A stretch of 37,171 nt of DNA from Clostridia bacterium (GTDB lineage Bacteria; Bacillota; Clostridia; Oscillospirales; Acutalibacteraceae), in assembly GCA_017416765.1 (NCBI GenBank), contig JAFQBE010000028.1:1-37171 (forward strand), written 5' to 3'. The notes below the pieces were generated by a model. The model was given only the letters and a program-made list of their open reading frames with translations. It was not told the DNA's origin and ran no database searches. Made by a program: the position numbers and the translations under genes. Below, piece after piece: positions 1 to 37,171 of the stretch (its first letter is position 1; each line of letters opens with the position of its first letter).

Positions 1-130
1 ACAACAATCAACGAATTCAACTTAAAACAAAACTGACCCCGCTTGAAAAACGAAGTCAGTTTACCGCTTAATTAAATATTTCTGCCTTAGGGGGCTTTTT
101 GTACTGTCCGCACAATTTGGAGCAGTTCAC

Positions 131-170
131 AAATTAAGAATCACACTTTTGTGTGGTTCTTAATTTTTTT
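131..170 (+). terminator. Rho-independent terminator
   Basis: A 16-bp stem (131-146 with 151-166, one G-T pair) closes a tttt loop and is followed by a run of T on the plus strand; the stem base is A-rich on the other side, so it may act in both directions. It ends whatever host transcript enters from the left and lies outside the prophage. Confidence 0.75.
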
Positions 171-202
171 GCAAAAAAAGGTGGATTCGAAAGGGCGTAA
201 AG

Positions 203-226
203 AAAATGCTCCGGTGGAGCATTTTT
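203..226. terminator. Second hairpin terminator, bidirectional
   Basis: A perfect 10-bp stem (aaaatgctcc / ggagcatttt) surrounds a 3-base loop (ggt). A's precede it and T's follow, the usual look of a bidirectional intrinsic terminator. With the hairpin at 131-170 it insulates the tRNA gene from upstream transcription. Confidence 0.6.
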
Positions 227-447
227 AGCCCGTGGGATTACACCAACAAAAAATAAACAAACAAGCAACAGAAAGCGGGGCAGGGCGAAAACTATACACA
301 CAAACACCACCCTCTCCCACCCAAAATCTTTGTACGATAATATAGAGATTTTTACTTTTTTATAATCGCAATATTGTTTCAGGCGACACATTCAGATTAG
401 AAATAAAAATATGTCGAAATGTTTTTGAAATTTTTTTGCAAAAGGTA

Positions 448-476
448 TTGCTTTTTTTGAGAATATAGGTTATACT
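448..476 (+). promoter_or_regulatory. Sigma-A promoter of the tRNA-fMet gene
   Basis: TTGCTT (448-453) and TATACT (471-476) are separated by 17 bp, close to consensus. The predicted start is about 7 bases further on, leaving a leader of roughly 25 bases before the tRNA at 510. Confidence 0.75.
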
Positions 477-509
477 AATAAAGCTGTCAGGTACAGCGCA
501 GTTTAATAT

Positions 510-565
<56 letters not shown>

Positions 566-587
<22 letters not shown>

Positions 588-2023
588 TTAAAGTGTACGC
601 CACCTGTGACAACTATTTTGTCACTATGGATGTACACTTTATTTATATAAGTTTTAATCAGACGCGGAATATCATCAAAATTGATATTTTCGGCGTCTTT
701 TTTTATTTTGGCAGCAATTTGCTCTTTAGTAATATCTATTGGTACCTCTGAGCTGGTACTGACGATGTGTTCAAGTTCATCAATCTGCTGACGTAAATCG
801 TCTATTTCGTCACGCAGTTCCGGAAAATCAAGACCGTTTCGGATAGATTTAACACAGTTGCTCAACTGCGTCTTGAGTTTCTCAAGCTCCTGTTTTTGTT
901 CTTTTATGGGAGATTTGATTTTTTGCAGTTCGTTATATACCTGTTCGGCAGCTGAACTGTAATCCGCTTTTTTGAGATAATTAATAAGCTCATTTACAAT
1001 AGCAGTCTCAAGCTCATCGGCATTTACATTCTTTGCTTTACAGGTGCGTGTGCGGTATTTATTGCCACAGGCATAACAGCGACAAATTGAATTCTTGCCG
1101 TTTACTGTCGTGCGCCCGGTATAAGCTGCGCCGCATTCGCCGCACACAACAAGACCTGAAAGCAGATATGTATATTTTGCAGAGTTCTGCGCTCTTTTGT
1201 TGCTTTTCATTCTTTCTTGCACCCTTTCCCATGTTCTCATATCAATCAGAGGAGTAATAGCGTTTTCAATTCTGACAGCGTGCGGATTCGCTGCTCCGCC
1301 TGCCCACTTGCCCATATATTTAACCGTGCGCTTATTCCATGAATACACACCGATATACCGCTCATTTGTTAAAATCGAATGTAATGAATTTTTGCCGATA
1401 GGTCGCCCTCTTTTGCCTTTATAGCCCTGAGCGGCAAGCTTCTCAATTATCTGCTTATACGAACCGCCGTCTGCATACATTTCAAATATAGTTTTTACCG
1501 CTGCTGCTTCGTGCGTGTTTACAACATATTTTCCGTCAACAGCATCATAACCGAGCGGAGGATAACCGCCAAGGAATACACCTTGATTTGCTTTAACTGC
1601 AACACCGGCAATTGATTTTTGCCTTGTCTGTAAAACCATATGCTGACCTAAACCAACGTTGATAAGCTCTACAAGGAAATCGTTCGGATTTGAAAGGTCG
1701 CCGAGGTTTTCCGTTGCGCATATAACCTTAATTTTTAAAAGCTGCATTTCTTTTCGGAAATTAAACCAATCGGCAACATCACGAGAACCGCGTGAAATAT
1801 CGTAAATGACAACGCCTTCAAAATCTCTGCGTTGAGCGCCTTGCAAAAGCTGTTGAAATCCTTCACGCTGAGTATTTGTTCCGCTCCTTGCTTCGTCAAT
1901 AAATGTTGCTGTAATGGTATGGTTGTTTGCCTGACAGAATTTTATAATTGCGTCGAGCTGAGCGGCTATAGAATTTTCCGTTTGGTTTTCGGTGCTGTAC
2001 CGTGCGTATGCTGCTACTTTCAT
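566..2023 (-). CDS. Large serine recombinase (phage integrase)
   Basis: This enzyme should integrate and excise the prophage through a covalent serine-DNA intermediate. The N-terminal resolvase domain starts MKVAAYARYS, with Ser10 as nucleophile. A Recombinase domain follows (about 160-270), then a zinc ribbon with a CGECG...CYACG pattern (about 310-345), a coiled coil (about 380-430) and a C-terminal tail. The 485-residue length fits the family. I chose the ATG at 2023 because AGGAGG sits just upstream; a longer frame to 2083 adds 20 residues across promoter sequence. The gene points at attL, and its last codons are encoded by the att core and the tRNA gene, with stop TGA at 566-568. In circular phage DNA the frame would end differently (see findings). 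An excisionase (RDF) gene is not identified. Confidence 0.95.
589..641. repeat. Nested inverted repeats beside attL
   Basis: TAAAGTGTAC (589-598) is a perfect inverted match to GTACACTTTA (632-641). Inside lies a second perfect repeat, GTGACAA (606-612) / TTGTCAC (618-624). Both fall within the 3' end of the integrase gene and inside the phage arm of the attachment site. They could be recombinase or RDF binding sites, or a hairpin in the integrase mRNA. Confidence 0.45.
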
Positions 2024-2036
2024 AAAAAAAACATCC

Positions 2037-2099
2037 TCCTTTGGGTATGTTTGACAAACCCAAAGAAAGATGATAAAATACATATATCATCCTTTGGGG
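2037..2099. promoter_or_regulatory. Divergent promoter and operator-like region upstream of integrase
   Basis: On the plus strand, TTGACA (2051-2056) and TAAAAT (2074-2079) are 17 bp apart, pointing away from integrase. The -35 box sits in an inverted repeat, TTTGGGT (2040-2046) / ACCCAAA (2058-2064). A second repeat, GATGAT...ATCATC, surrounds the -10 box. CCTTTGGG occurs at both edges (about 2038 and 2091). The arrangement suggests a regulator that controls integrase and the divergent transcript together. Confidence 0.5.
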
Positions 2100-2241
2100 T
2101 TGCTGTTAGATTCATCCTTATTTGAGTTTGACTTTTGATTTATTTCTTTCGGTTCGTGGTTGTTTCGTTTGATGTATATCAAAGCTCCGTGTGGGTGGTA
2201 TTTGAAGCTCCGATGTTCCAGCATCGGGGCTTTTTTTATTT
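2086..2241 (+). ncRNA. Candidate small RNA between integrase and PH-domain gene
   Basis: A near-consensus plus-strand promoter (2051-2079) and a strong terminator (2206-2241) frame about 150 nt. The segment has no open frame with a ribosome-binding site; a 31-codon frame from the ATG at 2172 has no Shine-Dalgarno and runs through the terminator. Neighbouring genes on both sides are on the minus strand, so this promoter and terminator serve no obvious protein gene. It may be a regulatory RNA or a decayed gene leader. No RNA family is recognised. Confidence 0.3.
2206..2241 (+). terminator. Intrinsic terminator, plus strand
   Basis: A 10-bp stem, agctccgatg (2206-2215) with catcggggct (2222-2231) and one G-T pair, surrounds a 6-base loop. 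The T run starts at 2231. The T tract is only on the plus strand, opposite to both neighbouring genes. Confidence 0.7.
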
Positions 2242-2247
2242 TGTCAA

Positions 2248-2619
2248 TTAAAGAACGAGGTCGCTGATAAGCTTGCAGATTTTACCTATATCGGTATTGC
2301 CTGCAAATTCAAGTTTTACCTTGCCAAGACCGCTGAACCACAATTCAAGCTCGCTGTCCATATCAAGTACACCTGCTGTTTCAGTTGAAAAAGCCTGTAC
2401 CTTTGAAAACGGCAGAGAAGTAATATCCTTCTTTTTGCCTGTCATACCCTGAATATTTATTACAAATATTCTTTTGTTTGTGAACGCTACACCGTCTCTG
2501 ATAGATTTGTATGACGAAATAATCTGCTCACCATCTACAAGCAGCGGCATCAGCTCAGAGTTGAAAGCGTTGGGAGCTTCCTTGAGCTTTACAAATTCGG
2601 GGTTTTTGAAATCAATCAT
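2248..2619 (-). CDS. Bacterial PH-domain protein (bPH/YvbH-like)
   Basis: A single bacterial pleckstrin-homology domain fills the 123-residue protein. The pattern IRDGVAFTNKRIFVIN followed by a K-rich hairpin, ITSLPFSKVQAFS, and a repeated beta pattern to the end is typical of the YvbH/bPH_1 group. No signal peptide or membrane segment is seen, so it is cytosolic. Ligand and role are unknown; such genes are frequent in clostridial prophages. A GGAAT-type ribosome site lies upstream of the ATG, and a separate promoter lies at 2674-2702, so the gene can be expressed apart from the repressor operon, including in the lysogen. Confidence 0.75.
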   Translation of the reverse strand: MIDFKNPEFVKLKEAPNAFNSELMPLLVDGEQIISSYKSIRDGVAFTNKRIFVINIQGMTGKKKDITSLPFSKVQAFSTETAGVLDMDSELELWFSGLGKVKLEFAGNTDIGKICKLISDLVL

Positions 2620-2673
2620 TTTTTACAATTCCTTTCTGAAATATATTCGGCTTATTATTTGCAAAAAATAAAC

Positions 2674-2702
2674 CTTATACATATAATGTCGAAAAATGTA
2701 AA
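2674..2702 (-). promoter_or_regulatory. Probable promoter of the PH-domain gene
   Basis: Read on the minus strand, TTTACA (2702-2697) and TATAAG (2679-2674) are 17 bp apart, about 55 bases before the ATG. No operator of the repressor type overlaps it, so it may be active in the lysogen. Confidence 0.45.
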
Positions 2703-2719
2703 AAGTAACACAAAATTCT

Positions 2720-3244
2720 TTATTTCATGAAATTATTTCCCTTGTCCAAATTCTTTTTATACTGACAAGCTGCTGATGCATAGATTATGTCTTCATGTTG
2801 GCAACTTCCTAATTCGCTGCACAACTTATATTTACTGCAACATCCAAAAGATGCAAATTCAAAAGAATTGATAAAGAATTCGTTGAGAGCTTTTTTAAAT
2901 ACTTCGGAATTCTTTGCAAGCTCATAGAAATCGTTCAAAGCCATTCTGTAAAAATCTTCTGACTTAATCTTTTTGAACTCATAGTCAAGCCCATAATTGT
3001 CAAAAATACGTTTTGCAATAATATTGAAAGATATGTAATGCTCATCACCGGCTGTTTTAACACGGGCAAAGAAATGAGAAGCTGAACTCATATGATAAGC
3101 ATTGGGCTTTATAGATGACATAATGCTGCAATAGCTTGTGTGTTCAGCATTTTCCTGAAGTTTAAGAGTTGCTGATTGTAGATAATTTGGCTCTATCAAG
3201 TTCTTGACTGTTTCAAATACTTGCTCATCAAACATTGATAACAT
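2720..3244 (-). CDS. Cys-rich protein of unknown function, exonuclease partner
   Basis: This 174-residue protein is not assigned to a named family. It is mostly helical, with a C-terminal cluster of likely metal ligands: Cys135, Cys136, Cys142, Cys148, His150 and Cys160. The spacing suggests a zinc or iron-sulfur site. It overlaps the end of the exonuclease gene by 17 bases and is translated from the same message, so the two are probably functional partners. It probably also shares the repressor transcript, hence expression in the lysogen. The start is supported by an AAGGAG-type site about 11 bases upstream; a second ATG three codons in is possible. Confidence 0.7.
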   Translation of the reverse strand: MLSMFDEQVFETVKNLIEPNYLQSATLKLQENAEHTSYCSIMSSIKPNAYHMSSASHFFARVKTAGDEHYISFNIIAKRIFDNYGLDYEFKKIKSEDFYRMALNDFYELAKNSEVFKKALNEFFINSFEFASFGCCSKYKLCSELGSCQHEDIIYASAACQYKKNLDKGNNFMK

Positions 3245-4040
3245 AACGCTCTATCTCCTTTTGTGTAGGTTGCATCTCTTTTAAGAAATCAAGGGCTATG
3301 TCAATTTCTCTATCCTCAACCGATATTTTCACAACTGTCGGTTGTTCACTTACAAGCCCGATAAATTTGCACGGCAAAATCCGAGTTCCGCCAAGAGGTC
3401 GGCGATAATATAAAGGCTTCGGCTCATCGAATGTTTTCGGAGTTAAACCTAATTCTTTTTGGAGTTCAAGAGTTGAACACTCCGCATCCGAGAGGTCAAA
3501 CAAGCTGCTAAGCTCCACAGGCTTGTAGCTTTTAAGCGCCTGCAAACAATAATGAGTTGTTTCGCAGTCAGCTAAAGCTCGGTGTGCAACAGGCTGACTG
3601 ATACCTAATTCTTCTGCCACATCGCAAAGCCTATGATGTGACATACGAGGCATAAGATCTCTTGATATTTTAAGCGTATCTACATAGTCACTTTGTATAG
3701 CTTCTGCAAATTCTCCTAAACAACGGTTAACAAACCCAACATCAAAATTTACATTATGCCCTACAACGGTAGATGTACCAACAAATGAGCGGAACGCTTC
3801 AGCAACCTCGCAGATATCGGGAGCATTGGAAACCATTTCATTTGTGATTCCGGTAATTCTTTGCACGCTTTTGGGTATTTCCATACCAGGATTAACAAGC
3901 TGTTGATAACTGTCAACTATTTCACCGTTTTTTACTTTTAGAGCGGCAAGCTCGATAATTTTATCTGTACTTTGCAAGCCTGTTGTCTCAACATCTATTA
4001 CAACGTAATTATCGGGGAAATAAATATTTTCTCTTTTCAC
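3228..4040 (-). CDS. DnaQ-like 3'-5' exonuclease (DEDDh)
   Basis: Residues 10-170 form a DnaQ/epsilon exonuclease domain with all catalytic positions: Asp16 and Glu18 in VIDVETTG, Asp100 in GHNVNFD, His153 and Asp158 in HRALADCE. It should remove nucleotides from DNA or RNA 3' ends using two metal ions. The C-terminal 100 residues carry a small beta-rich domain of unknown role. The start is GTG at 4040 behind AGAGGGTG. It lies only 12 bp after the repressor stop, so it is in the repressor operon and should be made in lysogens. That argues for a role beyond lytic replication, for example nucleic-acid-targeting exclusion of other phages (inference). Confidence 0.88.
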   Translation of the reverse strand: MKRENIYFPDNYVVIDVETTGLQSTDKIIELAALKVKNGEIVDSYQQLVNPGMEIPKSVQRITGITNEMVSNAPDICEVAEAFRSFVGTSTVVGHNVNFDVGFVNRCLGEFAEAIQSDYVDTLKISRDLMPRMSHHRLCDVAEELGISQPVAHRALADCETTHYCLQALKSYKPVELSSLFDLSDAECSTLELQKELGLTPKTFDEPKPLYYRRPLGGTRILPCKFIGLVSEQPTVVKISVEDREIDIALDFLKEMQPTQKEIERYVINV

Positions 4041-4052
4041 ATTTACACCCTC

Positions 4053-4694
4053 TTACATATCAATAACAATTTGCTTTACAACGCCGATGATTTGAGCGGA
4101 ACCGTTCTCGAAATCTTCAACAGGAACAATGCGGTCGTCGTATGCGCTGTTTTCGGGCTTTAGCAGAACTACAGAGCCGTGATGCTTGAAACGCTTGAGC
4201 GTAGCTTCGTCACCGTTCACACGGCAAGCAACTATCTGACCGTCATCAGCAGTGTTTTGCTTATGTATAAGCACCTTGCAGCCGTCAACTATTCCTGCAC
4301 CAATCATGCTGTCGCCTTTTACCCTTAAATAGAAATATTCGTCCGGGTTCGGAACGGATGTTGGCATATACCCTTCAATACATTCATCAGCCAAAGCGGG
4401 AAGCCCAGCAGGAATACAACCATATATCGGGAGCATTCCAGTTACTGGGATAGCATTGCTTATTTCTTCTTGTGCCATTTTATCAGTTTTTAAGGCTAAC
4501 CAATTAGGATTTACTTTCAAAGCATCTGCAATGGCTTGTAATATTGGTAATTTTATTTTGGCTACCTTGCCGGATTCATAACGTTGTATAGTTGATTTAT
4601 TTACAGCAAGACTGGTTCCAAGTTCCTCTTGAGTTAATTGAAGCTGCTCTCTGCGATTTCTTATCCTCATACCTATACGTTCATTATCGGTCAA
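4053..4694 (-). CDS. LexA/CI-type phage repressor (HTH-XRE + S24 peptidase)
   Basis: The protein has 213 residues. Residues about 8-66 are an XRE helix-turn-helix (TQEELGTSLAVNKSTIQRYE). The C-terminal half is a LexA-like S24 self-cleavage domain with Ser129 (KGDSM), Lys167 (ATLKRF) and a probable Ala96-Gly97 cleavage bond in CIPAGLP. It should bind the operators around 4729-4829, repress the early promoter and be inactivated during the SOS response. I chose the TTG at 4694 because AGAGGTG lies 6 bases upstream and the HTH begins right after. An upstream extension to 4796 would read back through the operators. It leads an operon with the exonuclease. Confidence 0.95.
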   Translation of the reverse strand: MTDNERIGMRIRNRREQLQLTQEELGTSLAVNKSTIQRYESGKVAKIKLPILQAIADALKVNPNWLALKTDKMAQEEISNAIPVTGMLPIYGCIPAGLPALADECIEGYMPTSVPNPDEYFYLRVKGDSMIGAGIVDGCKVLIHKQNTADDGQIVACRVNGDEATLKRFKHHGSVVLLKPENSAYDDRIVPVEDFENGSAQIIGVVKQIVIDM

Positions 4695-4713
4695 GTCAAT
4701 CACCTCTGCGCAC

Positions 4714-4742
4714 AATATAACACAAAAAGTTGCAAATTGCAA
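4714..4742 (-). promoter_or_regulatory. Repressor promoter (PRM-like)
   Basis: On the minus strand, TTGCAA (4742-4737) and TATATT (4719-4714) are 17 bp apart. The -35 box lies inside operator O1 (4729-4743), so the repressor should control its own synthesis. Confidence 0.65.
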
Positions 4743-4829
4743 TAGATTTTTTATGAAATTCAAAAAAAGTTGCAAAACGCTATTGACAAAATGCAAATAC
4801 GGTGCTAAAGTTAAGTTGCAAAACGCAAC
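4729..4829. promoter_or_regulatory. Operators O1-O3 of the lysis-lysogeny switch
   Basis: Three related 15-mers are present: O1 GTTGCAAATTGCAAT (4729-4743), O2 GTTGCAAAACGCTAT (4769-4783) and O3 GTTGCAAAACGCAAC (4815-4829). O3 is a perfect GTTGC-N5-GCAAC palindrome. O1 covers the repressor -35, O2 abuts the early -35 and O3 lies just past the early -10. A fourth copy is at 5054-5068. Confidence 0.85.
4783..4811 (+). promoter_or_regulatory. Early lytic promoter (PR-like)
   Basis: TTGACA (4783-4788) and TAAAGT (4806-4811) are 17 bp apart. Operators O2 and O3 overlap or flank the boxes, as expected of the main repressed promoter. It drives the cro-like gene and the early operon. Confidence 0.75.
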
Positions 4830-4845
4830 AAGAGAGGTGAAACTA

Positions 4846-5082
4846 ATGGTTAACAGCGAAGCAATAAAAAAACGAATGGATACTTTAGATGTTGGTCAAG
4901 CTGACGGAGCAGAAGCGCTTGGTATCAAACAATCCACTTTTTGTTTAAAAATCAACAATAAGCGAGGTTTAACACTTGACGAAGCCAATGCTCTGGCTTC
5001 CTTCTTAAAAATTACTAACGATGAATTTCCGCATTATTTTTTTTACTCTGAAAGTTGCGAAACGCAACAAACCGCAAGCTAA
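4846..5082 (+). CDS. Cro-like HTH regulator
   Basis: This 78-residue protein consists almost wholly of a helix-turn-helix: VGQADGAEALGIKQSTFCLK is the HTH core, followed by the conserved NKRGLTLDEANALASFLKI. It is divergent from the repressor and first in the early operon, which is the position of Cro. The ATG at 4846 is preceded by AGAGAGGTG; a longer frame from 4753 would start before the promoter. Its last codons contain operator O4. It probably competes for the same operators to commit to the lytic path. Confidence 0.85.
   Translation: MVNSEAIKKRMDTLDVGQADGAEALGIKQSTFCLKINNKRGLTLDEANALASFLKITNDEFPHYFFYSESCETQQTAS
5054..5068. promoter_or_regulatory. Operator O4 inside the end of the cro-like gene
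   Basis: GTTGCGAAACGCAAC is a perfect GTTGC-N5-GCAAC palindrome with the same sequence as O3 except one spacer base. It lies about 240 bp downstream of the switch, within coding sequence. It suits DNA looping or a roadblock to early transcription. Confidence 0.75.
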
Positions 5083-5148
5083 ACTCTTGTTTATTTAGTA
5101 AATTTTCAAACACTCCCCACACAACCACGAACCGAAAGGAATGTTCCA

Positions 5149-5328
5149 ATGAAAGAAAAAAGGAAAATCGAATTTGATATCGGCTTTGACGATTCAAGAG
5201 AATCAGCCGAAAGAATTATTTACGGCATTTACGGTATGAGCGTTGAAGCGTTCGCCGATGCTCTACGCCGTGAAGCCGTTTTGAAATCCAAAAGCACCAC
5301 AAAACCAGCAGGAGGTGTCTGCGCATGA
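5149..5328 (+). CDS. Small early protein of unknown function (59 aa)
   Basis: The ATG follows GAAAGGA by 8 bases and the frame ends in an ATGA overlap with the next gene, so it is almost certainly translated. It is charged at the N-terminus (MKEKRKIEFDIGFDD), with one amphipathic helix (SVEAFADALRREAVLKS). No domain is recognised. It may be a small DNA-binding or adaptor protein of the early operon. Confidence 0.7.
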   Translation: MKEKRKIEFDIGFDDSRESAERIIYGIYGMSVEAFADALRREAVLKSKSTTKPAGGVCA

Positions 5329-5585
5329 CAGCAACAATAATTGAAATCGGGCTTGCCGCACTTGTGTTGGCAGGCATTATCAAAGAAGAAAAGCTCATTG
5401 CTTTTGAGGACAAGGTCCTTGATTCAATAGCAAACTCAATCGCAAAGGTTATAGTCGCCCGCCGCAGGCACGAGCTTGAAAAGGCAAGGCTCGCACCGAT
5501 GCCCGGCATCAAAGCCTTTGTCGCTCCCTGCCGCAGCGGCAAAGCCAACCTTACAAGCAGAGATTTTGAGATTAAAGGAGCATGA
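5325..5585 (+). CDS. Small membrane-anchored early protein
   Basis: The 86 residues begin with a hydrophobic stretch (IIEIGLAALVLAGII, about 5-19), probably one membrane helix. A basic region (VARRRHELEKARL) and a short C-terminal tail follow. It overlaps both neighbours by 4 bases (ATGA), so translation is coupled. No family recognised. Confidence 0.65.
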   Translation: MTATIIEIGLAALVLAGIIKEEKLIAFEDKVLDSIANSIAKVIVARRRHELEKARLAPMPGIKAFVAPCRSGKANLTSRDFEIKGA

Positions 5586-5587
5586 CA

Positions 5588-5920
5588 ATGAACATTATTG
5601 AAACCGCTATTCAGAAGATAGAAGCCCAGCAGGGCGCAAAGAACACAATGGTCTGGTGTGTTGGCGAACAGCTCAAGGATATATGCAGAGAAAGCGAACA
5701 CAACGCAGATATAGTTAGCACCGACTTGGATAACCCGAGCATGTCACTATTTAACTGTGAACGAAAAATTAAAAAATACGCAAGTGAGCATACAAATGGT
5801 GATTGCGGATGCTGTCCGCCCAACGTTGCTGATGAAATTATACGCAAATTCTACGGCATACCTGCCGCATCTGAAGCACCGACAAAGTCAAATGTACTTG
5901 ACCTGTCGGATTTCCTTTGA
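5588..5920 (+). CDS. PcfK-like protein (AcrIIA9-like family)
   Basis: The 110-residue helical protein resembles the PcfK family: a middle SLFNCERKIKKYA helix and a late PPNVADEIIRKFYGI segment match the usual pattern of a Cys-containing helix followed by a D/E-I-x-x-Y/F-Y motif. It sits directly before a PcfJ gene, the standard pairing. Members of this family have been reported as Cas9 inhibitors (AcrIIA9), but most relatives are untested. An ATG at 5582 is also in frame, but GGAG at 5577-5580 is correctly spaced only for 5588. Assignment rests on pattern and neighbourhood. Confidence 0.6.
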   Translation: MNIIETAIQKIEAQQGAKNTMVWCVGEQLKDICRESEHNADIVSTDLDNPSMSLFNCERKIKKYASEHTNGDCGCCPPNVADEIIRKFYGIPAASEAPTKSNVLDLSDFL

Positions 5921-5933
5921 GAGGTGAGCAGAT

Positions 5934-7628
5934 ATGTCAGAAACAAATTATGCAGATATGCTGCCTATTAAACCGCCGCAGGGCATTTTTGATATGGCTG
6001 AGCGGCACTGGAAAGATACAAACGCATTAGTTATGAATGTTGATTGGCTACGTGACCCCATAACCGAGCTTAAAAACAGAGCTGTTCATTGCCATTGCAC
6101 AGCTTGCAACGAAAGTTTTTATTGTGATTATACACCCGGCGGTACATGCTGCTTTTCACGGTCGCCATACGGATTTTTTAATTACAGAACAAACGAACAT
6201 GTCACCAGCTACAATAACACGCTGTGCCCTGAATGCGGCGCACCGGTAAAAGCTATAGCTATATCAGATATGTACAGTGACGGTCATCAACTCGGCTGTA
6301 AAACCTTCGTTGCCGTACAGAAAATTGAAAATAAATTATGCATTATATCATGGTGGTTACAAAAATCAGTAAATAAAAAAGGTGAAATATCAATCGAATC
6401 CCGTCCGCGTGAAGCTTACATTGCGGAAGGTAAAAAATTGATTAGAGTGGCAGGTTGCCAAAGGTATTTTTACAGTTATTCATACTACAACAAATGGGAA
6501 CCGCGCAAACGATACGACGATACACTTTGCGAAGTTGATGAAAATTTCATATTGCCGTTTGGTGAAGAAGTGCTTATCGGTACCGCCTGCGAAAACAGCA
6601 AGCTGGATATTTTTGCAAAAGGCAGCGACAGAATGATAGTAAGCTATCTTCGCCTTTGGCAGAAACACCCAAACATCGAAAACCTTGTAATGCAGGGGCA
6701 TAGCGACCTTGTGAATGAAGCTCTCACCACTGCAAAGGACTGTACAAAAGGTTATAACTATCGAAACTGGCGCGGCAGCACAAACACTGATGCTTTCGAT
6801 TTCAAAAAGGCAAGACCGCACGAAATGCTGAGACTATCTAAAGAGCAATACAGAGCCGTAGTGAAGAATAACCTCTCCCTTGCGCTTATACAGGATTTAG
6901 AACTCTATCATAAATATGATTGCAGAGTAACGGCAGACAACATAGAAAAAATAAGTAAAAATTTCAAATACCGCTACAGCGAATTTACAGAAACAGGCGA
7001 ATCATTAATTACAGCTTTTAATTATCTTGAGCGGCAAGAGAAAAAATACCCGGGTTTGAAATCACGCATCGAAGTCGAAACATTGCTCGACTACTGGGCG
7101 CTTTGCCAAGAGCGTGATATAGACTACGATGACCCCAAAAACAGATACCCTCAGAATCTTGTTGCAAAGCATGACCAGCTTGTTTCGCTGATTAAATTTG
7201 AAAAAAGCCAAGAACTGATTAAGAAATTCAAAGCCCGCTCGAAACAGCTTGCTCCGTTCGCCTTTGCAGACGAAGAAACCGGTCTGATGATTACCGCTTG
7301 TCCCGATGAGGAGCAGCTGATAAATGAAGGCGAAAAGCTCGACCATTGTGTTGCTACATATGCGGATAGCCATGCCGAAGGCAAAACAGCAATATTCTTT
7401 ATCCGCCACATTGATGCCCCGGGCACTCCGTTTTTTACACTTGAGCTTGATGAAAAAACTTACCGTGTAAGGCAAAACAGAGGAAGCCATAACTGCGCTC
7501 GAACACCTGAGGTTAAAGCATTTGAGGAAAAGTGGCTTGCATACCTCAAAACAAACAACATCGGAAAGGAAGTCAAAAAGAATGGAAAACGCAATCGTAA
7601 ATCAGAACTCACAGCAGCTGTCGCATGA
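5934..7628 (+). CDS. PcfJ-like protein
   Basis: The 564-residue protein has an N-terminal zinc-binding part (CHCTACNESFYC, later CPECG, about residues 50-105), a long helical middle and the conserved PcfJ C-terminal domain. That domain shows the HCVATYADSHAEGKTAIFF signature, then FFTLEL and VRQNRGSHN motifs (about 475-545). PcfJ was named from the conjugative plasmid pCF10, and its biochemical role is unknown. It is common in early regions of Firmicute prophages next to PcfK. GAGAGGTG precedes the ATG. It overlaps the next gene by 47 bases. Confidence 0.85.
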   Translation: MSETNYADMLPIKPPQGIFDMAERHWKDTNALVMNVDWLRDPITELKNRAVHCHCTACNESFYCDYTPGGTCCFSRSPYGFFNYRTNEHVTSYNNTLCPECGAPVKAIAISDMYSDGHQLGCKTFVAVQKIENKLCIISWWLQKSVNKKGEISIESRPREAYIAEGKKLIRVAGCQRYFYSYSYYNKWEPRKRYDDTLCEVDENFILPFGEEVLIGTACENSKLDIFAKGSDRMIVSYLRLWQKHPNIENLVMQGHSDLVNEALTTAKDCTKGYNYRNWRGSTNTDAFDFKKARPHEMLRLSKEQYRAVVKNNLSLALIQDLELYHKYDCRVTADNIEKISKNFKYRYSEFTETGESLITAFNYLERQEKKYPGLKSRIEVETLLDYWALCQERDIDYDDPKNRYPQNLVAKHDQLVSLIKFEKSQELIKKFKARSKQLAPFAFADEETGLMITACPDEEQLINEGEKLDHCVATYADSHAEGKTAIFFIRHIDAPGTPFFTLELDEKTYRVRQNRGSHNCARTPEVKAFEEKWLAYLKTNNIGKEVKKNGKRNRKSELTAAVA

Positions 7629-8598
7629 TAACAGAATTGAGGATATAACCAATAAAATAAAGTGGAAAACTGCACAAGCTCAACGCTTTGCGCTTGAATA
7701 CGCTATTGAAATCGGCGGTTATCTTACCGAAGCAAAGGCCCTTCTCCCACATGGTGAGTGGGGCAACTGGCTCAAAAACAAAGTCAATTATTCTCACTCA
7801 ACAGCAATAAACTTTATGAAGTTGTATGAAGAATACGGAAATTCACAAGAAAGCCTGTTTTCTTCAAATTCACAAGCAGTTATGAATTTGCCTTATACCA
7901 AAGCTCTCCGTTTGCTTGCTATCCCGGAAGATGAGCGTGAGCAGTTTGTTGAAGAAAACAACGTTGAAGAAATGTCTACACGTGAGCTTGAAAAAGCCAT
8001 AAAAGAGCGTGATGAAGCCAAGGCAAAGCTTGAGGATATGCTCGACCTTCAGGCAGAAAAGGAAAAAGCAGAAAGCATGCTTGAATATAACCGTGATAAG
8101 GTAAAGGACCTCAACGAAACCGTGGACAGTCTCTCCAAAGAAATTGCGGCTTACAAGGACAAGCTTGATAAAGCCAAAGCTGCCGAGAAAAAAGCAAAAG
8201 ACAATCTCAAAGCCCTCAAAGAAAACCCCGAAATTCCGCAGGAAGTTACGGACAAGCTCAAGGCCGAAGCAGAAGCCAAGGCAACAGCAGAGGCATCCGC
8301 AGAAATTGAAAAGAAACTTGCCGATGCCAACAGCAAAATTGAAGCTGCTAACCTTGCAAAACAGGCTGCCGAGCGTGATGCAGCCAAAGCACAGCAAAGT
8401 GCCGAAGAACTGAAAAAGCAGTTGCAAATGAGCAGCCCCGATGTTGCTGAATTCAAGGTGCTTTTTGCTGCAGTACAGGAAAACATGTCAAAGCTTAAAG
8501 CAGTTTACAGCAGAATAGCTGCCGCCGATAGTGAGCTTGGCGCAAAACTTGGTGCTGCTATCAGTGCATTTATAAATCAATGCAATGAGGTGAGCTGA
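7582..8598 (+). CDS. DUF3102-type protein with long coiled coil
   Basis: Residues about 15-120 form a DUF3102 domain (FALEYAIEIGGYLTEAKALLPHGEWGNWL, KVNYSHSTAINFMKLYEEYG), a helical fold shared with ParB/KorB-like DNA-binding parts of phage and plasmid proteins. From about 135 to 300 it is a continuous, Lys/Glu/Ala-rich coiled coil with a short helical tail. The ATG at 7582 has AAAGGAAG upstream; the frame extends to 7522 inside pcfJ without a good ribosome site. A DNA-binding role in replication or segregation is possible (inference). Confidence 0.8.
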   Translation: MENAIVNQNSQQLSHDNRIEDITNKIKWKTAQAQRFALEYAIEIGGYLTEAKALLPHGEWGNWLKNKVNYSHSTAINFMKLYEEYGNSQESLFSSNSQAVMNLPYTKALRLLAIPEDEREQFVEENNVEEMSTRELEKAIKERDEAKAKLEDMLDLQAEKEKAESMLEYNRDKVKDLNETVDSLSKEIAAYKDKLDKAKAAEKKAKDNLKALKENPEIPQEVTDKLKAEAEAKATAEASAEIEKKLADANSKIEAANLAKQAAERDAAKAQQSAEELKKQLQMSSPDVAEFKVLFAAVQENMSKLKAVYSRIAAADSELGAKLGAAISAFINQCNEVS

Positions 8599-8599
8599 T

Positions 8600-9004
8600 A
8601 TGCCTTGGATGAGTGAAGCAGATATATGCGAAATGTATAAAAGTGCAAAGGACCAGCGGGCGCAAATCAATATACTGGCGCAGCTGAACGCTTGTAAAAC
8701 AGAAACAATAAGAAATATCCTGCTCAAAAACGGAATAACACCTGTTGAACCTCGTAAAGTAAAGCACCATAGCAAGCAGCGTAAGCTGTGGAGCGTGGAA
8801 GAATTGTTGCAGCTTCAGCATCTGATAAATGAAGGCAAAAACAACAAAGAGCTTTCCGAACGATTTGACCGCAGTATCGGTGCAATTCGCTGTGTCAGAG
8901 CAAAACTGAACCCCGAAATTATTGCGAACCCTTCGGAGAACATAAAAATTGCAATTGAAATATTTAAGAATAACGGAGGTGTGCTGTTGAATGAAACAGC
9001 TTAA
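8600..9004 (+). CDS. HTH/SANT-like DNA-binding protein
   Basis: The 134 residues contain two helical modules: an N-terminal helix-turn-helix (ADICEMYKSAKDQRAQINIL, then AQLNACKTETIRNILLKNGI) and a Myb/SANT- or GcrA-like domain (WSVEELLQLQHLINEGKNNK, then ELSERFDRSIGAIRCVRAKL). The second has the W...I...IG.R spacing of that fold. It starts one base after the DUF3102 stop behind GAGGTGAG. Likely an early transcription regulator. Confidence 0.7.
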   Translation: MPWMSEADICEMYKSAKDQRAQINILAQLNACKTETIRNILLKNGITPVEPRKVKHHSKQRKLWSVEELLQLQHLINEGKNNKELSERFDRSIGAIRCVRAKLNPEIIANPSENIKIAIEIFKNNGGVLLNETA

Positions 9005-9137
9005 CTATAAGCGTTTGAAAAATGCAAAATCAAGAGCTTTGCGTGAAGCAAAACGCAGGTGCAAAGGGAAACCGGACCGTGAGCGGCATCAGATGTTCAT
9101 TAAGCTGTGGGAGCAATATCTTTCGGAGGAGATATAA
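8991..9137 (+). CDS. Small basic protein (48 aa)
   Basis: The frame starts inside the end of the previous gene (14-base overlap) with GGAGG about 12 bases upstream. It encodes a very basic helical peptide (LKNAKSRALREAKRRCKGKP) ending LWEQYLSEEI. Short genes of this type are usual in clostridial phage early operons. Function unknown; nucleic-acid binding is plausible from charge. Confidence 0.55.
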   Translation: MKQLNYKRLKNAKSRALREAKRRCKGKPDRERHQMFIKLWEQYLSEEI

Positions 9138-9182
9138 GTGTGAAAGACACCGTACAAACCTTCGCTTTACGAAACCAATAAA

Positions 9183-9389
9183 GTGAAAAACTCAATTTAC
9201 ATACCGCAGCCAAGTCAATACGGCTATCTTATCCGGGTAAATCACCCTGAAATACTACCGCATTACGAAGCTTATAAAGAAATGATAGGTCAGCCGAAAC
9301 ACTTCACTATATCCCGCGATGAGCGGCTTGGCTTTGAACATCTTGTGCTTTGCGGATATTACCCCGAAATTAAATTGAAAAGAACATAG
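9183..9389 (+). CDS. Small phage protein of unknown function
   Basis: The 68-residue frame (VKNSIYIPQPSQYGYLIRV, then a helix and DERLGFEHLVL) resembles a common family of short phage proteins of unknown function. The GTG start lacks a clear ribosome site. The same frame stays open for 13 more codons upstream (reading KTPYKPSLYETNK), where GTG at 9138 is followed at once by TGA (9141-9143), so the N-terminus may have been cut by mutation. An overlapping 13-codon frame from GTG 9140 ends at 9181 and could couple translation. It stops with TAG. Confidence 0.6.
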   Translation: MKNSIYIPQPSQYGYLIRVNHPEILPHYEAYKEMIGQPKHFTISRDERLGFEHLVLCGYYPEIKLKRT

Positions 9390-9402
9390 GAGCTTTTTAT
9401 AT

Positions 9403-9708
9403 ATGACTTTTGAAGAAGCCGGCAAAATTATCTGCAAATTCATTAATAACAATATTGGCATAAGAAACGGGAAACATCTGCTGTTTGCTGCATTTCATAA
9501 AGCCCTTGAAGCAATTGCGATACAGATACCCCGGAAAGCTATACCGTTTAAAGTTAATGCTGCTTTTATAAAAATCCGTAACGAAACGCATTACAAAAAT
9601 AAGACCATATTCATCTGCCCTGTATGCCAACAGTTTATAAGCCTTTCAAACAAGCATTGCCACCATTGTGGCAAAAAAATAGATTGGAGTGATAACTATG
9701 TCGAGTAA
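9403..9708 (+). CDS. Zinc-ribbon protein of unknown function
   Basis: The N-terminal 70 residues are helical and mildly hydrophobic. The C-terminus is a zinc ribbon with CPVCQQF and CHHCGKK (about 73-92). TAGGAG lies upstream of the ATG. It overlaps the next gene by 11 bases. Function unknown. Confidence 0.65.
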   Translation: MTFEEAGKIICKFINNNIGIRNGKHLLFAAFHKALEAIAIQIPRKAIPFKVNAAFIKIRNETHYKNKTIFICPVCQQFISLSNKHCHHCGKKIDWSDNYVE

Positions 9709-9880
9709 ACTTAAACCGTGCCCAAAATGTGGCGAAGAAATGTCTATTGAATATGCTTGCGGTGAATATTTTGTTCTTCCAACAAACAGAGGTTGTTATT
9801 TTTGCGACGGATTTAATGAAATGCATTCAAGCGAAGAACAGGAAATCGAAGCTTGGAACAGGAGAGCTGATAATGGCTGA
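9698..9880 (+). CDS. Lar-like restriction alleviation family protein
   Basis: The 60-residue protein opens LKPCPKCGEEMSIEY, has a second Cys pair around GCYFCDGF and closes with the family signature EQEIEAWNRRAD. That is the layout of Lar restriction-alleviation proteins, which in Rac prophage modulate type I restriction. Many family members in Firmicute phages are untested. GGAG ends 8 bases before ATG 9698; a GTG at 9689 is in frame but overlaps that site. Confidence 0.75.
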   Translation: MSSKLKPCPKCGEEMSIEYACGEYFVLPTNRGCYFCDGFNEMHSSEEQEIEAWNRRADNG

Positions 9881-10004
9881 AAAAACAATTAATCCCAACT
9901 GCAACATAAACATTCTGCATCAGGAGCGCACAGGCGAACCGCTTGACTGTAACAGCTGCACAATGGAATGTGAATTCAAGAAAGGAATAAAAACCGATGT
10001 TTAA
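9873..10004 (+). CDS. Small Cys-rich protein (43 aa)
   Basis: The ATG overlaps the end of the Lar-like gene, with AGGAG about 9 bases upstream. The peptide has four Cys (NPNCNIN, LDCNSCTMECEF), suggesting a small zinc-binding knuckle. It overlaps the following gene by 8 bases. No family recognised. Confidence 0.55.
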   Translation: MAEKTINPNCNINILHQERTGEPLDCNSCTMECEFKKGIKTDV

Positions 10005-10227
10005 AAAAGCTAAAAAGAAAATCCGCTTTTATAAGCTTGTACTGTTTGAAGTGCTTGAAACGCTGGTAACTATATGCATGCACTTTAACGATATAGAACA
10101 ACACCATTATCACCGAAATTACCCGCCACATATGATAATGCATGCCCGTTCACTCAAGGCATTATCAAAGGAGTTAAGAAAGGATTTATACGAAGATGAA
10201 GGTAAAGAAAGCGATAGATTTATTTAA
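9997..10227 (+). CDS. Small basic His-rich protein (76 aa)
   Basis: The protein starts MFKKAKKKIRFYKLVLF, continues with a helix and a His-rich segment (MHFNDIEQHHYHRNYPPHM), and ends with a charged helix. AAAGGAATAAAAACCG precedes the ATG. No named domain. It overlaps the next frame by 32 bases. Confidence 0.55.
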   Translation: MFKKAKKKIRFYKLVLFEVLETLVTICMHFNDIEQHHYHRNYPPHMIMHARSLKALSKELRKDLYEDEGKESDRFI

Positions 10228-10777
10228 AAAACACGGAAGCATACACATACATGACGGTCCGGATTTTCAATAGATAACCGACGGTTCGGCAATATATCCC
10301 CTGTTTGAGCTTCCGGACTTTACGGAAGAAACAATATGTATTGCTTACGATATTGATTTCAAGAAGTCGGCGAAAATGAACATCAAGCGTTATCCCGACC
10401 TGCCTGAAAGCATAAACCTCGAAGATTCCATCAAAGAAGAAAAGGAAGTTGAAGAATACACAAAGTTCAGCTTGATTTACGGCGGACGCTGTTTAAAAGC
10501 GTTTGTTGCTGAGAACGGCATTGTGTTTATTGATTCCGCATACCTTGCGCCGCTATCCGATATTTCGTATGAGAATATAAGATACTTTGAGCGGACAAGC
10601 ACACAAGGTACAACATACATAGCAGTCAAGAACGGCCTTGAGCTGGTTGCGGCAATATTCCCGGTTAAGGTAATTGAAGATACTTTCGTGGCTGAAATTA
10701 ACACCTTTGCTCAGCTTTGCGAAACCACCTTCGATATTCAAAACCATAAGAAAGGCGGTGATGGCTTATGTGGGTAA
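10196..10777 (+). pseudogene. Early gene interrupted by an in-frame amber codon
   Basis: From ATG 10196 (GAAAGGA upstream) the frame reads MKVKKAIDLFKKHGSIHIHD then GPDFQ. It meets TAG at 10271-10273 and stays open to 10777 in the same frame. Read through, it is a 193-codon gene. The sequence right after the TAG (ITDGSAIYPLFELP) is clearly the continuation of one domain, and a Trp (TGG) at this place would fit the usual QW(I)xDG pattern. So a TGG-to-TAG change is likely. TAG is used as an ordinary stop at 9389, so wholesale recoding is not supported. Nonsense mutation, host suppression or sequence error remain possible. Confidence 0.7.
10376..10777 (+). CDS. Downstream part of the amber-split gene
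   Basis: This is the 133-residue segment from the first ATG after the amber codon. It has no convincing ribosome site (gtcggcgaaa precedes the ATG). Residues about 25-120 form a compact alpha/beta domain (FSLIYGGRCLKAFVAENGIV...TYIAVKNGLELVAAIFPV). It could be made by reinitiation if the fragment is functional. Function unknown. Confidence 0.5.
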   Translation: MNIKRYPDLPESINLEDSIKEEKEVEEYTKFSLIYGGRCLKAFVAENGIVFIDSAYLAPLSDISYENIRYFERTSTQGTTYIAVKNGLELVAAIFPVKVIEDTFVAEINTFAQLCETTFDIQNHKKGGDGLCG

Positions 10778-10905
10778 TATTTTTGCTGGCGGTATTTACG
10801 ACAGCAATAACAGCTCTTGTTTTCGCCTATGTTGCACACAGAGTAATTATGGCGATAGAAAACGACAGAACAAAAAATAAAAAAAGAAAGAAGAATAAAA
10901 AATGA
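10768..10905 (+). CDS. Single-pass small membrane protein (45 aa)
   Basis: MWVIFLLAVFTTAITALVFA forms one membrane helix (about 2-26), followed by a very basic cytoplasmic tail (TKNKKRKKNKK). GGCGGTG lies upstream. It overlaps the previous gene by 10 bases and the SPFH gene by 4 (ATGA), so it is translationally coupled to it. It may help place or regulate the SPFH protein at the membrane (inference). Confidence 0.6.
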   Translation: MWVIFLLAVFTTAITALVFAYVAHRVIMAIENDRTKNKKRKKNKK

Positions 10906-11771
10906 ATACAGTAGCAAAAGCAGTAATCGCATTAATAATAGCAGTTTCCCTTGTCGGCGGCATTTTCTGTGTTGCCTCAATGGAGCGCATCGGCGCAGGT
11001 ATGGTCGGTGTTGTTTATTCGATGAAAGACGGTGTGCAGGATAAAGTGTTGCAGCAGGGTGTACACTTCATAAATCCTTTTTTGAAGGTTGATGAATTCC
11101 CTGTTTCACAGCAGCAGCTTGTCCTAAGTAACAACCCTGCCGATTATAACAAGAGTTCGCACGATGACTGGCATGTTGATGCACCTGCTGACGGTGGTAT
11201 GGTAAAACTCAACCTCACAATCAATTATAATTTCATGCAGGATAAAGTCACCGGGCTTTATGACCGTTTCAGAGGTATGGACGGTGAAACACTTGTTGAA
11301 AATATGGTTCAGAACTCTATCATTGCCTACATAAAAGAAGTCACTCCGAAGTTCACCGTAATGGAAATCTATAGCACCAAACGTGCCGAAGTAGGTCAGG
11401 CCATTACCGAATATCTGAACACCAAGCTCAATGATGAATACGGTATCAATGTTTCAAGCGCACTTATTATTGATGTTCAGCTTGACGAAACACTTATGCA
11501 GAAGATACAGGCAAAGGAACAGGCAAAGCAGGACGCAGAAAAGGCAGAGCTTGATAAACAGACAGCAATTGCACAGGCTGAAACAGACAAGGTAAAGGCG
11601 CAGGCAAAGGCTGATGTGGCTCTTATTGCAGCAAAAGCTGAAGCTGAAGCCAACAAGCTGAAAAGTGACAGTATCACCGATGAGCTTATCAAAATGAAAG
11701 AAGCCGAAGCAAGACTTAAACACGGCTGGGTCGAAGTACAGGGCGCAGACAGCGTAGTGACAACCGATTAA
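10902..11771 (+). CDS. SPFH/prohibitin (band 7) domain protein
   Basis: Residues about 7-28 form an N-terminal membrane anchor, residues 30-200 an SPFH/band-7 domain (GVVYSMKDGVQDKVLQQGVH, later VNLTINYNF-like beta strands and VSSALIIDVQL). A charged coiled coil rich in Ala/Lys/Glu follows (about 200-270). Proteins of this family form ring or cage scaffolds on the membrane; HflK/HflC, which modulate FtsH proteolysis, are the best-known bacterial members. In a phage it could alter host proteolysis or membrane organisation during lysis-lysogeny choice (inference). Confidence 0.88.
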   Translation: MNTVAKAVIALIIAVSLVGGIFCVASMERIGAGMVGVVYSMKDGVQDKVLQQGVHFINPFLKVDEFPVSQQQLVLSNNPADYNKSSHDDWHVDAPADGGMVKLNLTINYNFMQDKVTGLYDRFRGMDGETLVENMVQNSIIAYIKEVTPKFTVMEIYSTKRAEVGQAITEYLNTKLNDEYGINVSSALIIDVQLDETLMQKIQAKEQAKQDAEKAELDKQTAIAQAETDKVKAQAKADVALIAAKAEAEANKLKSDSITDELIKMKEAEARLKHGWVEVQGADSVVTTD

Positions 11772-11967
11772 AACAATAAAATTTACAGTAAATTCCCCTC
11801 TTGAGCGGCTCTGCCAAATGCGGCAGAGCCGTGAGGACTATATAACCTATTATATATAAATACATTATACACACCCTTTTCGGGCAAAAAATCAAGGCGA
11901 GTGTGGCTCGCTTGACGGCCTTGTATTGTATAGTATTTCATCAACGAAAAAAGAGAAGGAGCAAAAA
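11772..11967. other. Intergenic region before the replication genes
   Basis: These 196 bp are the largest non-coding gap in the early region. They hold a perfect 10-bp hairpin (cggctctgcc 11806-11815 / ggcagagccg 11822-11831) with no T run, an AT-rich stretch (11838-11873), and a smaller nested hairpin around gcgagtgtggctcgc (about 11896-11910). Position and structure make it a candidate origin or control region for the HUH Rep encoded at 12371. Confidence 0.4.
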
Positions 11968-12354
11968 ATGAATTCAAAAGAGTATGCGAATAAAAATCAG
12001 TCAGTCCGTCTGTCTGCACCTGAAATTGCAGTAGTGCTTGAAAGAAGATATGAAATTGAAAATCTTGCAGGCGGAGCTGCTTACCTTCCACTGTACCGTG
12101 CGATATGCGGAGTGATGTCAAAAGTGTTTGTAATTCACCCGGACTGCATTATGAAAATCAAAGATGAAAAGATTTCCGCGCTGGATGTACAAGCTGTTTA
12201 CAGAAATCTTACCGGCGCACATATAGAGTGGGTTGCGGAAAAATACAAAAGCCGCACCGAACGAATTGAAAACTTTACCCAATGGATGAGAACCACGCTT
12301 TATTTTTCCCCGGAAGATATGGAGCTGGATTACATAAACGAACTTGGCTGTTAA
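11968..12354 (+). CDS. DUF6017-like replication-associated protein
   Basis: The 128-residue protein resembles the C-terminal domain (DUF6017) found behind RepA/DnaB-like replication proteins of Firmicute elements. It has a helix with conserved ISALDVQAVYRNLTGAHIEW followed by RTERIENFTQWMRTTLY, equivalent to the usual I.a.dV...l..l...hi..v...n...i.n...yl...L pattern. Here it stands alone, without the helix-turn-helix partner. AGAAGGAGC precedes the ATG. Placed directly before the Rep gene. Assignment is from pattern memory only. Confidence 0.5.
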   Translation: MNSKEYANKNQSVRLSAPEIAVVLERRYEIENLAGGAAYLPLYRAICGVMSKVFVIHPDCIMKIKDEKISALDVQAVYRNLTGAHIEWVAEKYKSRTERIENFTQWMRTTLYFSPEDMELDYINELGC

Positions 12355-12370
12355 AGCAGGAGTTGATTAA

Positions 12371-13297
12371 ATGCAAATCAGAAACAAAAAGACGATAAGC
12401 GGCCCGATGCTTGAAGTGGATTATTACCCGGTGTTCAGTGATGGTCGCCGCATCCCGACAAGGGCGAAAAAGACAAAGCCCTCAACACAAGCGCAGGAAA
12501 AATACAACCGTGCGCAAGCTAAGAAGAAAATAGTTCGCCTTGTTAATGCGAATTTTGATAATACAGATTATTTTGTTCACCCGACATATGAGGATTGGCA
12601 AGCACCTCAGACCGAAGAACAGGCACGCAGAGATATAGTTAATTATCTGCGCCGAATCAAAACCAAAAGAAAAACCGAGCTGAAAAAAGTTACCGCCGAG
12701 CTGGCAGAGATTGAAGAAATCTGCAAAGGTAATATAAGCAAATTCACCGCCGCACGTCTGGACAAGCTCAGGCACAAGGTCAAAAAGCTGTCCGAGCCGT
12801 TCAAGTACATATATGTTATGGAGCGTCAGGAATATAAAAGCGGCAAGCGCAAAGGTCAGCTCAATTTTCATTTTCATTTGTTCGCTACTGCCGGGCTTGA
12901 CGCGGAAACAATGGAATCAATGTGGCCGTACCGCATTAATTGCAACCGCTATCAGCCGGAAAAGTTCGGATTTGAAGCAGCGGCAAAGTACATAGCTAAA
13001 GACCCTTGCGGAAACAAGAGCTTTGCTTATTCAAAAAACCTTACTCAGCCTGTTGTAAAAGAGCCGAAGGACGGCAAGGTTACAAAAAGATATGTTGAGC
13101 GGATTGCCCGTGAGCGTGTTGATGATAAAGAATACTGGGAAAAGAAATTCAAGGGCTACCGTTTTGTAAAACTCATAAAGAAATTCAATGAGTTTAATCT
13201 CAACTGGTATGTAAGTGTGATTATGGTCAAAGCCGATACAGGTCAACCGCTTGTAAATCCCGATGCATATGACGATTGGCTTGATGATGTATGTTAA
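12371..13297 (+). CDS. HUH-type replication initiator (rolling-circle Rep)
   Basis: The 308-residue protein shows the HUH nickase metal motif in LNFHFHLF (His167, His169) and a downstream catalytic segment AAAKYIAKD (Tyr207, Lys210). These match the REP_ORF2/G2P type of rolling-circle initiator. The N-terminal 60 residues are basic, and a helical insert separates motif I (about 61-75) from the HUH. It should nick the phage origin and stay bound to the 5' end. No helicase, primase or polymerase gene is visible nearby, so it is the main replication candidate. Confidence 0.8.
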   Translation: MQIRNKKTISGPMLEVDYYPVFSDGRRIPTRAKKTKPSTQAQEKYNRAQAKKKIVRLVNANFDNTDYFVHPTYEDWQAPQTEEQARRDIVNYLRRIKTKRKTELKKVTAELAEIEEICKGNISKFTAARLDKLRHKVKKLSEPFKYIYVMERQEYKSGKRKGQLNFHFHLFATAGLDAETMESMWPYRINCNRYQPEKFGFEAAAKYIAKDPCGNKSFAYSKNLTQPVVKEPKDGKVTKRYVERIARERVDDKEYWEKKFKGYRFVKLIKKFNEFNLNWYVSVIMVKADTGQPLVNPDAYDDWLDDVC

Positions 13298-13309
13298 GGA
13301 GGAGTGCTT

Positions 13310-13762
13310 ATGCGAGTAACGAAATATATGCTTGAAACCTACAGGGCAACTTTGGTTGAAATTGAAGTTCTTGAAAAGCATCTTGATAAGCTGCTGAAAG
13401 ATGAAAGAGAGTGGAAACAGACAGAAACGGTTAAAGGCAGCAGCTCAGAGTTTCCGTATCTGCCTACAGTGTTCAAGGTGAGCGGCTTTTCCTTTGACGA
13501 TTCCGAAGCAGTCACCGAAATAAAAAAACTGCAAAAGCAAACCAAAGCTAAGATACTTCAAAAGAAGCTGACGCTTGAGCGGCAAAAGGCAGCCGTTGAG
13601 TGCTGGCTTGATTCTGTTACTGACCCGAACATACGCTGCATTATACGGTTGCATTATATTGAAGGTCTTTCATATGCTGCTGTATGTCGCCAACTTGGTG
13701 AAGAGGGTGACGGCACAACGCAGCGAAAGCAAATGAATAAATTCTGGAAAAGTCAAAAATAA
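13310..13762 (+). CDS. Sigma-70 region-4/ArpU-like late transcription regulator
   Basis: The 150-residue protein has an N-terminal coiled coil (about 5-30), a central helical part and a C-terminal region-4-like helix-turn-helix (DPNIRCIIRLHYIEGLSYAAVCRQL). This is the DUF1492/ArpU layout of clostridial phages. AAGGAGG lies 6 bases before the ATG. It is the last gene before the terminase operon, where late activators normally sit. Confidence 0.75.
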   Translation: MRVTKYMLETYRATLVEIEVLEKHLDKLLKDEREWKQTETVKGSSSEFPYLPTVFKVSGFSFDDSEAVTEIKKLQKQTKAKILQKKLTLERQKAAVECWLDSVTDPNIRCIIRLHYIEGLSYAAVCRQLGEEGDGTTQRKQMNKFWKSQK

Positions 13763-13769
13763 AAACTTT

Positions 13770-13823
13770 CCCTGTTTTCCTCATTAATCTGTGATAGATT
13801 ATATACTGAGGAAAGCAGCAGGG
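13770..13823. promoter_or_regulatory. Triple nested inverted repeat at the start of the late operon
   Basis: Three pairs of arms fold on each other: CCCTG/CAGGG (13770-13774, 13819-13823), TTTCCTCA/TGAGGAAA (13776-13783, 13807-13814) and AATCT/AGATT (13786-13790, 13796-13800). A TATACT box (13802-13807) overlaps the right arm but has no -35. A -10 box without -35 next to a dyad is what an activator-dependent late promoter would look like. It could also be an origin or attenuator. Confidence 0.45.
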
Positions 13824-13863
13824 AGCCGCTTTCCTTTAGCTTTTATCAAATGAGGTGAGCGGC

Positions 13864-14037
13864 ATGAGCGGCGTAATTGCGATTCAAAGGCACTGCGAAC
13901 GGTGCGTATACCGTGACCGGAATAACGATACAATAGTGTGCGCATTGCCGCACTGCGCGCTTCGACGTAACAAGAACGGTGAGATTGTTGATAAGCTGAC
14001 AGGCCGAAAAGTAAGGAGCAAGAAGCATGCTGTTTGA
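13864..14037 (+). CDS. Small Cys-rich protein before HNH gene
   Basis: The 57-residue protein carries CERCVYRD and CALPHC, a probable zinc knuckle, with a basic C-terminus (GRKVRSKKHAV). GAGGTG ends 6 bases before ATG 13864. It overlaps the HNH gene by 11 bases. Similar short Cys proteins often precede HNH genes at phage cos ends; function unknown. Confidence 0.65.
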   Translation: MSGVIAIQRHCERCVYRDRNNDTIVCALPHCALRRNKNGEIVDKLTGRKVRSKKHAV

Positions 14038-14332
14038 TTATCACTCAAAGCGATGGAAACTCAAGCGCAACAAGATACTCAAGCGCGACCACTGGCTGTG
14101 CCGTGAGCGAAAGCGTTACGGCAAACGAGTAGCGGCTACTACAGTACACCATATTTACCCGGCTGAGCAATACCCGGAATATGCTTACAGTGACTGGAAC
14201 CTGATAGCTTTAAGCGAAGCTGCACATGATGAGATGCACGATAGAAATACAGGCAGGCTAACTGCCAAGGGGAAAGCATGGCAGCAACGAGTTGAAGCAT
14301 TCAAGCGAGCAGATATCCCCCCCTCTTCTTGA
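14027..14332 (+). CDS. HNH endonuclease
   Basis: The 101 residues form one HNH nuclease domain. WLCRERKRYG starts the fold, VHHIYPAEQYPEY carries the HH pair, WNLIALSEAAHDEMHDR carries the N and final H. In cos-type phages an HNH protein adjacent to the terminase helps TerL cut at cos; position directly upstream of terS fits. AAGGAG precedes the ATG. Confidence 0.9.
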   Translation: MLFDYHSKRWKLKRNKILKRDHWLCRERKRYGKRVAATTVHHIYPAEQYPEYAYSDWNLIALSEAAHDEMHDRNTGRLTAKGKAWQQRVEAFKRADIPPSS

Positions 14333-14403
14333 AATTTTGCGCCGCGCCATTTTCACCGGACAGCGTAACTTTTTCCACATGCGGCAGTTCTGAAAAAATT
14401 TTT

Positions 14404-14805
14404 TTGAAGGGAGGGCTTGTAATCGCGTACAATCAACCTATTAAAATAACGGGAAAAGAAACTTATAAAAAACAGATAACAGAACAGATGAAAAAACTCG
14501 GTACATATAAAGAAGAATATGCCCTCACTGTTGATTTGCTTGCTGAGTTACTCGAACAGTACAGCTATTTTATGTCAAAATTCAAAAACTCCGGTTATTC
14601 GGTTGAAACAAAATGCGGAAGCGGCGGCATGAAAAAATCACAGATTTTTTCAACGCTTGAAAGTTTGCGAAAAGATATAATACAGCTTATTGACCGACTT
14701 GCGTTAAACCCTAAAATCATGGAGGGTATTGAGGTTCAAGATCCTAAGAAAAAATCCAAACTTGAAAATGCACTCTCCGGGGCGGTGATACCGTTTGTCG
14801 GATAA
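14404..14805 (+). CDS. Terminase small subunit (P27 family)
   Basis: This should recognise the phage DNA end and hand it to TerL. The recognisable domain starts YNQPIKITGKETYKKQI and ends at LENALSGAVIPF, as in P27-type small terminases. The start is a puzzle. A strong AAGGGAGGG site (14408-14415) is followed not by ATG/GTG/TTG but by GTA-ATC (14419-14424). The nearest in-frame usual start is TTG 14404, before that site; another TTG is at 14329. I use 14404 provisionally. It overlaps terL by 11 bases. Confidence 0.75.
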   Translation: MKGGLVIAYNQPIKITGKETYKKQITEQMKKLGTYKEEYALTVDLLAELLEQYSYFMSKFKNSGYSVETKCGSGGMKKSQIFSTLESLRKDIIQLIDRLALNPKIMEGIEVQDPKKKSKLENALSGAVIPFVG

Positions 14806-16519
14806 ACCAAAAGGGAAATATCAAGATACCGTTGACGAATATGTGCATAGCATAGCCGGTGAAAAAAAGCTTGCTTGCGGTTATCTAAAAAAAGCAGTTC
14901 GTCGGTTTCAAAAGGATTTAAAGAATTCAGACTATGAATTCCGTACAGATGAGGCGGATTTTGTAATTTCAATTATTGAAGCTACATTTTGTCACAAGCA
15001 GGGTGAGCGGCTCGACGGTACTCCTTTGACCGGTGAGCCGTTTATACTTGAACCGTTCCACAAATTCATAGTTTATAACCTGCTTGGTTTTTACAAAGCA
15101 GGCACAAACGAACGCCGCTTTAAAGAGGCGTTCATTTTTATTCCCCGAAAAAACATCAAAACAACCTTTGCAGGCGCACTCAGCTTTGCACTTGGTTTAC
15201 TCAACAGAAAGAGCGGCGCAAAAGTTTACATTGTTGCAGCTGCCATGAAGCAGGCTCTTGAAAGCTTTGATTTCGTCAAATGGAATATCTGTAACATGGG
15301 TGAAGAGGAAAATTTCCGTATTCGAGATAACAACCAGGAACACAGTATTTATAGAGAATTTACTGACGGCGGTTCTATTTTCATTCAGGCTCTGGCAGCA
15401 TCTGTTGACAGACAGGATTCATTAAACTGTAACATTGCCATTGCGGACGAAATACATGCTTATAAATCGCCTAAGCAATACAACATCATCAAGGAAGCTA
15501 TGAAGGCATACACCAACAAGCTGATGATTGGCATTACTACCGCAGGCGATAACATGAACAGCTTTTGTTATAAGCGTTTGCAATACTGTAAAAAGGTTCT
15601 TGACGGAATAATCAAAGATGAGCAGTATTTCATTTTCATCTGCGAAGCTGAAGAAGATAAAAACGGTAATATTGATTATACCGACCCCAAAACGCATGAA
15701 AAAGCCAATCCGGCTTACGGTGTTTCTATTCGTCCTGAAGATATCCTCAATGATAGCTTACAGGCACAAAATGATCCGCAGCAGCGTAAAGATTTCTTTG
15801 CAAAATCGTTGAACGTATTTACAGCGGCAATTAAAGCCTATTTCAATATGGACGAATTTCGAAAAAGCGACCTCGCTTATTCATGGACAATTAATGAGCT
15901 TGCAAAGCTGCCGGTTAAGTGGTACGGCGGTTCTGACCTTTCAAAAATGCATGACCTTACAGCAACCGCTCTTGTCGGATTGTATGAAGATATACTTATC
16001 ATCATTCCGCACTGTTGGTTTCCGATTGTTGCAGCCCACCAAAAGGCTGACGAAGATGGAATACCGCTATTCGGATGGCAGGATGACGGCTGGCTTGATA
16101 TGTGTAATACGCCTACAGTCAATCATGCAGAACCGGTTAACTGGTATATAAAAATGCGAACCTCGGGCTTCAAAATAAAGCAAATAGGACACGATAGAAA
16201 ATTCTGCCGTGAATATTTTTTACTGATGAAACAAAAGAGCTTTGATATTGTTGACCAGCCTCAGTATTTTTACAAAAAATCTGAAGGCTTCCGATATATC
16301 GAAGAAAAAGCCAAAAGCGGTAAACTCTACTATTTGCACGCAGAGCCTTTTGAGTATTGCGTAAGCAATGTATCTGCAATCGAAAAAACAGATGACATGA
16401 TAATGTATGAAAAAGTACAGCCGGAACAGCGCATTGATGTTTTCGATGCTGCTGTTTTTGCTGTTATTCGTATGCTTGAAGATATGAGCAAAACCAGCCG
16501 CCTTAGCGACTGGTTTTAA
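14795..16519 (+). CDS. Terminase large subunit
   Basis: This ATP-driven motor packages DNA into the procapsid. The ATPase part has Walker A IPRKNIKTT (116-124) and Walker B NIAIADEIH (Asp218, Glu219). The nuclease part shows GGSDLSKMHD, with later conserved acidic residues near VFDAAVFAV. It starts with TTG at 14795 inside the end of terS, so translation is coupled. Length 574 is normal for the HK97-like family. Confidence 0.95.
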   Translation: MSDKPKGKYQDTVDEYVHSIAGEKKLACGYLKKAVRRFQKDLKNSDYEFRTDEADFVISIIEATFCHKQGERLDGTPLTGEPFILEPFHKFIVYNLLGFYKAGTNERRFKEAFIFIPRKNIKTTFAGALSFALGLLNRKSGAKVYIVAAAMKQALESFDFVKWNICNMGEEENFRIRDNNQEHSIYREFTDGGSIFIQALAASVDRQDSLNCNIAIADEIHAYKSPKQYNIIKEAMKAYTNKLMIGITTAGDNMNSFCYKRLQYCKKVLDGIIKDEQYFIFICEAEEDKNGNIDYTDPKTHEKANPAYGVSIRPEDILNDSLQAQNDPQQRKDFFAKSLNVFTAAIKAYFNMDEFRKSDLAYSWTINELAKLPVKWYGGSDLSKMHDLTATALVGLYEDILIIIPHCWFPIVAAHQKADEDGIPLFGWQDDGWLDMCNTPTVNHAEPVNWYIKMRTSGFKIKQIGHDRKFCREYFLLMKQKSFDIVDQPQYFYKKSEGFRYIEEKAKSGKLYYLHAEPFEYCVSNVSAIEKTDDMIMYEKVQPEQRIDVFDAAVFAVIRMLEDMSKTSRLSDWF

Positions 16520-16540
16520 TAATTAACAGAGGTGATTTAT

Positions 16541-17731
16541 TTGCCGGTATTTCAAAGAAAAAAGCATAAAGCAAGAGATGCTCCCGTGAGCGGATATTGC
16601 TTTATTTCGGGTGATGATGAGCTAATATTACCCGGTTACACCAGCCTTGCAAAAAACGAACAAGTACTGTCCTGTGTTTATCTAATCGCTGATTTGGTTT
16701 CATCAATGACTTTGCATTTGATGGAAAACAAAGAAAACGGTGACGGTCGCCTTAAAAACGAGCTTTCGCGCAAGCTGGATATTGAACCTAACATATTAAC
16801 AACCCGAAAAACATTTATGCACCGTATAGTTTCAGATATGTGCCTGTACGGTAATGCTTATGTCCTTCCGAAAATCAATTCGGAAGGATATTTTTCTGAT
16901 TTTATACCTTTGCCCAATCAAAGTGTAAGAACTGTTAATAAAACCTTAATCAGCTACAAAATTATGTTTGATGGCAAGATTTTTGAACCTGATGAACTGT
17001 TGCACATTCCGCTTAATCCGAACGGAACTTATTTTTATATGGGCGACGGCTTTACTCCGATGCTTCGCAAAACCGTAGAAAATATTGCGCAGGCAAATGC
17101 TACAAAATCAGCTTTTCTTAAATCAAAGTGGAAGCCAAGTCTGATAATATCTATCAATTCAGATGCCGAAGAACTCAAAAATAAGGATTTACGCAAAAAG
17201 ACGTTGGACAGTTACACTTCAACAACCGAAGCAGGCGAACCGTGGCTAATTCCTGCAGGCGAAATTGATATCAAAACGGTTCAGCCGCTTACGCTTAACG
17301 ATTTGGCGATACAGGATAGTTTAAAACTTGACATCTGTACGGTTGCAGCGGTTTTCGGAATCCCGCCGTTTTTGCTTGGTGTGGGTACCTTCAACAAAGA
17401 TGAATATAACAATTTCATTTCTCGAAGGATTATGCCTATTGCAATGACTATTCAGCAGGAGTTTACAAAGAAGCTACTTTATTCGGACAAACTTTATTTT
17501 CGTTTTAACCCGAAGAGCCTCATGCAATATGACATCGGTGAAACCGTTAACTTTGTTAAAGAAATGGTCGGCGGCGGTATGCTCACTCGCAACGAAGGCA
17601 GAAACGAAATCGGATATTCTCCGGTTGACAATGAAGGCATGAACGATTTTATCGTGCTTGAGAACTATGTTCCTGTTGCTAAAGTCGGCGAACAGAAGAA
17701 ACTGTTACAGGGAGGTGAAAAGAGTGCCTAA
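16541..17731 (+). CDS. Phage portal protein (HK97 family)
   Basis: The 396-residue protein forms the dodecameric ring at the head vertex. The sequence follows the HK97 portal pattern: SCVYLIADLVSSM near the N-terminus, YGNAYVLP in the middle, and VAAVFGIPPFLLGVG followed by a helical clip and stem. TTG 16541 is preferred because AGAGGTG lies just upstream; GTG 16532 is part of that site. Confidence 0.93.
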   Translation: MPVFQRKKHKARDAPVSGYCFISGDDELILPGYTSLAKNEQVLSCVYLIADLVSSMTLHLMENKENGDGRLKNELSRKLDIEPNILTTRKTFMHRIVSDMCLYGNAYVLPKINSEGYFSDFIPLPNQSVRTVNKTLISYKIMFDGKIFEPDELLHIPLNPNGTYFYMGDGFTPMLRKTVENIAQANATKSAFLKSKWKPSLIISINSDAEELKNKDLRKKTLDSYTSTTEAGEPWLIPAGEIDIKTVQPLTLNDLAIQDSLKLDICTVAAVFGIPPFLLGVGTFNKDEYNNFISRRIMPIAMTIQQEFTKKLLYSDKLYFRFNPKSLMQYDIGETVNFVKEMVGGGMLTRNEGRNEIGYSPVDNEGMNDFIVLENYVPVAKVGEQKKLLQGGEKSA

Positions 17732-18311
17732 AGACAGAAAGCAGATGCAGGTGCGTTGCTTGGTCGGTCACAACTTCAAAACCCGTGAAGATGGCGAAAA
17801 GAAATACATAAGCGGTTATTTTGCCGTATTCGGTCAGAACTATGAGCTGTGGCCCGGTGCTACTGAAAGTATCGACCCACACGCCTTTGACGGTGCGCTG
17901 AGTGATGATATCCGTGCTCTGTGCGACCATGAAACACGCCTTGTTCTCGGCAGAAACAAGGCCGGAACGCTTACTTTGTGCGTTGATGAGCGGGGCTTGT
18001 GGGGCGAAATTGAGGTCAATCAGAACGACAGCGATGCAATGAACTTATACTACCGTGTACAGCGCGGCGATGTTAACCAGTGTTCCTTCGGCTTCGATAT
18101 TCTTGAAGAGGAAACCGAACACCGCCCCGATGGTTCAGTTCACTGGCTTATCAAAAAGGTAAAGCTGTACGAGGTTTCTGTTGTAACCTTCCCGGCATAT
18201 ACCGATACAAGTGTTTCGGCAAGAAAAGCCGATTATGAAGCAATTCAAAAAAGACAGCTCGACCATAAACGAGCAGAAGTAAAAAAAAGACTGGAGGCTA
18301 TAAGATGCTGA
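17724..18311 (+). CDS. HK97-family prohead protease
   Basis: The 195-residue serine protease cleaves the capsid delta domain during maturation. Likely catalytic residues are His69 (CDHETRLVLGR) and Ser121 (VNQCSFGFDI), in the herpes-type order His then Ser. GTG 17724 has GGGAGGTG 6 bases upstream and overlaps the portal end by 8 bases. The last residues overlap the capsid gene by 7 bases. Confidence 0.93.
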   Translation: MPKDRKQMQVRCLVGHNFKTREDGEKKYISGYFAVFGQNYELWPGATESIDPHAFDGALSDDIRALCDHETRLVLGRNKAGTLTLCVDERGLWGEIEVNQNDSDAMNLYYRVQRGDVNQCSFGFDILEEETEHRPDGSVHWLIKKVKLYEVSVVTFPAYTDTSVSARKADYEAIQKRQLDHKRAEVKKRLEAIRC

Positions 18312-19720
18312 AAATTATCAAGCTGCGCACACAGTTGCAGCAAAAGCAGAAAGCTCTCAAAGAGCTCCGTGAGCTCAAGCAGAGTTTTAAAACAAGAGAA
18401 CAGGAACTTGCCGTATCTCTCGATGAAGCAAAGACTGACGAGGATATCGAAGCCATCAATGACCAGATAGCAGAAATTGAAACCGAACTCAATGGCCGTG
18501 ACCTTGAGCAGGAGGAAACTACGCTTGAGGGTGAAATTGTCGATATTGAAAATCAGATTACCGAACAGCGCCAGAAAAACGATACTGCTCTCGGCGGCGG
18601 TTCAAATCCCACTCCTGCGCCCAACACAGAAAACAGAAACAACAGGGAGGTAAAATCCATTATGAACACAAGAACAATTTGGGGCAGACTCTCTTTTGAG
18701 AGACGCTCCGCTATCATCAACAGCGAGGAAAGCAAAACTTTCCTTGAAAGAGTAAGAGAATTTAAGGGCCAGCAGCGTGCCGTAAACGGCGGCGAGCTCT
18801 TTATTCCCGAGGTTTATCTCGGCCTTATCCGTGAAAGTATCACGCAATACTCAAAACTGGCAAAGTATGTTAACCTCAAACCCGTTTCCGGCAAAGCACG
18901 TCAGGGCATTGCGGGCGTTATTCCCGAAGCTGTTTGGACAGAAGCAGTCGGTAAGCTCAACGAAATGGATATTTCATTCGGTATGCTTGAGGTCGATGGT
19001 TACAAGGTCGGTGCATTCATCCCTGTTCCCAACAGCACGCTTGAGGACAGCGACGAGAATCTTGCAGCAACCGTCCTTGAAGCTATTGCCATTGCAATCG
19101 GCAAAGCACTTGACAAAGCTATCCTTTTCGGCACAGGTATCAAGATGCCCCTTGGCATATTCTCACGCCTTGCACAGACCGTACAGCCCGATGACTGGAG
19201 TAATGATGCGCCTGCATGGACAGACCTGCACGAGAGCAACATCCTCACTCTTGACCTTGATGAACAGACAGGCGAGGATTTCTTCATCGGACTTGCCGAT
19301 GCTTTTGGCGTTCCCGTCAACAAATATGCGGTTAACTCTGATGTTTTCTGGGTAATGAACAGAAAAACTCATATCGATATTGCAAAAAGAGCACTTAAAT
19401 TCGATTCGAGCGCCTCTCTGGTCAGCAAGGTCGGCAATACTATGCCCTTCATCGGCGGCACTATTATTGAAATTGAAGATATGGCCGACGGCGATATCGG
19501 CGGCGGTTTCGGCGGCCTTTACACCCTTGCAGAAAGGAAGGGCACAACTCTCGGCACTTCCGAACATGTGCGCTTTATCGAAGACCAGACCGTATTCAAG
19601 GGTACTGCACGCTATGATGGTAAGCCTGTTGTCAGCGAAGGCTTCGTACTCTTCAATTACAAAAATGTTGCACCGACAACTACAGCGGAGTTTGCACCTG
19701 ATACCGCAAACGCTGCCTAA
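18305..19720 (+). CDS. Major capsid protein (HK97 fold, N-terminal scaffold domain)
   Basis: Residues about 5-95 are a coiled coil (the delta/scaffold domain), then a Gly/Pro/Asn linker (about 97-118). The HK97 capsid fold starts near residue 140, with ELFIPEVYLGLIRESI, the E-loop and a C-terminal YDGKPVVSEGFVLFNYK. The upstream protease should remove the scaffold part, probably in or near the linker. GGAGG precedes ATG 18305. At 471 residues it is long because of the attached scaffold. Confidence 0.95.
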   Translation: MLKIIKLRTQLQQKQKALKELRELKQSFKTREQELAVSLDEAKTDEDIEAINDQIAEIETELNGRDLEQEETTLEGEIVDIENQITEQRQKNDTALGGGSNPTPAPNTENRNNREVKSIMNTRTIWGRLSFERRSAIINSEESKTFLERVREFKGQQRAVNGGELFIPEVYLGLIRESITQYSKLAKYVNLKPVSGKARQGIAGVIPEAVWTEAVGKLNEMDISFGMLEVDGYKVGAFIPVPNSTLEDSDENLAATVLEAIAIAIGKALDKAILFGTGIKMPLGIFSRLAQTVQPDDWSNDAPAWTDLHESNILTLDLDEQTGEDFFIGLADAFGVPVNKYAVNSDVFWVMNRKTHIDIAKRALKFDSSASLVSKVGNTMPFIGGTIIEIEDMADGDIGGGFGGLYTLAERKGTTLGTSEHVRFIEDQTVFKGTARYDGKPVVSEGFVLFNYKNVAPTTTAEFAPDTANAA

Positions 19721-19730
19721 TAACATTTTC

Positions 19731-19764
19731 AGCGAGAGCGGACTTTTCCGTTCTCGCTAATTTC
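19731..19764 (+). terminator. Hairpin after the capsid gene (partial terminator)
   Basis: The stem agcgagagcgg (19731-19741) pairs with ccgttctcgct (19748-19758), followed by an interrupted T-rich stretch (aatttcatttt). It probably lowers read-through so capsid mRNA exceeds that of the connector genes. Confidence 0.5.
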
Positions 19765-19781
19765 ATTTTGGAGGTATGCAA

Positions 19782-20054
19782 ATGGATGAAATAATGATGT
19801 TTTTTAAGCTTAACATCGGCATTACATCCGATGCAAAAAAGCCACTTTTTGAAGCCAGGATAAGAGCAGCTATTCAGGAATTAGCTCGCAAGGGTATAAA
19901 AATCAGCGAAATTGATGTTGATGACCAAATGCTTGTTGCTGACTTAGCGGCATGGATGCATGAAAAGCGCAACAGCGGTGAACCTATACCGATGCATATT
20001 AAAGAGCGTATTTCGGACCGCAAGGTAAAAGCGAGGTGCAACACCGATGCTTGA
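19782..20054 (+). CDS. Head-tail connector (gp6-like)
   Basis: The 90-residue helical protein lies directly after the capsid gene and matches the small HK97 gp6-type connector, which forms a ring under the portal: KPLFEARIRAAIQELARKGI, then DDQMLVADLAAWMHEKR. GGAGG ends 7 bases before ATG 19782; ATG 19776 is too close to it. Confidence 0.8.
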   Translation: MDEIMMFFKLNIGITSDAKKPLFEARIRAAIQELARKGIKISEIDVDDQMLVADLAAWMHEKRNSGEPIPMHIKERISDRKVKARCNTDA

Positions 20055-20340
20055 TGAAAAAGTAACGCTGTTAAAACTCAGCGAAAACAGGGATGATGAT
20101 GGCTACGACAATCCGACCGTGACAGAGAGTGATGCGTTTGCAGAAATCGAAAGTCCTTTCCGCAATGAGTTTTACGCTGCTATGCAGGCGGGCAGAAAGG
20201 TTAGTATAACTTTTAAGGTTGTTACCGATGATTATTCTAATCAAGAACAAGTACGTTATAACGGTAAAATCTATACTGTTATACGTTCGCATCCTGTTGA
20301 CCGTATTTATTCTCGACTTATTTGCGAGGTATTAGATTAA
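20047..20340 (+). CDS. Head closure / head-tail adaptor (SPP1 gp16-like)
   Basis: The 97-residue beta protein has the adaptor pattern: LLKLSENRDDDGYDN, a central FYAAMQAGRKVSITFKV, and a closing RYNGKIYTVIRSHPVDRIY. It seals the head-tail joint. It overlaps the connector by 8 bases and touches the next gene. Confidence 0.85.
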   Translation: MLDEKVTLLKLSENRDDDGYDNPTVTESDAFAEIESPFRNEFYAAMQAGRKVSITFKVVTDDYSNQEQVRYNGKIYTVIRSHPVDRIYSRLICEVLD

Positions 20341-20754
20341 ATGGGTGCATTCAGTTTTTCTATTCCGAATGAGCTTCAGCACAAGCTGTCAAAAATAGCT
20401 AATGTTGATGAAATCGCTCCGAAAATGATAGACGAAGCCGCCCCCATAGCAGTTAAAGCCATACAGGCAGAAACGCCCGTTAAAACGGGAGCTTTGAAAA
20501 AAAGCGTAAGAGCCAAAAAGGCAAAGAAAGCTAAAACAGGCGGTTACATTGGGAATATTACTTTCGACGGATATGAAGTCAAAAAGCTAAAAAACGGACG
20601 AACCGTAAAAGTTGCCAACATGCAAAAAGCTGTTTCAACTCAATATGGCAGAAAAGGTCAAGCTGCTGACCCTTTTATAACCCGGGCAATAGACGGCTGT
20701 TCGGCTGAAATAGGTCGCAAAATGAAAGAAGTTTATGAGAGGGAAACCAAATGA
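20341..20754 (+). CDS. HK97 gp10-like tail component
   Basis: The 137-residue protein shows the gp10 signature: PVKTGALKKSVRAKKAKK in the middle and a C-terminal DPFITRAIDG helix. It lies in the expected order between the closure and tail-terminator genes and probably acts at the neck during head-tail joining. It overlaps the next gene by 4 bases. Confidence 0.88.
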   Translation: MGAFSFSIPNELQHKLSKIANVDEIAPKMIDEAAPIAVKAIQAETPVKTGALKKSVRAKKAKKAKTGGYIGNITFDGYEVKKLKNGRTVKVANMQKAVSTQYGRKGQAADPFITRAIDGCSAEIGRKMKEVYERETK

Positions 20755-21125
20755 ACATAAACAAACTTGTAATTGAATGCCTCAAACCGATAAATATGCC
20801 CGTATGTCCGGGTAATTATACCGGTAAAAAAAACGAATACATTGTATTCAATTATGCAGGTGAGCGGCCTGTTATATTTGGTGATAATATTGATTTGATA
20901 GATATCACCTCAGTTCAAGTTCACTGCTTTACCGAGCAAAACCCGCAAAAAATCAAAAAGAGAATCCGCCGCTGTTTACGTAGCGGCGGATTTATTATTA
21001 CAGATACTGAAGAAATTTCTGCAAAAGAAGAATTCAGAACTTCGGCATCAAAACCACAAAGGAATTATATTCACATCATCATTTCTGCGGAAATTGAAGG
21101 TGTAATAAACGACGAGGAGGAATAA
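20751..21125 (+). CDS. Tail terminator / tail completion protein
   Basis: The 124-residue alpha/beta protein, placed between gp10 and the tail-tube gene, is where the tail terminator that caps tube growth is normally encoded. FNYAGERPVIFGDNIDLIDI and SVQVHCF are consistent with that fold. The assignment leans on position. Confidence 0.75.
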   Translation: MNINKLVIECLKPINMPVCPGNYTGKKNEYIVFNYAGERPVIFGDNIDLIDITSVQVHCFTEQNPQKIKKRIRRCLRSGGFIITDTEEISAKEEFRTSASKPQRNYIHIIISAEIEGVINDEEE

Positions 21126-21127
21126 AA

Positions 21128-21685
21128 ATGGCACAGTATAAAGCATGTTTTCCTATTATTGCTAAACTTAAAGATGACGGAACATATAGCGATGCTGTTA
21201 TTCTTGGAAAAATGATAAAAACAGATGTCAGCCCCAAAACCACCGAAGGAAAGCTCTACGGTGATGACAGTATAGCTGAAGATGTAAAAGAAGCAACTGG
21301 TGCAGATGTTACGCTGAACACAACAACCATACCGTCAAAAGCATATCCTATTTTGTTCGGTACTACCGTCGGTGAAGACGGTACCGAGGACTATAGCACT
21401 GACGACAACGGTTCATATGTAGGCTACGGTTATGTTACCGGTGAAATAGTAAATAATAAATCCAGTTACAAACTCACGTGGCTGCCCAAAGTAAAATTTG
21501 CGCTTCCGCCTGAAAGCGTAGAAACCAAGGGCGAAAATATTACTTTTACAACTCCTTCTATTTCCGGTTTTGCCTATCCCACTGGTGAAAAAAACAGATG
21601 GAGACAGCGCAAGCCTTTCAGCACTGCAGCTGAAGCTATCGCTGCGCTTAAAACACTTGCAAATTATACTACACCGACTGAGTAA
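21128..21685 (+). CDS. Major tail tube protein
   Basis: The 185-residue protein has the tube-protein pattern: YKACFPIIAKLKDDG, a TTIPSKAYPILFG strand and a later YVGYGYVTGEI hairpin. It polymerises around the tape measure to form the tail tube. GAGGAGG lies upstream of the ATG. A terminator-like hairpin follows, consistent with a highly expressed structural gene. Confidence 0.88.
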   Translation: MAQYKACFPIIAKLKDDGTYSDAVILGKMIKTDVSPKTTEGKLYGDDSIAEDVKEATGADVTLNTTTIPSKAYPILFGTTVGEDGTEDYSTDDNGSYVGYGYVTGEIVNNKSSYKLTWLPKVKFALPPESVETKGENITFTTPSISGFAYPTGEKNRWRQRKPFSTAAEAIAALKTLANYTTPTE

Positions 21686-21704
21686 TCAAATACAAAATCA
21701 AGAA

Positions 21705-21746
21705 CAGGAGGGACGGCGAGCTGCTGAGCGGCTCGCCTGATTTTTT
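21705..21746 (+). promoter_or_regulatory. Ribosome site followed by hairpin before the tail chaperone
   Basis: A strong site AGGAGGG (about 21706-21712) is separated from ATG 21747 by a hairpin, GGCGAGC (21715-21721) / GCTCGCC (21731-21737), and then TGATTTTTT. If the hairpin folds, the effective spacing becomes about 11 bases. The T run also makes it terminator-like, so it may attenuate transcription, tune translation, or both. Confidence 0.45.
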
Positions 21747-22184
21747 ATGAAAGCAAGAATAATTGAAAGCGATGTAAAGAAAAATACACAGCCTATAACA
21801 ATAGGCGATAAAACCTATGATATTTCTTTTACGCTCAATGTAATTGACGAAATTCAGGGGAAATACGGCGGTTTAAATAATCTTGCCGATGTCGTAGAAA
21901 AAACCAGTGAACTCAAATGGCTTATTGCTCTTCTTGTCAATGAAGCTATTGAAGAACATAACGAAGATTATCCCGATGATATATGGGAAAAAGTGACAGA
22001 AAGCTATATCGGCAGAAGAATCGACAGCTTCAATTTGAATACTGTTACAAAATCTATTTTTGCAGCTCTCGGAGCATCTATGCCTGCTGATAAATCTATC
22101 GGAAACATTGACGATGAGCTAAATGCTGAACTTGCTGATATTGAAAATAGTGAACCCGAAAAAAACACAATAGCCGAGCAGTAA
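21747..22184 (+). CDS. Tail assembly chaperone, short form (gpG-like)
   Basis: The 145-residue protein lies between tail tube and tape measure, the fixed place of the siphovirus tail chaperone. It reads FTLNVIDEIQGKYGGLNNLA, a helical core and an acidic tail ending EPEKNTIAEQ. The short form ends at TAA 22182-22184. Ribosomes that slip at 22160-22166 make the long form listed next. It coats the tape measure during tail assembly and is not in the virion in phage lambda. Confidence 0.88.
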   Translation: MKARIIESDVKKNTQPITIGDKTYDISFTLNVIDEIQGKYGGLNNLADVVEKTSELKWLIALLVNEAIEEHNEDYPDDIWEKVTESYIGRRIDSFNLNTVTKSIFAALGASMPADKSIGNIDDELNAELADIENSEPEKNTIAEQ

Positions 22185-22357
22185 CCTTTGACATTAACAC
22201 GCTTTTTTTCAGAGCAAAGGTGCTGCTCGGCTATTCTTCTAAAGAAGCGTGGAGGTTAACTGTTCGGCAAATTTGTGCGCTATTTGATGAATATTGCTAC
22301 TTTAACGGCATTAAAAAAAGACCCGACGATTCAGAAAGTGAGGAGGTGGACTATTGA
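21747..22357 (+). CDS. Tail assembly chaperone, -1 frameshift fusion (gpGT-like)
   Basis: A -1 slip on A-AAA-AAC (22160-22166) moves ribosomes into a 63-codon frame starting at base 22166. It ends with TGA at 22355-22357 and gives a fusion of about 203 residues. The extension (FRAKVLLGYSSKEAWRLTV, then CALFDEYCYFNG) is a well-formed helical domain with no start codon or ribosome site of its own. The fused stop overlaps the tape-measure TTG. Lambda gpG/gpGT is the model: the long form links chaperone, tube protein and tape measure. Confidence 0.88.
22160..22235 (+). promoter_or_regulatory. Programmed -1 frameshift signal
   Basis: The slippery heptamer AAAAAAC lies in frame as A-AAA-AAC. It is followed by a perfect 13-bp stem, aatagccgagcag (22169-22181) with ctgctcggctatt (22223-22235). 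Inside is a further 7-bp stem, acctttg (22184-22190) with caaaggt (22215-22221). The short-form stop codon lies within the structure. If the first A-T pairs stay open, spacing from heptamer to stem is about 6 bases, the usual value. Confidence 0.9.
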
Positions 22358-25035
22358 GTGTTATAAAAGTTGGCGCAAAATTGGTTGTAGATGGTGAAAA
22401 AGAATACAAATCAGCCTTAGCAAATGTCAATGCTGTTCTTAAAAATGTACAAGCACAAATGAAACTTGTTACAGCCGAATACGCTGATAACGCTTCATCT
22501 ACAGAAGCACTAAGAGCTAAACAGGAAGTGTTAACACGTCTGTTAACGGAACAAGGCAATAAAGTTTCTCTTATATCTGAGCATATAGAGGAATGGAAAG
22601 AGCATCAATCACAAGCTAAAGCGGAAGTAACCAAGCTTACTAATTCTTTGGAAGAACAGCAAAAGAAGTATGATGCTTTGAAAAATAGTACTTCTGCATC
22701 TTCGGAAGAAATCGAAGAGCAGGAAAAAGCAGTTGAAAATGCCGCAGATGCCCTTAACAAAGCACAACTGCAATATGAAGAATGTTCAAGAAAAGTCAAA
22801 GGTTTTGAAACCTCTCTTGTAAAAGCAAAAACCGAAGTAACCGAAACCAAAAATACGCTTAAAGATTTAGGTGACGCTTCCGAAAATGCTGGCAAAAAAG
22901 CAAAAAAAGCCGGCGAAGACGGTTTCACAGTTTTTAAAGGTGCTTTGTCAAATCTTGGTGCTGATATTGCCCGTGAAACTGTAACCATGCTGGGCGAAGC
23001 AATAGAGAGTGTGGCTAAAGCAATAGGTGATGTATTTCAAACCGGTATAGAGTTCGAAAGTGCATTTACCGGTGTTATGAAAACTGTTGATGAAACAGTA
23101 ACCACTACATATGCAGATTTAGCTGCAGGTATAAGGCAGTTAGCGCAGGAAATACCGGCAACAACAACTGAAATTTCAGAAGTTGCCGAAGCTGCAGGTC
23201 AGCTTGGCATTAGTGCTGATGATGTTCTTACCTTTACCGAAACAATGATTGCACTTGGTGAATCAACTAACTTGACTTCTACCGAAGCGGCTGAAAATCT
23301 TGCAAAATTCGCAAACATTACGAAAATGAGCAGTAAACAGTATGCAAATCTCGGTTCGGCAATTGTTGACCTTGGCAATAATTTTGCAACCACAGAAGCG
23401 GATATTGTTTCTATGACTACTCGCCTTGCTTCAACGGGTGAAGTGGTAGGATTGACTGAATCAGAAATGCTTGCCGTTGCAACAGCGCTCAGTTCTGTAG
23501 GTATCGAAGCTGAAGCAGGTGGTTCTGCTATTTCAAAAATGATGAAAAAAATCGAAACCACCAATGCAACTTATGAATCATCAATTGCACTGATTAATAA
23601 AACCGGCTTGTCTTTGCGTGAACTTCAGCTAATGCAAAGCAATAATTCAAAAGGATTCAAAGAATTAGCCGGCGATTTAAGTGTAACAACAAAAGAACTA
23701 AGTGCAGCCATGAAAGCCGTTGATGACATGAATAAATATGCGGAAGTTTCTGGGACAAGCGTCGAGAAATTCCGCAAAGCCTACGGCGAAAGTGCAGTAA
23801 GTGGCTTGTCAATGTTTATTAATGGGTTGAGTGAAGTAGATGCTAAAGGCGGCTCTGCAGTTGAAACTCTGCAAAACATGGGTTTGACAGAAATCCGACT
23901 TTCAAATGCAATTTTATCTCTCGCAGCTTCCGATGATATTTTAGGCAAAACGCTTGAAACCTCAAATGCAGCGTGGCTTGAAAACACCGCCCTGACTGAA
24001 GAAGCCGGTAAACGCTACGGCACTCTTGAAAGCCAGATTGAAATAATAAAAAACAAGCTCACAGAAACAAAATTAGTTCTTAACGATGGGCTTGGCGAAG
24101 GTTTAGGAAATTCTATTTCGCAGATAAGCTCAGCTTTAAGTGATTTTTCCGAAGGACTTTCAATGATGCTTTCAGGTGAAAACGGAGCAGAAGGGAAAAT
24201 TGAGAAATCAATTTCTGATATGTTAAATGCTGTTGGTTCACTTGCTTCTGATATCTTGCCAAAAATTAATGAAATCATAAAGGCACTGCTTAGTTCTCTG
24301 TTAACAGAAATAATAAATGCTTTGCCACAATTCACTGACTTAGCATTCGATTTAGTATTCTCATTTGCCAATACTTTGGTGGATTCGCTACCGGAAATCA
24401 TTTCAACAGCTCCCATTATGATTGAATCGCTTTGTAAAGCTTTATCTGAAAATCTTCCCCTGCTAATACCTATGGCAGTTCGTGTAATTGTAGAGATAGC
24501 AACAGGTTTGGTTAGTAATGTGCCTTTGCTAATTGATTCTGCCTTATTAATTGTCGAAGGGCTGATTGAGGGTATTCTTATGGCGCTTCCTGAACTCTAT
24601 GGAGTTGCAACCGAACTGATTATAGCACTGGTAGATTCTCTTATCCATTACGATTGGGCTTCTGTTGGTTCAAGAATATGGTCAAAAATTAAATCTGCGT
24701 GGACAGGAAAGGAAACTGAAGTCGAGAACGACATGAAAGTCAACGGTTCACACGCAAATGGATTGTATTCAGTACCGTTTGACGGATATATTGCTGAACT
24801 TCACGCAGCTGAACGCGTATTGACAGCGCAGGAGGCGGCAGCTTACAACCGCGGCGAATATCAATCAAACGAAGCTGTAATAAGAAAGCTGGATGTTACT
24901 CAAGGGCAGTATGCTTCTGAAATGTATGCTCTCAGGCAGCAGATGGCTGAAATAGCAAGCATTCTTAAAAGCGGAATTCCCGTCAATGTAGACAATACAA
25001 GAGAAATCAAAAGGGCGGTGAGCGGCGTTGCGTAA
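22354..25035 (+). CDS. Tail tape measure protein
   Basis: The 893-residue protein sets tail length. It has an N-terminal coiled coil (about 60-180), a tape-measure core domain (about 230-520, with TEISEVAEAAGQLGISADDV and ALSSVGIEAEAGGSAISKMM), and a long hydrophobic helical segment (about 640-765). The C-terminus reads YIAELHAAERVLTAQEA. The TTG start overlaps the stop of the frameshifted chaperone, with GAGGAGG upstream. By the common rule of about 0.15 nm per residue the tail would be near 130 nm. Confidence 0.93.
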   Translation: MSVIKVGAKLVVDGEKEYKSALANVNAVLKNVQAQMKLVTAEYADNASSTEALRAKQEVLTRLLTEQGNKVSLISEHIEEWKEHQSQAKAEVTKLTNSLEEQQKKYDALKNSTSASSEEIEEQEKAVENAADALNKAQLQYEECSRKVKGFETSLVKAKTEVTETKNTLKDLGDASENAGKKAKKAGEDGFTVFKGALSNLGADIARETVTMLGEAIESVAKAIGDVFQTGIEFESAFTGVMKTVDETVTTTYADLAAGIRQLAQEIPATTTEISEVAEAAGQLGISADDVLTFTETMIALGESTNLTSTEAAENLAKFANITKMSSKQYANLGSAIVDLGNNFATTEADIVSMTTRLASTGEVVGLTESEMLAVATALSSVGIEAEAGGSAISKMMKKIETTNATYESSIALINKTGLSLRELQLMQSNNSKGFKELAGDLSVTTKELSAAMKAVDDMNKYAEVSGTSVEKFRKAYGESAVSGLSMFINGLSEVDAKGGSAVETLQNMGLTEIRLSNAILSLAASDDILGKTLETSNAAWLENTALTEEAGKRYGTLESQIEIIKNKLTETKLVLNDGLGEGLGNSISQISSALSDFSEGLSMMLSGENGAEGKIEKSISDMLNAVGSLASDILPKINEIIKALLSSLLTEIINALPQFTDLAFDLVFSFANTLVDSLPEIISTAPIMIESLCKALSENLPLLIPMAVRVIVEIATGLVSNVPLLIDSALLIVEGLIEGILMALPELYGVATELIIALVDSLIHYDWASVGSRIWSKIKSAWTGKETEVENDMKVNGSHANGLYSVPFDGYIAELHAAERVLTAQEAAAYNRGEYQSNEAVIRKLDVTQGQYASEMYALRQQMAEIASILKSGIPVNVDNTREIKRAVSGVA

Positions 25036-25879
25036 TTCATCATATTATACAAATCATCTTGGAATTAAAGTTGAATTCAATACCCCAAACAGCCCTTACA
25101 CATGCAATCCTATAGCTCTGCGTTCGTTTTCAACTACAGCGGCAGTTTTAAGCAATAAAATAACAGCTTTTACCAATGAAGAAATAAAAAGCTACAACAT
25201 TGAGCTTGGAATCAAGGGCAAAAACAGAGAAGAAACTGCTGATAATTACGATTATCTGATTTCAATTTTTGAAACAGATACACTTGCATCAGAACCGGGA
25301 ATGCTTACTGTCAACGGCTATTCACTCAAATGCTATATAAACGGGTTCGATATTATTACATCGCTTAATTGTGCAAAAATTGTCGCAGCTACAGTAACAT
25401 CTGACACAAACTGCTGGTACAAAGAGCTTTTCACTATGCTTTTTACAAGCGATTTTTCGATTGTGCTTGATTCCGAGCCGATAACTTATCAGATTAAAGA
25501 ATATCCGCACGGATATCCGTTGGGATATCCTACAGAGCTTGCAGTTAAAGAAATAAACAATCCTGCTCTTCGTCCGACGCATTTCAGGTTAATTTTTGAA
25601 GGTCCTGTGTATTCGCCTACGGTAATCATTGGCGGGCATACCTATGCGGTTAATACTAATGTTGAAAAAGGAGAAAGCCTTATCATTGACAGCCGCGCAA
25701 AAACAATAACCCGCATCGTAAACGGTGAGAAAATCAATGAATTCAGTAAGCGCAACCGTGAAAGCTATGTATTTGAAAAAATCCCATTGGGTATTAATAG
25801 AGTTTCCTACAGCAATGATATTCAGAAATTTTTTATAACACTCATTGATGAAAGGAGCTATCCCAAATGGAAAATTTGA
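25028..25879 (+). CDS. Distal tail protein (Dit-like)
   Basis: The 283-residue protein follows the tape measure and begins with the Dit pattern: a short N-terminal strand region, SFSTTAAVLSNK, then a beta-rich belt domain (KSYNIELGIKGKNREETADN). The second half resembles the C-terminal galectin-like domain. It forms the hub ring at the tail tip. TTG 25028 overlaps the tape-measure end by 8 bases. Confidence 0.8.
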   Translation: MRNSSYYTNHLGIKVEFNTPNSPYTCNPIALRSFSTTAAVLSNKITAFTNEEIKSYNIELGIKGKNREETADNYDYLISIFETDTLASEPGMLTVNGYSLKCYINGFDIITSLNCAKIVAATVTSDTNCWYKELFTMLFTSDFSIVLDSEPITYQIKEYPHGYPLGYPTELAVKEINNPALRPTHFRLIFEGPVYSPTVIIGGHTYAVNTNVEKGESLIIDSRAKTITRIVNGEKINEFSKRNRESYVFEKIPLGINRVSYSNDIQKFFITLIDERSYPKWKI

Positions 25880-26811
25880 TATATACCGATGAGAATCTGA
25901 ACGATAAAGGCTGCGCAACCGCTTTTTCCCTTGAACTTGAAAACGGTAAAGTTGACAATCTTTTCACCTTTCAGGTTGCATTGACAGATTTTAAAAAATA
26001 CATGCCGGGCGGTTACCTTTATTGCGAAAATGCTCCGCAATACGGCGGAGCTATCAGCGCATACATACCAAACACAGCAACCAAAACCGTAACATTTGAA
26101 GGCCGCACATGGCGCGGTATGTTTGCAAGGAAATACTTCCTGCGAAACATAACGCTTACAAAAGGAACAGCGCTTGATTCGGCCATAAATACACTGATAA
26201 GCGAGCTGAATTTTTCGGATAAGTTTGCAGCGGCTTCAAACGGAGAAACAATCCCGGCAAGTTATACTGTACCCGCTTACGGTAATGCCCTTACCGAACT
26301 TGAAACCATGCTCAGCACATTCAATTGCAGGCCCTCTTTTACCTTTGACCCAAGCAGCAAAAAAATAAAAATAGGCTCACAAGGTATTCAAGACTATAGC
26401 GAAGATGAGTTTGACAGCGACAAAATCAATCTTGAAATTTATGTGAATACAATGCCTATTAACCATGTTGTCGGAGTTCTTGAAAATGGTAGCCAGTGTC
26501 ACAGATATTTGCTTTATGACGGTACACAATCGGAAACCAAGCAAGAAATTAAGGGTTCAGATGAGGTAATAAGCGTTATTGACATATCCGATTCAGCAGA
26601 TGCAAGCGAAGCAATGAAAGCTGTAATTGATGAAAGCTTAGCTGCATCAAAAACCTGCACAATAACCGTAAACAGCTTGAATGCCGATATTGGCGACATT
26701 GTTGGCGGCAGAGAAAACGAAACAGGGGTTTTTGTTAAATCAAAAATCATATCAAAAATACTTAAAATGACTGAATTCACAAGCATTGTGAATTTTGAAA
26801 CAGGAGCGTGA
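25867..26811 (+). CDS. Tail-associated protein (Tal / Gp37-like hub)
   Basis: The 314-residue protein lies after Dit, the position of Tal. Its pattern (RTWRGMFARKYFLRNITLTK, then a helix and STFNCRPSFTFDPSSKKIKI) matches short Siphovirus Gp37-like tail-hub proteins without a peptidase extension. It probably closes the tube end and binds the baseplate arms. AAAGGAGCTA precedes the ATG. Confidence 0.75.
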   Translation: MENLIYTDENLNDKGCATAFSLELENGKVDNLFTFQVALTDFKKYMPGGYLYCENAPQYGGAISAYIPNTATKTVTFEGRTWRGMFARKYFLRNITLTKGTALDSAINTLISELNFSDKFAAASNGETIPASYTVPAYGNALTELETMLSTFNCRPSFTFDPSSKKIKIGSQGIQDYSEDEFDSDKINLEIYVNTMPINHVVGVLENGSQCHRYLLYDGTQSETKQEIKGSDEVISVIDISDSADASEAMKAVIDESLAASKTCTITVNSLNADIGDIVGGRENETGVFVKSKIISKILKMTEFTSIVNFETGA

Positions 26812-26819
26812 TTATTAAT

Positions 26820-27842
26820 ATGTTCATGAACGAACGAAACAGCGGTACAGCGCATATAACCGCCGCTTTGGAAGCCTTTGCAAAATCCGCGCTTACAAGC
26901 GAAAAAAACTGTGTTTTTGATTTTGGCAATAAGTTTGCCGCAACTGTAACGCCTGCAACCGGTGAAGTTACCGTAATGAGCGGTGTAATGAGTTGGGGCG
27001 GAAGAATGGCAGGTATCAAAAATACAGAAAGCGTCAGCTATACCCCACCCAACAGCGAAACACTTTTCAAAAAAGTTGTAGTATGCGCGCAATATTCAAA
27101 AAATACGGAAACATCAGTTGAATCCATACAGCTTGCTGTTTTAGAATCTGAAAATCAACCATCAGAATCAGCTGCAAACGCGCTCAACATTGATACCGGA
27201 TCTGGTGAGATAACAGCTGCAACCGAAGCAGCGTACTTCCCGCTATGGTCCTTTGTAGCAACATCTATTTCAGCAACTTCACCGATTGCACTTTTCAGCA
27301 CTGTTCCCGGCATAGCACAGCTCAATAACATTTTAACCGCGGTAAACAAAGCACTGACGCAGGAGATCGCCGACCGTAAAACTGCAGTTTCAAGTGAAGC
27401 ATCTGCCCGTGTAAAAAGCCACAACGACCTTGTTGGAGACCTAAAAACTACAAATGCAAATGTTTCGGCAAATACCAAAGCAATAGAAAATCTGAACAGA
27501 AAAAATATATTGCTCGCAAGGAATTTAAGCGGTATAGAATCACAGACTTTTAATTACAACATAACTGATTTTTCTATGCTGGCAATACGATACAATATTG
27601 CGGGCCTCGGCGATACAAAATACATGGTTATTCCGACCTTTGCCCGCGGCGATATTGACGGCAGCACAAATACATACAGCATTACCGAAAACAACAGAGT
27701 TGTGAGCAAAGGAACATTAGGCGGTGTTGATATAGATGTACAGGGCATAACTATACAAATTACTGTTTCTTCAGAAAAATTCATCGTCAATAAATCCGGC
27801 AGTTCAACAACAAAAATGATTGAAATAGTAGGCATTTATTAA
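26820..27842 (+). CDS. Baseplate / minor tail protein with coiled coil
   Basis: The 340-residue protein has an N-terminal DUF2793-like beta region (about 10-160: FDFGNKFAATVTPATGEVTV, GVMSWGGRMAGI), a trimeric-type coiled coil (about 175-225), and a C-terminal beta domain (about 230-340). It is probably an adaptor or short fibre at the tail tip. The start is uncertain: ATG 26820, GTG 26808 and ATG 26826 are all in frame, and AGGAG sits at about 26802. Confidence 0.65.
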   Translation: MFMNERNSGTAHITAALEAFAKSALTSEKNCVFDFGNKFAATVTPATGEVTVMSGVMSWGGRMAGIKNTESVSYTPPNSETLFKKVVVCAQYSKNTETSVESIQLAVLESENQPSESAANALNIDTGSGEITAATEAAYFPLWSFVATSISATSPIALFSTVPGIAQLNNILTAVNKALTQEIADRKTAVSSEASARVKSHNDLVGDLKTTNANVSANTKAIENLNRKNILLARNLSGIESQTFNYNITDFSMLAIRYNIAGLGDTKYMVIPTFARGDIDGSTNTYSITENNRVVSKGTLGGVDIDVQGITIQITVSSEKFIVNKSGSSTTKMIEIVGIY

Positions 27843-27853
27843 GGAGGCTGCAT

Positions 27854-29308
27854 ATGCGAAAATTTACTGTTGATTTTAAAACTGCCGATATCGGCACAAT
27901 CGGCAGAAAGGGCGAGCATAATTACCCCGTCTTGGAGTTTGCGCTTGATGAAGATTTTCAGAAATGCGATTTCATAATCATCGAATTCGGCATTAACGGT
28001 AAAAAAATACCTACCGATTTAATTAAGCCCACCGGGGAAACACTCACCTTTAAACTCAAAAAACAGCTCACTAAAGCCGGTCACCACCATGTACAGCTTG
28101 TAGGCTATGTTGTAGATGCAGGAACTGCAGAGCCGCAGGAAATCATGAAATCCCCTGTTGTTCATTTCCACATCGAACAAAGCGTAAGCGGCACAGAGCA
28201 GGAAGCTGACAGCAACCCCAGCCTATTGGATATTATTATATCAAAAATCCATAAACTGATGGAGCATATGCACTCTCATCACAACAAAGAAATACTTGAT
28301 GCTATCACTGAGGATTCGTTAAAGTCGGAAAGTTCACCCGAAATTCCTCTTGTATATGCACTGCCTGAAAACCCAAAGACAGGTGATGCCTGTAGACTTA
28401 TACGCTCGGGAATTACCGCAGCGGACGGTGGCAGAACAGTTATTTTTGACTATGCTAATTTAGAGAATTTAGTAAAAGCGGGCGAAACAAATTACAACGA
28501 AGTAAACTACACGATAAGCGTCAACGCTGATAAATTAGAGCTTTGGTTAAGAATTTCTGTAAGCTACCACTTTGACAGCATTGAAATTACCGTTGAAAAA
28601 TTCAACAGCATTTACAGCGGAATTGAGGATGATTTTGACCAATGGTGTAATATCTTTTGTCTCAATGATAATGGCGAATGGGAGTTTTCTACCGAGGAAA
28701 ACAACGTAGGCTATAATTCGTCTTATCATTACAACAACAAAACAAAAGTAATAACGTATCTGTCTGAGCCGCTTGCAAGTGTTAATATTCCTGATGAATA
28801 TATTTCTTCGGTCACTGTCGAAAAGGATATCGACATTAATATATTCGATATTAACGTATTCCACCTTGAGCCGATTATAATGCTTTACGATGGGGAGTGG
28901 CGCGCTGTAGCCAATGAATCGCTGCTCTACCAACAAAACGGTGCTACTATTTCTGCGCACGACATATCCCAAAAAGCTGACGGTTCAAAATATTTCAGAC
29001 TTTATCTCGATTGGGGCAATAAAACCGCACCGACAGGGGTTAAAAAATGGATTGATATCCCGATTGAGGGGGCCGAAGACATTACCGAACCCGGCATAAT
29101 CGGTACACAGTCAACCGGTATTCAGCTTCAGCTTGGCGGTACAGGCTTAACCAAAGAAAAAATCGCAACTGCTGTTGAAAATTACTTTGCTGAAAATCCG
29201 ATATCGGGTGGCGGTTATTCAATGGCAGTCGAGGGCGAAACGCTTGCTATTACAGCGAGCACAGGCGGTGTAGCCCCTACAGTTGAAAACGAAACTATTA
29301 TATTTTGA
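27854..29308 (+). CDS. Baseplate upper protein (BppU-like N-terminal domain)
   Basis: Residues 1-120 match the BppU baseplate-attachment domain (FTVDFKTADIGTIGRKGEHN, VQLVGYVVDAG, PVVHFHIEQSV). A helix bundle with the shared HSHHNKEILDAITEDSL motif follows (about 135-160). Then comes a large beta region that should bind receptor or another fibre, and a C-terminal ENETIIF end. GGAGG precedes the ATG. Confidence 0.78.
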   Translation: MRKFTVDFKTADIGTIGRKGEHNYPVLEFALDEDFQKCDFIIIEFGINGKKIPTDLIKPTGETLTFKLKKQLTKAGHHHVQLVGYVVDAGTAEPQEIMKSPVVHFHIEQSVSGTEQEADSNPSLLDIIISKIHKLMEHMHSHHNKEILDAITEDSLKSESSPEIPLVYALPENPKTGDACRLIRSGITAADGGRTVIFDYANLENLVKAGETNYNEVNYTISVNADKLELWLRISVSYHFDSIEITVEKFNSIYSGIEDDFDQWCNIFCLNDNGEWEFSTEENNVGYNSSYHYNNKTKVITYLSEPLASVNIPDEYISSVTVEKDIDINIFDINVFHLEPIIMLYDGEWRAVANESLLYQQNGATISAHDISQKADGSKYFRLYLDWGNKTAPTGVKKWIDIPIEGAEDITEPGIIGTQSTGIQLQLGGTGLTKEKIATAVENYFAENPISGGGYSMAVEGETLAITASTGGVAPTVENETIIF

Positions 29309-29321
29309 GAGGTAAATAACA

Positions 29322-31127
29322 ATGGCTGATATATCAAAAATTAAAATCGGGGACGAAGAATACTCGATTAAGGACGAAAAAAGGCACGGACACGAAAACA
29401 AAGATGTTCTTGACCTTATCACCAAAGGCGAACACGGCAATTTAACACTTGACGGTGCTATACATTGGAGCGTGGCAAACGGTGGAGTTATCGAGAACAT
29501 TGAAACAGACGAAACAACAGGCGATATAACACTATTAGTGCGATATGTGCCAAACCCTGCAATACCTGCCGAAGAAATAAAAATCAAGCAATCGCTTGAT
29601 ATACCCGAAGTAAACAACATAACACCCGAACAGACAACATTTTTTGAGTTTGCACCTTCAAGCAACCTTTTAGACTTTTCAACAAAACAGGTTGGTTTGC
29701 TTAACAATGACGGCAAAATATATACAGGCGGAAGCTATGACAATTACCGTTATTTTGAACAGTATATTCCTGTTGATGTGGGTGACGAAATATCGTTGCA
29801 ATATACATATAACGGTACGAGATATAATTATTCTGTTACCAACAATGCTGCAATTTTTTCAAGAGTTGCAGCCTATGACTCAAACAAACAGATATTAAAA
29901 ACATTGGGTGCGATTACCAACTCAACAAATAAAGTTACGGTATATACTGTTCCCGAAACAGTTGCATATATCCGAATATCATTGAGTAATAACTGCGACA
30001 GTTGGACAGATATAGCGGTTGTTAAAAATACATCGGTTGTTTTACCCTATGAGGAATACGGAACAAATTCAAAGGTACAGTTGAAGTCGGAATACATACC
30101 CGAAAAGAAAAACAAGGTATTGGCATTTATGCCTGATGAAATTATTTGTGCAACAGGCAGAACTATTGAGATATACAACAATCAGATTTGTCCGTTGGCT
30201 GAAAAATATTACTTCCGTTGGGTGTGTGATATTGGCAAGGCTTTAAAGCGAAAATTCAGCATTACAGGAACAGAAGATTTAATCGGTGATTACGATTTAA
30301 TTCTTGAAATTTATGACGATACAGAAACTTGTCTGTATTCAAAAACGAGCAAATTAAAAATAGTCACAGGAACAATAGCGGATAATGTTTCTATCTGCCC
30401 GATTGGTGACAGCTTGACAAATGGCAAGCATTGGCTGAATGAGGTGCGAACACTTTCCGAAAACAAAGTTTCTTATGTCGGCACAAGAGGAAACACAGAG
30501 GGTGTGAAGCACGAGGGCAGAAGCGGATTCACAAGCAAAGGATATTTAACAGCACAAACTTACGACTTTGAAAATGAGGGTGTTCACCCATTTTGGGACG
30601 GCTCAAAATTTTCTTGGAGTCATTACAAAACAAACAGCGGTATCAATCCGTCAGCTGTTCAAATATTCTTGGGAACAAATGACCTGTTTGGAAACACAAC
30701 CGCCGAAACATTCAGCGGAAATATTAAAACTATGGTTGACGATATCCGTTCAACAGACGCAAATATTCCTATATTTGTTGTTATGACAATTTTAACAGGC
30801 AATCAAAACGGACTTGGCAAACAGCAGTCAACAGACGGTTTCGCATCATACAAAGGTAAATATAAATATGCTTTGGATTGTAAGTTTATCAAAGCAATGA
30901 ACCTTTTATATGACACATTAAAAGATTATTCAAACCTTTACTTTGTACCGCTTACAGAATGTCACGATAATGAATATAATTTCGGTGCGGTTGAAACTCC
31001 TGTAAATCCGAGGGCAACACAAACGGAATATATGCCGAATGAGGGCATACATCCGCAACAGCAAGGATATGAACAAATGGCAGATGTTATGTACAGCGTC
31101 TATTGCCGTGCGTTTATATCACAGTAA
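29322..31127 (+). CDS. Tail fibre with C-terminal SGNH/GDSL hydrolase
   Basis: The 601-residue protein opens with the fibre motif GHENKDVLDLITKGEHG (about 26-43), continues with a beta domain (about 95-240), and ends in an SGNH hydrolase (about 355-601). Visible motifs are IGDSLTNG with Ser364, the GTND block at 451-454 and NEGIHP with His577. The usual Asp three residues before His is Glu574. The domain probably deacylates cell-surface polysaccharide to help adsorption. Confidence 0.85.
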   Translation: MADISKIKIGDEEYSIKDEKRHGHENKDVLDLITKGEHGNLTLDGAIHWSVANGGVIENIETDETTGDITLLVRYVPNPAIPAEEIKIKQSLDIPEVNNITPEQTTFFEFAPSSNLLDFSTKQVGLLNNDGKIYTGGSYDNYRYFEQYIPVDVGDEISLQYTYNGTRYNYSVTNNAAIFSRVAAYDSNKQILKTLGAITNSTNKVTVYTVPETVAYIRISLSNNCDSWTDIAVVKNTSVVLPYEEYGTNSKVQLKSEYIPEKKNKVLAFMPDEIICATGRTIEIYNNQICPLAEKYYFRWVCDIGKALKRKFSITGTEDLIGDYDLILEIYDDTETCLYSKTSKLKIVTGTIADNVSICPIGDSLTNGKHWLNEVRTLSENKVSYVGTRGNTEGVKHEGRSGFTSKGYLTAQTYDFENEGVHPFWDGSKFSWSHYKTNSGINPSAVQIFLGTNDLFGNTTAETFSGNIKTMVDDIRSTDANIPIFVVMTILTGNQNGLGKQQSTDGFASYKGKYKYALDCKFIKAMNLLYDTLKDYSNLYFVPLTECHDNEYNFGAVETPVNPRATQTEYMPNEGIHPQQQGYEQMADVMYSVYCRAFISQ

Positions 31128-31142
31128 CAGTGAGGTAACACA

Positions 31143-31241
31143 ATGATACATTTTCTTTTAATCGTAGAAATCTACATTAAGCTGCTGTTTACATACTCCC
31201 CAGCAGAGCTGATACAGCTGATTGCGGAGGTGTGGTTTTAA
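31143..31241 (+). CDS. Very small hydrophobic protein (32 aa)
   Basis: GTGAGG precedes the ATG, and the TAA directly abuts the next ATG. The peptide (MIHFLLIVEIYIKLLFTYSP...) is short and hydrophobic at the N-terminus. It has the size and place of the XkdX-type peptides found between fibre and lysis genes. Its existence as a protein is inferred from spacing only. Confidence 0.5.
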   Translation: MIHFLLIVEIYIKLLFTYSPAELIQLIAEVWF

Positions 31242-31484
31242 ATGGCTACAGAAATAATAACCGCCCTTATTGCGCTAATTGGTTCATTGGGCGGCACATT
31301 CGGCGGTATATTGGTAAGCTCCAAGCTGACAAACTACCGCATTGAACAGCTTGAAAAAAAGGTTGAAAAGCATAATCAGGTCATTGACCGAGTGTATAAG
31401 CTCGAACGCGCCGACGAGGTTGAGGAAGAAAAAATCAAGGTTATCAATCACAGAATTGACGACCTTGAACAGTACCACAAGTGA
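31242..31484 (+). CDS. XhlA-like small membrane protein
   Basis: The 80-residue protein has an N-terminal membrane helix (IITALIALIGSLGGTFGGILV) followed by a charged coiled coil (YRIEQLEKKVEKHNQVIDRV). This is the hemolysin XhlA / phage lysis-accessory type, though in B. subtilis XhlA the helix is at the C-terminus. It lies in the lysis block and probably works with the holin. Confidence 0.7.
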   Translation: MATEIITALIALIGSLGGTFGGILVSSKLTNYRIEQLEKKVEKHNQVIDRVYKLERADEVEEEKIKVINHRIDDLEQYHK

Positions 31485-31493
31485 GGTTGCTGC

Positions 31494-31709
31494 ATGAAGT
31501 TTTCAAAAAAATGCGTTATCGCAATGTTTCTTTCCATACATATATTCACCATGCTTATGGTGGTTGCGTTCTTCGTAAAAGGCGATGTACCTGAAGCGTT
31601 GATTGTGCCGTTCTTCGCCTTTTGGGGCGCAGAAGGCACGGCAATGGCATGGATAAAAAACTGTAAAACCAAAAAGAAAAATTCTGAATCAAAGGAGAAG
31701 AAAAAATGA
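31494..31709 (+). CDS. Small two-helix membrane protein, holin-like
   Basis: The 71 residues contain two membrane helices (about 7-28 and 35-54) and a strongly basic tail (KTKKKNSESKEKKK), the usual topology of a small holin. It overlaps the next gene by 4 bases (ATGA). It could be a holin, co-holin or antiholin. Confidence 0.6.
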   Translation: MKFSKKCVIAMFLSIHIFTMLMVVAFFVKGDVPEALIVPFFAFWGAEGTAMAWIKNCKTKKKNSESKEKKK

Positions 31710-32104
31710 ACGATGTAAAGGAATTCCTAATTGTGTTTATTCTGTTTTTTGCGGCATTTATGATTGTATTTGCCGCGCTTGCAATTGCCCGATATACTTT
31801 CACAAAGCAGGGCAAGGAAACCGATGCGCTCGATGCGGCGCAGGACTACGCTATGAAGATACTGTCGCAGGTTGGTTTGCTTCTTTTTACCGACGCAGAA
31901 AAGACCTTCGGCGGCGGTACGGGCGCGCTGAAGCTCTCGGCGGTCATGGACAAGCTGATTGCAAAGCTGCCCCCAAGGGTTGTTGAACTGATTGATAGAG
32001 AATGGCTGACTGAGCAGGTCGAGCTTGCGCTGAAACGCGCCAAAGATAAATGGCAGAGTAACCCTGCGCTGCTCAATGAGGAAGGTGCAGACAATGGCGG
32101 TTAA
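31706..32104 (+). CDS. Phage holin, LL-H type
   Basis: The 132-residue protein has one N-terminal membrane helix (about 6-28), then a cytoplasmic helical domain (AQDYAMKILSQVGLLLFTDAE) characteristic of the LL-H holin family. It should form membrane lesions that release or activate the endolysin. It ends inside the start of the endolysin gene. Confidence 0.75.
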   Translation: MNDVKEFLIVFILFFAAFMIVFAALAIARYTFTKQGKETDALDAAQDYAMKILSQVGLLLFTDAEKTFGGGTGALKLSAVMDKLIAKLPPRVVELIDREWLTEQVELALKRAKDKWQSNPALLNEEGADNGG

Positions 32105-32816
32105 GAAATATCCGAAGGGCAGCAAAACCAAGCTGTCAAAGAATTTTAAAGCGTATGAGTTTGATTGCAAGGGCAAGGGCTGTTGTACCGAAACGCTGAT
32201 TGATGAAGATTTCGTAAAAAACAAGCTGCAGATGATTGCAGACCATTATGGCAAAGCAACAATTGTCAATTGCGGATATCGCTGCCCGGTACATAATGCA
32301 AACGTCAAAAATGCATCCAAAAACTCCAAACACATGCAGGGAATCGCTTTTGATATCCGTGTTCCCGGTGTAACTCCCATTGAGGTTGCACAATACGCTG
32401 AAAGCATCGGCATTAAAGGTATCGGCTTGTATGATACATTCGTACACGTTGACGGAAGATCGTCGAAATGCTTTTGGAAAGGTCACAGTCAGATTAAAGT
32501 ATCAACCTTCGGCGCAAAGAAGAAAAACACTGCCGTTCAGAAGTGGCAGACCGCCGCACGCAAAGACGGTTTTGACATTAGCGCAGATGGTATATGGGGC
32601 AAAGAATCCGAAGCTGCCGCCAAAAAGGCTGTATGCAAAAAGGGCTGTGCATATTCCAACCTGACGAAAATTATCCAGTCTGCTGTCGGTGTGAAGGCTG
32701 ACGGCAAATTCGGCGATAACACCCGCACCGCCGTAAAAGCATGGCAGAAACAGCACAACCTCACCCCCGACGGCATTTTCGGTCTGAAATCGTGGAAAAC
32801 CCTGCTCGGGGTGTAA
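32094..32816 (+). CDS. Endolysin: M15 peptidase with two peptidoglycan-binding repeats
   Basis: Residues about 10-130 are a peptidase M15A domain with zinc ligands His80 and Asp87 (SKHMQGIAFDIR) and His118 (FVHVDGR). It should cut cell-wall peptide cross-links. Two PG_binding_1-type repeats follow (about 150-190 and 195-240), each with an ADGIWG/ADGKFG/PDGIFG-type motif. No signal peptide, so export depends on the holin. ATG 32094 overlaps the holin end by 11 bases. Confidence 0.93.
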   Translation: MAVKKYPKGSKTKLSKNFKAYEFDCKGKGCCTETLIDEDFVKNKLQMIADHYGKATIVNCGYRCPVHNANVKNASKNSKHMQGIAFDIRVPGVTPIEVAQYAESIGIKGIGLYDTFVHVDGRSSKCFWKGHSQIKVSTFGAKKKNTAVQKWQTAARKDGFDISADGIWGKESEAAAKKAVCKKGCAYSNLTKIIQSAVGVKADGKFGDNTRTAVKAWQKQHNLTPDGIFGLKSWKTLLGV

Positions 32817-32837
32817 AAATTAAATATCGATAAGTTC

Positions 32838-32881
32838 AAAGCCGCTCACTTCCAATCAAAACGGAAATGGGCGGCTTTTTT
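32838..32881 (+). terminator. Terminator of the late operon
   Basis: The outer stem aaagccgc / gcggcttt (32838-32845, 32871-32878) and inner ttcc / ggaa arms are followed by a run of T. It ends the structural-lysis transcript and separates it from the convergent moron gene. Confidence 0.8.
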
Positions 32882-32882
32882 G

Positions 32883-33758
32883 TTATTCTTTTTCTTCTTT
32901 GGGTTTAGTAGCTTCAGTATATAGCGCTTTTTGTTTTTGGATATTTTTTTCTATTTTATTCGCCGAAACTTCTAAAGTAATACAGCGAATCCTCTGTGCT
33001 GTTAGACCAGCGAATAATTCATTTGTCATATCATCTATATGGTCAAAAAAAGGTTTTTGCTTGCTTAATATTCTACATTCAAATTCGCGAGAAATATCAT
33101 AGTCTGATATTTCAAACGGGAAAGTAAATTCTTTCTGAAATGTATCTAAAATATAATCATGCACCTGTTCAATAACTTCTTTATATTCTTCTTCACCAAA
33201 AGTCTCTTTTGAACATATTTTTATAAAATTTTTATCAAGAGCATCACAATCCAACTTGAATTGTGATACTATTTTAGGAATATCTTTATTGATTTGTTTG
33301 GAAATTTTATCAAAACGTTTTGATGTAAAGTTAATATTTTCATAAAAGTTATTAAAATCAGTTATGGACTCAGCTAATAATTTTATTGATTCGCAGTCAT
33401 CATCAATGTTGTCTATAGATTCTATATGCATTAAAAAGTATAGATTTATAAGTGCTTTTTTTGTGATAACTTCAAAACTTTTTTTCGTTTCACTTTTTTC
33501 TTTCAAAAACGGAACTAATATTGCCAAAAATGAAATCAAAGCACTCGCGGCTATACCTAAACAAAGATTTATAAAATAATCTTGATGACATAAAAAATTA
33601 ATCTTTCCAAATTCAGCTAAAGCACTTAACAGAAAAGCTAAAAAAGCCACCACTAAAAGAGTAATCATCGCTTTATATTGTAAAGCTGTTGCCGTACCTT
33701 TTTTGACACGGATCAATTTTTCGTTTTGGGCTTTGATTAGTTTAATGATTTTTTTCAT
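32883..33758 (-). CDS. Two-TM membrane protein of unknown function (moron)
   Basis: The 291 residues hold two membrane helices (about 32-52 and 64-85) and a large cytoplasmic helical part (about 90-280), ending in a charged tail (EATKPKEEKE). No enzyme motif is visible. The gene is opposite to the late operon, outside the core phage genes and AT-rich. It carries its own upstream element, so it is likely expressed in the lysogen. Superinfection exclusion or host modification is a guess from position and topology. ATG 33758 has GAGGTG 6 bases upstream. Confidence 0.7.
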   Translation of the reverse strand: MKKIIKLIKAQNEKLIRVKKGTATALQYKAMITLLVVAFLAFLLSALAEFGKINFLCHQDYFINLCLGIAASALISFLAILVPFLKEKSETKKSFEVITKKALINLYFLMHIESIDNIDDDCESIKLLAESITDFNNFYENINFTSKRFDKISKQINKDIPKIVSQFKLDCDALDKNFIKICSKETFGEEEYKEVIEQVHDYILDTFQKEFTFPFEISDYDISREFECRILSKQKPFFDHIDDMTNELFAGLTAQRIRCITLEVSANKIEKNIQKQKALYTEATKPKEEKE

Positions 33759-33778
33759 ATCTTTCACCTCATTACTAT

Positions 33779-33810
33779 AATGACAAAAAGCATCAAAAAG
33801 TTACACAAAA
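33779..33810 (-). promoter_or_regulatory. ECF-type promoter-like element facing the 2-TM gene
   Basis: On the minus strand the element reads TTTTGTGTAACTTTTTGATG and continues to a GTCATT box. It is a 25-of-32 match to 34150-34181 on the other strand. GTAAC plus a GTC-type box about 15 bases on is the general shape of ECF sigma promoters. The site lies 20-50 bases before the 2-TM gene start. Confidence 0.4.
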
Positions 33811-33811
33811 T

Positions 33812-33840
33812 TTGCATTTTTTACAAATAAAGCATATAAT
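33812..33840 (+). promoter_or_regulatory. Sigma-A promoter of the truncated sigma-factor gene
   Basis: TTGCAT (33812-33817) and TATAAT (33835-33840) are 17 bp apart, with a perfect -10 box. The predicted transcript starts about 25 bases before the ATG at 33873. Confidence 0.65.
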
Positions 33841-33872
33841 TGTTCATATCAAGTGAAAAGAGGTTCTATTAT

Positions 33873-34100
33873 ATGCACGATTTGAGAGCAAAATATACTA
33901 AAATTTGGGATGAAAATGCAGAAACACTCCGCAAATATTGCCGTTCGAAGCTACAAAAATACAATAACGAAACAGAAGATATAATAACAGAAGTTTTTAC
34001 TTTGCTTTGGGAAAAGATAAAAACCGACGGTGTACCCGCCGAGCCTAAAGCGTGGATTTATGCAATACTTTCTTTGGGTGTTCGCACATCCACGCTATGA
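33873..34100 (+). CDS. Truncated ECF sigma-70 factor (region 2 only)
   Basis: The 75 residues match the start of an ECF-type sigma factor: KYCRSKLQKYNNETEDIITE is region 2.1-2.2, and VFTLLWEKIKTDGVPAEPKAWIYAI is the core-binding/-10 region. After PKAWIYAIL the sequence turns to SLGVRTSTL and stops, so the rest of region 2 and all of region 4 are missing. No continuation is visible in the next 280 bases in any frame. It is probably a remnant, but with an intact promoter and start a short core-binding decoy is conceivable. GAGG lies about 10 bases before the ATG. Confidence 0.6.
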   Translation: MHDLRAKYTKIWDENAETLRKYCRSKLQKYNNETEDIITEVFTLLWEKIKTDGVPAEPKAWIYAILSLGVRTSTL

Positions 34101-34149
34101 TGTAATTTATATATAGCGCAAAATGTGAATATTTTATGAATTTTTTTGC

Positions 34150-34181
34150 TTTTGCGTAACTTTTGGGTTGTTTCTGACATT
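34150..34181 (+). promoter_or_regulatory. ECF-type promoter-like element facing the membrane cassette
   Basis: The element reads TTTTGCGTAACTTTTGGGTT and continues to a TGACATT box. It is the inverted partner of 33779-33810 (25 of 32 positions agree). The two copies point outwards from the truncated sigma gene. This could be a regulon signal, or the ends of a small mobile segment. Confidence 0.4.
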
Positions 34182-34302
34182 TATTATATTATGTAAAAAT
34201 AAATTGCAACAAAAATTGTGATTTTTATTGTTGTTTTCAACAAAAAAATCCACTAAAAACATATGAAATGAATATTTTTTGAACAAAATATTAATAACCA
34301 TA

Positions 34303-34331
34303 TTGATTTTTTTCTATGAAAAGTGTACACT
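34303..34331 (+). promoter_or_regulatory. Promoter of the three-gene membrane cassette
   Basis: TTGATT and TACACT with exact 17-bp spacing lie about 50 bases before ATG 34379. No phage operator overlaps them, so the cassette is probably expressed in the lysogen. Confidence 0.6.
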
Positions 34332-34378
34332 AGCATCGAAGAATTGATGAAATCCGACACAAGGGTTGTGATATTGTA

Positions 34379-34789
34379 ATGGCATCAAAATCGCTGTTAA
34401 GTAGTACTTTGTCTTTAAGTTTTTTTATCGCTGCATATGCATCTTATATATCAGCAATTATTGAGCAGAATAGTAGTTGGATAGTAGTCTCTGCGTTAAT
34501 CTACTTTATTCCGATGTTTGTGAATTTTGTTGATGATTTCCAGAATGTAAAGATTCATAAGAAAAGTCACTTGATTTTTCTTATAGCATGTTTAATTTTG
34601 GGATTCATATATGTGGCTTTTCTCGTAAGCTATATTTCCGCTTTTGGTTCTGCGGAACAGGGAGTACCAATTATTGTAAAGGTTTTACTTATAGTTTTAC
34701 CTGTTGTTTGTATCCCTTTGAAAGCTTATCCGTTCATAGTAACTGTTATGCAAATTTTTAATCGTACTGTTGACACATTGTCAAAGTAA
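34379..34789 (+). CDS. Four-TM membrane protein of unknown function
   Basis: The 136 residues contain four predicted membrane helices (about 9-27, 35-51, 63-87, 98-125) with short loops and a small basic loop (NVKIHKKSH). No known family is recognised. It leads a three-gene set (34379-35695) with its own promoter and a common terminator. The ribosome site is weak (AAGGG, about 15 bases upstream). Position beside attR suggests cargo rather than core phage function. Confidence 0.65.
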   Translation: MASKSLLSSTLSLSFFIAAYASYISAIIEQNSSWIVVSALIYFIPMFVNFVDDFQNVKIHKKSHLIFLIACLILGFIYVAFLVSYISAFGSAEQGVPIIVKVLLIVLPVVCIPLKAYPFIVTVMQIFNRTVDTLSK

Positions 34790-34812
34790 CTAGAATGTAA
34801 GGATATTTTTTT

Positions 34813-35037
34813 ATGAATAACTATTTAATCATTGCTATATCGAGTATTGCTGTTTTAAGTGCTTTGTCTATTACAGCTATTATTGCTTATCGTCGCGTTA
34901 TAAAGGATACTAAAACATATGCTAGAACAAAGCCGCATAATGGTGATATTCTATTAGATGATATTTGTCCTAAATATTTGAAATTAACAAATGTTGACAA
35001 AGGAACGGATGACGTAAATGAACAAAGCAACGCTTGA
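34813..35037 (+). CDS. Single-TM small protein of the membrane cassette
   Basis: The 74 residues have an N-terminal membrane helix (LIIAISSIAVLSALSITAIIAY) and a soluble tail with a PHNGDILLDDICPKYLKL segment. AAGGA lies upstream, and it overlaps the next gene by 20 bases, so they are co-translated. It may anchor the downstream soluble protein at the membrane. Function unknown. Confidence 0.6.
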   Translation: MNNYLIIAISSIAVLSALSITAIIAYRRVIKDTKTYARTKPHNGDILLDDICPKYLKLTNVDKGTDDVNEQSNA

Positions 35038-35695
35038 TATTATTTGGGATAAATTGGTTATTCCTACCTATAATCATATGCAGTTTAAAGTTGGCGGACT
35101 TATATGTCCAGAATGTGGAAAAGATGAATTACATGAGCATTACGAAGATATTGTAAAGTATGCGAAGAAACATTATATGTTTGATGAAAATGGCGTGCTT
35201 AATAGGCATAAGATAGCAGCTGCTTTGATGATTGCAATCTTAAAAACTAAACCGATAAAAAAAATAAATGCCGCATATTATCAGGAAGATATCAACGGCA
35301 AAATGATTCATTGGCCTTTCAATGAATCATTAGCTATTACTGTTGGCTTATCTGTTTTACGTGCTTTTATAATTGCCAGAGTTGATTATGCTTTTTCGGG
35401 GAAATTAATTTCCAAGCAGATATTCGAAGATGTAACCGAAGAGGATACTAAAATTTTTAGTGACGGAATTCCTATTAGCGAACAAGAGCGAGCCGAATGG
35501 GAATGGGAACTTTATCAAATTAGACTAGACGGTTCATACAATTTGTTAGCGATTGCGCATATATTGAAAGAAATTGAAAAGAATTGCAAATTAGAATACT
35601 TTTGGTCTACTAAAAAAACCCCCACTTATCCTGATCCAACAAATCTTACTGAAGATGCAATAGAATTGATTTCTTTAGACGAAATAATGCAATAA
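35018..35695 (+). CDS. Cytosolic protein of the membrane cassette, unknown function
   Basis: The 225-residue protein opens with a helix, then a CPECG-type half zinc motif followed by HEHYEDIVKYAKKHYMFDEN. Next is RHKIAAALMIAILKTKPI, and then a long helical region (ESLAITVGLSVLRAFIIARV). The His/Asp spacing is vaguely HD-like, but no complete HD signature is present, so I do not assign it. It is the only soluble member of the cassette and the best candidate for an effector. A terminator follows at 35705-35737. Confidence 0.65.
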   Translation: MNKATLDIIWDKLVIPTYNHMQFKVGGLICPECGKDELHEHYEDIVKYAKKHYMFDENGVLNRHKIAAALMIAILKTKPIKKINAAYYQEDINGKMIHWPFNESLAITVGLSVLRAFIIARVDYAFSGKLISKQIFEDVTEEDTKIFSDGIPISEQERAEWEWELYQIRLDGSYNLLAIAHILKEIEKNCKLEYFWSTKKTPTYPDPTNLTEDAIELISLDEIMQ

Positions 35696-35704
35696 CGATA
35701 ATTC

Positions 35705-35740
35705 AAAGCATAGTGTGTTTTCGCTATGCTTTTTGATTTT
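35705..35740 (+). terminator. Terminator of the membrane cassette
   Basis: The stem aaagcatag (35705-35713) pairs with ctatgcttt (35724-35732), followed by ttttgattttt. It closes the last phage operon just before attR. Confidence 0.7.
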
Positions 35741-35811
35741 TAAACGATACTTTTTTCTTTTCGGCATCTTTTGTAGTTATTATTGTGAAAAAATGTGAAC
35801 ATTACATATTG

Positions 35812-35827
35812 CCCATCTCCGCAACCA
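35812..35827. repeat. attR core (direct repeat of attL)
   Basis: This is an identical copy of the 16-bp core at 572-587 and marks the right prophage end. Phage DNA ends at 35811. The bases after the core are the natural continuation of the tRNA gene, namely its terminator. Fusing the two ends reconstructs an uninterrupted tRNA-fMet plus terminator as attB. Confidence 0.9.
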
Positions 35828-35855
35828 AAAACCCAAGCCAAACGGCTTGGGTTTT
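35828..35855 (+). terminator. Displaced terminator of the tRNA-fMet gene
   Basis: A perfect 12-bp stem (aaaacccaagcc / ggcttgggtttt) with loop aaac is followed by a pyrimidine-rich tail. It begins one base after the tRNA CCA remnant. In the intact host it would end the tRNA transcript; the prophage has moved it about 35 kb away. Confidence 0.85.
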
Positions 35856-35859
35856 CTCT

Positions 35860-36285
35860 TTATCTGTTCAATGTAGGTTCGTTGTTATCGAAAAGCAGTT
35901 CGTTAATTTGAGCTACGGTTTTTTTATTTACTAATCCGTTTATTATAATACAGTCGCGTTTATTCTTAGGGTAAAGCTGTGCAAACTGTGCTGCTTTTAA
36001 AAGGGTTTGAGTTTCGTCCGTATTCAGTTCCAACGCTACACACAGGCATATCAGCGAATCACGCGAGGGCTTGCGTACTCCGGAAAAAATCTGGTAGCCC
36101 ATAACCTCGCTAAGTTCCGATTTCTTGATAACGGCCGACTTGACTAAGCCCTTCTTTTCCAGTATATTTGAAAGGTAAGTTGGCAGCTCGGAGCTGATCA
36201 GATAGTCGCTGTTGGCTTTAAGGTAATCGCCAATGCTGTGTGCTTTCATAAGCTCGTCCATGAGTTCGGAAGTGGCTTTGGTCAT
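35860..36285 (-). CDS. Host HTH-type regulator paired with kinase
   Basis: The 141-residue protein has a helix-turn-helix region (SAVIKKSELSEVMGYQIFSG, RKPSRDSLICLCVALELNTD, about 48-95) followed by a Leu-rich helix and a short tail. Such XRE-like proteins are often found divergently next to a Hanks-type kinase in clostridia. The start lies 28 bp from the kinase start, so both share one control region. Outside the prophage. Confidence 0.75.
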   Translation of the reverse strand: MTKATSELMDELMKAHSIGDYLKANSDYLISSELPTYLSNILEKKGLVKSAVIKKSELSEVMGYQIFSGVRKPSRDSLICLCVALELNTDETQTLLKAAQFAQLYPKNKRDCIIINGLVNKKTVAQINELLFDNNEPTLNR

Positions 36286-36313
36286 AGTGTAAAACTCCTT
36301 GGGAGGTGATTAT

Positions 36314-37015
36314 TTGCAAAGTGATTTCAATTTGATTATTGCAGAGCAATTCAGCTTTGTCAAGGCTCTGCGAAATGATGATAATAAATCTGCGGTAGTT
36401 TTGCGGCATAAAAATTTAGACACTGAAATTGTTGTGCGTGAGTTTTGCGGAGATACTGCGGTTTACGAAATGCTAAAAAAAATCAATCATCCTAATCTGC
36501 CGAAAATTTACAGCGCTGAAAAATGTGACAGTAGGTGTAAGGTTGTTGAGGAATATATAAACGGAATAACCGTTGCTGAAGTGCTGGCAGGTGGGTTGTA
36601 TACACCCAAGGGTATGGCGGAGGTTATCAGGGGTGTTTGTTCGGCACTGGATACGCTGCATTCGCTCAATATAATTCACCGCGACATAAAGCCCGAAAAT
36701 GTGATGATTGATACCTTGGGTACAGTAAAACTGATTGATTTTGATGCAGCAAGGGTTTTCAAAAGTTATCAAGCGCAGGATACTTCTTTTATTGGAACGG
36801 CAGGCTTTGCTGCGCCGGAACAATACGGAATTAATCAGACTGACCCGCGCTCGGATATTTTTGCACTTGGTATTCTTATGAATGTTATGCTTACCGGTGA
36901 GCATCCGTCAAAGCAGCTTTACAAAGGCAGGTTTACAAAAACAATTGAAAAATGTATAAACCTTGACCCTAATAAGAGATTTGCAAATGTAAAAGAATTA
37001 ATCCGTAATCTGTAG
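36314..37015 (+). CDS. Host Hanks-type Ser/Thr protein kinase
   Basis: The 233-residue protein is one kinase domain with catalytic loop HRDIKPENV (Asp124), the metal motif LIDFDAAR (DFD in place of DFG, 142-144) and activation-segment GTAGFAAPEQYG. The beta-3 lysine position appears to be Arg42 (EIVVREF), so ATP contacts may be altered. There is no membrane helix or PASTA domain, so it is cytosolic. TTG 36314 has GGGAGGTG 5 bases upstream. Presumably it phosphorylates the divergent HTH protein (inference). Confidence 0.88.
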   Translation: MQSDFNLIIAEQFSFVKALRNDDNKSAVVLRHKNLDTEIVVREFCGDTAVYEMLKKINHPNLPKIYSAEKCDSRCKVVEEYINGITVAEVLAGGLYTPKGMAEVIRGVCSALDTLHSLNIIHRDIKPENVMIDTLGTVKLIDFDAARVFKSYQAQDTSFIGTAGFAAPEQYGINQTDPRSDIFALGILMNVMLTGEHPSKQLYKGRFTKTIEKCINLDPNKRFANVKELIRNL

Positions 37016-37061
37016 GAAACAGTTTTACAAAGTATACTTTTGTAAACAGCAATTGAATTTG

Positions 37062-37169
37062 TCTAAAACACAATATTTCACGCACATTCGTACATTTTTC
37101 TCCTTGCCATACGGCAGTATGCCTGCGGAGAATAAATATCCGACTGCACATAAAATATTGTATTTTAGA
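37062..37169. repeat. Inverted-repeat element with internal hairpin (MITE-like)
   Basis: TCTAAAACACAATATTT (37062-37078) and AAATATTGTATTTTAGA (37153-37169) are inverted repeats with 16 of 17 positions matching. Between them, TTCTCC/GGAGAA (37098-37103, 37127-37132) and CATAC/GTATG (37108-37112, 37117-37121) form an inner hairpin. The 108-bp unit has no gene. It could be a MITE, an insertion-sequence end with its palindromes, or a structured RNA. The window stops 2 bases later. Confidence 0.5.
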
Positions 37170-37171
37170 TG

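Follow-up and report, generated by a model that had tools for sequence, protein, structure and literature searches.

The attachment site of the phage (attP) is almost certainly built into the 3′ end of its own large serine integrase gene, with one C-terminus of the integrase exchanged for another upon integration. For the prophage in the window (the whole stretch of 37,171 bp analyzed here), the switch of integrase ends between the prophage and circular forms is secure, and it involves the following features:

510–587, plus strand: host tRNA-Met gene (cat), the attachment target, whose antisense gives the last codon and TGA of the prophage-form integrase
566–568, minus strand: TGA stop of the prophage-form integrase
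566–2023, minus strand: large serine integrase, prophage form, 485 a.a., ending ...HFNGCGDGI (open reading frame and Pfam domains)
572–587, unstranded: attachment core at the tRNA/int junction (exact repeat)
576–577, second copy at 35816–35817, unstranded: attP dyad center and likely crossover dinucleotide (GA in the integrase sense), as judged from the palindrome profile
35705–35732, plus strand: hairpin just past the attP-form stop, terminator-like on the plus strand for the convergent ORF 35018–35695 and lacking a T run in the integrase sense
35740–35811, minus strand: encodes, once joined to the core in the circle, the 23-residue tail QYVMFTFFHNNNYKRCRKEKSIV of the integrase with its TAA, the first part being the right half of attP
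35812–35827, unstranded: attachment core at the far junction (exact repeat)
35828–35855, plus strand: terminator hairpin immediately following the far core, the tRNA's own terminator once the flanks are joined, now ~35 kb away

Two exact copies of the 16-bp core (CCCATCTCCGCAACCA), and no more, are present in the window, whereas 100 shuffles gave none even with two mismatches allowed. The minus-strand integrase frame crosses the first copy and stops within the tRNA-Met gene at a TGA that we take to be the antisense of the T-loop residues T-C-A (tRNA numbering). While the mechanically called ORF starts at the ATG at 2083 (505 a.a.), the ATG at 2023 fits better with the starts of relatives in the alignment and is the probable start. 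As in other large serine recombinases, the Resolvase, Recombinase, and Zn_ribbon_recom Pfam domains are found together in this one protein, each above its curated cut-off. When position 35811 is joined to the core, the frame no longer stops in the tRNA gene but reads on as GDG-QYVMFTFFHNNNYKRCRKEKSIV to a stop codon at 35742–35740 (507 a.a.), giving a strongly basic tail (KRCRKEK) that ends in SIV rather than Ala. Both readings had been given in the preliminary description and are exact in coordinates and letters, and its claim that attP lies inside int, with different C-termini in the two states, is right and extends to the whole family described below. It had further treated the tail as an extra that the lysogen loses; the loss stands, but the tail made from the circular form is best regarded as the gene's native terminus, for which the prophage C-terminus is a substitute. 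We propose that the complete native integrase is made from the circular phage only. Using a 1621-base probe of the locus, the assembly (G000) returned a single match, the integrated copy, and the circle is known here by reconstruction. Joining the two flanks also yields an intact tRNA-Met gene followed directly by the terminator hairpin; by eye, a short inverted repeat and T run likewise follow the tRNA in five of seven congener loci (L031, L033, L034, L036, and L038), the other two (L037 and L039) having no context displayed.

The same arrangement was found in a family of 58 serine integrases in attP form, each with a frame that reads across a core matching a tRNA 3′ end, 45 of them Met-type. 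These comprise four reconstructed forms (the window, G422, G092A, and G092B) and 54 loci retained from 69 tRNA-free core loci, the remaining 15 having been dropped for a tandem junction (L010), a score <250, or a core-to-stop distance outside 10–45 codons; seven of the 15 had clearly integrated ends (...RI or ...GGGT). The sequence LQPVATTTDL of L010 and L084 was rejected as an attP end, being where a neighboring element ends when read in the first integrase's frame. All 58 carry tails, and near-identical integrases were found with either end in public contigs. L080, which has no tRNA and ends in GGPQLILCATFDNAMV, shares 98.1% identity over 1949 nt with L104, which lies in a tRNA-Met gene and ends in GGRI, and L135 shares 98.1% identity over 4408 nt with L128 (tRNA-Asn). 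Integrase protein pairs with the two different ends were 99.4, 99.0, 96.5, 95.8, and 85.1% identical. Given these pairs and relatives, we rejected the idea that the tail is peculiar to the window phage. The prophage-form ends vary in length, some adding a single residue and others reading the tRNA antisense in full, and integrated copies also occur, judging by record titles, in proteobacteria (L141, Rhodovulum; L143, Dongia). The far end was not found for G696, G594, G603, G413, G616, and G521, nor for G274, G291, and G303, whose contigs stop within 4.3 kb; phage records returned distant relatives alone (667/667 matches <60% identity).

Across the 45 Met-type sites, window included, the inverted-repeat match at the attP center reached 14.07/27, compared to 5.0–8.4 at 16 other offsets, although the inverted repeat of the window's own attP is imperfect. 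Inverted half-sites around a central dinucleotide, as known for large serine integrases, are thus seen in the 45-site profile, and the likely crossover dinucleotide lies at 576–577/35816–35817. In these Met-type sites, the right half of the dyad corresponds to the first ~9 tail codons, and the residues encoded there are probably set, at least partly, by the palindrome. Since the right arm mirrors the left, tail residues common to relatives (L/P-Q-P/Y...C-T) can follow from the DNA, and we therefore rejected the likeness of tails among relatives as proof, by itself, of selection on the protein.

Synonymous and nonsynonymous changes were instead compared between related tails, and were also counted past codon nine because the palindrome can explain the codons before it. 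The L093/L094 tails differ at 6 of 14.7 synonymous and 1 of 36.3 nonsynonymous sites (past codon nine, 5/7.0 and 1/17.0), the L298/L309 tails at 5/20.3 and 1/51.7 (5/14.3 and 1/30.7), and the L302/L303 tails at 7/19.2 and 7/52.8, the latter two pairs being drawn from one clade. The two other frames of these three pairs showed no synonymous excess. In total, 12 tail pairs were compared, 11 of equal length; two were identical, L463/L464 had one change of each kind, L184/L213 had two of each (small numbers), and four of the equal-length pairs reuse loci or are diverged (L298/L302, L298/L304, L303/L306, and L087/L099). The native tail is very probably under selection as protein across the family.

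Half of the family's in-frame tails (29/58) end in Ala, against 3/58 and 5/58 in the other two frames (8/116), and 15/58 end in AA, against 1/58 and 0/58. The difference in Ala ends between frames is marked both by locus (Fisher, p = 2e-10) and by clade (19/38 vs. 5/76; p = 3e-7), although the pattern was seen before being tested, and the signal is weaker in the later-fetched set taken alone (9/23 in frame vs. 6/46, p = 0.027), with two of its 23 members (L351 and L359) belonging to clades of earlier loci. Among 88 integrated forms, a single one has a terminal Ala. For comparison, Ala is the last residue of 258 of 1705 long ORFs from these contigs (a set that includes spurious ones) and of 12 of 62 serine integrases without a recognized tRNA core, some of which are probably unrecognized attP forms. 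Ala occupies tail positions −1 to −5 in 29, 16, 5, 3, and 1 of the 58, i.e., it is concentrated at the last two positions, while K/R occurs at positions −3 to −5 in 18, 21, and 23; the distance from the core to the Ala end varies among loci. The other 29 members have non-Ala ends, as do two loci reconstructed later and outside the 58, namely L092, which shares the window's C-terminal motif and has a tail of similar length ending in SRTK, and L134, which ends in SKKN.

The Ala ends (...LAA, ...RVA, and ...KTA; for instance, YHTAA in G422 and AIAA in L093) resemble degrons of the ssrA type, and by this analogy the native tail is probably a degron in the family. In the proposed scheme, the codons immediately preceding the crossover would make up the left half-site, and the right half-site would coincide with about nine codons at the start of the native tail. 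Integration would replace this tail with an end read in antisense from the tRNA gene of the host (in the window, one substitute residue and then the TGA from the conserved T-loop). The native tail would carry a short, ssrA-like C-terminal proteolysis signal, presumably read at its end by ClpXP or a similar protease, and integration would strip this signal from the integrase. The enzyme would then turn over quickly while the phage is entering or replicating, and persist in the lysogen. The suggestion in the preliminary description that the tail bears on protein stability gains support from the relatives, in which tails are conserved and, in half of the cases, end in Ala in the manner of ssrA, but not from the window's own tail, which lacks the Ala. 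The SIV-ended tail might act likewise through another motif, and a degron role for it is possible but doubtful.

One alternative account is that int merely runs into the adjacent attP, and that the tail is a functionless by-product of the bases in the attP arm and just beyond it. The mirrored right arm, from which the residues common to tails may come, and the lack of an Ala end in the window would suit this account. It does not readily explain the synonymous excess in the tails, which persists past the first nine codons, or an Ala end specific to the reading frame and the last two positions. The in-frame tails are also short and similar in length (9–36 codons, sd 5.4) compared to 0–231 codons in the other frames, a contrast that arises partly by rule, since only loci with 10–45 codons from core to stop were kept. 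We consider such a passive overlap unlikely. The tail might instead act in recombination, in line with the bias of direction also suggested in the preliminary description, altering synapsis or the response to a directionality factor such that the phage form would promote attP x attB recombination and the prophage form would promote excision. That the tail directly follows the C-terminal domain of the serine integrase and that tails are basic near the end, strongly so in the window, would suit DNA contact, yet the strongest common feature, the terminal Ala, is better suited to proteolysis, and the prophage ends vary so widely that no defined prophage form seems required; a role in recombination therefore appears quite unlikely.

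The swap could also matter at the RNA level, with the int message of the circle ending at its own hairpin, that of the lysogen continuing across the tRNA gene in antisense and on into host sequence, and the protein change being incidental. Stable hairpins (z < −2, mononucleotide shuffles) were indeed commoner right after the attP-form stop (27%, n = 56) than 60 nt before it (16%, n = 58) or 60 and 120 nt on (16% and 5%, n = 55), with 13% just past the tRNA in integrated loci (n = 53), and the window has one (z = −3.5). This enrichment is modest, however, with 10 of the 15 loci at z < −2 being of the clostridial type (our grouping), the window hairpin has a T run for the other strand only, and the selection on tail residues would be left unexplained; we regard this reading as improbable.

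The degron reading may be set beside several known systems. The integrases of phages A118, phiC31, and Bxb1 have the same domains and an attP with dyad-symmetric arms. The att sites of such ordinary phage serine integrases usually lie outside int, in protein genes. The same is described for the mycobacterial Int-S sites (PMC8092301). The present system differs in that attP overlaps int and a tRNA 3′ end serves as attB. In the archaeal SSV-type suicidal integrases, the att site lies within the integrase gene, as it does here, and integration alters the integrase (PMC8371274); however, that enzyme is a tyrosine recombinase, which integration divides into two inactive halves, whereas the window's serine recombinase remains unsplit, keeping its three domains with the tail alone changing.

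A precedent for such a switch is the integration-dependent immunity of mycobacteriophages (BPs and clusters G, I, N, and P) and M. abscessus prophages, where, in the sections of the reports used here, attP lies within the repressor gene, the longer viral form has a tail often ending in -AA that is lost upon integration through a stop at attL, the 3′ end of a tRNA gene serves as attB in some cases, and the ends are reshuffled when elements integrate in tandem (PMC9934374, PMC8092301, PMC4557955). An attP within a coding gene, the loss of a tail, and an attL stop that shortens the prophage form (the TGA at 566–568 in the window) are shared. In BPs-type phages, however, it is the repressor gene that is switched, and integration is carried out by a tyrosine recombinase, whose own C-terminal signal is not described in those sections as being removed by integration, while here it is the serine integrase itself that spans the core and is switched. 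The window's tail likewise lacks the ssrA-like -AA of the viral repressors, an end seen in part of the family.

It seems evenly balanced whether tRNA-targeting serine integrases, widespread in clostridia and present in proteobacteria too, use attP to remove an integrase degron, such that half-life would report integration and the stop of the stable form would come from near-invariant tRNA residues (T-C-A of the T-loop or, in another frame, U33 together with the CA of the tRNA-Met anticodon). Such an "integration-dependent integrase" switch would parallel integration-dependent immunity while being independent of it. If true, bacterial genomes would show many serine integrases, a class exploited in genome engineering, in the substitute form, without their native C-terminus and with frames ending in antisense-tRNA peptides such as GCGGRI and GFEPTTFGL. 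The tail switch would then offer a testable answer to how an integrase can be transient in infection, yet available for excision from the lysogen.

We found every sequence letter and coordinate in the preliminary description of the integrase, core, and tail to be correct on re-computation, and its observation that integration alters the end of the integrase was right and extends to a family-wide C-terminus switch. The integrase carries Resolvase, Recombinase, and Zn ribbon domains (Pfam), marking it as a large serine recombinase, and the nearest relatives found (~46–56% identity) were, going by record titles, mostly from Oscillospiraceae and other clostridial genomes, and also from viral contigs. 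Of the 296 distinct serine-recombinase ORFs collected for the family, 157 contained at least 11 bases of an antisense tRNA 3′ end within their last 300 nt, comprising 88 integrated forms (frame into a tRNA) and 69 not integrated; seven of the 69 ORFs first classed as non-integrated turned out to be integrated, as judged by their ends.

The comparison of tails across integrase homologues, proposed earlier as a check, yielded, in public contigs, near-identical integrases with both ends. Among the collected loci of relatives (L numbers), L080 and L104 share 98.1% identity over 1949 nt as far as the core, beyond which L080 continues into GGPQLILCATFDNAMV and L104 into GGRI within tRNA-Met. Similarly, L135 and L128 share 98.1% identity over 4408 nt, past which the frame enters a free tail in one of them and antisense tRNA-Asn in its partner. 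Further such pairs were L184/L185, L213/L195, and L283/L107 (96.5%, 95.8%, and 85.1% protein identity, respectively).

The C-termini of the integrated forms are antisense-tRNA peptides (...GCGGRI, ...GFEPTTFGL, and ...VNSRVLHH), with the TGA stop being the antisense of the tRNA T-loop in the GCGGRI frame and of the tRNA-Met anticodon loop in the FGL frame. In L081, L216, and L123, the frame misses the T-loop stop and continues through the antisense tRNA (GCGGRTRTYDLRV...), which is probably due to a T-loop G instead of A. The L123 frame reaches about 565 codons, counted from the match start. The prophage integrase frames of L185, L189, L324, and others also terminate in antisense-tRNA peptides, and ends such as GFEPTTFGL or RFELATFGL are annotation traps. 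A further variation was seen in genome assembly G092 (C12:132697-208250; L047, L048, L049, and L065-L067), where a single tRNA-Met carries a head-to-tail pair of elements whose integrases differ:

132697-166455, G092 element A
166455-208250, G092 element B

The element A integrase now terminates in LQPVATTTDL, coded by the far end of element B, replacing its own LQPIICATFHKTA; the integrase C-terminus of one element is supplied by its tandem partner adjoining the tRNA. This resembles tandem M. abscessus prophages, for which core reading frames are described that decide repressor fate (PMC9934374).

In 45 Met-type attP forms, the arm-to-arm inverted-repeat match was 14.07/27 at the attP centre vs 5.0–8.4 at 16 other offsets, with high-match blocks at positions 2–7 (not 3) and 13–22 from the centre; the outer block was missing in attL sites (n = 64, ≤0.38 per position). 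Given this profile, ~27 nt, or nine codons, of the tail form a half-site, and the palindrome can suffice to account for the residues common to tails (L/P-Q-P/Y, C-T). The tail is nonetheless carrying more than DNA-site information. Among close pairs, synonymous and nonsynonymous changes per site were 6/14.7 and 1/36.3 in the L093/L094 tails, 5/20.3 and 1/51.7 in L298/L309, and 7/19.2 and 7/52.8 in L302/L303 (the latter two pairs belonging to one clade), and this synonymous excess was absent when these tails were read in the two other frames. Pairs reusing loci gave 6/19.8 and 4/52.2 (L298/L302), 8/20.0 and 10/52.0 (L298/L304), and 8/19.3 and 12/52.7 (L303/L306). L184/L213 have too few changes to judge by (2/8.0 and 2/25.0), L463/L464 differ by one of each kind, the L304/L306 and L463/L465 tails are identical, those of L087/L099 have diverged (5.8/9.5 and 15.2/32.5), and those of L360/L361 are unequal in length.

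We retained 58 attP forms, 54 by rule and four reconstructed (the window, G422, and G092 elements A and B). In frame, 29 tails end in Ala and 15 in AA, compared to 3 and 5 (Ala) and 1 and 0 (AA) in the two other frames. When each clade (60% identity) was counted once, Ala ends numbered 19/38 in frame vs 2/38 and 3/38 out of frame; in loci fetched after the pattern was noticed (L333 on), they numbered 9/23 vs 2/23 and 4/23 (p = 0.027), with two of the 23 falling in clades with earlier loci. Ala occurs at position −1 in 29/58 tails and at −2 in 16/58 (reduced to 6/38 at the clade level), falling to 5, 3, and 1 of 58 at −3 to −5, where K/R is frequent (18, 21, and 23 of 58). Only 1/88 integrated forms end in Ala, with control values of 258/1705 for long ORFs of the same contigs and 12/62 for serine-recombinase ORFs without a recognised core.

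Several tails speak against the Ala pattern and its degron reading. The window tail terminates in KRCRKEKSIV, without an Ala end. Its integrase shares a C-terminal motif (ITGGV...GCG, by eye) with L092 at 52% overall identity, not above L080 or L002. The L092 tail after GCGG, PQCVLFTIPVYLVGQMLKISRTK, is like that of the window in length and in a Q..V[LM]FT stretch, is basic toward the end, and also lacks an Ala end; the L092 frame is disrupted upstream. The L134 tail ends in SKKN, and one Met-type attP clade shows mixed ends (G422 TAA, G092 element A KTA, L002 IHS, L080 AMV, and L283 MMR).

The window prophage is that of a tailed phage, with terminase, portal, major head, and tape-measure proteins recognised in 4/10 ORFs searched against PHROGs, and occupies the 3′ end of tRNA-Met on one contig of a 2.77-Mb assembly. 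The target presumably is an initiator tRNA, given its C1-A72 mismatch and an anticodon stem with three G-C pairs. Since joining the flanks places a terminator hairpin directly 3′ of an intact tRNA-Met, the prophage has inserted between the two, and the whole prophage now separates the tRNA from this hairpin (35828-35855). A similar short inverted repeat and T run lie just 3′ of the tRNA in five of seven congener loci, these five being the ones whose context was inspected (by eye). Transcription of tRNA-Met in the lysogen would be predicted to continue into the antisense of int. Immediately downstream of the tRNA, within the coding sequence at the 3′ end of int, a 7-bp hairpin (GTGACAA-CTATT-TTGTCAC, 606-624) might have a role in terminating the tRNA transcript or processing its 3′ end. 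Close to the prophage's far end, a 294-aa ORF (32883-33767, minus strand) without a PHROG match is a possible cargo gene, and the host ORF past the far core (36299-37015) is one we take, by eye, to resemble a serine/threonine protein kinase (HRDIKPENV).

Removal of a mycobacteriophage repressor tag by integration was reportedly described by Broussard in 2013. Later sources place attP within the repressor gene, with integration stripping an ssrA-like tag, and note that mycobacteriophage integrases have tags of their own (PMC4557955, PMC8092301, PMC9635641); the same integration-linked tag removal is reported for the repressor of a Bifidobacterium tRNA-Met prophage (PMC6109161). Archaeal suicidal integrases share an att site inside int with the window integrase, but are tyrosine recombinases cut in two rather than serine recombinases (PMC8371274). 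A serine integrase with an integration-switched end or degron was not found among the matches listed in searches of the open-licence literature or in what was consulted of the papers cited here, which is weak evidence of absence. By analogy, the native tail of the window phage may be a degron; where family members end in Ala (half of them), a native tail serving as an ssrA-like proteolysis signal that integration removes is the best-supported reading.
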